Shown in pieces: positions 1 through 64,000 of a stretch of 64,000 bases of DNA. The notes beneath the pieces are model-generated. The model was not told where the DNA came from, searched no databases, and saw only the letters and a program-made list of their open reading frames with translations. Location: NCBI GenBank assembly GCA_949358305.1, contig OX442322.1:1426001-1490000 (forward strand), read 5' to 3'. This DNA is from Strigamia acuminata (taxonomy: Eukaryota > Arthropoda > Chilopoda > Geophilomorpha > Linotaeniidae). Both the position numbers and the translations under genes were made by a program. The number at the start of each line of letters is the position of its first letter. The first letter of the stretch is position 1.

Positions 1-1993
1 TATCTATCAAAAAATCGCTAAAGTCATCGTTTTGTTTACATATTTTTGAAATAAATACCGTGACATTACGCCATTCGGTCCGGGCTCTGGCATGTTCTTT
101 AAAATACACATCTTTCTGTTCGTAAGTAGATTCGAGAACGTTTTTCATTTCTGAATAAGACAGATTTGATTTAGTAGTAACGTGAAATAATGGTAACACG
201 GTTACCGCTTTTTTTATTTGATAATCGAAAACTATGTGATCGTTTAAAGCAAACATGGAGTTATGTAAATTTAATGGTGTGAAATCCTGCCAAAATAATT
301 TTGAAACATTGACAAAATTTTGAATTTCTCCTTTTTCGGATGTTTTTTTGGTGTGCGTCTTTTCTTTGTAATTCTGTTGATCAGTGTCATCAAGATCGTA
401 AACCTCATCGAGTACAGTAAAATCTTCATTTTTCTTTTGTTGGGCTAGACATTTTTGGACAATGACAAATTTCAATGTGCATAAATGTAAAATATTTGCT
501 AATTGTCTGTTGCCACAAAAATTCCATTTACTTTTAATGTAATACATCAATTTTTCACCGTTCATTACTATTGGTGTAATGTATGGAATTAATTCTTCTA
601 TGGGTACATTCCTTTCGCTAATGAAATCAATGACCATCTCACTTAGAGACTCGCGACCGTAGTATACCTTTATATAGCTGCATGATTTATCAATAGGTTT
701 ACTTTTATTGCTATTGTAATTAAAGACATCAACGAGTAAGGATGAAATGGCAGCTTTGTTTTTACATACGTGATAAAGTTTAGTCGCATCAAAAATATCT
801 AACAAATCTCCAATTCCCAAGTATGAAATGATGTCATTCACTTTATCTAAATCAAGTTCGTAATACGACAATAAAGCATAGAGAATTTTATAGCTATTGT
901 TGACTGCTAAATTCCCATAATATCTTAAAATGTTTGTGTTAATGGGTAAAATGTGATCCTCGAAGTCTTTGATAACATCAGATTTCTCTGATTCTTGATG
1001 TGGGTGTTTACCCCAAGGATACTCGAGAAAAGGTTTATGCTGAACACAATAATCGTAATGTAACTGACGAAATTCAAAAATCAGTTCTTCATCTTGTTTA
1101 TCGTACGGTCTGAGTGCAGTGCACACCTTTCCTATCGACTGTTTTGGCCAATTTGTATAAAAAATCGGTTCGTAGCAATCGTCCATGGTCGAATTGCCGT
1201 CATGGGAGAAATATTTCGTATCGAAAGACCACACGGATGAGACGTCAGTTGCCACCACATTAATGAACGTGTTTATATAATCGCTTTTCGAAAACGTTGT
1301 GATGGGAACGGTGTTATTAGGCGAAGTGTAGTACACGCGATATGGAAAATAAACGTCACTAATGTTACCAGATTTAGACGAAAACGGTAATGGCCAGTTT
1401 TTGATTGAGACGTCGAGCGTCCATTTCGCATCCCAGACTGTGTTTTTTAGTAAGTATTGCAGTAAGACCAAGTTATCAATTCTCGATAAATAAATTCCTG
1501 TGACATGAATGTGTAACCCTCGTCCTTTTGATGTTCCACCATACTTACACAGACAATACACGGAAACGCTTTCTACGTTTTTTAACAATGTAAACAATAA
1601 GGAAGTTATTGTATTTTCGATGTCTTGATGGCATTGTTCATCGAGGTCCTCCTTTGTGTCGACATCAATGACTATTTCGTGATAATTTGCATAGTACAGG
1701 CTTAAAACAACTGTTGTGGACGGTAAATAGGAATCTAGTAACATTTTGTTATAAGAAGTTATAAAATCGGTGTTGTCTGTAAACTTGTGATGAAATGTAT
1801 CACGAATACCCATGAAATGGTATGGAAATAAATGAAATTCTTCTTTTTTTGTCGATTTGGGACATTTAGTTCCAACGAATGGGACATATTTCGAATTATT
1901 AAAATTAAACTCGTCTTTATTCAATGTACAATCAACAAAACGTACCTGATCAACACCCATTTTTTTATTAAATGAAATGTATTTTGTTGACAT
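1..1993 (-). CDS. Large viral-type archaeo-eukaryotic primase (AEP), C-terminus outside the window
   Basis: The minus-strand frame opened by the ATG at 1993 has no stop down to base 1, so at least 664 residues of a longer protein are present. Around residue 105 there is a hydrophobic stretch ending in D-V-D. Around residues 154-160 there is S-K-G-R-G-L-H-I-H, and near residue 190 L-D-V-S-I. This D-x-D / s-x-H / h-D order is the catalytic signature of AEP primases, which lay down primers for DNA replication. Known: large AEP proteins in DNA viruses are often fused to a helicase; that part would lie left of the window. Its neighbours are other apparently viral ORFs, and a B-family polymerase of the same presumed virus is at 45014-48235. 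A second in-frame Met lies 11 codons downstream. A TAAG motif is 5 nt before the ATG. Primase superfamily is fairly sure; viral origin is inferred. Confidence 0.68.
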   Translation of the reverse strand, partial: MSTKYISFNKKMGVDQVRFVDCTLNKDEFNFNNSKYVPFVGTKCPKSTKKEEFHLFPYHFMGIRDTFHHKFTDNTDFITSYNKMLLDSYLPSTTVVLSLYYANYHEIVIDVDTKEDLDEQCHQDIENTITSLLFTLLKNVESVSVYCLCKYGGTSKGRGLHIHVTGIYLSRIDNLVLLQYLLKNTVWDAKWTLDVSIKNWPLPFSSKSGNISDVYFPYRVYYTSPNNTVPITTFSKSDYINTFINVVATDVSSVWSFDTKYFSHDGNSTMDDCYEPIFYTNWPKQSIGKVCTALRPYDKQDEELIFEFRQLHYDYCVQHKPFLEYPWGKHPHQESEKSDVIKDFEDHILPINTNILRYYGNLAVNNSYKILYALLSYYELDLDKVNDIISYLGIGDLLDIFDATKLYHVCKNKAAISSLLVDVFNYNSNKSKPIDKSCSYIKVYYGRESLSEMVIDFISERNVPIEELIPYITPIVMNGEKLMYYIKSKWNFCGNRQLANILHLCTLKFVIVQKCLAQQKKNEDFTVLDEVYDLDDTDQQNYKEKTHTKKTSEKGEIQNFVNVSKLFWQDFTPLNLHNSMFALNDHIVFDYQIKKAVTVLPLFHVTTKSNLSYSEMKNVLESTYEQKDVYFKEHARARTEWRNVTVFISKICKQNDDFSDFLID

Positions 1994-1998
1994 GTATA

Positions 1999-2002
1999 CT
2001 TA
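1999..2002 (-). promoter_or_regulatory. TAAG motif just upstream of the primase-like gene
   Basis: A TAAG tetramer reads on the minus strand 5 nt before the ATG at 1993. TAAG is the late transcription start motif of baculoviruses and nudiviruses. The motif is short and common in AT-rich DNA, so on its own this is weak. Confidence 0.25.
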
Positions 2003-2064
2003 TGATCATTTAATTACATAATGCAATTAGATATTTCCATTAATTTTAATATTGCAGTTTAACA

Positions 2065-2589
2065 TTAAGAAGATTTTTTTTTTACAAGATTTTTTAATAT
2101 TTTTTTATGATGAAACACCATATCGCAGAAATGGAATTGCTTTGTCTGGTAACGGCAGGTGCATATTGCAATAGGAACAAGATATGTCCGATTTATAGTG
2201 ATGTACCCATGATGGTACAGGTATTTGATACTGGTTTCAAAAGAATTAACTTTGAGATAAACCGGATTAAACGTGACTACCATTATGGTTTCATCACTTC
2301 GTCCATAATTAGCGTGTTTGCTAAAACCAATATTTGTGATCTTAATGTCTATTAATTTACGTGTACTATTAGAACTAGGATTTTGATTTAAAATACAATC
2401 GGCCACAAACTCTTTTTGAAATAATTCGTCAGTCGACAGCAAATTCGTCATTACATCATTTATTCTAATTTTATATATTTTTGTTTTACCCATTGCTATG
2501 GTAAAAACAGGTACGCGAGATCGTATTCGATTTAATTTAATTACTGAGGTGACGCTAGGACAATACGAATTTGCAGCTGGCTGTTTCAT
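2065..2589 (-). CDS. Hypothetical protein of viral block I (174 aa)
   Basis: An uninterrupted ATG-started frame lies between the primase-like gene (71 bp away) and a small membrane protein gene (9 bp away), all on the minus strand and tightly packed. The product is basic, ends in a Lys-rich tail and has a few Cys residues (C-T-C near residue 143, another C near 155). It shows no signal peptide or membrane helix. I do not recognise the family. The compact same-strand arrangement and the primase neighbour suggest a viral gene. The opposite-strand ORF at 2107-2355 is taken to be its shadow. Confidence 0.5.
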   Translation of the reverse strand: MKQPAANSYCPSVTSVIKLNRIRSRVPVFTIAMGKTKIYKIRINDVMTNLLSTDELFQKEFVADCILNQNPSSNSTRKLIDIKITNIGFSKHANYGRSDETIMVVTFNPVYLKVNSFETSIKYLYHHGYITINRTYLVPIAICTCRYQTKQFHFCDMVFHHKKILKNLVKKKSS

Positions 2590-2598
2590 ATAGATGTA

Positions 2599-2808
2599 TT
2601 ATGTTGAATTGAATTGTTTGATCCTAGTCAATTCATTTAATATAGTTGATACAAAAGGAAATGACTCGTATACTTTTTTGTTGACTTCTGTAACACCTGT
2701 GAGTGATACAGAAGTCCCATTCCATAATAATATTTTATCAATAGAGGTAATCAGTAAATAATAAAGAAATGTATTATATAAACTAAATAAAATTAAATTT
2801 GTTATCAT
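2599..2808 (-). CDS. Small putative membrane-anchored protein (69 aa)
   Basis: A short ATG-started frame sits 9 bp upstream of the 174-aa gene and 36 bp downstream of the 98-aa gene on the same strand. Residues 3-22 are hydrophobic and could be a signal anchor; the rest is hydrophilic with one N-G-T site. Viruses of the presumed class encode several virion envelope proteins of this size with one N-terminal helix, but I cannot assign this to any of them. Chance ORFs of this size occur, so support comes mainly from the packing. Confidence 0.38.
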   Translation of the reverse strand: MITNLILFSLYNTFLYYLLITSIDKILLWNGTSVSLTGVTEVNKKVYESFPFVSTILNELTRIKQFNST

Positions 2809-2844
2809 TATGAGAAATCTAACTAAATAAATGTATTTAAAATT

Positions 2845-3141
2845 TTATCTCAAACACAAATTAATTTTTTTATTCAATTTTTTTCTGTTTTGATAAAAAA
2901 TGTTACGTGGGAAACTATGTTGTTTCAACTTAAATTTAATTTTTTTTAAACAAATACGTAAGCTTTGATTTTTATAACATGTACAGTTACGAAAAGTACA
3001 CACATCTTCACTCGTTAAAAAAAGACGTATAATTTGTTTATAATTACATATGCTGCAACGGTGGACGCCTTCCTTTGGTAAATCGTAGAAAAAATGTGTT
3101 TTAATTGGATTCAAGCACAATCCGATATTTACATTAGACAT
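2845..3141 (-). CDS. Small Cys-rich basic protein of viral block I (98 aa)
   Basis: This ATG-started frame encodes a Lys-rich protein with Cys pairs in the middle: C-S-I-C near residues 29-32, then a C and a C-T-C near residues 48-55. Such spacing could bind one zinc ion. The gene is head-to-head with the plus-strand gene at 3289, leaving a 147-bp AT-rich divergent promoter region. Family not recognised. A small zinc-binding transcription or DNA-binding factor is possible but unproven. Confidence 0.42.
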   Translation of the reverse strand: MSNVNIGLCLNPIKTHFFYDLPKEGVHRCSICNYKQIIRLFLTSEDVCTFRNCTCYKNQSLRICLKKIKFKLKQHSFPRNIFYQNRKKLNKKINLCLR

Positions 3142-3200
3142 ATAGCTTTTATTTTTTTTTTAATATATTAAATTATTTAATTAATTTTAATGCATGTTTG

Positions 3201-3210
3201 TATATAAAAG
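3201..3210 (+). promoter_or_regulatory. TATA box of the 238-aa gene
   Basis: TATATAAAAG lies 79 nt upstream of the ATG at 3289 in the divergent intergenic region and fits a eukaryotic-type TATA box, as used by early genes of insect DNA viruses. Confidence 0.45.
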
Positions 3211-3288
3211 CTGGTATGCAATTTTTTTTATTTAAAAAAGGAACAACAAAGACACATTTATTGCTTTTAATTTTCTCTGAAGTTAACG

Positions 3289-4005
3289 ATGCGGTGTTTA
3301 ATTACTGGTGTTTACATATGGAAAAACATAAACAGATGGGAAAATCCAACCCCTGATTCTACAAATATTGATACGGTGTTGATCAATCAAGAAAAAAGCC
3401 AATACATTTACTTTGTTGAATTATGCATCGCGGAAATTGAGTCTAACATACTTATTGTTCCCAAGAAACCAATGTATGGTAAATTACGATCTAAAAATAT
3501 TTCTAGAGCAGATTTAGCTCGCGTGGGATTGCGAATATCAGCACCTAATCGCCCTAATGTGAAAACCTTTTCCCAGATGGAATTAATAACTGAATCCAGA
3601 AACATATTTGAACAATTTATTCTTAGAATGGTGGGGACAAATGAAGATGATACCATACTAGAAATATGCTATATGGATGAAATAATCGGTCAATTTATTA
3701 ACTTAGTGTTTGACGGGTTTGACGCCGTTGGAGAAATTGCCATTCAGCGTAAATTTGTAAACAAAGGAAAGTATTTGACTTTCTATCACGAACGCACAAC
3801 ACAAGTTGAACCCTATACGATGCAGATGGCGTTCCCTTACGTGCACAATAAATTCACAATGTTTTGTCCACTTCACGATTTCGCTTGCAAGCACGGTTCA
3901 AATGTGCACTTCTCGAAATGTTCATTAACAAAATTACTTTTACTAGGATCTGCAATTGAATGGGAAGCTGTAAACAAAATGACATCAGCATCTTTTGAAA
4001 TGTGA
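3289..4005 (+). CDS. Hypothetical protein of viral block I (238 aa)
   Basis: This is a complete ATG-started frame ending in TGA, with a TATA box 79 nt upstream. The product has no signal peptide or clear membrane helix. The C-terminal third holds C-P-L-H-D-F-A-C-K-H and a further Cys at about residue 213, a possible metal-binding patch. I do not recognise the family. It faces the minus-strand viral genes and ends 265 bp from the 3' end of the host CPEB-like gene, so the virus-host junction of this block probably lies between 4006 and 4269. Viral origin is inferred from context only. Confidence 0.55.
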   Translation: MRCLITGVYIWKNINRWENPTPDSTNIDTVLINQEKSQYIYFVELCIAEIESNILIVPKKPMYGKLRSKNISRADLARVGLRISAPNRPNVKTFSQMELITESRNIFEQFILRMVGTNEDDTILEICYMDEIIGQFINLVFDGFDAVGEIAIQRKFVNKGKYLTFYHERTTQVEPYTMQMAFPYVHNKFTMFCPLHDFACKHGSNVHFSKCSLTKLLLLGSAIEWEAVNKMTSASFEM

Positions 4006-4269
4006 AGAAACATTTACAATATAAGATTTTACTTTATCAATTTATTTGAACAACATCATAAAAAAATTTATAAACCACCACTTAGAGTTCATATAAAATA
4101 TATATAAATAATGATTTTCGTTTGTCATCAAAAAAATTCTATGAAATAATTAATTCTAACATAATTATCTAGTTCAAATTATAAATGTAATGGACATCCG
4201 TGCACTTTAGTCGTCACATACTGTTGTACGGTTGTTAATAAACCTAATTTGCTTATGATGGTTCAACGC

Positions 4270-4817
4270 TCAGGATGAGTGATGTTTTTTCCAACAAGAC
4301 TTACAAAAATAGTTGAAACATAAAATGTCCCGACAAAAATAGAGTCCATTTTTATCTTTGCACATTGAACATAAGGAGTTTTCCAGATATGGAAACACTA
4401 GTATCTAAAAAAAATAATTATTATTTGATACATAAGTTGTTAAACATATTTCTATTTATTTAATCACCTTTTTCATAATCTTAGCTGTCCTGATTATAAA
4501 AGAGGTCACGGTGATTGCTTTCATGAATGATAGCCGGTCACTGAATCCCACATTCGCGGTTCCTAACAATTTAAAACATCATAAAGAAAAAATTGGACTC
4601 TTCATGTTTCATACCAACCATTTGGATAATCTTCCTTGTTTGTATTGTACACAACATAAGAAATGCATTCAAAAAGCTCATTCATAATTTTATATATTCC
4701 TTGTGCAGTGAATCTTCCATGAATACCACATATGAAAGCTGTTAGCTTTACATCTAACACTAGAGGTGTGCATTGAGGATAAACACAGTTTTCTTTTATC
4801 CATGGAACTATCTGAAC
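4270..4817 (-). pseudogene. CPEB1/orb-like gene, 3' part: exons for RRM2 and the ZZ zinc domain
   Basis: Three exons on the minus strand: 4817-4619, 4562-4468 and 4404-4270 (stop TGA at 4270-4272), with introns of 56 and 63 bp. The first encodes the start of RRM2 (V-Q-I-V-P-W, then G-I-H-G-R-F-T-A-Q-G). The second encodes the F-M-K-A-I segment, and the third the ZZ-type domain (P-Y-L-E-N, C-S-M-C, Y-F-C-R-D, C-F-N-Y-F-C-K-S-C-W). This is the C-terminal architecture of cytoplasmic polyadenylation element binding proteins, which bind U-rich mRNA 3' UTRs and control translation in germ cells and neurons. The donor after 4619 is weak (GTTGGT), but the phases fit. The upstream exons are at 18682-19811, beyond retrotransposon element 1. 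The protein is very divergent, and the 5' part carries two in-frame stops. Confidence 0.8.
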
Positions 4818-4840
4818 CTGTTTGTAATAAATTATAGTAT

Positions 4841-4844
4841 AATA
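4841..4844. repeat. Target-site duplication AATA, left side of element 1
   Basis: AATA directly precedes the TG of the left LTR and is repeated at 18643-18646 right after the CA of the right LTR, marking a 4-bp integration duplication. Confidence 0.8.
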
Positions 4845-4878
4845 TGTGATGATTACAAATCAGTATTTATCAATGTTC

Positions 4879-4892
4879 ACAATAGATGGCGC
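4879..4892 (+). promoter_or_regulatory. CTCF-like motif in the LTR
   Basis: ACAATAGATGGCGC fits 12 of 14 positions of the CTCF core CCASYAGRKGGCRS. The same core lies near the start of the unrelated LTR of element 3 (53044-53057, minus). Binding is inference. Confidence 0.35.
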
Positions 4893-5201
4893 TGTTTAAC
4901 AAACGCGCGTAATTCAAACTCGATGAAACAAAAAAAAAAGCGCAATAAATTATTACTTGGACACGGTGAATAAAATATAACTATTTTATTCAATATGAAT
5001 TAAGTATTAATTACTTGATGATGTTGATTCTATCGAAACAATATCCACATTACTCACCTGTCGAAGGGAACCAATCGGACCCTTCCGGACCCCAACTGGG
5101 CCCATCTGGACATAGTCATATATTAGGTCCGGACTAGTGACCCACGAATCCGTTGATTCGTACGCTGATTGGGTGTCGCCAATCTAGTAGTTCTACAGAA
5201 C

Positions 5202-5209
5202 TATATAAG
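5202..5209 (+). promoter_or_regulatory. Probable TATA box of the family A LTR promoter
   Basis: TATATAAG stands upstream of a pyrimidine-rich stretch in the first quarter of the LTR, and is present in all four family A LTRs. It would drive full-length element RNA. Confidence 0.45.
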
Positions 5210-5769
5210 CATCAGTTTCTCACCCTCTCACCCCCCTGGCTTGATAACTGTAAATGTCTGTAATTGAATTGTTGTTATCGTTTGATTTCACTTTCTTATC
5301 GACACATCAGGCCACCTCAGCTCTCCACAGTTAGTATTCATTACTATTTTGTTATTGCTGTTGTAGGGCTATTTCGGGAAGGCTAACTCCGGTAATAGAC
5401 ATGCATTCGCATGAAATGGCCCCGTAACGTTAGCCAGCTGTTCTACGGGACAGTAGGATTTCGTACGGTGGCTTAATATAACGGTCGTATACAGTACGAC
5501 CTTGCTAAATGAAAGTAGGTCCCTCAGCTAACTGGCCTCAGTCCGCTGCAGGATGGTTGTTGTAAACAGCCCACGCAGGTTCCCGTCTTTCTACGATTGG
5601 TCCTTCCGCACGTTAAAAGTCGGTAAAGGCCTAATGCACGGGTAACACGCCGGGTTGGTAGCCCGTGAGTAATATCTTCAAGATGTTGCGATAAACAACT
5701 ACCTGGATAATGGTAATCCAATGGCAGTGGCCAATTAATATTTTACCCGGTGCTCGATCAATGGATCCC

Positions 5770-5850
5770 GTCATCGTAAGGCATGCTGGCGGATGGAGGA
5801 GTCAAATCCTCCCGCGATGGTTCTCTCGACCGTCGTGACAGTCCCCGCCC
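5770..5850 (+). repeat. Duplicated hairpin module inside the LTR (copy 1; copy 2 at 6052-6130)
   Basis: Both copies share the stretch around GGCATGCTGGCGGATGGA, followed by a small hairpin (GGAGGA/TCCTCC here, GGAGT/ACTCC in copy 2), then CCCGCGA, a GTCGTGAC segment and GTCCCCGCCC. It is an internal imperfect direct repeat about 280 bp apart, present in every family A LTR. Confidence 0.7.
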
Positions 5851-6408
5851 CATTGTACCCTCCGGGTTAGTAACCCGTGAACGATATATAAAATATATCG
5901 TGTTAATCAAATTACTCGGGCATTGGTAATCCTGTATTGGCAATATCTTTTAAACCCGGTAAGTCCATAGAAATGTTTACCTGGTGGTTGGTACCACCGA
6001 TAGCGAGTTAAAGCACACAATTAAATACTCGGCGCCTGATCACGAGATCTTGTCGTCGTAAGGCATGCTGGCGGATGGAGTCTCAACAACTCCCGCGACG
6101 TTCTCTCAATTGTCGTGACGGTCCCCGCCCAATTAATATTTATACAACAATTCATTTGTTGTATTCCACTAATCACTTTACTTTATTCATTTGGAACATG
6201 GAATATTCTGCTAAATATTCCTATTTATGCAAAGGACTCTTCGCATTATTAGATACTCAAGCTGCGGACCAAATACGTCTCCGTAGTGATATTTGTGACG
6301 ATGCCGCAAGTCAGCCGTATCCCTCTGGCTTCGCCCGGATCCTCAACCAGTTGATGCCGCCCGTTTACACGCGTCAAGAACCCATCTTTGTTATCATTAA
6401 TATTTAGT

Positions 6409-6414
6409 AATAAA
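6409..6414 (+). terminator. Polyadenylation signal in the LTR
   Basis: AATAAA lies about 180 bp before the LTR end. It is the best candidate for the 3' processing signal of element transcripts and is equally present in the 3' LTR. Confidence 0.4.
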
Positions 6415-6593
6415 TATGTTACGTCACACTAAAACTGTAAGTTATTTCTGCTTGACCACATATTCATGTCTGTAAAGACTTCCGTAGCTTATCTCGGTTA
6501 GGTTGTTGCTAAACTTAGCAACGTCTTGTATAAACCGAATTATCTATCTCAAAAAGGACTAATAAATTAGCCCAAAAGTAGAATCGTCACAAG

Positions 6594-6611
6594 TGGAGGT
6601 TCTACCGAGAT
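6594..6611 (+). other. Primer binding site, tRNA-Gln type
   Basis: Two bases after the LTR the sequence TGGAGGTTCTACCGAGAT starts. It is complementary to the CCA end of a eukaryotic tRNA-Gln apart from one position (T where element 3 has the perfect C). It would prime minus-strand DNA synthesis. Confidence 0.65.
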
Positions 6612-7712
6612 AGGCTGCCAAATTTTGAATAAAATTTGAAGTTTTGCATGTCTATGATGAATTCGAGTAGTGTAACCTTTATGGTGATTTTTGTGTGTAA
6701 AATAAATTTCGAGCGAAATTTATATTTGTGTTTAATATATTTTATTCTGTTTTAGGACTTCTCGCAAGTTAATAAGTGTAACTCACTTTATTCTGTTTTC
6801 TCCGCAGTGGAAATTATTTGTTTTAACAAAATAATAATTTCTACCGCGTGGTCAGGCCTAAGGGCCTAACCCCGAGAACGGAAAAATCTTGCCTGAACTT
6901 GTTAAAGTTGACCCCGCCCGGGTGGCATCATTTTTGTCGTCGACAATATGACAAAACCACGCGGTTGGGCCTAATTTTGAAAAGTTCGACTTTGACGAAA
7001 TTCTTAAAGAATTTTATCAATTTGACAATCGCTTTATTTTTTGGAATGTGTTAAATAAGTAATTTTGCTTGAGACTTCAAGTTAAAACCTAAATTTATTT
7101 GTCTAAATAAATAAAAGAAAAATTGACATTTTTCGAAGGAATTAAAATTTATATTTTATTTCAAAATGGTTTACCTTATTTTACAGACTTGACCTACATT
7201 AAAATGTCGGTTAAAAATCATGATTTCAAGACTTTAAAATCGAATTTTAAGAATGGAATACCATTCAAATTTAGCGAAAGAAATTCTCGCTGTTGTGTTG
7301 CCTAGCAACCAGGTTGTGCAGAAAAGCCGTCGATTCAAACGATTCGACGCGTTTTATTAAAATTGTGGGTTTTAATACTTTTAAAATTCTCTGGAATGGT
7401 CATTTTTATTAAATAAATTTGATAATACTTTTAGAGTACTTTGAAAAGTATCCATATTGTTTGTGACTACGTCATAACACTGAAATATGACAAGATTAAG
7501 GTTCCACGAACTTAGTGATTTCCACCAATCTCGGATGAGATTGGACTCTCGCGAGATTAGCGTTGATGCTTGACCAATCATAGAGGTGTCTTGAAGTACC
7601 CATACTTCCTTTCGAATAGTGTGACCACTGCTTCGTTTGCGACCCTCCTGAACGTTTGCAACTTCATCGTTATCTCTCAGGCTTAGGAAATTTTCTTAGT
7701 TTAGGTTTAGTT
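6612..7712 (+). other. Element 1 untranslated leader
   Basis: About 1.1 kb between primer site and gag ATG. It contains a 68-codon ORF (6848-7054), also found in element 2, but nothing recognisable. RNA packaging signals and a splice donor for ORF3 mRNA would be expected here or at the start of gag; I cannot pinpoint either. Confidence 0.5.
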
Positions 7713-9986
7713 ATGACTAGTAACCAACATCACATGAATACCCGCGGTAAGGAAAGAACTTGTTTGACCGGTGGAATGAATCTATCCGGGTTTGTACCTG
7801 TTCCTGCTGGAATGGAAGAAGTGGGAAACCACGCGGTCCACAATGGCGTTTCAAATGAAACAGCCGGACCATCTGGTGAAAATAGGATTCCACGTGAACC
7901 CAGTCCGCCTGGAGAAGAGGAATGCATTCCTGAAGGTTCTCATTTAGGCCGAGGCGGTCTATTATTTTGTCAGGATCACGGTTTGAACCCAAACCAATTT
8001 AGATCTTTGACCGAAGTATTAGATTTCGTGCACGCACGTCGTGCTACGTCGGAGCATCCTAATTCCCCAGCCAGCCAAAGATTAAATAATTTTAGTCCCA
8101 CTCCTTCGACGCCCATTTCTAGATATAGAAATAAAAATGCACAACCTCCTCGTCAAGATCAGTCGAATTTGACACCAGGAGATTTTAATCGTGCTTTCCA
8201 ACAACGATTACGAGCGAATAACTTCGCTCGCAACCAACAAAGGGGATTTACAAATCCAGAGAACTTTGAGAATACGTTCAACAGAGCAAATTTGGGTCCG
8301 CCTAATATGGCCCACCCTATTCCAAGTTTTCCAAACGGATCAAATAGTTGTCCGAATCTCGCTGGAAATTTGAACCCAAATTCAGGTGCGACAAGAGGTC
8401 CAAACCGCCGTTTTGACCCAAATTCTAGATTTACAAACAATTCTAGTCCAGCACCTAACATGCAAAGGGGTCACCCAGTTCCTCCGAACTCGAATAACCC
8501 AATTGATATGAATGATTTAAATAATCCTTCTAATCCTAAAACGCAAGGAGATTCCAATAATTATTTGAATCACGGTACACCAAGCAATTCGAACAATCGT
8601 CCGAATTTTGGTGGCCCGGGAAGTTCGAACAATCGTCCGAATTTTGGTGGCCCGGGAAGTTCGAACAATCGTCCGAATTTTGACAATCGGGGTAATTCTA
8701 ATAATCATTCGAATTATGGGAACCAAGGTAATTCGAATTTTGGTAACCACAGTAGACCACATCAAGGAGGGTCGAATAATTTCAACCCCAATCATGGTGG
8801 CTCAAGTCAAAATAACTCGAGTCAATCAAACACTGGTGGATCGTCGAATGACCATTCACGTCCTCCAAGCAGCTTTGGAATGACGGCTGATGACCTCGCG
8901 TCAATTGCCACAACCATGCATAAATTAATGCAGGCTGGAAAAAATTTCGCCATTGTCCCTCAAACTAACAGTTTGAAGCCCCCAGATATTCCTGTATTCT
9001 CTGGAAAGGCAGATGAAAGCGAACGCTTTCTCACTATCGTAAAAAATGTCGCTTTCCTGCGAAACATGTCACTCGATGACATGCTTGTTAAAGGCATTGC
9101 TGGTTATCTAACCGAGCAAGCGCATGGTTGGTTCCATGAAAAGAGAGGAGATTTCACATCTTGGGGTATATTTGAACAAGCGTTCAAAGAGAGGTTTGTG
9201 GCCACTCGACAAGAGCGGACGAACCAACTGACCAAGTTGAGACAACTTGAAACAGAAAGTCTTTACGACTTTATGCACAAATATTACCAGTTATGGATAT
9301 TACAAGACACCCTCGACGCGAAAGGGGCTGGAAGTCTGTTTATCGGGAGTGTAACTCCTGCTAACGATTTGCTTTTGCATATGCAAGGCCTAGCTGACTT
9401 ACCTCTAACAGAGATTTATAGCGCGGTTACAAAAAGCAAAAGCTTGTACAGTCGTACAGCTAATGGAGCAAAGGAAAATAATTTCAATCCAGTTGTTTTT
9501 CCACCTCGGAAAACTGACACTCGTCCTCAGCCGAAGACAAATGCTAAATCTTTAACTTTGGATTCACAAGAACAACTTAATATTTGTGATGAAGAGTTAC
9601 CTGAGGAGTGCGAATCCGTTTATTTAATAAATGGAGTAGTAGATCAGACCAGACGTGGTCAATTAGTCTGTTACAACTGTAAACAGCCCGGACATATGCG
9701 TCGGGAATGTACAAATCCAAAACCACGTACAAATTTCAACTCTGAAGAGTTACAAAAACGTGGTACTCCGGATTCCCCGACTGTGGATCCAACCTCTAAA
9801 CGGCCTAATAATAGGTGGATAACTCAAGAAGTGTTGGACGCAACACTAGATGCTAAACTTGACGCGAAATTAAATACTTTTGAAACTAAGTTACAAACTT
9901 CGCTGACCAACTCGTTGGCAGAATTGGTCAAAACTTTGATCAAGCCCGAATCGACAGATTCAAGTGCTACTAGTTCAAAAAACTAG
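7713..9986 (+). CDS. gag: Gag of element 1 (757 aa)
   Basis: Structural polyprotein that packages element RNA. The first in-frame ATG is at 7713 (the frame is open a little further upstream without an ATG). Residues about 120-400 are low-complexity and rich in Asn, Gly, Ser and Pro, with short tandem repeats around G-G-P-G-S-S-N-N-R-P-N-F (bases about 8600-8690). A capsid-like retrotransposon gag domain follows (P-D-I-P-V-F-S-G-K through the S-L-Y-D-F segment). Near residue 655 is a CCHC zinc knuckle, C-Y-N-C-K-Q-P-G-H-M-R-R-E-C. The frame ends in TAG at 9984-9986 directly after an A-AAA-AAC heptamer. It is intact here, whereas in element 3 gag is frameshifted. Confidence 0.88.
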   Translation: MTSNQHHMNTRGKERTCLTGGMNLSGFVPVPAGMEEVGNHAVHNGVSNETAGPSGENRIPREPSPPGEEECIPEGSHLGRGGLLFCQDHGLNPNQFRSLTEVLDFVHARRATSEHPNSPASQRLNNFSPTPSTPISRYRNKNAQPPRQDQSNLTPGDFNRAFQQRLRANNFARNQQRGFTNPENFENTFNRANLGPPNMAHPIPSFPNGSNSCPNLAGNLNPNSGATRGPNRRFDPNSRFTNNSSPAPNMQRGHPVPPNSNNPIDMNDLNNPSNPKTQGDSNNYLNHGTPSNSNNRPNFGGPGSSNNRPNFGGPGSSNNRPNFDNRGNSNNHSNYGNQGNSNFGNHSRPHQGGSNNFNPNHGGSSQNNSSQSNTGGSSNDHSRPPSSFGMTADDLASIATTMHKLMQAGKNFAIVPQTNSLKPPDIPVFSGKADESERFLTIVKNVAFLRNMSLDDMLVKGIAGYLTEQAHGWFHEKRGDFTSWGIFEQAFKERFVATRQERTNQLTKLRQLETESLYDFMHKYYQLWILQDTLDAKGAGSLFIGSVTPANDLLLHMQGLADLPLTEIYSAVTKSKSLYSRTANGAKENNFNPVVFPPRKTDTRPQPKTNAKSLTLDSQEQLNICDEELPEECESVYLINGVVDQTRRGQLVCYNCKQPGHMRRECTNPKPRTNFNSEELQKRGTPDSPTVDPTSKRPNNRWITQEVLDATLDAKLDAKLNTFETKLQTSLTNSLAELVKTLIKPESTDSSATSSKN

Positions 9987-10017
9987 ATCCGGGGGACAAA
10001 GGTTTATTCCATCCCCC
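9977..10017 (+). promoter_or_regulatory. -1 ribosomal frameshift signal at the gag-pol junction
   Basis: The heptamer A-AAA-AAC (9977-9983) is in gag phase and touches the TAG stop. After a 7-nt spacer comes GGGGGA (9991-9996), which pairs with TCCCCC (10012-10017). Pol is open in the -1 frame across the site. Elements 2 and 3 keep the heptamer, the 7-nt spacer and the stem, and in element 3 the stem sequence differs while pairing is preserved. This is the classic layout for making Gag-Pol at low rate. Confidence 0.85.
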
Positions 10018-13000
10018 AGAAGTGGCTAATGCTACGTCGGAATCTTTATTTATGGATGTAGACACAACTTGTCTTGAAGTAGCCACTAGTCATAGTGGCG
10101 GAGTAGAGGAAAATCTGCAAGAAATGACAGAACAATTAAAAAATCTGACATTGTTTCCCCACAAGTGTTACACGAAGAAATTCTGTAGACTTCGCCGACT
10201 CAACAGAGTCATAGGCGGCAATAACTTGCACAATATTACTTTGGGTAATAATAAAGATGATCCTTGAATGAAGATCATAATTGGTGGGCTCACCTACAAC
10301 GCGCTCATGGATACAGGAGCATCTCAATGTTACATTGGAGAACAACTTTTGTCTGAAACTCAGGCTCTGCCGGAATTTTTGCAAGAGGCTCCCAGAAACA
10401 TGTTGGTTAACGCTGTAGGCGTAGCACACAAGCCTGTCGGACAAATAACTTTGTGCGTGCAATGGGCTGATGAATTTACACCAATGAATTTCATCGTTTT
10501 GGCAAAACGAGTTTGTGGCTTGATACTTGGTCACAATTTCATGCGCAGACAGAAAATTAGTCCGCATCCACATTTACAAGAGTTCTCTTGTGCAGATAAA
10601 CCTAATTGGTCCGCCCCTTATGAGTCGGAAGAAGCCAATTTGGCCCTCGCCCCGTTAAATCGAATTACTTTCGATTATTTAGGACTGTCGTCCACTCTCA
10701 ACTCAATTGAGTTAACAGACACTCCTGTGTTGACTTGGGATGAAAAATTAGTTGAGGAGAGCGACTGCACTCCGGAACAAAGACTAGCACTTCGCGAAGT
10801 GGTTAACTCGATACCGAATGTATTTCGTGATCAAGTTGGGTGCACTAACGTGACCCAACATCGTATTAAGTTCAAAGAAGGGCATTCATTGCCCAAAATG
10901 CAGTATAGAATGTATAACCCGGCTAAGAGAGCCATTATGACCAAACTAGCTGCAGAACTTGAACAGGATGGACTTATTGAAAAGGCCAAAGGGCCATTTA
11001 TAAGTCATCCAGTCATCGTTGCGAAGCCTGACGGCTCGTATAGGATGTGCATTGACTACCGGTGGCTGAATGCCATCACCGAAGTCGAAGTAATACAAAT
11101 GCCAAGTATTGACCTTTTATTGCATAATACTGGTCCGGCAAAGTATTTTACGTCCATTGACCTTGTCAAAGGTTACTACCAAGTCGAGATGTGTAAAGAA
11201 GATCGTCCAAAGACGGCATTTTACACGCCAAATGGTCCATACCAGTTTGTGCGAATGCCGTTTGGCCTTTGCAATGCGCCTTGTACTTTCCAGCGTCTGA
11301 TGGAAGGCATTTTAGGCTCAGCTTTGCAAGACTACGCGTTAGTTTATTTGGATGACGTAATTGTGTATTCAGATAATTGGGATGATCATCTCAAACATGT
11401 TCGAGATGTCCTAGAAAGGCTTAATCAAGCCAACATGACCATAAATAAAGCGAAATCTCGTTTTGGGCGTACAGAATTAAAATTCTTGGGCCACTGGATT
11501 AAACCCGAAGGTCTCTTCGGTGATCCCGATAAAATATCGGCGATTATGAAATTTCCCACCCCCACGTGTGCTAAAGACATTCAGCGCTTTCACGGCATGA
11601 CTAACTTCTTCAGGAAGTTTGTTCCAAATCACGGAACTATTGCCGCACCATACACACGTATGATGAATGAGAAAACTCCATTTGAATGGGGAGATGAGCA
11701 GACAGAAGCTTTTAATAGAATTAAAGAGCTACTGTGTGGTGACAATTGTCTCCATAAACCAGACATGACTCTACCATTTGTCGTCATGACTGACGCCTCT
11801 CATGAAGGCTTAGGAGCTGTCCTTTGCCAAGACGTCGATATATTCGACGAAAAGAAGCAGAAAAACATTTCTGTACCCAGACCTGTAGCATATGCAAGCA
11901 GAGTTTTACGTGGAGCGGAGAAGCGTTATACAAAGCCGGAACTCGAATGTCTCGCAGTCGTGTGGGCTATCGATCGATTTAAACCATATCTCGAATATGG
12001 TACGTTTACCTTGGAATCAGATGCTGAAGCACTGAAATGGTTGATGCGAACGCCTGAACCATCTGGGAAATTTGGCCGATGGGCCTTAAGAATCCAATGT
12101 GGAAATTTTAAAATTGTTTTTCGAAAAGGTGCTGCTAATCAAGTTGCAGATGCACTTTCTAGAGCCCCACTAACAGAGGAAGACATTCCTCTTCGAGACC
12201 ATGTGGAACCTGTCGAAATTAAACAATATTGGCCTGAATGGGACGGAAATCCTTCTGTTTCATTAAATCGTGCCCCAGAAAAACGAGAATTTTTGGCTAG
12301 TATACGTTCCTATTTTTCAGAAAATTCTAAAGAATGTTCTGAAGAAAAGGAGGGGGAGGAAGTACAAGAAACCTTGTACAGTGCGTTGACTGAAGTACTT
12401 AAAGAAGTCCCTCCTACAAGGAGAGAAATAATAGATGCTCAGTTACTAGATACTGAATGCAAACGCATTCGAGAATATTTATTGAATGACAAGGTTGTTG
12501 GGATACCACAATCTGAAATAAAAGAATGGAAAAACAAAGTCAAAAACTATTGTTTAGACAAAAAAGATGGTGATCAAATGATCATCTATTTTAACCCTTC
12601 GTTCGAAGAGGAATTAAACGAGTCGGGAAATGGCTTTAAAGCCGTTGTACCCAGTGCACTCGTAAAGCGAGTACTCTTCGCTTGTCATGGCCACCCCCTA
12701 AGCGGTCACGCTGGGATGAGTAAGACGCTTGAGAAAACACGTTTAATATATTTCTGGCCTGGTATGAGTAGAAGTGTCAGGAACTACGTCAAAAGCTGCA
12801 CGCACTGTGCTCAGTACAAGCCTATTCAACAGAAAAGGCACGCAGCTCCTTACACACCACCCAACATGACCAATCCTTGGGAATGTATTAACATGGACTT
12901 GATGGGCCCAAAACCTGCGGGAAGGTCCCAAAACCAGTATATTTTTGTCATTATTGATAATTGTACCAAGTTTGTTGAAATTAAGGCTTTGACCAAAGCC

Positions 13001-14176
13001 ACGAGCGCTAACTGCGTTCAAGAATTAAGATCTGTTACAAACAGATGGGGACACCCCAAAAAGATTGTGAGCGATAACGGAAAACAATTTGTTTCCGATA
13101 TTTACAATGAGTATTGCGAAATGTACAACATTCGCCCGTCTCATACGAGCACGTATCATGCCCAGGCGAACCCGACAGAGCGAGCCAATAGAGATATAAA
13201 GACGATGCTGGCCCTGTACACAGATGTGCACACGCAATGGCCACGTTATTTAGACGAATTCGCGTTCGCGATGAGGAATAATGTCTCAGCGGCAACAGGC
13301 TCAAGCCCGATGTTACTGAACACGGGACAAATCGTAACATTGCCTTTCGACCCAAGGATTATTAAACATGCCAATCCATTTGACAAAGAAAATCCAGAAA
13401 AATATGTCAGAGTACTATTGGATGTATTGCGCAGATCGCATCAAGAGATGCATCGCAGAATTCAATTGAATTTTGAGCGGCATAGAAAAATACACGAACA
13501 AAAGTTCGTAATTACGGAGTTCGAAGTTGGAGATTTAGTTTGGAAACAAACTCACATTCTCTCGTGCGCAAATAAAAATATTTCTGCTGGTTTCGCGGAG
13601 AAGAGAGATGGTCCGTGGGAGATTACTAAAGTACTTCCAGGCGGAGCGTATAAATTACGCAAATTATCTGATGGTTCGATCAAAAAATCAGTGAACATTA
13701 AAGCGTTGTACCCCTATACGCCCTCATACCCGATTGAGACTTGGAAAGTAGGACAAAAGTCCGCCTCTTACTCGCCTCAAGAAAATCCTAAATGGATGGA
13801 TGAAAGTAACCAACTTCCGGATGCTGAAGAAATGGAATTAATTCCTGAAACTTCTTCAGAAATTCCAATGGAATTATCCGACTCAACTTCGGTGCAAATT
13901 GACAAATCTGCGCCCATTAAGTCTAAACATAGACATAGACAACGATTAACTGCTATAGAAAAGAAAGCGGCGTTGAAAAGAGGTGAAATTACAAAAAAAC
14001 CACCTCGAAAACCCCGCAAACCCCAACCGGTAGTTCCGCGAACTAGTCTTCGTCCTCGACGAGAGCGAAGGCCGAATCCTAAATATTCGGATGAAAATTT
14101 TGTGCGAAATATTTCCGCAGTATTTAAGAAACCGTACCAACAACATGGCAAAGCCTCAAAGTTCTGTTGGAATTGA
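9977..14176 (+). pseudogene. pol: Pol polyprotein of element 1 (PR-RT-RNase H-IN), one premature stop
   Basis: The -1 frame enters at the slip site. An ATG exists at 10052, but a TGA at 10265-10267 cuts the frame where elements 2 and 3 encode Arg; the change fits CpG decay. From the ATG at 10268 the frame is open for 1,302 residues: aspartic protease (D-T-G-A-S near residue 17), reverse transcriptase (Y-L-D-D at 11345-11356), RNase H (T-L-E-S-D), integrase zinc finger (H-x5-H and C-x2-C, about residues 807-860), the D-D-E integrase core (D near 877, S-D-N-G-K-Q-F near 934, E near 971), and a G-P-W motif of the GPY/F module. No chromodomain is seen. The lesion blocks synthesis as a Gag-Pol fusion unless read through. 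Confidence 0.85.
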
Positions 14177-15017
14177 TAAGTTTTATCCAAAACTCGAAGA
14201 CTGTAATTATTTACATGTCTGACAGGTGTAGTGATTTATAATCTCAACACCGGGGGACAAGATATTACGATATTTATTGAAATTTATATTAAAATATGAA
14301 TTTGTTGCGATTAGTTAAAATATTCGATAGAGTATTTTATTATTTGGTCATATATATATGTATTTTAACTAAAATACGGAGAAATTACTTTGAAAAGTGA
14401 TAATCTCGCCTCTTCACGAGGATACGAGATTTACGAGGTGTGATTAAACCTCGAACCCGACAATTAATAGGGAATAAAATTCCCAGGGTTCTTTGCACAA
14501 AAAACACTTCGTTAAACACACGGATACTAGTGACTTCGTCCCTTCAACCGTCTTCGCTTTTCGACTCGAGAATTCGACGCTAATTCATTTAGCCAACTTC
14601 AAGCACGAAAACTAGCTTCAACAGTAAGTAGTTTTCGAAATTATTCTTTGACCAAAGAATTACAAAAAAATTGTTCGCAACAATTGAAAAATATCGGTGT
14701 CCCGATAAAAGTTAAAAGTTCACGTGTTGTTATAAGCGTGAATCGGCATTAAATCACTCTGGAAGTTTAGCTATTCAGTCGAATAGTTGGGTTAAATATT
14801 AATAATGAATTATTAAGATTTAAGTACGTAGGTACTAATTATTTAAATCAAGTCGCGGTCGAGGCTTGGATAAATTATTTGGCGATGAATTTTTCGATGT
14901 AAGATATTTATTAGACTAAGTGTTAATTAATTAATACGAAAGATATTTTGATACTCGGAAGTTGGATTAAATAATTTACAAAACTAAAGGGAATTTTTCT
15001 TTTGAAAAATCAACAAG
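14177..15017 (+). other. Element 1 spacer between pol and ORF3
   Basis: No coding content. It contains an ACA/GTAAGT splice-donor-like site near 14622, also present in element 2. The right end is the junction of the deletion that removed about 600 bp relative to element 2, including the ORF3 splice acceptor and start codon. Confidence 0.6.
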
Positions 15018-16148
15018 TTGCCTACCGTCGCCAACACGTCGAATGCGACTGCACCGACTGTGGCAGGACAATCAACGACTGATGTGCATCTCCCTGCCGG
15101 TGCTGAGTCTTCGGCATCCGAGTACGGCTGGAATGAACCGCCACCGAGCGCTCTACGTTTTTCGGAGCCTGTTTCTCGCAACCGCGAGTACCGAGCCGCC
15201 AACAAGGCGAAAAAGAAGGACGAGAAGGCCCGCCTGCGCAAAGAACAGTGCGAGCGTGACATGGCAGCCGGAATACCTCACGATAATATCGTGACTGACC
15301 AGGCCACGGAGACGATCTGCCCATTTTGCGTCGGCTGTGGGTGGTGCTGCGGTGCATCCGCAGGTTCTTCTTTGATGCGTTGTCCAAATTGCCGTGGAAG
15401 GAAAACGCGACCGCGTTCGGAGCCGTGGCGCAAGGAGGTTCAGCCCCACGTGGTGAAAGGCATTAAGCCGAATGAGAAGCGATGTTGGGATCACTGCCCA
15501 AAGTGTCGACTTTTTCTGAATAGTCGTGGCGAAGCGGTTTACATCGACCCGCGCTTCCTCACCTGGACCCGTGCTGAAGCCAACGCCGGGGTAAGAGTCA
15601 AACTCCTTCGACAATCACCGCCGCCGTCCGAGGACTCCGAAGTTTCCACTGAAACTGTCCAGGCCGCCGAAAGCGTCGGAAGCGAGGTTGTAGAGGAATT
15701 CGTTCGACCAAGAGCGATGTCGCGTGGGCGAGGCAGTCTTACGCTCGACCGAGCAAAGGAAATTGCCAAGGTTCAACGAACCAACATCTTGGCACGAGGG
15801 CGAGCTCGAAAGCTTCAAAAGGCCGTGGAAGCATCGTCTAAACCCGTGGAGGATCCTCCAGCGGCCGTGACCGACGTGTCCAGCGCTCCTCCAGCGTCCA
15901 AGTCTGAAACATCGGACGACGCTCAGTTCGAGGATGCAGAAGAGTTGCTTTCAGTCGTCGATTTCGTGGCCGAACTTCTCGACGACATGCCGTTTCCGCC
16001 CCCGAGTCCGGAAGAAATTGAAGCTTCCGTAGAAGCTGTGTTTTCTGCCGCTTCGACTGAAGCGACTGAAGAGTCCGATCTCCTGACTTCTGCCGAAGTC
16101 GAGAAGAAGGAAGAGAAAGATTCGACTGACGTCGAAAAGAAGGAATGA
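15018..16148 (+). pseudogene. ORF3 of element 1, N-terminally truncated
   Basis: An open frame of about 376 codons corresponds to residues about 131-505 of the intact ORF3 in element 2, but it lacks the original ATG and the first 130 codons. The conserved core remains: the G-I-P-H-D-N motif, C-P-F-C, C-P-N-C and C-P-K-C pairs, and an Asp/Glu-rich C-terminus. The fusion point shows a 2-bp microhomology (GC) between the ends seen in element 2. The sequence is visibly GC-richer than gag, pol or the LTRs. It is probably not expressed, because start and acceptor are gone. Confidence 0.78.
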
Positions 16149-16884
16149 AAAAGGACAAAATTAACATTCGTTATTTTTCCGAGTGGAAATTTTTATGACT
16201 AAAAATGTTCCAAGTGTTTGTTGTGTTTGTTGCAATTAAGAAATATTCTCATGAGTATTGTGTTTGTTTGGTTTCAAGATTTTGAACTAATCATTAAATA
16301 CTCGAACGAGTATAGTTTAATTTTAAAATTAGATTCAATTTAATTCGCTTTGTGTTTTCCGAATTCAATTTGGGTGTTTATTTCAGCTAATCATATTAAT
16401 ATATGTTTGTTTGATTTATTTGCGAATTTCATAATTATTTGTGGAAATTGTGTTTGTTTTGCTTTGTTCAAAGTGTTGAAGAATTTCAAGTTAAAATTCA
16501 ATAATTTTTATGACAATCGTAATAAAAATTAGTAGTTTAGATTTTCAATAAATAAAATTTTGCATAAGTTTATTTTTATTGATTATCTTGTTGATTAATA
16601 AGCTAGGAAAGAAGTTTATTTGATGGAGAAAATAAAATTTCTATCGAAATTAGTTTTCTCGAACATGTATCCATGTTCGGACGAGTTCATTTCCGTCGCT
16701 TAGCAACCGGGAGTTGCGTAGTACAGAGAAGCCGATTAGTCTAATCGGGTGACGAAGTTTCTGAAAGAAATAACGTGATTAAGTTTAATAAAATACTTAC
16801 CAAGTGGATTAATTCGATAGAATTAGGTGAACATTCTTATCCATTAAGAATGACAATCGAGAGTTAGTAAACTCTATGCTTGTC
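16149..16884 (+). other. Element 1 3' untranslated region
   Basis: About 740 bp of AT-rich sequence without a gene, conserved in element 2 at 30456-31196. I see no further structure. Confidence 0.5.
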
Positions 16885-16895
16885 ACCGGGGGATG
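16885..16895 (+). other. Polypurine tract of element 1
   Basis: ACCGGGGGATG lies directly before the 3' LTR. The G-run plus GATG is shared by all three elements and is the likely plus-strand DNA primer, although it is short for a polypurine tract. Confidence 0.5.
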
Positions 16896-18642
16896 TGTGA
16901 TGATTACAAATCAGTATTTATCAATGTTCACAATAGATGGCGCTGTTTAACAAACGCGCGTAATTCAAACTCGATGAAACAAAAAAAAAAGCGTAATAAA
17001 TTATTACTTGGACACGGTGAATAAAATATAACTATTTTATTCAATATGGATTAAGTATTAATTACTTGATGATGTTGATTCTATCGAAACAATATCCACA
17101 TTACTCACCTGTCGAAGGGAACCAATCGGACCCTTCCGGACCCCAACTGGGCCCATCTGGACATAGTCATATATTAGGTCCGGACTAGTGACCCACGAAT
17201 CCGTTGATTCGTACGCTGATTGGCTGTCGCCAATCTAGTAGTTCTACAGAACTATATAAGCATCAGTTTCTCACCCTCTCACCCCCCTGGCTTGATAACT
17301 GTAAATGTCTGTAATTGAATTGTTGTTATCGTTTGATTTCACTTTCTTATCGACACATCAGGCCACCTCAGCTCTCCACAGTTAGTATTCATTACTATTT
17401 TGTTATTGCTGTTGTAGGGCTATTTCGGGAAAGCTAACTCCGGTAATAGACATGCATTCGCATGAAATGGCCCCGTAACGTTAGCCAGCTGTTCTACGGG
17501 ACAGTAGGATTTCGTACGGTGGCTTAATATAACGGTCGTATACAGTACGACCTTGCTAAATAAAAGTAGGTCCCTCAGCTAACTGGCCTCAGTCCGCTGC
17601 AGGATGGTTGTTGTAAACAGCCCACGCAGGTTCCCGTCTTTCTACGATTGGTCCTTCCGCACGTTAAAAGTCGGTAAAGGCCTAATGCACGGGTAACACG
17701 CCGGGTTGGTAGCCCGTGAGTAATATCTTCAAGATGTTGCGATAAACAACTACCTGGATAATGGTAATCCAATGGCAGTGGCCAATTAATATTTTACCCG
17801 GTGCTCGATCAATGGATCCCGTCATCGTAAGGCATGCTGGCGGATGGAGGAGTCAAATCCTCCCGCGATGGTTCTCTCGACCGTCGTGACGGTCCCCGCC
17901 CCATTGTACCCTCCGGGTTAGTAACCCGTGAACGATATATAAAATATATCGTGTTAATCAAATTACTCGGGCATTGGTAATCCTGTATTGGCAATATCTT
18001 TTAAATCCGGTAAGTCCATAGAAATGTTTACCTGGTGGTTGGTACCACCGATAGCGAGTTAAAGCACACAATTAAATACTCGGCGCCTGATTACGAGATC
18101 TTGTCGTCGTAAGGCATGCTGGCGGATGGAGTCTCAACAACTCCCGCGACGTTCTCTCAATTGTCGTGACGGTCCCCGCCCAATTAATATTTATACAACA
18201 ATTCATTTGTTGTATTCCACTAATCACTTTACTTTATTCATTTGGAACATGGAATATTCTGCTGAATATTCCTACTTATGCGAAGGACTCTTCGCATTAT
18301 TAGATACTCGAGCTGCGGACCAAATACGTCTCCGTAGTGATATTTGTGACGATGCCGCAAGTCAGCCGTATCCCTCTGGCTTCGCCCGGATCCTCAACCA
18401 GTTGATGCCGCCCGTTTACACGCGTCAAGAACCCATCTTTGTTATCATTAATATTTAGTAATAAATATGTTACGTCACACTAAAACTGTAAGTTATTTCT
18501 GCTTGACCACATATTCATGTCTGTAAAGACTTCCGTAGCTTATCTCGGTTAGGTTGTTGCTAAACTTAGCAACGTCTTGTATAAACCGAATTATCTATCT
18601 CAAAAAGGACTAATAAATTAGCCCAAAAGTAGAATCGTCACA
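16896..18642 (+). repeat. Element 1 3' LTR
   Basis: 1,747 bp, TG...CA, followed by AATA. About a dozen differences from the 5' LTR are visible, most of them transitions. Perfect hairpins at 18251-18272 (9-bp arms) and 18279-18296 (7-bp arms) are intact here but broken by substitutions in the 5' LTR. Confidence 0.92.
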
Positions 18643-18646
18643 AATA
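18643..18646. repeat. Target-site duplication AATA, right side of element 1
   Basis: Matches 4841-4844. Removing the element and one copy leaves a roughly 62-bp intron between CPEB exons 18682-18797 and 4619-4817. Confidence 0.8.
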
Positions 18647-18681
18647 GTTTAAAAATGTCGTCTGGACTGTTTGATACATAC

Positions 18682-19811
18682 AATCTCTGTCGCTTGTGGA
18701 CTTGAGATTGAATAATATCAGTTTTTGTCGTAGTAAACACATTTTTCCAAAAGATCTTTGACGTGTTTTGCAGATTTGAACACAATATAAGTATAACCTA
18801 CATGATAATTTAAAAGAAATAAAACAAATTTCAATCTGATGTCTTACCTCTTTTGCGACTTTCATTTATTCCTGGCCAATTTATTTTATCTATTTTAAAC
18901 TGATTGAATGCAATCTTTAACATATCTAAGGTATAAAAAGGTAATTAAAATTCCGTACAGAACTCTAATCTCAGAATAAAACATGTTTTATTCAATGATC
19001 TAATAAATTATTACCATCTGTAACATCAAAATGAAGACCTCCAATGAAAATTTGTTTTGAATAAGTTTCGTTAACGTTTAATTGACATAGAATCTCGCCA
19101 TTCCAAATATAGCTGTCATCGCGAAAATCTGAAAGAGCCAATTTTGAAATAAAATTTTAACTCTGACCATCAATGTGTAGATTAATTATGTACCTTTTCT
19201 GGTTATTTAAAAATTGTTGGCAGTATGAGGCATGAGAATGGAAGTTCCAGTTGGGTCAAAGTTATTTGAATTAGGCATAATAATGGAATTTCCGATTGTG
19301 TCAAGTTTGTTTGAATCAGACATCGTAATGGAAGTTCCGTTTTTCAAATAATGACCTATGAAAAGATTAATGAATACATTCACATGTTCAATCTTACCTC
19401 TGATAGCACTATTAGTGTCAGTTGATGGTGGTAGAGCATGAGAACCCGAGCACAGCAATATCCTATTCTGAATAAATAAAAGGTTTTATCCAGTTATTCT
19501 TGTTGATTAAAATGTTTAGATATAAGTTGTTCTTACTATACGTTCTGAAAGACTTTCTCTTTTTCTGTCGCCATCGATGTCTGCTGGGAAAATAGGTCTT
19601 TCTTCATCACACTTCTTCATAATCATGTCACTGATGGGTAAATCTTGATCTAACCTGCTTTTTTTTTTCCTTAAAAAAAATATTTGAATGAACAACGTTG
19701 ATCTCATACATTGTTAAAATATAATATTTACCTAGTCTTGTCAAACACTAGTGCGTTCGATAAACTTGGTGGTGAAAAGTATTTCGATTGCATTGTTAAA
19801 CTGGAAAGCAT
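18682..19811 (-). pseudogene. CPEB1/orb-like gene, 5' part: start codon, N-terminal exons and RRM1
   Basis: Seven coding exons on the minus strand: 19811-19732 (ATG at 19811, with an in-frame stop upstream), 19654-19537, 19467-19398, 19355-19194, 19128-19015, 18925-18848 and 18797-18682. All introns are GT...AG and 42-89 bp, and all phases join. With the three exons at 4270-4817 the total is 1,167 nt, 389 codons. RRM1 shows Y-I-W-N-G, then Y-S-K-Q-I-F-I-G-G-L, W-P-G and G-Y-T-Y-I-V-F, the order seen in CPEB1/orb. A low-complexity repeat with S-I-x-M-P-x-S-N lies in exon 19355-19194. TAA at 19207-19209 and TGA at 18718-18720 interrupt the frame, so this is probably a decaying paralogue. The only alternative is exon boundaries I misjudged. 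Confidence 0.72.
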
Positions 19812-19854
19812 GCGCTAGTAGAATGTTTGTTAGACGAGGGATACTCCAATATTC

Positions 19855-21087
19855 CTGAACAAAATGAAAGTGACAGTAGCCCCATGAACAGAATATATAT
19901 ATATATACTTGTATATCAAAATGTTTTCAGTAATTGGTAGTCAATTAAATCAGCACCGTATACATTTGTATTTAGATTTTCATTCCACTCAGTTTCCTAG
20001 ATGTAGTGGATTTTTTTAAATGTAGCTATTTTTATTTAAAACTTTAAATTTCAAAAAAAAAATCAAGACATTAACTGCATTCAAAAATGTCATGACCTCA
20101 TTAACCACCTGATGTTATTGTCTGTGTATTTAAATGTTTTGTATATTGCTCACGGGAGAGAGGAAGGAATTCTAATAGTGTGTGACCAACTAAAATTAAG
20201 GTCACTAACAACATCAATACAAAGCAATAACTTGATTATTTGTAGATATAACATGGATAACAAGAAAAGAAGAAAGTAATTAATAATTGTCTAAAATATA
20301 CAAAAATCTATACCCAAACAGAATTGAATAGTTTGTTTCAATGATTTAGTTGATTTCTTTCGTATTTATGTTTATTAAACCCATAAAAAATCACAAAAAA
20401 TAATAAATTATAAGTTTTTATATTTAGGTTTATATAATTGTGAATTTTTTTTATGGTGTGTTTCCCATAAATAATTGTCATGCAGGATTCTGCAGGACCA
20501 TAGGAAACTCAGTGCAGCCATTCTAGCAAACCCAGCAGCGGTAATTCAGTGTGCTGTATGCAGAATTTGGCAAATTTCTGCAAGGTTAATCTACAGAAGT
20601 AGGTAATTATACAGTTTCAACTCTGCAAATGCCCCCCCTGCAGAGTTCTGTGGGAATGATTTGTAGATGCATCTTGCGGAATTTTGCATAAAATATCTTG
20701 TTGGAAATCTTCGGCACGAAACAATCAGTAGGTTAATGGAATAACAAATGGTTTTATTCATTATAAAGCAAATGGTTAAATACAACAAAGCATTATACAA
20801 ATGCACTCTGATAGGCTGCACTATTAATTTCGTCCGTCATATGTATTCGGACACACGCGCCAAACATTGCTCTGGTGACATTGACCGACCGTTAACTTCC
20901 AATATGCCTGCAGGGTTTGAATTGTTGCCAGTCATGCTTAAATGTTTCGCCTGGCAGGGCAAAATTGCTACATTTTGGCCGTGTTTGAGATCTCGAAGGC
21001 TGCTGGCTATGTTCAAATGCCCCGCAATACTATTATGTGGAAAATCTTATACTCAAATTTAGATTCAAATATTCAGTTTTTTTTTAG
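19855..21087. other. Non-coding AT-rich stretch with repeat-like pieces
   Basis: Upstream of the CPEB-like start there is a short AT dinucleotide run near 19893-19906. At about 20480-20700 there is a segment rich in CTGCAG/GCAGAATTCTGC-like words that looks like a worn mobile element. Short ORFs at 20591-20821 and 20748-21062 have no recognisable features. Confidence 0.4.
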
Positions 21088-22311
21088 AAGTTGTGTTGAA
21101 TCAATCGATCGCTTCAAGGACAACATTAAAATGGATAAAACACCAATTAAGTTTAGATTTTTTGGAGAAATTGATGGCTTGGCATGCACAATTTGCGGGT
21201 ATTCATATGATCCAAGATTGCAAGATGGAAAAAAAATATGTGACAGGTTATAAATGCGCATACTGTGTAAGCCGTGTGTCCTGGACATAGCATCGTCCGG
21301 ACAGGTTTGCACGGACCCGGACCCAATTACCGGTAGTAAAGACCAATGCAAAATTTGCTCTTTGGTCCGGACAGCCCCCCTTCCGGAGTCCGGACAATGT
21401 AGGAAAAATCGCTGTGTAGACCGGAAAAAACAAAAAAAATGTCGATTTTATAATAAAATAAATTGCAAAGAAATAAAGACACTAAAATTTAAATAAACTA
21501 TTAATTTATTGCAGATTCACAAGGGTTGGAAAGGAAATTAGAGTTAAAGGTACCGTTACGCCAGGTGCACAAATGTAGACATTACGTATTTTTAGTACTA
21601 CTTTGCATTTGTACTACCCATTAGCACAAATTTCGGTTTTAAGCCCTTACGAACTTGGCAATAAACTATTTTTAATTTAATTTTTCGTGTTTTTTATTAA
21701 AAAATTAATTTTTTTTGAATTGTTTGAATGCAGTGGAAATTGATTTTCTCTAACTCTCCAGTCTTGACATGTGGCATTTGTCCGGACCAGAGAGCGTATA
21801 CCCCCCTCCAATAGAACGGACATTTTCTAGATCAGACAAGTTTGTGGAACCCGTCCTATGTCCGAGCTGCACAGCTTACACTGTTCATGGTATCAAATGT
21901 AAACTGCCCAGCAAATATTTTTATTTTTTTTAGTTGTTTATTAGAATTACAGCCTGATGACGGTTCAAAACCAGAAGAAGAAATAATTTTTGAGACAAGA
22001 GATGAAACAGGTTATGATACAGTAGACAAAAAGCACCCTGAGAATTGGTACAGCATGGCTTCATTTATGACCGCATAACACGAGCAGTTGAGCTTGGCAA
22101 ATGATAAGACTGTTTCTTTTCTAGCTACCGGACCAAAGAAGGTTTAAATATGTTGTTGTTCGGACCATGTTTCAGATGCAGGTATAAGTTGCCCATTGGT
22201 CAAGTACACAGAAATGTGAACTGTGACCATTGTTTCTTCCAGCGCCGCTGTTGGAATGATGGAATGATATTTTATGACATTTTGCTTTCAACTAAACGCT
22301 GTAAAAAGTAG
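21088..22311 (+). other. Unrecognised Cys-rich host gene or its remains (several putative exons)
   Basis: Putative exons: 21088-21246 (an ATG at 21131; C-T-I-C-G-Y), 21515-21549, a segment ending at a GT near 21891 (L-C-P-S-C), 21934 to about 22049 (acidic, D-G-S-K-P-E-E-E), and 22125-22311 (C-F-R-C ... C-D-H-C-F-F ... R-R-C, stop TAG). Most boundaries have good AG and GT signals, and the repeated C-x2-C pairs suggest zinc ribbons. Not all phases join: between 21549 and 21934 I could not find a consistent frame. The gene is therefore either degenerate or my exon model is wrong there. I do not recognise the family. Confidence 0.33.
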
Positions 22312-22919
22312 TGTTAAAAATAATGATAATGAAAAAATTTGTTTGCTTTATACAAGTGTTTATTTTTTTATTAATTAGTAAAAAAAAAGTAAAATAAATA
22401 CAAATGTAAAAAGTCCAACTACTTTGAAAATAAGATGTTGCCTAATGGTATGATGATTAAAGCTGATGGAATTACAACAGCTCTTTAGATAAATCTTTAT
22501 TGAATTTTGTTTGTTAAAACACCTGTTACAAAGTAGTTATTATTGGCCTGTCTCATTTTGGTTTAAATTCTGGGGATTCACCTCATCTATAATACTGGAT
22601 AAGTGATGATGAAAGACTATACTAATAAAGATTTTAAAAAATTTGAGTGAGAAACCGTTTTTTTATTGACAGTTTTGCCCAAAAAAATTCTTTTTCGTAA
22701 TTAAGCTTGCGTTGGATAATGCCCCTGTCCTTATATTCTAAAAGCTTGTGGGTGGGCGCTGTTCTTGTCCAGCTCGACATACAAGGGGGTTTCCACGGTT
22801 TAAAAGGGATACATTCCCAAAGTTACAAACTTTATCTATGAAGATCTGGTTACAAAACACATATTTTCATCCTCAATTTTTATCCTCAGCTCTAATGTTC
22901 AGTGTCTCAAATATAGCGT
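22312..22919. other. Non-coding stretch downstream of two convergent host genes
   Basis: AT-rich, with AATAAA-like words. A short ORF (22748-22933) overlaps the FEM1-like 3' end and is probably chance. Nothing else seen. Confidence 0.4.
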
Positions 22920-24859
22920 TTACCGTCCAGTAACATCAATAAATCCATGAAGTTCAATGAAACGGTATAAAATTTGTGGTACGCGTTCGCGATATGGAAT
23001 CTTATATCTGCACACAGCTTTAGCCGCAATACATCCGAGATTTAGTTTGGAATTAACTAGTGCAAGTAATGTACTCTTGGTGTTACAATTCGTTGCAACC
23101 TCGTACGGGGTCTGTCCATTGTTGTTGACAATATCGAGGTGCGCCTTACTGTTTATCAATTCCATTAATACCGAATGGCTTACGGAACAGTCGGTGTTGG
23201 GTATCTGGTAAATGGCAATTAAATGCAAAGGAGAGTTTCCGTTCTTGTCACGGGTGTTTACTTCAGCACCGCACTTGATCAACAGTCTGACAACGTCTGC
23301 GTTGGGAATACCACCATAAAAATAGTTGCACCTCGCCATTTTTGGATGCGCCACAACATGCAGAAGTGAAAATCTGTTATATCTAGTAGTTGGTCGGAGA
23401 TAATTCAATTTAGATACCAATGTATAAATGAGCTCCTTTTCTTCCTTCGATGTATTCTCAATCTTTTTTGTTACTAAAATAAGTAAAAATACAATCGTCA
23501 CAACGTTGTTGTCCATTTCACATCTATAAATTTTATCTTCGCCGCTGTTAAGCCAAGCTTGGTTGTGCTCCAACTCTAAAATGCCTCTTTTAAGCACCTG
23601 GCTCAATATCTCGAATGATATATCAACTCTGTAGGTTGTTGCAACACAAAACACGTCTACAATTTTATTCAAGATTACGGAGGCTGAGGTATGGATGTCC
23701 TGTTGTAGTCGCAAAGCATAAACCCATAGTTCTATACACCGATCGTAGTTAAACGACGCAAAAAACTCTCTTCCACACAAAATCGCCGTATCAGCGACAT
23801 TGGGGTTGTGTACTCCAAGAATCCTCTCCCAAATCACCAAAGCCTCCATTTTTAACTTGTAGTAATTCGTTTTAATTAGCATAAGCTGTTCCATTGTTTG
23901 ACATTCCGTATGGTTCTCGTATACTATCAATTTGAGACACTCAGGTTTCAACACTGGTTTCAATCCTGGATGAAATCGGAGCTCCATACCCCGAAGCAAG
24001 TATTTGAACCCAGTGCTCACGTCATATTCATTGTGGCTTTTAGCTGACATAGAAGCTCCGACTAATTCCAAACCATGGATTTTCTCTTCTCGCGATACAT
24101 TGCCCCACAATAAAAGGAACTCAACCACTTTGGTGTGAGTTTTTGCGGCTGCGGATAGCAGCGGCGTGATTCCGTACTTATCTCGGAGATTTTCAGCACC
24201 TTTTTGTATCAGGGTTTCCACGATCTCAAGGTGATCGTGCTCCGCAGCATAGTGTAACGCCGTCGCGCCGCTGCACGATTTGGTATTAGGATTAGCACCT
24301 CTATCCAATAGGTAAGATACGACATGCTATCATCAAGCATGTGTCTTGGTGTGTGTCCGCTAGGTGTATGTCCGCATTATTTTCAACTAGGTATTGTACG
24401 GTATTCAAACTGCCCGTTAAACAGGCAGCGTGCAGCGGAGACGATTTCGTTTTGGTCAAGTAGTTTATGTTGGCATTATTTGTAATTAAAGTTTTTATAG
24501 TTTCTAATGCCACTCCTAAGGCGGCACAATACAAAGGAGTGACGCCTTCGATTATACGACCATCGATGAAAATCGCACCTTCTTGCTGGATGATTGGCTT
24601 GAATTTCGTCAATAAAAGTTTCACGACATGTTCGTGACCTTTAAAGGCTGCAATTAGGAGTGGTGAGAATTTCTGTTTGTCTAGTTCTGTGACTTAGAAG
24701 GTGGGCAATTTCGTGATCGAGTTTACCGTCCAGGAGAATGGTTAAGGCAGAGTGTTTTCCATCACGAGCTGCAATGTAAACGCGTTGTTCGAGAGATTCA
24801 GATGCTGTTGCGGTAGTCGAAGGCGGTGGGGTTTCACATAGCCAACAGATTGATGGCAT
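22920..24859 (-). pseudogene. FEM1-like ankyrin-repeat gene with two frameshifts
   Basis: FEM1 proteins are substrate receptors of CUL2 ubiquitin ligases that read C-terminal degrons. The family matches in order: V-Y-I-A-A-R-D-G-K at the N-terminus, ankyrin repeats (S-P-L-L-I-A-A-F-K-G-H, T-P-L-Y-C-A-A, S-P-L-H-A-A-C, G-A-T-A-L-H-Y-A-A-E), the central non-ankyrin region (E-R-I-L-G-V-H-N, C-I-E-L-W-V-Y-A-L), C-terminal ankyrins (L-H-L-I-A-I-Y) and I-P-Y-R-E-R-V-P near the end. The first ATG is at 24859. The frame changes near 24691-24697 and again near 24321-24330, where a few codons of the fourth ankyrin repeat are also missing. No intron signals explain these shifts. No introns are visible, so it may be a retrocopy or a single-exon paralogue. 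Confidence 0.82.
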
Positions 24860-25679
24860 CTCTGCTGTCTGGCGAAAGTCGAATTGTGACAAGTTTGAAT
24901 GTCCAATGCTGGTGTCACATTAGCTGCGATGCTGCGCAAAGTAATTTTGATTTTATACAAAATGACATTAAATCTCACCGATTTGGATCGCAGACCAGCA
25001 ATTATAATCTAATTTTTTAGTTGAATTATAAATATGAAATTTAATAATATTTGTTTTTGTAAATGTAGAATTTTAATTTTTTATTTTGTTGATTATAGTT
25101 ACTATCCTTGAGCTTTGCTACTGCATACGTTTATTTGAAATAAAAAAAAATGTTTCAATACAAACGTAATACTCGTCTAATCTAATTAACAGCATTTCTA
25201 AAAAAAATTTTTGAAAAAAATGAAAGTTTTGGCATAGTTTCTGTAATCATGAAAAACAATGTATCATATCCCATATTTAAAATTTTAAAGCAATTAAATT
25301 TGTTATCACAAATGTTATTTTAAAGACAATTTACAAATAAGTAAAGACAGACTAATTTGAATACTTATTTAATGAGAAAATCTGGTTGTACATTTGAAAA
25401 TTTTGATTATTCTGTGACTTGTAGTGTAATAGATGCAAATCATTTTTGCAATTTTAAATATCAAATGTACCTATGTATTAGTTTAATCATCATTAAGTCT
25501 CCCATTGCAAAAGGTTTCAATTGTTTTGATTACTGTATGTCACATGTCAGTAAAAACACAATTTATTTATTATTTATTTTTTATTTTATTTTTATTAAAA
25601 ATATGCTTTCAAAAATTACAAGACCACAAAATGTTTTTATATTTTCTTCATAAATAGCCGCAGATTGACTATTTTACCT
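24860..25679. other. Non-coding AT-rich stretch
   Basis: Homopolymer-rich sequence between the FEM1-like pseudogene and a GC-richer block. A 98-codon ORF (25357-25653) has a composition typical of chance. Nothing supported. Confidence 0.45.
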
Positions 25680-26500
25680 AGAAACATATCACAAAAACCT
25701 ATCCTTTCGTTTGGTTTCTAGTCGCATCGTCTGCTCAGAGCGTTTGGCCTTGATCGCTGATCGAGCGCTCATTCCTAGAACAAGGTGGTTATCGCTTCAA
25801 CCGACTCCAAATCCATTTTCTCGTCAATAAATGGATAGTTGGTCGAGTTCTTGGTCGACATAGACCAATTCGACCCGCTTCTGTCGATTCCGCCACTTAG
25901 AAGGGGCGATTTCGTGGCCCATAACCGCAAAATCGACGTTAGAAGTGGTCGGGAGCAGTTGTTGTGTCTGGCGATCCGCCATTTTGTCTCCTTTCAAGCG
26001 TCGGCTCGTTCGTTTTGATTTCCGCTTTTGTTTCCACTTGTTTTGAAGTAATTTGGGCATCCTAGGCCCATATTAGCTTTCCATTAAAGATTCAGCACGT
26101 TTTAGGACCGTTTACATTTGAATTCGAGGTCATGTGACTTTCGTCGCCATTGCTCGGTTTGTTTTCCGTCGCGATCGGGTATAATCGCGACCCGACGAGT
26201 GTGCCCCGTTCCAGGCGCTGGTTTCACATATTCTGGTTCGTTTGAGGTCGTGTTAGTGCTCAAAACGTGCTCCCCACCCTTGTTTACCCCTTGGAGTACT
26301 TTTTTGACCTCTCAACGGTCGGAAAAGTGGTTTTCTGAACTTGTGTTCCCTATGCCTGATCGGTATCGGGTTTTAGAGCGAGCCGGAGCAGCTTGCGTCG
26401 TCTGCACGACCTCCAAACCCGTTTTAGGGTTATTTTCAATAGAATTAAAGTGGTTTGGGCGCGTGCCTGCTACACGGGAACAGCGAAATGTCCTAAAATG
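25680..26500. other. GC-richer block of unknown origin
   Basis: Base composition changes sharply from the AT-rich flanks, with many CpG words. On the minus strand 25824-26060 encodes a 78-aa ATG-started, Lys/Arg-rich ORF; on the plus strand 26118-26540 is open. Neither has motifs I recognise. It could be a mobile-element fragment, such as a solo LTR or a piece of a non-LTR element, or a CpG-rich host promoter. It sits right before viral block II. Confidence 0.3.
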
Positions 26501-26565
26501 GAATCTTCTTGGATGTTATCAAATGGATAGACATATGTGAGCAAATAACCAATAAAAAATATAGA

Positions 26566-26578
26566 TAAGCAATATAAG
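26566..26578 (+). promoter_or_regulatory. Double TAAG late-promoter-like motif before the capsid-like gene
   Basis: GATAAG and ATAAG occur in the 15 nt before the ATG at 26580, the second ending 1 nt before it. TAAG is the late transcription initiation motif of baculoviruses and nudiviruses, and structural genes carry it close to the start codon. The second copy of the gene (28162) lacks it nearby. Confidence 0.5.
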
Positions 26579-26579
26579 C

Positions 26580-27917
26580 ATGTACATACCATCAGTGACT
26601 GATTTTCGCGTACCTTTACTTTCACTCTCACCATTCTGTAATGATCAAGATTGTTTGTTGTCACATAAACTAATCAGTTTTGACAAAAAAAATTTCGGGA
26701 AATATTATAACAATACAGGCTATCCTACAAATTTATTTCTTCGTATCTGCAACAACTGTCTTTTGGTTAAATACGGCCTTTATGAAGCTTATCATTCAGA
26801 AAACGTGAGGAGTTTAAACTGCATGTCAAAAAAAACTCAAACAGACGACGAAAATGGCCCCAAAGAAGGTCCGTTCCTTAAGGCGTATAAACCCATTCCA
26901 GGATTACTAGATGATGACCAAATAGTATTCAAGAAAGATACTATAATAATTCCCTCTGGTGTACTGCTAATCGATTTGCTAATGTGCGATCGTGAAAATT
27001 TATTCAACATCGATTCAAAAATACCCATTGTTAAAATTAGCGGCAAACCTTATTCGATTAATCCTTACATATTTGGTTACTTTCACCACATTCACGATAT
27101 TCAAACGTCTCCTTCTACAAATACGCAGTTAGATATAAGCAAGATTAAAAACTTTGAAGACATGTTGTATCAGAGTTCTGATAACAAAGACAATACGAGA
27201 TGTTTCGCAGGGATTTATGAGCAAGAGGCAATTATGATGAGCAATTTGATCCATCCATTAGCTGCAACATCCACGTATGTCAACAAAGGAAAAAATTTCC
27301 ATTTAAACGTGGATAAAACATTGACGATGGAATTGATCCCGGCTGTATTTTTAAATGCTGCTAATGAAACTCTCATTAAAGAAAAGCCTGAATTAGCGAC
27401 GCAAGAAATCCATAATGGTTTGACATTATCTGTAACAGATCCATTACCCGGTGAAGCGATATTGACTTCTATCAAACTTAAAGGCCTAAACAATCTGCTT
27501 CATTTGGCTGGATTATCTATGAGGCAGTTGATTGTAAATAGAAAGAAGGGACTACTAAATTTCTTTGACAGTACACGAGACAGAATGTACTCAGCTTTGG
27601 CTGTACATACATTGTCGTTCTGTGTCCCCAGTGTAATAGAAGATTCGAATAATGTAGTTTTTCGTACTTTATTACCTAATGTGACATTTGTTGAAGGTGT
27701 TGGATTAGTCTCAACTATCGATATATGCAAGAATGAATTGTTAATAGCAGACACGAAAGTCTCGCTCAATGATTTCATCGGATTGAAAATGAATACTTAC
27801 GAATCGTCTTTGAAATATAACAAGCGAACGATGTCCGCGGATTCATTGCCGCTAACTTACAAATACGAAGGACGAAATCCTGAAAAGGATAAAATGTGTT
27901 TATATGCAAACTTTTAA
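26580..27917 (+). CDS. Putative VP39-like major capsid protein of an endogenous virus, copy 1 (445 aa), intact
   Basis: A complete ATG-to-TAA frame. Near residues 54-66 is R-I-C-N-N-C-L-L-V-K-Y-G-L, near 120 an I-I-P-S-G stretch followed by L-L-I-D-L-L. The C-terminus has V-E-G-V-G-L-V-S and ends shortly after a K-Y-E-G motif. The order of an N-terminal Cys-containing region, the G-L-V-x-S block and the K-Y/F-E-G block near the end recalls VP39, the nucleocapsid shell protein of baculoviruses and relatives. This is a weak, motif-level match. No signal peptide or membrane helix is seen. A diverged paralogue starts 245 bp downstream in the same orientation. The late-type TAAG motifs at the start codon agree with a virion protein. 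Other viral structural families remain possible. Confidence 0.45.
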   Translation: MYIPSVTDFRVPLLSLSPFCNDQDCLLSHKLISFDKKNFGKYYNNTGYPTNLFLRICNNCLLVKYGLYEAYHSENVRSLNCMSKKTQTDDENGPKEGPFLKAYKPIPGLLDDDQIVFKKDTIIIPSGVLLIDLLMCDRENLFNIDSKIPIVKISGKPYSINPYIFGYFHHIHDIQTSPSTNTQLDISKIKNFEDMLYQSSDNKDNTRCFAGIYEQEAIMMSNLIHPLAATSTYVNKGKNFHLNVDKTLTMELIPAVFLNAANETLIKEKPELATQEIHNGLTLSVTDPLPGEAILTSIKLKGLNNLLHLAGLSMRQLIVNRKKGLLNFFDSTRDRMYSALAVHTLSFCVPSVIEDSNNVVFRTLLPNVTFVEGVGLVSTIDICKNELLIADTKVSLNDFIGLKMNTYESSLKYNKRTMSADSLPLTYKYEGRNPEKDKMCLYANF

Positions 27918-28161
27918 AGTATTCTTGGAAGTATAATACACATGCCGCAATAATTGCGGTCTGAGCTTCATCTTCTATAATTAGAATTATTTGTGACAAT
28001 TACGATTATGTTTAGTGACGGTGTGACTGTTAGGTGCGCAATAAGCGGATTAGCTTAGCAGACATCCAAATAAAATTTTTGGGAATATATACACGACATG
28101 CTATCCAAATAGTTTGATACGTTATAAATAATAAAATTTGTTTTTATTTGTTTTAAAAAAA

Positions 28162-28698
28162 ATGACAACAAATACAGCCTCTTCGGTAGCCTCGATAAAT
28201 AATTTTTTATTATCGGATTTTGCAAAATCTCTTATATGTATAAAACAAAAATGTGTATTAAGCCATAGATTAGCAGAGTCTGACGCAAGAAATTTTGGTC
28301 AGCAGTACACAGAAATAGAGAAAAATACTCATATTTATCCTCGAATTTGTTCTAATTGTCTCATTTCAAAATATGGATTATATGAATCAATGCATAAGGA
28401 AACAGTAACTTACATGTCCTGTATAAATACTCGAACACAAGGGCTAGATATTAATGATAGAATAGAGGGCCCATATTTGAGAGCCTTCAAATCAGTGAAA
28501 AATATTATACCAGAGTCCGAGGTAGTTTTTAACAAACACACTGTTATTCTTCCATCGGGACAACTTTTAATCGATTTGTTAATGTCAAATCCTGAAATTT
28601 TGTTTAACAAAAACACTGACATTCCTAAAATAAAGGTTGTAATTACCGGTAGAGAATCAGTACCCCGAGTAGCTTTAGCTGAATTAAACCCTTACATA
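28162..28698 (+). pseudogene. Putative VP39-like gene, copy 2, 5' part (split by element 2)
   Basis: The first 179 codons of a paralogue of the 26580-27917 protein. Shared features are L-S-H-R/K-L, I-C-S/N-N-C-L, K-Y-G-L-Y-E, G-P-x-L-x-A, L-P-S-G and L-L-I-D-L-L-M. The frame is open from ATG 28162 to the retrotransposon boundary at 28698 (the apparent extension to 28731 is LTR sequence). The remainder is at 43075-43929. A TATA-like GTTATAAATA lies about 35 nt upstream. It is interrupted by a 14.4-kb insertion and, in the distal part, by a TAG, so it is non-functional. Confidence 0.8.
28695..28698. repeat. Target-site duplication CATA, left side of element 2
   Basis: CATA precedes the left LTR and recurs at 43071-43074. 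The reading frame of the capsid-like gene continues in phase on both sides once one copy is ignored. Confidence 0.8.
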
Positions 28699-30444
28699 TG
28701 TGACGATTCTACTTTTGGGCTAATTTATTAGTCCTTTTGAGATAGATAATTCGGTTTATACAAGACGTTGCTAAGTTTAGCAACAACCTAACCGAGATAA
28801 GCTACGGAAGCCTTTACAAACATGAATACGTGATCGAATAGAAATAACTTACAGTTTTAGTGTGACATAACATATTTATTACTAAATATTAACAACAAAA
28901 GATGGGTTCTTGACGCGTGTAAACGGGCGGCATCAACTGGTTGAGGATCCGGGCGAAGCCAGAGGGATACGGCTGACTTGCGGCATCGTCACAAATATCG
29001 CTACGGAGACGTATTTGGTCCGCAGCTCGAGTATCTAATAATGCGAAGAGTCCTTCGCATAAGTAGGAATATTCAGCAGAATATTCCATGTTCCAAATGA
29101 ATAAAAGTAAAGTAATTGGTGGAATACAACAAATGAATTGTTGTATAAATATTAATTGGGCGGGGACCGTCACGACAATTGAGAGAACGTCGCGGGAGTT
29201 GTTGAGACTCCATCCGCCAGCATGCCTTACGACGACAAGATCTCGTGATCAGGCGCCGAGTATTTAATTGTGTGCTTTAACTCGCTATCGGTGGTACCAA
29301 CCACCAGGTAAACATTTCTATGGACTTACCGGGTTTAAAAGATATTGCCAATACAGGATTACCAATGCCCGAGTAATTTGTTTAACACGATATATTTTAT
29401 ATATCGTTCACGGGTTACTAACCCGGAGGGTACAATGGGGCGGGGACCGTCACGACAATCGAGAGAACCATCGCGGGAGGATTTGACTCCTCCATCCGCC
29501 AGCATGCCTTACGATGACGGGATCCATTGATCGAGCACCGGGTAAAATATTATTTGGCCACTGCCGTTGGATTACCATTATCCAGGTAGTTATTTATCGC
29601 AACATCTTGAAGATATTACTCACGGGCTACCAACCCGGCGTGTTACCTGTGCATTAGGCCTTTACCGACTTTTAACGAGCGGAAGGACCAATCGTAGAAA
29701 GACGGGAACCTGCGTGGGCTGTTTACAACAACCATCCTGCAGCGGACTGAGGCCAATTAGCTGAGGGACCTACTTTCATTTAGCAAGGTCGTACTGTATA
29801 CGACCGTTATATTAAGCCACCGTACGAAATCCTACTGTCCCGTAGAACAGCTGGCTAACGTTACGGGGCCATTTCATGCGAATGCATGTCTATTACCGGA
29901 GTTAGCCTTCCCGAAATAGCCCTACAACAGCAATAACAAAATAGTAATGAATACTAACTGTGGAGAGCTGAGGTGGCCTGATGTGTCGATAGAGAATAAT
30001 GAAATCAAACGATAACAATTCAACTACAGACAATATACGTGTTCAGTTATCAAGCCAGAGGGAGAGTGGGGGAGAAACTGATGCTTATATAGTTCTGTAG
30101 AACTACTAGATTGGCGACAGCCAATCAGCGTACGAATCAACGGATTCGTGGGTCACTAGTCCGAACCTAATATATGACTATGTCCAGATGGGCCCAGTTG
30201 GGGTCCGAAAGGGTCCGATTGGTTCCCTTCGACAGGTAAGTAATGTAGATATTGATTCGATAGAATCAACATTGTCAAGTAAATAATACTTAATTTATAT
30301 CGAATAAAATAGTCTTATTTTATTCACCGTGTCTAAATAATTATTTATCACACTTTTTAGTTTTATCGAGTTTGAATTACGCGCGTTTGGTAAACAGCGC
30401 CATCTATTGTGAACATTGATAAATACGGATTTGTAATCATCACA
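28699..30444 (-). repeat. Element 2 3' LTR
   Basis: 1,746 bp, TG...CA on the minus strand. It carries the CTCF-like core at 30397-30410, the TATA box, the duplicated hairpin modules and an open ORF of about 94 codons (28889-29173) related to the 110-codon LTR ORF of element 1. Confidence 0.92.
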
Positions 30445-30455
30445 CATCCCCCGGT
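30445..30455 (-). other. Polypurine tract of element 2
   Basis: ACCGGGGGATG on the minus strand directly before the 3' LTR, as in element 1. Confidence 0.5.
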
Positions 30456-31196
30456 GACAAGCATAGAGTTTACTAACTCTTCAATTATCATTCTTAATGT
30501 ATAAGAAATGTTCACCTAATTCTATCGAATTAATCCACTGGGTAAGTATTTTTATTAAACTTAATCACGTTATTTCTTTCAGAAACTTCGTTACCCGATT
30601 AGACTAATCGGCTTCCCTGTACAACGCAACTCCCGGTTGCTAAGCGACGGAAATGAACTCGTCCGAACATGGATGCATGTTCGAGAAAACTAATTTCGAT
30701 AGAAATTTTTTTTTTTTTCTATCAATTAAACTTCTTCACAGCTTATTAATTATCCAGATGATTAAATAAAATAAATTTATGCAAAATTTTATTTATCGGA
30801 AAATCTAAACTACTAATTCTTTATTACGAATGTCATAAAAAATTAACGAATTTCAACTTGAAATTCTTTAACGCTTCGATCAAAGCAAAATAAACACAAA
30901 GTTTCCACAAATAATTATGAAATTTGCAAATAAATCAAACAAACATATATTAATATGATTAGTTTAAATAAACATCCAAATTGAATTCGAAAACAAAACA
31001 AATTAAATTGAATCCAATTTTAGATCAACTATATTCTTATGAATATTTAAATAATTAGTTCAAGATCTTGGGACCAAACAAACACAACACTCATGAGAAT
31101 ATTTCGTAATTGCAAAAAACACAACAAACACTTGGAACATTTTTAGTCATAAAAATCTCCACTCGGAAAAATAACGAATGTTAATTTTGTCCTTTT
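30456..31196 (-). other. Element 2 3' untranslated region
   Basis: AT-rich, matches 16149-16884 of element 1. No gene seen. Confidence 0.5.
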
Positions 31197-32714
31197 TCAT
31201 TCCTTCTTTTCGACGTCAGTCGAATCTTTCTCTTCCTTCTTCTCGACTTCAGCAGAAGTCAGAAAATCAGATTCTTCAGTCGCCTCTGTCGAGACGGCGG
31301 AAAACACAGCTTCCTCCGGAGCTTCAATCTCTTCCGGACTCGGAGGCGGAAACGGCATGTCGTCGAGAAGCTCAGCCACGAAATCAACGACGGAAAGCAG
31401 CTCTTCGGCGTCCTCAAACTGAGCGTCGTCCGAAGTCTCGGACTTAGACACTGGAGGGGCGCTGGACACGTCGGTTACGGCCGCTGGAGGATTCTCCACA
31501 GGTTTAGACGATGCTTCTACCGCCTGTCGAAGCTTACGGGCTCGCCCTCGTGCCAAGATGTTGGTTCGCTGAACCTTGGCAATTTCCTTGGCTCGGTCGA
31601 GCGTGAGGCAGCCTCGACCACGCGACATCGTTCTCGGTCGAACGAATTCTTCCTGCACCTCGCTTCCGACGCTTTCAGTGGCCTGGACAGTTTCAGTAGA
31701 AACTTCAGAGTCCTCGGACGGCGGTGGCGATTGTCGAAGGAGTTCGACTCTTACACTGGCGTTGGCTTCAGTGCGGGTCCAGGTGAGGAAACGTGGGTCG
31801 ATGTAAACCGCTTCGCCACGACTATTTAGGAAAAGTCGGCACTTTGGGCAGTGAGCCCAACATCGCTTCTCGTTAGGCTTAATGCCTTTCACTACGTGGG
31901 GCTGAACCTCTTTCCTCCACGGCTCCAAACGCGGTCGCGTTTTCCTTCCACGACAATTTGGACAACGCATCAAAGAAGACCCTGCGGATGCACCGCAGCA
32001 CCACCCGCAGCCGACGCAGAACGGGCAGATTGTCTCTGTTGCCTGGTCCGTTACGATGTTATCGTGCGGAATTCCTGCGGCCATGTCACGCTCGCACTGT
32101 TCTTTGCGTAGGCGGGCCTTCTCGTCCTTCTTTCTTGCCTTATTGGCTGCTCGGTACTCGCGGTTGCGAGAAACAGGCTCTGAAAAACGCAAAGCGCCCG
32201 GCGGCGGCTCGTTCCATCCGTATTCGGATGCCGAAGATTCAGCACCGGCAGGAAGACGCACATCAGTCGTTGATTGTCCTGCCACAGTCGGTGCAGTCGC
32301 ATTCGACGTGTTGGCGACGGTAGGCGCCACGCTTGCAGTTGGCGGCCAAAATTCTGGTGAATGCGGGGCCAATGGGACGTTGATAACGTTCGCGGGCGGA
32401 TGTACCACCTGGGCCAACGGGGCCAATTGCGCCGACTCATAAACGGTTAGCTGTGCAGATGTGGATGGGGCCTGCATCATCGCATTTAAGTCGAGCGGGA
32501 GTCCGTCCGGATGGACGCTCAGCCAATTTAGCGTTGCTAACTGCAGTGGCGTCAGGGCATACATGGAGGCTGGTGCCGTTGGTATCGGTTGGGCCCTCAA
32601 ATATGCACGTTCGGCCGAACGGCGTTGCTTGTCACTAGACGAGGTGGACGAGCTGGAACTTTCATGACGGTGACGTCGATGACTCCGTTTTGAACGATGT
32701 TTACTACCTCCCAT
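31197..32714 (-). CDS. ORF3 of element 2: Cys-rich accessory protein in the env position (505 aa)
   Basis: The ATG at 32714 directly follows a consensus 3' splice site (GCGTCTGCAG), so a spliced subgenomic mRNA is likely. Residues about 1-40 are Arg/His/Ser-rich. A short L-x2-W-x4-H-P-D-x-L-P motif lies near residues 60-75. The core (about 205-305) has E-R-D-M-A-A-G-I-P-H-D-N, C-P-F-C-V-G-C-G-W, C-P-N-C-R-G, W...V-V-K-G-I, C-P-K-C and Y-I-D-P-R-F. The C-terminal 100 residues are acidic. There is no signal peptide, transmembrane helix or fusion-peptide-like segment, so it is not a conventional envelope protein. The C-x2-C-x-G-x-G spacing recalls DnaJ-type zinc modules. The core is conserved in element 3 although the flanks are not. 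The sequence is GC-richer than the rest of the element. Function unknown; nucleic-acid or protein binding is a guess. Confidence 0.72.
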   Translation of the reverse strand: MGGSKHRSKRSHRRHRHESSSSSTSSSDKQRRSAERAYLRAQPIPTAPASMYALTPLQLATLNWLSVHPDGLPLDLNAMMQAPSTSAQLTVYESAQLAPLAQVVHPPANVINVPLAPHSPEFWPPTASVAPTVANTSNATAPTVAGQSTTDVRLPAGAESSASEYGWNEPPPGALRFSEPVSRNREYRAANKARKKDEKARLRKEQCERDMAAGIPHDNIVTDQATETICPFCVGCGWCCGASAGSSLMRCPNCRGRKTRPRLEPWRKEVQPHVVKGIKPNEKRCWAHCPKCRLFLNSRGEAVYIDPRFLTWTRTEANASVRVELLRQSPPPSEDSEVSTETVQATESVGSEVQEEFVRPRTMSRGRGCLTLDRAKEIAKVQRTNILARGRARKLRQAVEASSKPVENPPAAVTDVSSAPPVSKSETSDDAQFEDAEELLSVVDFVAELLDDMPFPPPSPEEIEAPEEAVFSAVSTEATEESDFLTSAEVEKKEEKDSTDVEKKE

Positions 32715-32735
32715 CTGCAGACGCAAATAAATTAT
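32715..32735 (-). promoter_or_regulatory. 3' splice acceptor of element 2 ORF3
   Basis: On the minus strand an AT/pyrimidine-rich run ends in TGCGTCTGCAG immediately before the ORF3 ATG. Element 3 has an equivalent acceptor 4 nt before its ORF3 ATG, and element 1 lost the region. Confidence 0.55.
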
Positions 32736-33759
32736 TTTATTAAAAATAATTCCACTCTAAATAGTCATTCCTTGAGTACAAAGAATTAAAACGTATTGTT
32801 CGCAACGAAAATACACAACTCGAGTTATTTATAACCCTTAACACGTGACACTAATGAGTCACATTCCCCTTGTGTTTATGACACGAGAATGGACTCGTCG
32901 ACAGAGATTTTCATCGAAAATCGCAACTTGTTGATTTTTCAAAAGAAAAATTCTTTTCGTTTCTATAAACTATTTAATCCAACTTTTCGAGTATCAAAAA
33001 TAACTTTAGTATTAATTAATTAACACTTAGTCTAATAAATCTCTCACATCGAAAATTCATCGCCAAATAATTTATACAAGCCTCGACCGCGACTTGATTT
33101 AAATAATTAGTGCCTACATACTTAAATCTTAATAATTCATTATTAATATTTAACCCAACTATTCGACTGAATAGCTAAACTTCCAGAGTGATTTAATGCC
33201 GATTCACGCTTATAATACACGTGAATTTTTATCGGGACGCCGATATTTCAATTGTTGCGAACAATTTTCTAATTCTTTGGTCAAAGAATATATTTGAAAA
33301 CTACTTACTGTTGGAAGTGAAGCTTTCCTGTTTTGGAGTCGGCTAACTGAATTAGCGCTGAGTTTTTTCGAAGTCGAAAAAAGTGAAGAGGAGACGAAGT
33401 TTGACTTGTATCCACGTGTTTAACGAAGTGTGTTTGGTGCAATGAACCCTGGGAATTTTATTCCCTATTAATTGTCGGGTTCGAGGTTTAATCACACCTC
33501 GTAAATCTCGTACCCTCGTGAAGAGGCGAGATTATCACTTTTCAAAGTAATTTCTCCGTATTTTAGTTAAAATACATATAAATATGGCCATCGAATAAAA
33601 TATTCTATCAAATATTTCAACTTATCGCAACAAATTCATATTTTAATATAAATTTCGATACTTTTCGTATCAAGGTGTCCCCCGGTGTTGAGATTTTCAA
33701 TCACTACACCTGTTAGACATGTAAAATAATTACTGTCTCCAAGTTTTGGATAAAACTTG
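32736..33759 (-). other. Element 2 spacer between pol and ORF3
   Basis: About 1 kb without coding content, containing the stretch (32736-32924) that is deleted in element 1 and a GTAAGT donor-like site near 33305. In env-type expression this would be removed or bypassed by splicing. Confidence 0.5.
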
Positions 33760-36700
33760 TCAATTCCAACAAAACTTTGAGGCTTTGCCGTGTTGTTGGT
33801 ACGGTTTCTTAAATACTGCGGAAATATTTCGCACGAAATTTTCATCCGAATATTTAGGATTCGGCCTTCGCTCTCGTCGAGGACGAAGGCTAGTTCGCGG
33901 AACTAACGGTTGGGGTTTGCGGGGTTTTCGAGGCGGTTTCTTTGGAACTTCGCCTCTTTTTAACGCCGCTTTCTTTTCTATAGCAGTTAATCGTTGTCTA
34001 TGTCTATGTTTAGACTTAATGGGCGCAGATTTGTCAATTTGCACCGAAGTTGAGTCAGATAATTCCATTGGAATTTCTGAAGAAGTTTCAGGAATTAATT
34101 CCATTTCTTCAGCATCCGGAAGTTGGTTACTTTCATCCATCCATTTAGGATTTTCTTGAGGCGAGTAAGAGGCGGACTTTTGTCCTACTTTCCAAGTCTC
34201 AATCGGGTATGAGGGCGTATAGGGGTACAACGCTTTAATGTTCACTGATTTTTCGATCGAACCATCAGATAATTTGCGTAATTTATACGCTCTGCCTGGA
34301 AGTACTTTAGTAATTTCCCACGGTCCATCTCTCTTCTCAGCGAAACCAGCAGAAATATTTTTATCTGCGCAAGAGAGGATGTGAGTCTGTTTCCAGACTA
34401 AATCTCCGACTTCGAACTCCGTAATTACGAACTTTTGTTCGTGTATTTTTCTATGTCGTTCAAAATTCAATTGAATTCTGCGATGCATCTCTTGATGCGA
34501 TCTACGTAATATATCCAATAGTACTCTGACATATTTTTCTGGATTTTCTTTGTCAAATGGATTGGCATGTTTAATAATCTTTGGGTCGAAAGGTAATGTT
34601 ACGATTCGTCCCGTGTTCAGCAGCATCGGGCTTGAGCCGGTTGCTGCCGAAACATTATTTCGCATTGCGAATGCAAATTCGTCTAAATAACGCGGCCATT
34701 GCGTGTGCACGTCTGTGTACAGGGCCAGCATCGTCTTTATATCTCTATTGGCTCGCTCTGTCGGGTTCGCCTGGGCATGATACGTGCTCGTATGAGACGG
34801 GCGAATGTTGTACATTTTGCAATACTCATTGTAAATATCGGAAACAAATTGTTTTCCGTTATCGCTCACAATCTTTTTGGGGTGTCCCCATCTGTTTGTA
34901 ACAGATCTTAATTCTTGAACGCAGTTAGCGCTTGTGGCTTTGGTCAAAGCCTTAATTTCAATGAACTTGGTACAATTGTCAATAATGACAAAGATATACT
35001 GGTTTTGGGACCTTCCCGCAGGTTTTGGGCCCATCAAGTCCATGCTAATACATTCCCAAGGATTGGTCATGTTGTGGGGTGTGTAAGGAGCTGCGTGCCT
35101 TTTCTGTTGAATAGGCTTGTACTGAGCACAGTGCGTGCAGCTTTTGACGTAGTTCCTGACACTTCTACTCATACCAGGCCAGAAATATATTAAACGCGTT
35201 TTCTCAAGCGTCTTACTCATCCCAGCGTGACCGCTTAGGGGGTGGCCATGACAAGCGAAGAGTACTCGTTTTACGAGTGCACTGGGTACAACGGCTTTAA
35301 AGCCATTTCCCGAATCGTTTAATTCCTCTTCGAACAAAGGGTTAAAATAGATGATCATTTGATCACCATCAACTTCTTTTTTGTCTAAACAATAGTTTTT
35401 GACTTTGTTTTTCCATTCTTTTATTTCAGATTGTGGTATCCCAACAACCTTGTCATTCAATAAATATTCTCGAATGCGTTTGCATTCAGTATCTAGTAAC
35501 TGAGCATCTATTATTTCTCTCTTTGTAGGAGGGACTTCCTTAAGTATGTCTGTCAACGCACTGTACAAGGTTTCTTGTACTTCCTCCCCCTCCCTTTCTT
35601 CAGAACATTCTTTAGAATTTTCTGAAAAATAGGAACGCATACTAGCCAAAAATTCTCGTTTCTCAGGGGCACGATTTAATGAAACAGAAGGATTTCCGTC
35701 CCATTCAGGCCAGTATTGTTTAATTTCGACAGGTTCCACATGATCTCGAAGAGGAATGTCTTCCTCTGTTAGTGGAGCTCTAGAAAGTGCGTCTGCAACT
35801 TGATTAGCAGCACCTTTTCGAAAAACAATTTTAAAATTTCCACATTGGATTCTTAAGGCCCATCGGCCAAATTTCCCAGATGGTTCAGGCGTTCGCATCA
35901 ACCATTTCAGTGCTTCTGCATCTGACTCTAAAGTGAACGTACCATATTCGAGATATGGTTTAAATCGATTGATAGCCCACACGACTGCGAGACATTCGAG
36001 TTCCGGCGTTGTATAACGCTTCTCCGCTCCACGTAAAACTCTGCTTGCATAAGCTACAGGTCTGGGTACAGAAATGTTTTTCTGTTTCCTTTTGTCGAAT
36101 ATATCGACATCTTGGCAAAGGACAGCTCCTAAGCCTTCATGAGAAGCGTCAGTCATAACGACAAATGGCAGAGTCATGTCCGGTTTGTGTAGACAATTGT
36201 CGCCACAAAGTAGCTCTTTAATTTTATTAAACGCTTCTGTCTGCTCATCTCCCCATTCAAATGGAGTTTTCTCATTCATCATACGTGTGTATGGTGCGGC
36301 AATAGTTCCGTGATTTGGAACAAACTTCCTGAAGAAGTTAGTCATGCCGTGAAAGCGCTGAATGTCTTTAGCACACGTGGGGGTGGGAAATTTCATAATC
36401 GCCGATATTTTATCGGGATCACCAAAGAGACCTTCGGGTTTAATCCAGTGGCCCAAGAATTTTAATTCTGTACGCCCAAAACGAGATTTCGCTTTATTTA
36501 TTGTCATGTTGGCTTGGTTAAGCCTTTCTAGAACATCTCGAACGTGTTTGAGATGATCATCCCAATTATCTGAATATACAATTACGTCATCCAAATAGAC
36601 TAACGCGTAGTCTTGTAAAGCTGAGCCTAAAATGCCTTCCATCAGACGCTGGAAAGTACAAGGCGCATTGCAAAGGCCAAACGGCATTCGCACAAACTGA

Positions 36701-37968
36701 TATGGACCATTTGGCGTGTAAAATGCCGTCTTTGGACGATCTTCTTTACACATCTCGACTTGGTAGTAACCTTTGACAAGGTCAATTGACGTAAAATACC
36801 TAGCAGGACCAGTATTATGCAATAAAAGGTCAATAGTTGGCATTTGTATTACTTCGACTTCGGTGATGGCATTTAGCCACCTGTAGTCGATGCACATCCT
36901 ATACGAGCCGTCAGGCTTCGCAACAATGACTGGATGACTTATAAATGGCCCTTTGGCCTTTTCAATAAGTCCATCCTGTTCGAGTTCTGCAGCAAGTTTG
37001 GTCATAATGGCTCTCTTGGCCGGGTTATACATTCTATACTGCATTTTGGGCAATGAATGCCCTTCTTTGAACTTGATTCGATGCTGAGTCACGTTAGTGC
37101 ACCCAACTTGATCACGAAATAAATTTGGTATCGCGTTGATCACTTCGCGAAGTGCTAATCGTTGTTCTGGAGTGCAGTCGCTCTCCTCAACTAATTTCTC
37201 ATCCCATGGTAACACGGGAGTGTCTGTTAGCTCGATTGAGTCAACTGCAGTCGTTAGACTTTCTAAATACTCGAAAGTAATTCGATTCAACGGGGCAAGG
37301 GCCAAATTGGCTTCTTCCGACTCATAAGGGGCGGATCAATTGGGTTTATCTGCACAAGAGAACTCTTGTAGATGTGGATGCGGACTAATTTTCTGTCTGC
37401 GCATGAAATTGTGACCAAGTATCAGGCCACACACTCGTTTTGCTAAAACGATGAAATTCATTGGTGTAAATTCATCAGCCCATTGCACGCACAAAGTTAT
37501 TTGTCCGACAGGCTTGTGTGCTACGCCTACAGCGTTAACCAACATATTTCTGGGAGCCTCTTGTAAAAATTCGGGCAGAGCCTGAGTTTCAGACAAAAGC
37601 TGTTCCCCAATGTAACATTGAGATGCTCCTGTATCCATGAGCGCGTTGTAGGTGAGCCCACCAATTGTGATCTTCATTCGAGGATCATCTTTATTATTAC
37701 CCAAAGTAATGTTGTGCAAGTTATTGCCGCCTATGACTCTGTTGAGTCGGCGAAGTCTACAGAATTTCTTCGTGTAGCACTTGTGAGGAAACAATGTCAG
37801 ATTTTTTAATTGCTCCGTCATTTCTTGCAGATTTTCCTCTACTCCGCCACTATGACTAGTGGCTATTTCAAGACAAGTTGTGTCTACATCCATAAATAAA
37901 ATCTCCGATGTAGCATTAGCTACTTCTGGGGGATGGAATAAACCTTCGTCCCCCGGATCTAGTTTTTT
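33760..37968 (-). pseudogene. pol: Pol polyprotein of element 2, one premature stop
   Basis: Entered by -1 frameshift at 37962-37968. The protease region (D-T-G-A-S) is open, then TGA at 37336-37338 replaces the Trp codon present in element 1. After it, RT (Y-L-D-D), RNase H and integrase are open to 33760 and nearly identical to element 1. The lesion differs from that of element 1, so the two copies broke independently. Each still encodes the catalytic RT/IN part. Confidence 0.85.
37928..37968 (-). promoter_or_regulatory. -1 ribosomal frameshift signal of element 2
   Basis: Minus strand: A-AAA-AAC (37962-37968), TAG stop, 7-nt spacer, and stem GGGGGA/TCCCCC formed by 37949-37954 and 37928-37933. 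Identical in design to element 1. Confidence 0.85.
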
Positions 37969-40208
37969 GAACTAGTAGCACTTGAATCTGTCGATTCGGG
38001 CTTGATCAAAGTTTTGACCATTTCCGCCAACGAGTTGGTCAGCGAAGTTTGTAACTTAGTTTCAAAAGTATTTAATTTCGCATCAAGTTTAGCATCTAGT
38101 GTTGCGTCCAACACTTCTTGAGTTATCCACCTATTATTAGGCCGTTTAGAGGTTGGATCCACAGTCGGGGAATCCGGAGTACCACGTTTTTGTAACTCTT
38201 CAGAGTTGAAATTTGTACGTGGTTTTGGATTTGTACATTCCCGACGCATATGTCCGGGCTGTTTACAGTTATAGCAAACTAATTGACCACGTCTGGTCTG
38301 ATCTACTACTCCATTTATTAAATAAACGGCTTCGCACTCCTCAGGTAACTCTTCATCACAAATATTAAGTTGTTCTTGTGAATCCAAAGTTAAAGATTTA
38401 GCATTTGTCTTCGGCTGAGGACGAGTGTCAGTTTTCCGAGGTGGAAAAACAACTGGATTGGAATTATTTTCCTTTGCTCCATTAGCTGTACGACTGTACA
38501 AGCTTTTGCTTTTTGTAACCGCGCTATAAATCTCTGTTAGAGGTAAGTCAGCTAGGCCTTGCATATGCAAAAGCAAATCGTTAGCAGGAGTTACACTCCC
38601 GATAAACAGACTTCCAGCCCCTTTCGCGTCGAGGTTGTCTTGTAAAATCCATAATTGGTAATATTTGTGCATAAAGTCGTAAAGACTTTCTGTTTCAAGT
38701 TGTCTCAACTTGGTCAGTTGGTTCGTCCGCTCTTGTCGAGTGGCTACAAACCTCTCTTTGAACGCCTGTTCAAATATATCCCAAAATGTGAAATCTCCTC
38801 TCCTTTCATGGAACCAACCATGCGCTTGCTCGGTTAGATAACCAGCAACGCCTTTGATAAGCATGTCATCGAGTGACATGTTTTGCAAGAAAGCGACATT
38901 TTTTACGATAGTGAGAAAGCGTTCGCTTTCATCTGCCTTTCCAGAGAATACAGGAATATCAGGGGGCTTCAAACTGTTAGTTTGAGGGACAATGGCGGAA
39001 CTTTTTCCAGCCTGCATTAATTTGTGCATGGTCGTGGCAATTGACGCGAGGTCATCAGCCGTCATTCCAAAGCTGCTTGGGGGACGCGAATGGTCATTCA
39101 ACGATCCACCAGTGTTTGATTGACTCGAGTTATTTTGACTTGAGCCACCATTGTTGGGGTTGAAGTTATTCGACCCTCCTTGATTTGGTCTACTGTGGTT
39201 ACCAAAATTCGAATGGTTATTCGAATTACCTTGGTTCCCATAATTCGAATGATTATTAGAATTACCCCGATTGTCAAAATTCGGACGGTTGTTCGAACTT
39301 CCTGGGCCACCAAAATTCGGACGATTGTTCGAATTACTTGGTGTACCGTGATTCAAATAATTATTGGAATCTCCTTGCGTTTCCAGATTAGAAGGATTAT
39401 TTAAATCATTCATATCAATTTGGTTATTCGAGTTCGGAGGAACTGGGTGACCCCTTTGCATGTAAGGTGCTGGACTAGAATTATTTGCAAATCTAGAATT
39501 TGGGTCAAAACGGCGGTTTGGACCTCTTGTCGCACCTGAATTTGGGTTCAAATTTCCAGCGAGATTCGGACAACTATTTGATCCATTTGGAAAACTTGGA
39601 TTAGGGTTGGCCATATTAGGCGGACCCAAATTCGCTCTGTTGAACGTATTCTCAAAGTTCTCTGGATTTGTAAATCCTCTTTGTTGGTTGCGAGCGAAGT
39701 TATTCGCTCGTAATCGTTGTTGGAAAGCACGAGTAAAATCTCCTGGTGTCAAATTCGACTGATCTTGACGAGGAGGTTGTGCATTTTTATTTCTATATCT
39801 AGAAATAGGCGTCGAAAGAGTGGGACTAAAATTATTTATTCTTTGGCTGGCTGGGGAATTAGGATGCTCCGACGTAGCACGACGTGCGTGCACGAAATCT
39901 AATACTTCGGTCAAAGATCTAAATTGGTTTGGGTTCAAACCGTGATCCTGACAAAATAATAGACCGCCTCGGCCTAAATGAGAACCTTCAGGAATGCATT
40001 CCTCTTCTCCAGGCGGAGTGGGTTCACGTGAAATCCTTTTACCACCAGATGGTCCGGCTGTTTCATTTGAAACGCCATTGTGGACCGCGTGGTTTCCCAC
40101 TTCTTCCATTCCAGTAGGAGCAGGTACAAACCCGGATAGATTCATTCCACCGGTCAAACAAGTTCTTTCCTTACCGCGGGTGTTCATGTGATGCTGGTTA
40201 CTAGTCAT
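37959..40208 (-). CDS. gag: Gag of element 2 (749 aa)
   Basis: Open from the ATG at 40208 to TAG. Same layout as element 1 gag: an Asn/Gly-rich middle region, the capsid-like domain and a C-x2-C-x4-H-x4-C zinc knuckle. It is shorter by eight residues net because the short N-rich tandem repeats differ in number: one G-G-P-G-S-S unit fewer, and an extra N-N-H-S unit. Confidence 0.88.
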   Translation of the reverse strand: MTSNQHHMNTRGKERTCLTGGMNLSGFVPAPTGMEEVGNHAVHNGVSNETAGPSGGKRISREPTPPGEEECIPEGSHLGRGGLLFCQDHGLNPNQFRSLTEVLDFVHARRATSEHPNSPASQRINNFSPTLSTPISRYRNKNAQPPRQDQSNLTPGDFTRAFQQRLRANNFARNQQRGFTNPENFENTFNRANLGPPNMANPNPSFPNGSNSCPNLAGNLNPNSGATRGPNRRFDPNSRFANNSSPAPYMQRGHPVPPNSNNQIDMNDLNNPSNLETQGDSNNYLNHGTPSNSNNRPNFGGPGSSNNRPNFDNRGNSNNHSNYGNQGNSNNHSNFGNHSRPNQGGSNNFNPNNGGSSQNNSSQSNTGGSLNDHSRPPSSFGMTADDLASIATTMHKLMQAGKSSAIVPQTNSLKPPDIPVFSGKADESERFLTIVKNVAFLQNMSLDDMLIKGVAGYLTEQAHGWFHERRGDFTFWDIFEQAFKERFVATRQERTNQLTKLRQLETESLYDFMHKYYQLWILQDNLDAKGAGSLFIGSVTPANDLLLHMQGLADLPLTEIYSAVTKSKSLYSRTANGAKENNSNPVVFPPRKTDTRPQPKTNAKSLTLDSQEQLNICDEELPEECEAVYLINGVVDQTRRGQLVCYNCKQPGHMRRECTNPKPRTNFNSEELQKRGTPDSPTVDPTSKRPNNRWITQEVLDATLDAKLDAKLNTFETKLQTSLTNSLAEMVKTLIKPESTDSSATSSKN

Positions 40209-41303
40209 AACTAAACTTAAACTAAGAAAATTTCCTAAGTCTGAGAGATAACGATGAAGCTGCAAACGTTCAGGAGGGTCGCAAACGAAGCAGTGGTCAC
40301 ACTATTCGAAAGAAAGTATGGGTACTTCAATACACCTCTCTGATTGGTCAAGTATCAACGCTAATCTCGCGAGAGTCCAATCTCATCCGAGATTGGTGGA
40401 AATCACTAAGTTCGTGGAACCTTAATCTTGTCAGATTTCAGTGTTATGACGTAGTCACAAACAATATGGATACTTTTCAAAGTATTCTACAACATTATCA
40501 AATTTATTTAATAAAAATGACCATTCTATGAGAATTTTAAAGTATTAAAACCCACAATTTTAATAAAACGCGTCGAATCGTTTGAATCGACGGCTTTTCT
40601 GCACAACCTGGTTGCTAGGCAACACAACAGCGAGAATTTCTTTCGCTAAATTTGAATGGTATTCCATTCTTAAAATTCGATTCCAAGGTCTTGAAATCAT
40701 GATTTTTAACCGACATTTTAATGTAGGTCAAGTCTGTAAAATAAGGTAAACCATTTTGAAATAAAATATAAATTTTAATTCCTTCGAAAATGTCAATTTT
40801 TCCTTTTATTTATTTAGACAAATAAATTTAGGTTTAACTTGAAGTCTCAAGCAAAATTACTTATTTAACACATTCCAAAAATAAAGCGATTGTCAAATTG
40901 ATAGAATTCTTTAAGAATTCCGTCAAAGTCAAACTTTTCAAAATTAGGCCCAACCGCGTGGTTTTGTCATATTGTCGACGACAAAAATGATGCCACCCGG
41001 GCGGGGTCAACTTTAACAAGTTCGGGCAAGATTTTTCCGTTCTCGGGGTTAGGCCCTTAGGCCTGACCACGCGGTAGAAATTATTATTTTGTTAAAACAA
41101 ATAATTTCCACTGCGGAGAAAACAGAATAAAGTGAGTTACACTTATTAACTTGGCAAGATGTTCTAAAATAAAAATATATTAAACACATATAAATTTCAG
41201 ACGAAATTTATTTTTTACACACAAAAAATCACCATAAACGTTACACTACTCGGATTCACCATAGACATACAAAACTTCAAATTTTTTTTAAAATTTGGCA
41301 GCC
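40209..41303 (-). other. Element 2 untranslated leader
   Basis: About 1.1 kb corresponding to 6612-7712 of element 1, including the same 69-codon upstream ORF (40861-41070), which has no recognisable content. Confidence 0.5.
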
Positions 41304-41322
41304 TATCTCGGTAGAACCTCCA
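41304..41322 (-). other. Primer binding site of element 2, tRNA-Gln type
   Basis: TGGAGGTTCTACCGAGAT on the minus strand, two bases from the LTR, with the same single deviation as element 1. Confidence 0.65.
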
Positions 41323-41324
41323 CT

Positions 41325-43070
41325 TGTGACGATTCTACTTTTGGGCTAATTTATTAGTCCTTTTGAGATAGATAATTCGGTTTATACAAGACGTTGCTAA
41401 GTTTAGCAACAACCTAACCGAGATAAGCTACGGAAGCCTTTACAAACATGAATACGTGATCGAATAGAAATAACTTACAGTTTTAGTGTGACATAACATA
41501 TTTATTACTAAATATTAACAACAAAAGATGGGTTCTTGACGCGTGTAAACGGGCGGCATCAACTGGTTGAGGATCCGGGCGAAGCCAGAGGGATACGGCT
41601 GACTTGCGGCATCGTCACAAATATCGCTACGGAGACGTATTTGGTCCGCAGCTCGAGTATCTAATAATGCAAAGAGTCCTTCGCATAAGTAGGAATATTC
41701 AGCTGAATATTCCATGTTCCAAATGAATAAAAGTAAAGTAATTAGTGGAATACAACAAATGAATTGTTGTATAAATATTAATTGGGCGGGGACCGTCACG
41801 ACAATTGAGAGAACGTCGCGGGAGTTGTTGAGACTCCATCCGCCAGCATGCCTTACGACGACAAGATCTCGTGATCAGGCGCCGAGTATTTAATTGTGTG
41901 CTTTAACTCGCTATCGGTGGTACCAACCACCGGGTAAACATTTCTATGGACTTACCGGGTTTAAAAGATATTGCCAATACAGGATTACCAATGCCCGAGT
42001 AATTTGTTTAACACGATATATTTTATATATCGTTCACGGGTTACTAACCCGGAGGGTACAATGGGGCGGGGACCGTCACGACGGTCGAGAGAACCATCGC
42101 GGGAGGATTTGACTCCTCCATCCGCCAGCATGCCTTACGATGACGGGATCCATTGATCGAGCACCGGGTAAAATATTATTTGGCCACTGCCGTTGGATTA
42201 CCATTATCCAGGTAGTTATTTATCGCAACATCTTGAAGATATTACTCACGGGCTACCAACCCGGCGTGTTACCTGTGCATTAGGCCTTTACCGACTTTTA
42301 ACGAGCGGAAGGACCAATCGTAGAAAGACGGGAACCTGCGTGGGCTGTTTACAACAACCATCCTGCAGCGGACTGAGGCCAGTTAGCTGAGGGACCTACT
42401 TTCATTTAGCAAGGTCGTACTGTATACGACCGTTATATTAAGCCACCGTTTGAAATCCTACTGTCTCGTAGAACAGCTGGCTAACGTTACGGGGCCATTT
42501 CATGCGAATGCATGTCTATTACCGGAGTTAGCCTTCCCGAAATAGCCCTACAACAGCAATAACAAAATAGTAATGAATACTAACTGTGGAGAGCTGAGGT
42601 GGCCTGATGTGTCGATAGAGAATAATGAAATCAAACGATAACAATTCAACTACAGACAATATACGTGTTCAGTTATCAAGCCAGAGGGAGAGTGGGGGAG
42701 AAACTGATGCTTATATAGTTCTGTAGAACTACTAGATTGGCGACAGCCAATCAGCGTACGAATCAACGGATTCGTGGGTCACTAGTCCGGACCTAATATA
42801 TGACTATGTCCAGATGGGCCCAGTTGGGGTCCGAAAGGGTCCGATTGGTTCCCTTCGACAGGTAAGTAATGTAGATATTGATTCGATAGAATCAACATTG
42901 TCAAGTAAATAATACTTAATTTATATCGAATAAAATAGTCTTATTTTATTCACCGTGTCTAAATAATTATTGATCACACTTTTTAGTTTTATCGAGTTTG
43001 AATTACGCGCGTTTGGTAAACAGCGTCATCTATTGTGAACATTGATAAATACGGATTTGTAATCATCACA
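41325..43070 (-). repeat. Element 2 5' LTR
   Basis: 1,746 bp, followed on the plus strand by CATA. The CTCF-like core at 43023-43036 carries one substitution here, unlike the other family A LTRs. Confidence 0.92.
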
Positions 43071-43074
43071 CATA
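43071..43074. repeat. Target-site duplication CATA, right side of element 2
   Basis: Matches 28695-28698. Confidence 0.8.
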
Positions 43075-43929
43075 TACTCCTACTTCAAACATTTACATGA
43101 TTTTTTAACTTTACCAGATCGAAAAAACAATACCTCAAAACGTGAATATAAATATTTAGAAGATATCTTACATGTAGAAAAAAACGTGGATAATGCATGC
43201 CTAGATGCTACGTACGAAATAGATGCATTACTAATGAGCAATTTAATTAATCCCATTGCATCTCTATCTCATTATGTTAAGAAAGCAGAGAATATACATC
43301 CGACTGATAGCAAACAATTCATAATTTCAGACAAATTTCCTACAGCAGAAGTTAAACCAACTAAACCCGAATTATTAAATAATGACAAAAGCGATCATGC
43401 AGAAATATCATTTACAACAGACAACACCGCCGTTTCTGTCGGTACCACGAAAATTGATTGTGTAACGCCAGAAAAACTCCAGCATTTAAATTCGTTATTG
43501 CTTTCGTATATAATAGGAATGAGACAGGTTATTGTAAATAGGCAGATGGGATTGTTAGATTATTTTATTGCAAATACTACGTTGTATAACCTACGATCTG
43601 CTAGTGCGCTTCACGTTGCAAGCTTCTGTGTTCCATACAAGATTGTTGATGGTGGTGTTATCCATCGTATGTGCAAAGCAAACGTGGAGTAGGTTGAAGG
43701 TGTGGGATTGGTATCTACTGAAACAATTTGTGCCGATGAGTTGTTAATAATTAATCAATCTGTGGAACTGTCAAACTTTGTCAGATTAAAAATGAGTAAT
43801 TACGAACAGACTATTAAATATTCGGATCCTGACGTAGACGACAGTGCTGTTCGTGGCGATAAATTAAGCTACGATTATGAAGGGAGACAATCTCGGCAGC
43901 CCAAAATGTGTTTATATGCAAAGACATAG
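43075..43929 (+). pseudogene. Putative VP39-like gene, copy 2, 3' part with a premature stop
   Basis: Continues copy 2 from 28698 in phase after the retrotransposon. It aligns with the second half of the 445-aa paralogue: M-S-N-L-I-N-P-I-A, M-R-Q-V-I-V-N-R, F-C-V-P, V-E-G-V-G-L-V-S-T and Y-D-Y-E-G-R near the end. A TAG at 43690-43692 interrupts the frame just before the V-E-G-V-G block; the frame is open again to TAG at 43927-43929. The segment between the conserved blocks is more diverged than the ends. Confidence 0.8.
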
Positions 43930-45013
43930 GATGTGATATTGTTTCAGGTAATAATTAATGTACATCATTGTATACCGGTACAAAAGTTTACTTTCAAAGG
44001 GATTGCATCATGGAAAATACAACAGGAATTTAAATTATGTATTTTTATACTGTAATTATCACATTTTTAGTCAAAAATTAATTAACTATAATAATTTTGT
44101 TGACATTAAAGGATTACTCCTTTATGCTTCGCTGCCTTGCTTCTAAATTATTGAAACGACAAAGTTCGGCTCATAACTTCATTTAATGTGTGTCCATCCA
44201 TCAATGACAGTGGTTGGAATGATAATAAGCATGGTGTCAAACAGAAATGAAAACAGTCAATTCTTGACAATGTATATAAAATTTAATGTTTCAAACAAGG
44301 AAAGTAAATATTGTAATGGACTTAAAGAAATTTTAAAATATAATACCAACAAGTTGAAAATAAAATGTAAAAAAACATTAAAAATCTTTTAAAAAAAAAT
44401 TAAAAATCTTTTTAAAAAAATTAAAAATCTGTTTTAAAAAAATTAAAAATTAATAATCAATCTGCGAGGGAATGCAGAATTGAAGATTATTATTATTATT
44501 TGTGATTAGTTTGATATTTGTAGTTTTAATCATTATATCCTTTGCCAATAGTTGACGCTAGGTGCCCACAGTTCAGATTTGTTTGTGTTTATGTTTGACT
44601 GAAGTTCAGGTTTGGGCTTGACTCAAACTTTAGTTTTTGTTTTGGTTTTGTCTTCAAAATGTAAAGAAAGGCAGAATAAATCAGCTCTAAAAACAAGTCG
44701 TTTTTAATTAGAAACACTCACCACAATCTATTAAAAAATTATCTCAAGGTTACAATCACAATACAATTCCTTTCCTTTAGCTGAAATTTTGAATGTTTAG
44801 TTTTTACTGCATTCAGCTAGTTCAATATAGTCTCTTAATGGCACCATTTCTTGTTTTTATGTTTTAAGGAGATAGGTATATTTAATCTGCGTTTTTAGAA
44901 AAAACGATTAGCTTTAAAAAAAAATATAATTGAGGAAAACCTTTATTTAAAATTATAATTGTTTTACAGTTTTTTTTTAAAAAAATTGTCTCAATTTCTT
45001 GTAGTAATTGTGA
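43930..45013. other. AT-rich intergenic region between capsid-like and polymerase genes
   Basis: No supported gene. It contains the short tandem repeat at 44377-44451 and several chance ORFs under 70 codons. No obvious viral hr-type palindrome repeats. Confidence 0.45.
44377..44451 (+). repeat. Short AT-rich tandem repeat
   Basis: About four imperfect copies of a roughly 20-bp unit resembling ATTAAAAATCTTTTAAAAAA. Confidence 0.6.
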
Positions 45014-48000
45014 TTAATTGCTGCTAAAGTTTTTAAGAACAATTATCTTTTCAAGACAATCACTTATTTGTAATGTTTCTGAATCAAAAACATCATATCG
45101 TGTAACGTGAAATCGTGTTTGTATATTAGGACCTTTGGTAACAAGACAAAGAATTTCTGATAAGAATTCATTTAATCTCCAATCCGATTCTACGATTATT
45201 CGAAAGCATGGTTTCACTTTGATTTTGTTTAAAAACCATTTTTCCAATACTACTAGTGATTTCCATTCAGACAAGTGATTATTATTTAGATAACAAAATC
45301 CTTGATTTGGTATCAATTTTAAATCTATTTTTTTCGTTAATGAAAGTTTAGAATCTTTGACTGATTTATGAAACACATTGTGCTTGACTGCAAAGTTATA
45401 CCAGTCCTCAAAAAAACTCCTAACATCCGGAACACTTCCTAATACATTATTTCTCTTTGAATCCCAAGTCAAAAAATCGACTTTATTTTGAATCGTAACT
45501 AATCGCGTTGATTTTAATCTATTAGTTGCTTCTTTAAAAGTATTATCTAAATATTTAATATTTAACCCGTAAACAATATTTAAAAGCTTATTGATTTTTC
45601 CAGTGTAAGGTGATACAAAAAGATGTAAATTAATAGTTAATTCAATCGAATCTTTAGATAATTCGTAAAAGGTGCCGACCCAATTACTCTCGATATCCTT
45701 TATGACAGGTACGTAATAAACATGCCCATCTGTATTAGACAAATCAATTCCTCGATCCAATAGATCACGTGCAAATACAATGTGGGGTAAATTACATTTT
45801 TTTGAATAAAGATATAGATTAGGTTTAATTTTTTTCATTTGAATAAATTTCTGAGGATCTTTGGTTAAATCAACAAAATGTTGAATTTTGTGCCTTAACC
45901 ATTCTTTAAATTGATTTACATCGAGCCTTATGTCTATTTTAAAAATAAAATCGACAAGGTCATTAAAGAAATCCGAAATACAGACGGGTATTTTTTTCTG
46001 AAATCCGACTATTTTGTACGATTTGCTGGTTTTCAGCCCAATGTAACATTTTTTTGACAATATTATAAGTTTTTCGAAAATATCCTCCATTTCCAGTTTA
46101 GGAAAATCACTTTTCATCCATTTATGAAATTTGATGACCAGTTCCTGTCCTATGTCCTCATTGATTTTTATGTCTGACAAAGTTATACCATCATGTTTTT
46201 TCTCACACACAAATACAGAATCTGTGTCTCCGTAAATTACAGAAAATTTATTTAATTCGAAGAATTCTTCGCAACGGTTCAGAAATTGTCGTCCGTATGC
46301 TGTAACCGTCGCAGCTACGTTTTGATCGCCAATAAAAGTAGAAGAGCCTGTTAACCCGTACAACGAATTCGCAAGTAATTTCAAAGCTTGTTCCATCACA
46401 GAATAATAAGCAGATTCATTTTTTTTCTTCTTGAAAATTGACCGCTGTTCAATCAACATTTTCTCTATGCTTGCAAGAGGGGTTGCATCTATATTTGAGG
46501 ATTTAGGGGTTAGATTAATATGAGTGTTCATGTCTTTAGCGTGGAAATTTTCATCATAAAAATCTTTTTGGTCCTGGTATTCGTTCTTGCTTATGCAGTA
46601 CAAATAAGATGGGGAAATATTATATTTAATAATCACACTAGGATAAAGCGAAGCGTAATCAAACACCATAACATTATTATAAATTCCACATTTTGGATCG
46701 ATTATGTGAGCACCTTGATACTTGGATTTATTCGCGACTACTGTTTCATTTTCGATTCCTTTTTCCCTTTCAACAAAAGAAATTCCAGTTGTTAAGTTTC
46801 GTTGGTATGAAAATGGTTTTTTTTCTGGATAAAACACTCTATACAGAACGCAATTGATCGATACAATAGAGATGGGTCCAAAAATATTTTGAATGTTACA
46901 AAAAGTTAATGTGCATAACACATTAACTAGATTAAATACATTTAGTTTAAAGAACAAATCCAACGGTAATAAAGAGTCGACTTCCATATAGACACAGAGG
47001 TCATCTAGAAACGATGTTTCACCAGATCCATTATATAAATTAGAATACAATTTGTGAATCTGAAAAACTTGAAACGCCGTTTTCTTCTGCCCTAGAATAG
47101 TTTCTGCAACATCGTCTAATTTGTAAGAAGGGAAACTTTTCCCCTGGTAATATCGCTTAAAGTACGGGAGAAGATCTATATTATCCTGGTGATGTAACAC
47201 AAAGGGCGTTTCCTCGTATTCCGCTTTTGTCAGCCATTCCAATATGTTAACATTTCTTTGTGTACTGAATAATTGCAAATCAATGTGAAGAAACAAACAA
47301 CGTGCTATTAATACGTTGTTATCGAACATGTTGTAATTATATCCTATAATAACATGAAAATTCATTGTGAAATCCAAATAATCGAGTATCATATCCTTTT
47401 CATTGTGGAAAACGTTCACGAAAGAAATTTGACTCAAAGGTGGTACATATTGCACACAAGGAGGAACTAATAACCATATTTTTCTATTTCTAGATTTTGG
47501 TAACTCTTCACCGGTCATACCATTTAGATCAGAAAATATGGTTGAAATTCCAACAATTTTCTCGTGAATATTTAATCCATTTGGAAAACCGCCCTTTCCG
47601 TTAGTGATTGCAACTTCTAGATCAAAAGATAAAATTCTTAAATTTTGTCTGTATTTAAATTCCGAAGACACGAATGTCACATGATCAAACGGGTGCTGGA
47701 TATATATTCCATCGTTTGTACGAGTGTACCTAACTTCGAATAACCCTATACTCGAAAAATCTTTACCACAGCGGCGCAATTGTTGTATAAAATATTGCGA
47801 GTTTACGAGTTGAAATCTATCTGGGTGTAGAGATGCAACATCGTGGATACCAAACACATGTCGATTAGTGTATATGAAATTTGCATACTTGTGCAAGTCT
47901 AAAGAATTGAAATAAACATAATAGCCGTAATTAACGTGTCTCTGCTGCACAAAGTCATGGCAGTCATAGTTGGTATTTGCGCACCACCATTCCTTTTTCG

Positions 48001-48235
48001 GATCCACTTCCATGCCTGTTACATCCATGAATTTAAAAAATTTCAAATTCGGATTTAGAGTTTTCACAAACACCAATAGCCAGTTGCAAGCATTTGTCTC
48101 GAATGACAAGTTAATTACTCTCTTAACTGTAACACCTGTATTTAAAATACCATAAAAAACACCTGGCTGGTGTCTGTCCCACTTGTAAATCCAGATTTTT
48201 TCACGCTGGACATCATAACAACCTGTCTCCGCCAT
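45014..48235 (-). CDS. Family B DNA polymerase of an endogenous large DNA virus (1,073 aa), intact
   Basis: Replicative DNA polymerase with proofreading. Start chosen at ATG 48235 (the frame is open slightly further without an ATG). Exonuclease motifs: F-D-L-E-V near residue 203, Y-N-Y-N-M-F-D (Exo II), Y-M-E-V-D (Exo III). Polymerase motifs: D-Y-A-S-L-Y-P-S near 525 (A), K-L-L-A-N-S-L-Y-G near 618 (B), Y-G-D-T-D-S near 668 (C), then K-K-C-Y. All catalytic residues are present, and no stop or frameshift interrupts the frame. Length fits polymerases of baculo/nudi/filamentous-type viruses and is shorter than cellular catalytic subunits; no C-terminal Cys metal-binding module is visible. No protein-priming (TPR) insertion was noticed, so it is not a Polinton-type enzyme. 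Divergent neighbour: the PIF-2-like gene, with 67 bp between the start codons. Confidence 0.87.
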   Translation of the reverse strand: MAETGCYDVQREKIWIYKWDRHQPGVFYGILNTGVTVKRVINLSFETNACNWLLVFVKTLNPNLKFFKFMDVTGMEVDPKKEWWCANTNYDCHDFVQQRHVNYGYYVYFNSLDLHKYANFIYTNRHVFGIHDVASLHPDRFQLVNSQYFIQQLRRCGKDFSSIGLFEVRYTRTNDGIYIQHPFDHVTFVSSEFKYRQNLRILSFDLEVAITNGKGGFPNGLNIHEKIVGISTIFSDLNGMTGEELPKSRNRKIWLLVPPCVQYVPPLSQISFVNVFHNEKDMILDYLDFTMNFHVIIGYNYNMFDNNVLIARCLFLHIDLQLFSTQRNVNILEWLTKAEYEETPFVLHHQDNIDLLPYFKRYYQGKSFPSYKLDDVAETILGQKKTAFQVFQIHKLYSNLYNGSGETSFLDDLCVYMEVDSLLPLDLFFKLNVFNLVNVLCTLTFCNIQNIFGPISIVSINCVLYRVFYPEKKPFSYQRNLTTGISFVEREKGIENETVVANKSKYQGAHIIDPKCGIYNNVMVFDYASLYPSVIIKYNISPSYLYCISKNEYQDQKDFYDENFHAKDMNTHINLTPKSSNIDATPLASIEKMLIEQRSIFKKKKNESAYYSVMEQALKLLANSLYGLTGSSTFIGDQNVAATVTAYGRQFLNRCEEFFELNKFSVIYGDTDSVFVCEKKHDGITLSDIKINEDIGQELVIKFHKWMKSDFPKLEMEDIFEKLIILSKKCYIGLKTSKSYKIVGFQKKIPVCISDFFNDLVDFIFKIDIRLDVNQFKEWLRHKIQHFVDLTKDPQKFIQMKKIKPNLYLYSKKCNLPHIVFARDLLDRGIDLSNTDGHVYYVPVIKDIESNWVGTFYELSKDSIELTINLHLFVSPYTGKINKLLNIVYGLNIKYLDNTFKEATNRLKSTRLVTIQNKVDFLTWDSKRNNVLGSVPDVRSFFEDWYNFAVKHNVFHKSVKDSKLSLTKKIDLKLIPNQGFCYLNNNHLSEWKSLVVLEKWFLNKIKVKPCFRIIVESDWRLNEFLSEILCLVTKGPNIQTRFHVTRYDVFDSETLQISDCLEKIIVLKNFSSN

Positions 48236-48265
48236 TCTATTTGTCACTTTCCGTTGCAGTAACTA

Positions 48266-48272
48266 TTTTATA
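48266..48272 (-). promoter_or_regulatory. TATA box of the polymerase gene
   Basis: TATAAAA on the minus strand about 31 nt upstream of the ATG at 48235, inside the 67-bp divergent promoter shared with the PIF-2-like gene. Confidence 0.45.
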
Positions 48273-48302
48273 CGAACTTTACTTTTTTTTAAAAAAGGGC
48301 AG

Positions 48303-49319
48303 ATGCATACGAATTATTCAGTGCAATTATTATTATGCGGGTTATTTCTATTAAACATCTTGTATACACTTAACTATTTTTATAATGCTAATGTAATTGT
48401 TAAGAAACACGAATTAAAAAGAAATTCTAAATTTAAATTACCATTTACTTTGCGTAATGAATTATTAGTAACAAACAAAATCAGCGACAATGACAATTTA
48501 ATAGTTAATTCGTGTTCTGATATTCCATTTAAATGTACTGATTCAAATTGCGATTGCGCAAAGATCTGTCAGGATGATAACTATGAATTGATTAAAATCG
48601 AAGACTCTAGTGTCGTGTATAACAATACTTTGTTAAGCAACGGGTATTATTGTATGACAAAACAATACGAAAATAAATGTTTGGCTAACGTATCCGCGGC
48701 TGTATTTGAAGATGACAAGTGGCATTGTTTATGTAAATTTCCCACTATTTTCTCGGGTGAATACTGCTCAGATTTTATTGCCTGTAAGGTTGCTTATCAG
48801 TCGAGTAAGTCTTTATTATGGGATTACAAACTTGACAAGAAGGCAGATTTAAGAGTTAAACACGATTTCTTCGAATATTTACCAAATACTTCAACTTTTC
48901 GGTTTAGATGTAGCTGCGGCGGATTAGACGAAATGGGAAATAAAATGATCGAGTTAGATTTTGCCCCATTTGAATGTTTTATTGATCCATGTAAAAGCAA
49001 TATACCATTCAGTAGTGTGAAGGGTTTCAATCATATGACGAACCAGTGTGATTGCGGCGATTTCAATCTTACCAGACAGAAGAATGTCATTGAAAATGAT
49101 AAGCGCTATCCTTGCACTCCTTGTAATAGCTCAGTGTCTAGTTCAGTGTATGGTAATGTAGTGAATTTTGCGGCTCATTGTTATAATGACCTTTCCAATA
49201 CCATTGATTTCGAATTTGATTTTTATCCGTGTATCAATTTTACCACACATGTCACTAATTGTGGGGTTGCATCTTTAACTTTTTACGATGAGCCTGCTTA
49301 TCCTCCTACAAATGTTTAA
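48303..49319 (+). CDS. pif-2: PIF-2-like per os infectivity factor (338 aa), intact
   Basis: PIF-2 is a component of the oral entry complex in the envelope of baculoviruses, nudiviruses and relatives. The product starts with one hydrophobic anchor (about residues 8-27), then a Cys-rich ectodomain with more than 20 Cys. In order: C-S-D-I-P-F-K-C, C-D-C-A-K-I-C, N-G-Y-Y-C, W-H-C-L-C, R-F-R-C, F-E-C-F-I-D-P-C and Q-C-D-C-G-D. The order of the last blocks is characteristic of PIF-2 rather than PIF-1 or PIF-3. The length is slightly below the usual 350-400 aa. No lesion is seen. Identification is from motif order only. Confidence 0.72.
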   Translation: MHTNYSVQLLLCGLFLLNILYTLNYFYNANVIVKKHELKRNSKFKLPFTLRNELLVTNKISDNDNLIVNSCSDIPFKCTDSNCDCAKICQDDNYELIKIEDSSVVYNNTLLSNGYYCMTKQYENKCLANVSAAVFEDDKWHCLCKFPTIFSGEYCSDFIACKVAYQSSKSLLWDYKLDKKADLRVKHDFFEYLPNTSTFRFRCSCGGLDEMGNKMIELDFAPFECFIDPCKSNIPFSSVKGFNHMTNQCDCGDFNLTRQKNVIENDKRYPCTPCNSSVSSSVYGNVVNFAAHCYNDLSNTIDFEFDFYPCINFTTHVTNCGVASLTFYDEPAYPPTNV

Positions 49320-49850
49320 TCATTGCAGAAGTAATCAGATAATATTACGCGCATTAAGATAGGACCAGTGCTTTTTTAATGAATTTATAATTTTATAATT
49401 TGATTTGTATCTTTAATTAAATTTCATTGTTTGTATTACAAATATTTCCAATCTATTGAACTGCTAATTTCAATTTCCTGTTTATATTACATATGTTTTT
49501 TCAAACTATTGTATTTTTAATTTCCATGTTCACTCACATGTAAAAAAAAAAGTGCATTAATTTACTGCTAGATTAATCCAAGTTAACTCATTTTTTAAAC
49601 TTGCTTTATCAATTTTCACCAAATTTAAACACTTTTTCAAAAGAAATTATTAATCCGGAATATGTTTATTTATTTTTGCAAACCATTAATTGTCATCAAA
49701 TACATCTCTCTGCCTAAAATAAAAAGAAGTTAGTATTTTGGATTTTAATCACAAACTATCTATAATGAAAGTGGATAAAGTTGAGGATTTATATTCTAAT
49801 TTTGGGATAACCAAATCCCACTTCTCTTCTTCGATTTCATATTTACAACT
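49320..49850. other. Non-coding stretch between viral block II and the THAP gene
   Basis: AT-rich. The virus-host junction on this side probably lies here. A 69-codon ORF at 49738-49947 is antisense to the THAP gene end and rejected. Confidence 0.45.
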
Positions 49851-51422
49851 TTATTTCAAACTTTCTAACTTCTGTCTAAGCAATTCAATTTCCTGTTTGT
49901 TAAGTTCATTCTCAAGTCTCAGTCGTTCTAACTCTTTGTCAAAGTAACACAATGTAAGATTAAACATAGGATCTTGATGCATGCGATGTTTCATATCGTA
50001 TGTGCACAGATGCGATGTTGTACGAAACGTCGGTGCTACTGTGATGTTTTTTTCAACATCTTGGCATATCTGTTGTACATTCTTGCAGATTTGTTCTTCA
50101 TTATGACAAATCTGTTCTTAATCTTGGGAGGTCCGTTCTTCTGCCAGATTTGCCATGATAAAGGACGGATCTGCCAAGATGATATGTTCTTCACCATGAC
50201 AGATTTTTTCTTCATTATGACAGATCTGTTCTCCACTCTTGACAGCTACTTTGAGATCTGTGTTTAACTACAATAACATATAAACAAATAAAGCTAATTA
50301 ATTTAAAATAATTCAGAGATTATTAGAAATAAAATTAATGTAGAAAATCAAAAAGAACTCCAATCACATGTCTAAAAAAATAATGATAAACAAGTAAAAC
50401 TACGTTTTGGGAAAAAGGCTTTTCTGCTGTATTCCTGCGAAATGTGAATCCAGACTTAAAATTTTGCAAATAACAAATTGTTATTTTAGCAAATAAAAAA
50501 AAATGTAGCTCTGATCAAAAAGTTAACAGCACCATTCAAAAGAGCGGCAAATTCTACACTGGAAACATTACACGAATACAAACATTTAAATTGGTCAATT
50601 TTCAAATTTGTGGTTTTTTCACGATCATGCAAAATGCGCCTTTTTTCAACCAAACCCAAAAAAAATACACGGCTTGCCTGGAATTATATCTTTGCCAAAA
50701 TGAGTGTGGTTTCAGAATTTTAACATCTTATTTTAGTACCAAAAACATCAAAATTTGTATCTGGTGAACTATTTGGCATTCAGAACACTTTCTGTCCAGT
50801 AGGACACAGGTGGGCGAACATTTGGGCATCAATTCAAGGACTCAGGTTCCGTCAGGTAGCGCTCTGGTTTGCTTACATTTCGCCGTAAATCAGGGCACAC
50901 AAACATTCAATTTGTTTGTAATTTGTATTTCCAGTCCACAACGCTTAAAATTAGTTTTTTTCTTCCTTTTTTTATAATGTGTGAAATGACCTGTTCTAGG
51001 GCGCCACGAGCCCAAATGTTAATTTTTTTTCAATTCTTAATTGATTTGGGAGAAAAATAAACAAACCGGAAGTTGAAACACACACAAACGTTCGAGTCAA
51101 GTTAAATAAAAGCCTTTAAAAAAAGAATTCTTTTACAGGTAATAACAACTAAATAAATTGCCTTACTTTTTCTCTGTAACTTGTTCTAACATCATAATCT
51201 TTCTTTAGTATATTATTGGAGGTATGTGGATGACTACTAACATATTCTTGCTGTTTACATAAATAAAAAGATTATACAAATAAACATTAATCAAATATAA
51301 TCATTTCTCTCTACTTACTTTTGGTGTTGAATACCATTCGAATCTGCTTGGGACTGCATTCTTATTTAAATAACGACGGTTTGAAACTAGTACTAGTTTT
51401 CTGAAGTCATGTGTATTAAAGT
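49851..51422 (-). pseudogene. THAP-domain gene, 3' exons, cut by element 3
   Basis: Minus-strand exons 51422-51319 (partial), 51250-51167 and 50267-49851 (stop TAA at 49851-49853), joined in phase with GT...AG introns. The first encodes the end of a THAP zinc finger (R-R-Y-L-N-K-N-A-V-P-S), a DNA-binding domain common in insects and derived from P-element-type transposases. The last has imperfect E-Q-I-C-H-N-E-E repeats and a C-terminal coiled coil (L-E-R-L-R-L-E-N-E-L), typical of THAP proteins. The frame abuts the LTR of element 3 at 51423, so the zinc finger is split by the insertion; the 5' part should lie right of the window. A TAA at 50118-50120 also interrupts the last exon. Probably non-functional. 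Confidence 0.6.
50268..51166 (-). other. Long intron of the THAP gene
   Basis: About 0.9 kb between exons 51167-51250 and 49851-50267. AT-rich; a further small exon cannot be excluded, but none is needed for phase. Confidence 0.35.
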
Positions 51423-52706
51423 TGTGACGGTGACGACCACAACTCCTATCGCATGATAGTACCGGGTATAAGTCGCGTGAAATAGTGAATAATACGAGAT
51501 AAAATAAAGACAACAAGTTTCTCAAAACACTACATTTATTGTTGTCAAACAATAGAATCAAATCTAAAAGTTATACAAATTCTAATGCCGACATTTGGCA
51601 AGTTAAATACAAGTTAAACTATACATGAATTGGCTGTAAAACAGCCCTAAAATAATATGATTACGGTCATTGGTGATCCGGGGTTCGGGAACGGCAAAAC
51701 GCCCGCTCGACCGAGTATAGATGTCATCAGATAGCCGGGCTGGCTGTGTCCTCGCGGCTTCCGTCGGCGCTTCGTAATCGTGGAACTGGTTCCTTCGCGT
51801 TCCTGGTTCGTATCGTGTAATGGTCCGTGTAATGCTGTCTGGCTCGATCCGAGAGGTGCGGTTGACTCATGTGCACCGCCACAACTAGGGTTGGAAATTG
51901 GTAATGAATAAATGAAGTCATTTATTCGCCAAGATTCCGCTTGCGAATTATATGTAATTCGCGGTGTTGTGAGTTTAGTAAATTAACTCAATAAATTGTA
52001 TTCAATTTATTGTTACGAATTTGATTCGTCGTACAATGAAATAAGTCTCGTGACTTACTTCGGTTGTTAACTTGTTGCCAAGTTTAAACAATTAAGGTTT
52101 ATTATCAACTACAGGATATAATAAAGGTTAAACATCGCAACACACAATTGCCGTCAAAGTTCGCCTTGCTGAGCAGAACAGTATCGCGCGTGCCCTAAAT
52201 AACAGTGCGGTGAGAGACGGCACTGGTATTCAGGGGGATATAGCCCGCAGTTCTGCACAACAGAATTAATCACCCGAGATACTACTCATAAGTAGACTGC
52301 TTTGGCACCATCACTGAAGAGATATAACTTTCCCAAACACATAGTGCTACTGGCGGTAACTGCATGTTTTGCATGCAGACTGCTTTGGCACCATCAAGTG
52401 ATGGAGTCAATCTCTTTCAGTAACAGTGCTACTAACGGTTACTAAATACTTTGGTATCACACGTGATTCTATTGTCCGACCACGAGGATACTTATGCGGG
52501 AGGCTTTCTCCTCGGCAAGACCGTTTGACGGAAACATTAACAGTCCGAACTTCGCCTTCAGTTGACGGGGGTTGCATGGCTCAGCAGAGCCATGCTATGC
52601 ATGGACCGGTAGGCCCATGCCCTGAGTAAGAAACAGTTATTTGACATGCGGAACATACCAAATAACCAGAAATCAAGAACTAACTTAACTTCCTGTTGTC
52701 AGGGAG

Positions 52707-52713
52707 TTTTATA
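52707..52713 (-). promoter_or_regulatory. TATA box of the family B LTR
   Basis: TATAAAA on the minus strand about 360 nt into the LTR, at nearly the same offset as the TATA box of family A. Confidence 0.5.
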
Positions 52714-53043
52714 CTCGGTGGGATTAAGTTCCACCAATCTTGTATCGCAGGAAGTGGATACGGGGATGCAAATTGGGATTATGCTAATTTTTTAGCACAA
52801 ACCGGAACTGGATACCGGGGACAGGAAATGGATACACAGAACGGAAATACCTTCGAAACCGTGTTTCTCGTCATGTATCGGTGATAAAGCAGTAACGCCT
52901 ATTTTATCTTCTTAAGTATTGATAATATATTTTTATATTATCGATGTGAATCACATTTAGTCGTAACAACATAATAATATGTTTGTGAACTATTTATATG
53001 GAAAATAGTAAGTTCGAGGTTGAATTTGCCGCTAATACTAGTG

Positions 53044-53057
53044 GCGCCATCTATTGC
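53044..53057 (-). promoter_or_regulatory. CTCF-like motif in the family B LTR
   Basis: GCAATAGATGGCGC on the minus strand, the same 12-base core as in family A LTRs despite no other obvious similarity between the two U3 regions. Confidence 0.35.
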
Positions 53058-53069
53058 TAATTTGTCACA

Positions 53070-53082
53070 CATCCCCCTTAAT
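53070..53082 (-). other. Polypurine tract of element 3
   Basis: AAGGGGGATG on the minus strand directly before the 3' LTR. Confidence 0.55.
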
Positions 53083-53430
53083 AACTAAACATATACTCTT
53101 ATATTTTATGTTATTCTTTTAGGAATATCATTTGTGTCAAATTCATCCATATTAATAAATATTTTATTTCCAATATTTATAAGGCCCCTGAGTGTTTTTA
53201 ATAAACATGTTCTTATCTTTAGGATGCTCAAAAAATGTTTTTATTTTCTCTTTTCAGAGACGGTTATAAAAATAATTTGGTTATTAAAAAATAAACATGA
53301 AGTCATTCTCGTATAACGAAGAAGTACTTCTTACAAAAATCTTAGTTAAAGAATTTTCGGTTACATATTATATTCTTTTATCACAGAACACACAAACAAA
53401 CTGCTAATTGTTTTTAAATTCGAACATGGC
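53083..53430 (-). other. Element 3 3' untranslated region
   Basis: About 350 bp of AT-rich sequence, no gene seen. Much shorter than in family A. Confidence 0.45.
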
Positions 53431-55041
53431 TTAATCTTGACCTTTTTCGGTCTCCGTGGCGGGCTTTTGCCTATCCTTCGAAGAGGAACCCTTGCCACGT
53501 TTCTTGGCGGGAAGAGGTTCTTCCGGTTGCCGATCTATGAAAAATGCAGTGGTCGCAACAACTTCCGTGGCGATGGGAGTCTCGGGTGCTTTATCCCCTG
53601 CTTCAGGCTGATCAGTCAATCCGTCTTCTTCATTGATCATCTTTTTGAGATCTTCGTAGATGTCAATCACCGGGGGCAAAACCAAAATCCAGCCTTCACA
53701 TATTTGGTTTTTTAGTTCATCTGCGATTTTTCCCACGAGCAGATTCCAAAGATGCTCCAAAATGTTGAAGCCCTCAACGCGACGTGGATTCAAGATCATT
53801 TGCATGATCCTGGTCACATATCCTACTGTTATTTGATCGGGTAGACCCGTAACCAATTGACGAGAAATGATAATTGCAAGTCGAGCCACGATGGGGTAGT
53901 AGTATTCAACCTCCCAAACAAATAACTGTCCTATCTTGGTGTTCGGAGGAACTTGGTAAGGTTCAATCAAGAACTCGTTCGAAATTCCGTGTTCCACAAC
54001 GTTTGGCATGGGGACTAGTGCGGCTTCGTCCGTTTGAGTCGCATTATCTACACAGACAATACTTGGCATTTTTTCCAGACCCATTTGAAGGCCAAGGGGC
54101 GTTCTTCGCGAATTCATAAATTCAGGATCCTCATATACAGCTTTACCATCGTTAGACAATAAAGCTTTACAAAGGTGGCAGGTTGCCCATTTTCGGGGTT
54201 CTGGATCGAACAACCCTTTAATTACGTACGAAACAAACTTAGGGTTCCAAGGTTGAATTTTTAATCGTCGTTTCGTTCCGAGACAATTCCCGCACGATGC
54301 CAAATGGCATCCTGTCCCGGAGCCGGACATCCAGCCTACCCCGAAACAGAAAGGGCACGGTATTTCGCCCTTCGCGAGCTCCAAATTGTCGTGTGGAATT
54401 CCCATTTCCAGGTCGCGATCGCAGGCGGCTTTTCGACGTAGTGCCTTTTCTTGCTTATTAGCTGCTCTTTGTTGAGCAGTCAGCGGCTGCAGTTTGGGGG
54501 CTCTGGTGGACACAAACGTACGTTTCCCTCTAGCCGTATTATATCTAGGAGTATACACTACTTCGCGCGAAGTCGTGGGTGGCGGCGAGTCGTAATGAAC
54601 GTACTCTCGCTGTTTACGTTTGTTGTCTTGATGGCGGTTTCCCTCGGGATTTCGATTCGCTTCTAATTTGACAATCTCGTCCAGACTTCTCTCATGAGAG
54701 GTCGACGAATCTTCCATTCGACTCGTGCTTGGTTTATGGATCGGTTGTAACGGATGGCTTTTGGAGAAACTATCCTTTTTTGGTATAATGAAGGTTTCTT
54801 GTGTAACCTCCATCGCTGTTTTGGGTACAGCCGTTTTTGGGCGAATTTCCTTTGGGAGAGCATCTGGGTTGTTTCGGGCCCAGGTTAATATGTCCCATCC
54901 TTTTTGGTCGAGCACAATAGGAGTGTTTGGTGCTCTCGGGATCGTTACGATGGTCGGGTTGACCGTGGGCGTATTGTCTTCCTCTGAAGAGCTCGACTGA
55001 ATCACGATTCGCCGCTTTTTAATTGGTATCTTCTTGACCAT
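53431..55041 (-). CDS. ORF3 of element 3: Cys-rich accessory protein (536 aa)
   Basis: The ATG at 55041 lies 4 nt after a strong 3' splice site (55046-55047). The N-terminus is Lys/Arg-rich, followed by an S-S-S-S-E-E patch. An L-x2-W-x4-N-P-D-A-L-P motif lies near residues 50-62. The core at about 205-305 matches element 2: C-D-R-D-x-E-M-G-I-P-H-D-N, C-P-F-C-F-G-V-G-W, C-G-N-C-L-G, V-I-K-G, C-H-L-C-K and Y-E-D-P-E-F. The C-terminal 200 residues differ from family A and end Lys/Asp-rich. No signal peptide or convincing membrane anchor. Conservation of the core at the same residue position in two diverged families shows it was kept by selection. Function unknown. Confidence 0.72.
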   Translation of the reverse strand: MVKKIPIKKRRIVIQSSSSEEDNTPTVNPTIVTIPRAPNTPIVLDQKGWDILTWARNNPDALPKEIRPKTAVPKTAMEVTQETFIIPKKDSFSKSHPLQPIHKPSTSRMEDSSTSHERSLDEIVKLEANRNPEGNRHQDNKRKQREYVHYDSPPPTTSREVVYTPRYNTARGKRTFVSTRAPKLQPLTAQQRAANKQEKALRRKAACDRDLEMGIPHDNLELAKGEIPCPFCFGVGWMSGSGTGCHLASCGNCLGTKRRLKIQPWNPKFVSYVIKGLFDPEPRKWATCHLCKALLSNDGKAVYEDPEFMNSRRTPLGLQMGLEKMPSIVCVDNATQTDEAALVPMPNVVEHGISNEFLIEPYQVPPNTKIGQLFVWEVEYYYPIVARLAIIISRQLVTGLPDQITVGYVTRIMQMILNPRRVEGFNILEHLWNLLVGKIADELKNQICEGWILVLPPVIDIYEDLKKMINEEDGLTDQPEAGDKAPETPIATEVVATTAFFIDRQPEEPLPAKKRGKGSSSKDRQKPATETEKGQD

Positions 55042-55639
55042 AATTCTACAAGTATAAAAAAAACGTCTTAGTTTTATTTGCAATACTTTGGTATGCGCGC
55101 GCCCTCTATTGAGAAAACGCGTAACTGAATTTACGAATTTTATAATTATAATTCGTTGCAATTTTATATTTTCGTGTATTGATAATTTTATCGAACTTAC
55201 GAAAATGTCCTGCTTCCTTTAGAAGCGTATCTTGTGGAATTATGAGTGTAGTCGCCTCGACGACAACTTGGAGTTTAGAGCACGTGGCTTTCAAATCCTC
55301 CGCCGCTAATAAACGAATTCCGCTGGTTCGTATTTCTTCGAATATTCAAAGAAATTTCATGATATATATATATAACTTTATATGCATAATCATAATACCT
55401 GTATTCGTTGGTTAAAAGCTAACAATGTCAACGCGTTTGACCGTGATTTTTTGTTGAATTCGACGAAGTTCTTCTTCTCTCACGTGTGTGTTAGAAGACT
55501 GAATATAGAACGAATCTTTTACTCTCTACCCGGGGTCATAACTTATCAGGTGACTTCGCGAATTTCGATTTGAATATTCAATATATGAATTAAATCAATA
55601 TCTTTTAGAATATTCTTTTTTAATATTTTAGCATCCTTT
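55042..55639 (-). other. Element 3 spacer between pol and ORF3, with splice acceptor
   Basis: A T-rich run ends in CTTGTAG at 55046-55047 (minus), just before ORF3. A second CTCF-like word (TCAATAGAGGGCGC) lies at 55099-55112. No other coding content; a short AT repeat is at 55362-55374. Confidence 0.5.
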
Positions 55640-58600
55640 TTAACGACGTTCTTGAATCATCTGTACAAAATCCGTTGTATATTTCGGATTTGGCTTCGAA
55701 GTTCTTTTCGGTCTCGAGATTATTTCCGGAAGGTCAGCTGTTCGCTTCCGTTTATTCGAGTTATTACTTCGTGAATCTGTAATGTCGTTTCCATTTTCAT
55801 TTGAGGTAGGAATTATTATTTCTTCTTGTTCAAGATTTTCTTGAGGAAGTTCTTCCATATCTTGTTCAAGATTTTCACGCGGGATTTCTTCTGTATCTTG
55901 ATTATCTAATTCTTGTGAATTAGATTCGTTAAATTCGGAATTTGATGACATCCAATCAGGGTTTGGGTGATCTTCCAGTTTTCCTTTTTTCTGACCCAGA
56001 GTCCATGTCTCAATCGGGTATGTAGGGATATACGGGGTGAGATCATCCGTATTTATTGATGGTTCAATTGAATCATCTAATAATTTTCGTAAGGCGTATG
56101 CACCTCCTGTTAATACGGCTGTGATTTCCCACGGTCCGTCTCGTTTTTCAGCAAATCCTTTAGTAATGCCTTTGTCTTGATTGGAAAGAATATGTGTATT
56201 CTTCCAGACTAAATCACCTACTTCATATTTGCAAATATGAAATTTATTACGGTGAATTCTGTCGTGTTTCTCGTAATTTAGTTGGATCCTACGGTGCATT
56301 TCTTGGTGTGCTCTCCGTAAAATCCCGAGTAAGTTAAACACGAATTCCTCAGGGTTATTTTTATCGAATTTATTCGCGTGTTGAATAATTCGCGGGTCGA
56401 AAGGTAGTGTTACTATTCTTCCCGTATTTAATAAAAATGGCGTCGATCCGGTTGCTTCGGATTTTGCCGTTCTGGATGCAAATGCAAATTCATTCAGAAA
56501 ACGTGGCCAGTGAGAGTGCACATCAGAATAAATCGCAAGCATTATTTTGATATCTCTGTTTGCCCGTTCTGTGGGGTTGGCCTGAGCATGATAAGGACTT
56601 ATATGAGTCATTTTAATGTTATGCCTTTTACAGAAACCCTCATAGATGGTGGATGCGAACTGTTTTCCATTATCACTGATAATTTTCCTGGGGTATCCCC
56701 ATCTGTGTACGATATCACCTAACTTTGTTATAATTGCTTCACTTGAAGCTTTGCTTAACGGGGCTAATTCTACCCATTTAGTACATTGATCAATTCCTAC
56801 TAAAATATATTTATGTTGGTACTGACCAGCGGGTTTGGGACCCATGAAGTCTAAACAAAGAACTTCCCATGGCTGTGCCATATTGTGAGGAGTATAACTC
56901 GCTCTGTGTTTGCGGTGTTGACTAGGTTTGTATTGTTGGCAATGAACACAACTACGAACATAATTACACGTGTCTTTGCTCATTTTAGGCCAATAATAGA
57001 TGAGTTTCGCTTGTTCGAGCGTTTTACTCATCCCCGCGTGTCCACTTAACGGATGTCCGTGGCATGCGAACAACACTCGTCGTACTAAAGACGGTGGAAT
57101 CACCGCTTTAAATCCGTTGCCGGAATCATTTAATTCTTCTTCAAATGTTGGTTTGAAGAAGATTAACATTTCAGAATCATTACTATTCTCATCTTCATTA
57201 TCATGATTTTCTTTGAAATCTAGTTGGTAGCCTTTGATGTCTTTCATCCAGCGCTTAGTTTTCTTATTTTTCTTTTGCTCAACTTCATCTAACTTTAGAT
57301 GGGTTATTATTTTTCTACATTCATAATCTTTGAGCTGAGCTTCTATGATTTCTGCTCTGGTAGGAGGAACTATACTTAGTACTTCGGTTAAAGCACTAAA
57401 TAAAGTTTCTGGTTCTACATGACCTTTCTCCCCCTTTTCCAAAGAATTATTTAATTTTTTGGAATAATCAAACTTTACTGACACGTTTGTTAAGAACTGA
57501 CAGGGTTTTGGTTCTTCTCTACGAGTAACTTCTTTATTTCCGTCCCACTCGGGCCAGAATTGAGTTATTTCTGTGGGTTCGATATAATCATCCTTCGGAA
57601 TGTCTTCAATACTCAAAGGAGCTCTTGAAAATGCGTCTGCGACTTGATTTTGAGTACCACGACGATACTTAATTTTAAAGGCGCCGCATTGCAGTTTAAT
57701 TGCCCATCGGCCAAAACGACCAGAAGGTTCTGGCGTCCCCATTAGCCATTTTAAGGCTTCTGCATCTGACTCCAGGGTGAAAGACGTGTATTCTATGTAA
57801 GGGCGGAAACGTTCTACAGCCCATACTACCGCTAAACACTCTAGTTCGGGAGTAGTGTAACGTTGCTCGGCTCCTCGAAGTACGCGACTAGCGTAAGCTA
57901 CGGGTCTTGGAGTTTTAATCCATTTGTCCTTGTTTTTGTCAAGAAAATCCACATCTTGGCATAATACCGCTCCTAATCCTGAATGTGAAGCGTCTGTTAG
58001 AATCACAAAGGGTTCGAGCATATTAGGCATTAACAAAACTTGAGTTTCGTCGCATAAGATGTCTTTAATTCTTTCGAAAGCGTCTATTTGCTCTTGTCCC
58101 CAGACAAAGGTTGCTTTCTCGTGCATTATGCTAGTCAGTGGAGTAGCAATTTCTCCGTGGTTAGGAATAAACTTCCTAAAGAAATTTGCCAACCCGTGAA
58201 ACCTTTGTACATCTTTCGATGTTTTTGGGGTGGGAAATTTTCGTACTGACGCGATTTTATCAGGATCCGGGGCCAATCCATTTGGCGTGATTAGGTGTCC
58301 CAGAAATTTTAGTGTAGTTCTGCCGAACTTAGACTTTTCTTTATTTACGGACAAGTTTGCTTTGTCTAGTCGTTCTAATACATCTTTAATGTGACCGAGA
58401 TGTTGATCCCAAGTCCGAGAAAAGATAATTACATCGTCTAAATAGACTAATGCATGTTTATATAACGCGTCACCCATAACTTGTTCCATTAGGGCTTGAA
58501 ATGTACAAGGCGCGTTACATAACCCAAATGGCATACGTACAAATTGATAGTTGCCTTTCGGGGTATAGAAAGCAGTTTTCTGCTTATCTTCGTCTTCCAT

Positions 58601-60007
58601 CTCTACTTGATAATATCCTTTTGTAAGGTCAAGTGAGGTGAAGTATTTTGCCTGATTAGTATTGTGCATGAGCAAATCAATACTGGGCATTTGGATTGCA
58701 TTGACTTCGGTGATCGCATTTAGCCATCGGTAATCAATACATAACCTATATGTGCCATTTGGTTTGGCAACTATTACGGGATGACTTATGTAAGGTCCCG
58801 TGGCTTTCTCAATGAGGTTCTCTGCTTCTAGTTCTTCAACTAGCTTGGTCATAATAGCAATTTTAGCTGGATTGTACATGCGAAACGGTTGTTTTTTCCA
58901 TTTCGCGTCCTTTTTAAACGTAATTTTATGCTTAGCAAGGTTCGTACAACCAACTTTGTCCCGAAAGACGTGCTTGATTCCAGAAATTACTTCTAGTAAT
59001 TTGGTCTTATCCTCGTCGGAACAATCACAATCTTTCACCAACAATTCTTCCCAATTGTCGGGTGTATGAGTGACTGTTCCGTCGTCTCTTAGTGTGCGTA
59101 ACCTCGCTAGACTGTCATTAAATTCGTTATCCACGTAAGGCGCAGTCCAACCAGGTTTGTTGTCACAGTCAAATACAGCTCGTGCTGGATTTAAATTAAT
59201 TGTTGTACGACGCATAAAATTGTGTCCTAAAATTAGGCCACACACATTTCGGTCTAAAATGATGAAATTCATTGGAGTGAATTCTACTCCATCTGCCCAT
59301 TGAACACAAAGGGTTATTTGTCCTAGTGGGATATGAGTTATGCCGACGGCACACACTTTCATATTTCGGGGGCAATCTTGAATGAAGTCAGGGGAGGCAC
59401 AAGTACTGTCAAGTAATTGTAATCCAATAAAACATTGGGTGGCTCCTGAATCCATTAAAGCATTATAGGTGAGTCCACCTATTGTTATTTTCATTCGGGG
59501 GTCGTCGCTACTGTTTCCTAAACGTTTGATGCGTTCAACTACTTCAGCTCTCTTGAGCTGATGTTCTTTGACATATTTACGAAGTCTATGATGTCTAGAT
59601 AATTTCGAGGAGATATCTAAATTTTCCATCATTGCCTCCAAACTTTCGCATATTCCTCCACTAGAACTAGTGGTTTCCTCTCGAACAGGAGGATTTACAG
59701 CGCTTTCAATTATTGCATTCAAGGACTCTCGCCAAGATTCGTCCCCCTTATCCGCAGGAAAGAGGTCGTCATCGAATGATGTAAATGGATTTTCAGTCTC
59801 TTCCATCGAAAAAGGAGTGTTGGGATAAGGTTCCTTAAATACATACTTTGGATTCCTTTTCCTAGTTTTACGATTAGGTCGTTTAATTTCCTCATCTTGA
59901 ATTACTAATTTATTCAGCGTTTCGTTTAAAACATTTTCTATTTCTGAGGATAATGTACTGCTCTGGTTTTTTAGGGGGTTTTCGGTAACCCCCTCTATTA
60001 GTTTTTT
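55640..60007 (-). CDS. pol: Pol polyprotein of element 3 (PR-RT-RNase H-IN), open
   Basis: Open in the -1 frame from the slip site (60001-60007) to 55640; the first ATG is at 59806 (1,388 residues from there). Protease D-S-G-A-T-Q, RT Y-L-D-D, RNase H T-L-E-S-D, integrase H-x5-H/C-x2-C finger, S-D-N-G-K-Q-F, a Glu in T-E-R-A-N-R-D, and G-P-W of the GPY/F module. The C-terminus has short Glu/Asn-rich repeats (E-N-L-E-Q). It is clearly homologous to family A pol but diverged throughout. No stop or frameshift, so it may still encode active enzymes. Confidence 0.9.
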   Translation of the reverse strand, partial: KKLIEGVTENPLKNQSSTLSSEIENVLNETLNKLVIQDEEIKRPNRKTRKRNPKYVFKEPYPNTPFSMEETENPFTSFDDDLFPADKGDESWRESLNAIIESAVNPPVREETTSSSGGICESLEAMMENLDISSKLSRHHRLRKYVKEHQLKRAEVVERIKRLGNSSDDPRMKITIGGLTYNALMDSGATQCFIGLQLLDSTCASPDFIQDCPRNMKVCAVGITHIPLGQITLCVQWADGVEFTPMNFIILDRNVCGLILGHNFMRRTTINLNPARAVFDCDNKPGWTAPYVDNEFNDSLARLRTLRDDGTVTHTPDNWEELLVKDCDCSDEDKTKLLEVISGIKHVFRDKVGCTNLAKHKITFKKDAKWKKQPFRMYNPAKIAIMTKLVEELEAENLIEKATGPYISHPVIVAKPNGTYRLCIDYRWLNAITEVNAIQMPSIDLLMHNTNQAKYFTSLDLTKGYYQVEMEDEDKQKTAFYTPKGNYQFVRMPFGLCNAPCTFQALMEQVMGDALYKHALVYLDDVIIFSRTWDQHLGHIKDVLERLDKANLSVNKEKSKFGRTTLKFLGHLITPNGLAPDPDKIASVRKFPTPKTSKDVQRFHGLANFFRKFIPNHGEIATPLTSIMHEKATFVWGQEQIDAFERIKDILCDETQVLLMPNMLEPFVILTDASHSGLGAVLCQDVDFLDKNKDKWIKTPRPVAYASRVLRGAEQRYTTPELECLAVVWAVERFRPYIEYTSFTLESDAEALKWLMGTPEPSGRFGRWAIKLQCGAFKIKYRRGTQNQVADAFSRAPLSIEDIPKDDYIEPTEITQFWPEWDGNKEVTRREEPKPCQFLTNVSVKFDYSKKLNNSLEKGEKGHVEPETLFSALTEVLSIVPPTRAEIIEAQLKDYECRKIITHLKLDEVEQKKNKKTKRWMKDIKGYQLDFKENHDNEDENSNDSEMLIFFKPTFEEELNDSGNGFKAVIPPSLVRRVLFACHGHPLSGHAGMSKTLEQAKLIYYWPKMSKDTCNYVRSCVHCQQYKPSQHRKHRASYTPHNMAQPWEVLCLDFMGPKPAGQYQHKYILVGIDQCTKWVELAPLSKASSEAIITKLGDIVHRWGYPRKIISDNGKQFASTIYEGFCKRHNIKMTHISPYHAQANPTERANRDIKIMLAIYSDVHSHWPRFLNEFAFASRTAKSEATGSTPFLLNTGRIVTLPFDPRIIQHANKFDKNNPEEFVFNLLGILRRAHQEMHRRIQLNYEKHDRIHRNKFHICKYEVGDLVWKNTHILSNQDKGITKGFAEKRDGPWEITAVLTGGAYALRKLLDDSIEPSINTDDLTPYIPTYPIETWTLGQKKGKLEDHPNPDWMSSNSEFNESNSQELDNQDTEEIPRENLEQDMEELPQENLEQEEIIIPTSNENGNDITDSRSNNSNKRKRTADLPEIISRPKRTSKPNPKYTTDFVQMIQERR
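59974..60007 (-). promoter_or_regulatory. -1 ribosomal frameshift signal of element 3
   Basis: Minus strand: A-AAA-AAC (60001-60007), TAA stop (59998-60000), 7-nt spacer, then GGGGGTT (59987-59993) pairing with AACCCCC (59974-59980) around a 6-nt loop. The stem sequence differs from family A, but position and pairing are preserved. Confidence 0.87.
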
Positions 60008-62108
60008 GGGGCCGGTGGACCTTCAATCGCCAAAGGTGGAGTGGTTGCATTTTTTGGATCCAAAAATTTAGTGAATAAGTCCGACATGGATTTTGTCATA
60101 CTAGTTTGCATAGTAGTTTTGAAGTCTTCAAGTTTTTGGTCCAAAGATTCAGCGGTCACCCAATTTTGTCTCTGTCGTTTAAAAAGATCAGAGGTGGGAT
60201 TGGTATTGGTATTATTACCAGTACCTTGGGGCTTGTCCTGAACAAATTTTCTTTTTTGTAACAAAGGACATTCCCTCTTAACGTGTCCTGGTTGATTACA
60301 ATGGAAACATTTTCCAGTTGCTTTCTCCGATAGGGCACATACCATGTTGTTGAATCCAACATCGTTTTCAAGATTGTCTGTCTCGTCAGATTCCATAGGT
60401 ACAACTTCTGGTTCGGCGTTCAACGTCTGAGTAGATCGTATGAGTGGGCGCGAACTCCTGGTGTCTTTACCTTTTTGAGTATTTGACGGGGCAGTTTCGT
60501 CCTCTTTATTGGCAATAGTGTCCACACTAGCGTTTTGGGCTTCGAAAAGAGCCCTATTCTGCCGGACAAATTGAAATATGTCATTAAATGATTCTTCATA
60601 AAGACCTCTATCGATTATTCGATTGTAACTAACTAAGTTCAAATTCTCGAGAAGAGTGGGGGCTTCATCTCTTTTTGAATAAGATCCTTGAGCTTGTTTA
60701 AATCTCAAAAGAAATGTATAAAGTGGCTCTTCTGGGCCCTGGATTAAATTTCGAAGCTTTCGGGCTCGAGTGACAGGGATCATGTCAAACTCCGCCAAAA
60801 ACATTTTTTCGAAAGTTTTCCAGTCAACAAATTTGTCGAGGTTATCGGTATGCCATTCGTGGGCTATACCAGATAAATAAGTTGGTACTCCGCGTTTTAC
60901 CATCTCATCCAGAGTTAAACCTTTAGCGACAGCGACTGTTTTGGCTGTAGCTAAAAATTTAGCCACGTCCTTCTGTTTTCCATCGAAAACAGGCATATCC
61001 TGACCTTTGAAAAAGGTTTTGCTTGAATTGTTTGCATTATTATTTTGCTGTGCATTATTCTGCATAAATTGTTGTACTTGCTGTGCACAATCAGTTTGAA
61101 TATTTCGCACATGGGTAAGGATGGCTCCCAAGTCGTCGGTGGAAAATCTCGCTTGAGATGAACTACCAGCGGAGGATGCCGAACCAGAATTATGTTCAAA
61201 ATTGGGCAGATTTCCCTTAGGGACCTGATTGTCCTGGGGGATTTCTTTCCTTGGAGGAACATAATTCTCAAACTGTGTATGATTGCCAGATGGTACATGT
61301 TGTCCATGTGGAACACTACTTTCATTTTGTACTCGTTCTGGGGGTGTCTGATTTGAACGAGTCTTTCCCACCGGTAAATTTTGAATAACGGGGGATGGTG
61401 GGATCGGATCGGATCTCCTTGGAGTTCGATTTGAACTCTTTTTGACTGCGTTGGGGGGACAAACTGTCCTTTCCCCGGTGTCGGGGGGACATAATGTCTA
61501 TTTCCAGATGTTGGAGTAACATACTGTCTATGTCCCGAATTTTGGGAGATATTTTGTCTATTCCCTGAAGTTTGGGGGATAAAACCCGAATTACTATTGT
61601 TAATCATTCGATTAACACTAGTCGATCTAGACCTTGGTTTGGCTAGATTTAAAGGACTATTAGAACTGGGTGTTCTTTGTCCAGAACTTTGTTGACTACG
61701 GGATCGGCTAAACGATGGTTCGCGTACCATTCTATCGTTTAGCTGGGGAGTCGACACTATCCGGGCTTGATATCCCAACCTCTTTTTAGGAGAGGGAAAG
61801 TCCAGCTTACGATTCGTGGGAATCGTTTTTCGTGGGGTTCGGTGTGAAGTCCGCGAATGCCGACTTTCGTTCTCCGAATCTTCATCTTCATCGGGTCTAA
61901 TTCTCTGATTTCTTTTCTCAAGTACGCGTACATGATTAACCGCTTCGGTTATTGTTTTGAAATCAACCCGATTCAGATTATAGAGTTGACAATACTCTGT
62001 TAAATCGTCCGGAATTAAATCCGTTTGGTCTTCGAGTCGGACGTAACTATTTTCCAAGTTTCCGTCATCAACTTCTCGTTCATTCATCTGAATGTTTTCG
62101 TTAGACAT
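59998..62108 (-). pseudogene. gag: Gag of element 3, one frameshift
   Basis: ATG at 62108. The N-terminal part (acidic, then Arg/Ser-rich with S-G-N-R/H-R-Q-Y-V-type repeats) runs in one frame to about 61440. The capsid-like domain (D-M-P-V-F-D-G-K), the C-F-H-C-N-Q-P-G-H-V-K-R-E-C zinc knuckle and the C-terminus are in another frame. The shift lies near 61435-61445 at a short A-run, compatible with a one-base indel. No slippery heptamer explains it. Gag-Pol cannot be made in one piece from this copy unless the shift is a sequencing error. Confidence 0.8.
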
Positions 62109-62892
62109 GATAAAAGTTTTAAATTCTTTATTACTAAAGAACGATAACACACTTTATGAAAATACACTTCAAAATAACAATACACTTTGATAAGGTTAAG
62201 CTTAAACTCGACGTGGTGGTTAAACGCGTTAAACTATCGATAAATTTTGAACAATTAAATGAATCCTACTACAAGTAAACTAGCGTCGGGTGAGAAGGCG
62301 CTTTAAACTATTTGTTAAAATAATAGGTGAAATACACTTAACTTTAGCTGGTTTACGGCGTGGAAAATTCGAATCGGGACTGAACGGGACGGCGTGGTCA
62401 AGATGGCTACTGGAGCACGTGTCTGCAGGTCTGGTCTGGATACGAATGGTCGTCTGTAGTCTGGATCCGCGTGGCATCGAGGATCGATAATCCTTTAATC
62501 CCTTGACACTTTATTGGTGGAAAGTTATTTTATCCAATGATAAAATGGAAACTAATCCTTTATTTTAGTAGTTTTCTACTACGTCCGCACTTTGGCCTGG
62601 TCAATCTCGTTACTGATTGGATATTTCTTACGAAAATATTCAACTAACATTGAAATTTTACCAAGCCTTTTTTCGTGAAAATTAAAATTAATTTTACTTC
62701 GATTTTAAGTGTTTTTTCAACACAACGAAACTTTCCCTTTAATGTTAGAGTTCTCACGAATCCCAACGTTCTTAAAGGGGATTCCCTACTTCGCAAAAGC
62801 AGAGACATATAAAATGTTTTGAAATGTTATACTCTTTATTTATCTCAATTTTCACTTTTATTTAAATTCGGTAAATTTAAACTTTGCAACCT
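62109..62892 (-). other. Element 3 untranslated leader
   Basis: About 0.8 kb between primer site and gag ATG, no recognisable gene. Confidence 0.5.
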
Positions 62893-62910
62893 ATCTCGGT
62901 GGAACCTCCA
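62893..62910 (-). other. Primer binding site of element 3, tRNA-Gln
   Basis: TGGAGGTTCCACCGAGAT on the minus strand, two bases from the LTR, is a perfect 18-base complement of the expected tRNA-Gln 3' end including CCA. Confidence 0.7.
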
Positions 62911-62912
62911 CG

Positions 62913-64000
62913 TGTGACGGTGACGACCACAACTCCTATCGCATGATAGTACCGGGTATAAGTCGCGTGAAATAGTGAATAATACGAGATAAAATAAAGA
63001 CAACAAGTTTCTCAAAACACTACATTTATTGTTGTCAAACAATAGAATCAAATCTAAAAGTTATACAAATTCTAATGCCGACATTTGGCAAGTTAAATAC
63101 AAGTTAAACTATACATGAATTGGCTGTAAAACAGCCCTAAAATAATATGATTACGGTCATTGGTGATCCGGGGTTCGGGAACGGCAAAACGCCCGCTCGA
63201 CCGAGTATAGATGTCATCAGATAGCCGGGCTGGCTGTGTCCTCGCGGCTTCCGTCGGCGCTTCGTAATCGTGGAACTGGTTCCTTCGCGTTCCTGGTTCG
63301 TATCGTGTAATGGTCCGTGTAATGCTGTCTGGCTCGATCCGAGAGGTGCGGTTGACTCATGTGCACCGCCACAACTAGGGTTGGAAATTGGTAATGAATA
63401 AATGAAGTCATTTATTCGCCAAGATTCCGCTTGCGAATTATATGTAATTCGCGGTGTTGTGAGTTTAGTAAATTAACTCAATAAATTGTATTCAATTTAT
63501 TGTTACGAATTTGATTCGTCGTACAATGAAATAAGTCTCGTGACTTACTTCGGTTGTTAACTTGTTGCCAAGTTTAAACAATTAAGGTTTATTATCAACT
63601 ACAGGATATAATAAAGGTTAAACATCGCAACACACAATTGCCGTCAAAGTTCGCCTTGCTGAGCAGAACAGTATCGCGCGTGCCCTAAATAACAGTGCGG
63701 TGAGAGACGGCACTGGTATTCAGGGGGATATAGCCCGCAGTTCTGCACAACAGAATTAATCACCCGAGATACTACTCATAAGTAGACTGCTTTGGCACCA
63801 TCACTGAAGAGATATAACTTTCCCAAACACATAGTGCTACTGGCGGTAACTGCATGTTTTGCATGCAGACTGCTTTGGCACCATCAAGTGATGGAGTCAA
63901 TCTCTTTCAGTAACAGTGCTACTAACGGTTACTAAATACTTTGGTATCACACGTGATTCTATTGTCCGACCACGAGGATACTTATGCGGGAGGCTTTCTC
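62913..64000 (-). repeat. Element 3 5' LTR, partial
   Basis: Matches 51423-52510 with no difference noticed on reading; the remaining roughly 560 bp lie beyond the window. Confidence 0.9.

Follow-up and report, generated by a model that had tools for sequence, protein, structure and literature searches.

The window, a 64,000-nucleotide stretch from the centipede Strigamia acuminata, holds part of a large endogenous DNA virus. The virus is probably an apparently undescribed member of the Naldaviricetes that was endogenised more than once, and the window lies in a decaying copy on the Y chromosome, to which the whole contig (10,344,242 bp) most likely corresponds. The initial annotation had placed an endogenous large DNA virus in the baculovirus, nudivirus and filamentous virus class, and this placement was supported. 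In the available part of a published survey, pif0, pif1, pif2 and pif3 are given for all Naldaviricetes families (PMC10271883), and we found all four genes, together with a family B DNA polymerase, among the viral copies of this genome. The features of the window are presented in Table 1.

Table 1. Features of the 64,000-nucleotide window
Feature	Position	Strand	Remarks
D5/P4-type primase-helicase, N-terminal 664 aa	2..1993	-	gene extends beyond the window
Viral ORF, 174 aa	2065..2589	-	also open in the chromosome 2 copy (L019:3567-4097)
Probably viral ORF, 238 aa	3289..4005	+	window 1-3500 is 97.9% identical to the chromosome 2 copy, covering the ORF start only
Ty3-type LTR retroelement E1	4845..18642	+	Gag, RT, RNase H, integrase; inside viral DNA
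Viral stretch	18643..26570	.	collinear with C3, C5a and C5b at 80-97%, gapped
Dispersed repeat	~21243-21889		within 18643..26570; 70-78% on other chromosomes
Ankyrin-repeat gene	22920..24308	-	PF12796 4.1e-23; DNA collinear with viral copies on C3 and C5
Ankyrin-like ORF	24301-24624		from the ORF table
Viral multigene family member	26580..27917	+	at least 53 places in the genome
Paralogue of the 26580 gene, first part	28138..28698	+	interrupted by E2; C3 and C5 copies uninterrupted
Ty3-type LTR retroelement E2	28699..43070	-	RT, integrase, protease, gag
Paralogue of the 26580 gene, second part	43071..43929	+	one in-frame stop
Viral family B DNA polymerase, open	45014..48247	-	1077 aa; PF00136 5.5e-44
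PIF-2, open	48303..49319	+	PF04631 6.6e-19, 68.5 bits, cut-off 25
Viral stretch 3' of PIF-2	49320..50621	.	aligns with C3 and C5a at 88-96%, gapped
Ty3-type LTR retroelement E3	51423..64000	-	RT, RNase H, integrase, gag; reaches or passes the window end

The polymerase had been described as full-length with its catalytic motifs; this is borne out by the PF00136 match and by the exonuclease and polymerase motifs, all seven patterns occurring once each. The genome contains four full copies of this gene, all of them open, and the other three are 97% identical to the copy in the window, with a dN/dS of 0.17 between the window copy and those on C3 and C5. The close relatives found for it were metagenome proteins only, at 52-58%, and scans of viral contigs gave two remote matches (33% over 73 residues) and otherwise no relative. 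The neighbouring PIF-2-like gene was likewise confirmed, its PF04631 score lying well above the cut-off. This gene is also open in all four full genomic copies, the others being 97% identical, and its dN/dS was 0.13-0.14 in the same comparison. NCBIfam gave for PIF-2 a weak SprT match far under its cut-off, and the comparison with the PDB gave no useful match. Elsewhere in the viral copies, PIF-0 was found in all four large copies, with the Y copy broken, and PIF-1 and PIF-3 in three of the four each; the genome-wide family searches found no match to PIF-1 or PIF-3 on the Y chromosome, and PIF-1 is truncated on chromosome 2. PIF-0, -1, -2 and -3 all exceeded their Pfam cut-offs in the copies, and the genome-wide searches for PIF-0, -1 and -3 gave matches in none of 14 control genomes.

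The primase-helicase, which is cut by the window start, has a frame of 953 aa on chromosome 2, with a match to PF19263 above cut-off (2.3e-7) and to TIGR01613 under its cut-off (9e-21). DxD and sxH patterns are present, and a P-loop-like GASANNGKTT was read from the sequence by eye; a Walker A pattern search found nothing, and the PDB comparison of this protein gave no useful match. The gene occurs at four places in the genome, the Y copy with one premature stop. Further viral genes encode a thymidylate kinase and an SF1 helicase. Two ORFs resemble tyrosine recombinases of the phage-integrase type (PF00589, 0.011 and 0.001, both under cut-off); an HxxR search matched only their N-terminal parts and did not find the catalytic HxxR, and one of them had no useful match in the PDB. 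A LEF-4-like ORF scored 19.0 bits against a cut-off of 20.2, and the LEF-8 family search at E 0.001 gave no match, with the control genomes equally silent. Of the small ORFs near the window start, that at 2065 had a weak DUF5091 match under cut-off and that at 3289 had no match in the Pfam search.

Four large viral copies were found: one on Y, one on chromosome 2 (C3) and two on chromosome 4 (C5a and C5b). The chromosome 4 pair lies 456-486 kb apart and is identical over much of the compared parts, probably through duplication and later exchange. C3, C5a and C5b show 0-4% synonymous differences and their replication genes are open. The initial annotation had suggested a recent or maintained integration; this does not hold for the Y copy, where six of the ten tested genes are broken, PIF-0 and the primase-helicase among them. 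It does fit the copies on chromosomes 2 and 4, which are closer to each other and in which the compared genes are open except for the truncated PIF-1. We also carried out the dN/dS comparison that had been proposed as a check, and obtained pooled values of 0.27 for Y against C3 (10 genes) and 0.32 for C3 against C5a (14 genes, Fisher 4e-9). Between copies, synonymous change is 3-4 times as fast as nonsynonymous change, so a large share of their divergence arose under selection; raw changes between Y and C3 numbered 229 nonsynonymous and 214 synonymous, the difference lying only in the rates. Values near or above 1 were observed for ORF1616 (C3 vs C5) and X405 (Y vs C3), and values of about 0.6 for two family members (C3 vs C5).

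The viral content proposed for 26580-49319 was upheld in part, but not its limits: on the Y contig, homology to the other viral copies was observed from about 1,278,028 to 1,623,271 (about 345 kb, sampled at only some sections between these points) and is broken up by Ty3 retroelements. What had been taken for spliced, host-type flanking genes are three such elements and viral ORFs, including the ankyrin gene, and spliced host genes in the flanks are thereby ruled out. The LTRs of E1 are 99.26% identical, with AATA as a candidate 4-bp target duplication, and judging from the spacing C3 appears continuous across the E1 site. The LTRs of E2 are likewise 99.26% identical, with a 4-bp CATA target duplication, and its empty site is present in C3 and C5. 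In E3, the 1088 bp of LTR are identical in both copies. The gene at 26580-27917 had been called capsid-like; it had no significant Pfam match (only matches far below cut-off) and no PDB match, and we reject this identity in favour of a multi-copy viral family. Three metagenome relatives were found, the best at 54%. One viral gene family also forms additional clusters on C18, on C145 and at C5:15.99 Mb.

Other histories of these copies were considered. A single ancient insertion, spread by segmental duplication between chromosomes and maintained for a host function, as in the domesticated viruses of parasitoid wasps, appears unlikely. C3 and C5 carry a decayed copia-like remnant at matching positions, and Y and C5 have a dispersed repeat in common; both could reflect one insertion, and the low dN/dS and the identity within the chromosome 4 pair also favour it. 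However, the broken genes on Y and the failure to find PIF-1 and PIF-3 there speak against it, and the fact that polymerase and oral-entry genes are constrained together is more readily explained by virus replication than by a host use, even if low dN/dS as such is compatible with both. Less probable still is a giant element of the kind suggested for endogenous nimaviruses, which remains mobile, is inherited mainly vertically and relies on a tyrosine recombinase of its own for movement. The two recombinase-like ORFs with their sub-threshold matches, the small synonymous differences among C3, C5a and C5b with their open replication genes, and the additional gene-family clusters are consistent with such mobility. 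Against it, viral ends, target duplications and a preferred target were not found in the stretches covered, TTAGG arrays of at least 3 repeats were absent from the 48 records examined, and the HxxR search reached only N-terminal parts of the recombinase-like ORFs.

Near-identical copies are able to confuse an assembler, and exogenous virus contigs could in this way have been misjoined to host chromosomes. The assembly is based on HiFi reads at 98-fold together with Hi-C, the viral DNA is interrupted by two Ty3 elements, each about 14 kb long, the E2 empty site exists elsewhere and genes broken on Y are open in other copies, which makes a misjoin very improbable. The initial annotation had itself named a cellular polymerase with a non-PIF protein as the finding that would overturn it. 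Solved-structure matches of the polymerase do include pol alpha, besides herpesvirus polymerases, and archaeal and bacterial NCBIfam models match it far under their cut-offs; against this stand four PIF families above their Pfam cut-offs and close polymerase relatives among metagenome proteins only, and we give this explanation almost no credence.

Under repeated endogenisation, the reading that we prefer, a virus equipped with PIF genes for entry, a polymerase of its own and a D5-type primase-helicase would have reached the germ line on more than one occasion, inserting into Y, chromosome 2 and chromosome 4, with the tyrosine-recombinase-like genes as likely, still candidate, integrases. Much of what separates the copies would have accumulated while purifying selection acted on the genes, the simplest setting being viral replication; Ty3 insertions, frameshifts and stops would afterwards have disabled genes in the Y copy.

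The lineage is best read as new within the Naldaviricetes and as behaving like the endogenous nimaviruses of crustaceans (majanivirus, pemonivirus and clopovirus; PMC10871703). Both are large PIF-bearing viral genomes in chromosomes; the tyrosine recombinases encoded by the nimaviruses contain a C2H2 zinc-binding part, and these viruses have been proposed to act as giant transposable elements (PMC10871703). The centipede virus differs from them in its host, its 1077-aa polymerase, its D5-type primase-helicase and the lack of telomeric arrays at the examined loci. The ant labial gland disease viruses (LGDV) and ant endogenous elements are also Naldaviricetes with many endogenous copies and low dN/dS, and carry pif genes, a polymerase and an integrase (PMC12548425), the last a candidate only in the centipede. 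LGDV has an insect host, 52% GC and reported lef4, lef8 and lef9 (PMC12548425), whereas the centipede virus has about 27-37% GC and only the sub-threshold LEF-4-like match. Although the initial annotation reasoned from parasitoid wasps, a wasp or ant host is ruled out, the host being S. acuminata. Nor is the retained polymerase, which it had singled out, unique: in the available part of PMC10259472, DNApol is among the LbFV-derived naldavirus genes in the chromosomes of Leptopilina and Platygaster. These are described there as a subset of viral genes, in contrast to the long collinear centipede copies with entry and replication genes.

By gene content, the centipede virus can be likened to the ichnovirus IVSPERs, which belong to an endogenous virus of arthropods whose ancestry is unknown and share with it a DNA polymerase, a D5 primase-helicase and a further helicase; pif genes, present in the centipede virus, go unmentioned in the available part of that source (PMC7602663). 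A PIF virus with a D5/P4-type primase-helicase might connect the baculovirus-like class with the NCLDV-like replication genes of ichnoviruses; the copies would then be relatives of the ichnovirus ancestor that insert themselves as giant elements, in one case on Y. We consider this a speculative and improbable extension. Since a D5-type replication gene lies alongside PIF genes, the origin of ichnoviruses becomes testable by sequence comparison. Our literature search, among CC-licensed PMC papers, found no report of a naldavirus in a myriapod. Overall, the host range of the Naldaviricetes would extend to myriapods, and with four copies in one genome, selection acting while the virus replicates could be distinguished from decay in the host.

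The window was found to consist of viral DNA throughout, broken up by Ty3-type elements, with a GC content of about 27-37% in the viral stretches and mostly 38-50% in the retroelements. It occupies C13:1426001-1490000 in the genome searched (237,517,015 bp, 157 contigs); the reported Strigamia acuminata assembly qcStrAcum1.1 has 237,534,282 bp in 158 scaffolds and was built with 98-fold HiFi coverage and Hi-C scaffolding (PMC10556566). Contig C3 (37,788,348 bp) corresponds in length to chromosome 2 of that assembly (37.79 Mb), C5 (16,989,096 bp) to its chromosome 4 (16.99 Mb) and C13 (10,344,242 bp) to its Y (10.34 Mb; PMC10556566). The PIF virus is present in chromosomal DNA as four large copies, one on the Y, one on chromosome 2 (C3) and two on chromosome 4 (C5a and C5b). 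On the Y, sampling of the window, the PIF-0 locus and the two extremes showed homology to the other copies from about 1,278,028 to 1,623,271.

Main features of the window
Feature	Position	Strand	Evidence
Ty3 element E1	4845-18642		LTRs 99.26% identical, 13 differences
Ty3 element E2	28699-43070		LTRs 99.26% identical, 13 differences
Ty3 element E3	from 51423		0 LTR differences over 1088 bp
Family B DNA polymerase	45014-48247	-	Pfam profile match
PIF-2	48303-49319	+	Pfam profile match

The retroelements were inserted into the viral DNA. E2, with a 4-bp duplication (CATA) on both sides, divides a paralogue of the 26580 gene (a member of a viral multigene family) that is whole on C3 and C5, and the spacing on C3 points to an empty site for E1. 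Collinearity with C3, C5a and C5b extends over segment 18644-26570, in which an ankyrin ORF lies. A dispersed repeat at 21243-21889 recurs on several chromosomes (70-78% identity) and also sits at the corresponding position of the viral C5 copies, and C4:6581351-6583261, outside the large copies, shares 66% identity with the ankyrin region of the virus. The third ORFs after pol in E1 (15018-16148) and E2 (31197-32726), without significant Pfam match, are possibly envelope-like.

Gene copy counts from the genome searches are lower bounds. At least four polymerase copies are full and open (five matches among six candidates), and a pattern search of the window polymerase found motifs ExoI-III, A, B, C and KKxY once each and in order. 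The fifth match (C1:43257697-43257876) covers 60 residues at 53% identity and contains two stops; it may be the trace of a related virus that inserted earlier. PIF-2 is open in all four copies recovered (at least four). The closest proteins found were unnamed metagenome sequences, at 52% and 58% for the polymerase and 47% and 57% for PIF-2. PIF-0, matched in both its N and C parts, occurs in at least four places, with a frameshift on the Y. PIF-1 and PIF-3 each occur in at least three, and the genome profile search gave no match to either on the Y; the C3 copy of PIF-1 is shortened and adjoins GC-rich, putative retroelement-like DNA. A D5/P4-type primase-helicase was found in at least four places (PF19263, 2.3e-7, above cut-off; TIGR01613, 9e-21, below cut-off); a Walker A pattern search of it gave no match, and a P-loop-like stretch was read by eye. 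Further Pfam/NCBIfam matches were to thymidylate kinase (6.9e-32) and an SF1/RecD-like helicase. A LEF-4-like ORF matched slightly below cut-off, and the genome search for LEF-8 gave no match, as was also the case in control genomes. Two ORFs (520 and 1102 aa) have phage-integrase matches below threshold and zinc-finger-like starts read by eye, one with a zf-DBF match below cut-off; their putative catalytic residues were not located, because HxxR matched in the N-terminal parts only. The 26580 family (window ORF 26580-27917, +) occupies at least 53 places. Among these are clusters at C18:92056-130266 (two sets, 34.6 kb apart, with equal scores), C145:193406-217184 and C5:15992713-15996206, which have no polymerase or PIF-2 matches close by.

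The copies diverged with a nonsynonymous rate below the synonymous rate. Pooled nonsynonymous/synonymous rate ratios, all uncorrected, were 0.27 for Y versus C3 (10 genes; synonymous 7.4%; Fisher p 7e-42), 0.32 for C3 versus C5a (14 genes; 1.25%; p 4e-9) and 0.32 for C5a versus C5b (14 genes, some partial; 0.37%; p 0.0017), with sites and genes non-independent in these tests and paralogues that may convert one another. Raw counts for Y versus C3 were alike (214 synonymous, 229 nonsynonymous), the difference lying in the per-site rates. Exceptions were ORF1616 (1.1-1.6) and two 26580 family members (about 0.6) for C3 versus C5, and X405 (about 1) for Y versus C3, ORF1616 and X405 being viral ORFs. 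On the Y, the polymerase, PIF-2, the 26580 gene and one paralogue are open over the stretch compared, and the other six of the ten tested genes are broken (stop, frameshift, insertion or truncation). Between C5a and C5b there is no difference in the polymerase, PIF-2, the primase-helicase, the LEF-4-like ORF or three family members. PIF-0, ORF1616, the SF1 helicase and the 520-aa ORF do differ, as do X405 and the viral ORF302 with one change each; from sequence comparison, the pair therefore looks like a mosaic.

These data suggest that a replicating virus inserted repeatedly, probably via a recombinase, and that the Y copy would have decayed subsequently. One insertion could instead account for the copies: C3:2028001-2033337 and C5:11095001-11101462 share, at the same viral position, a decayed stretch that is copia-like by eye, and the dispersed repeat is common to the Y and C5. 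The virus itself could also have carried these repeats. A roughly 187-bp tandem repeat at the same C3 and C5 loci is perhaps akin to viral hr repeats.

The class Naldaviricetes is marked by pif genes and the order by lef genes in PMC10271883, whose core table lists no D5-type primase-helicase. A search of CC-licensed PMC papers turned up no naldavirus from a myriapod. For myriapods, PMC6950620 reports other DNA viruses, its nudiviruses being from crabs. Many endogenous viral copies are described in ants (PMC12548425). The closest functional parallel to the centipede copies is provided by endogenous nimaviruses, which PMC10871703 regards as giant transposable elements whose tyrosine recombinases bind zinc.
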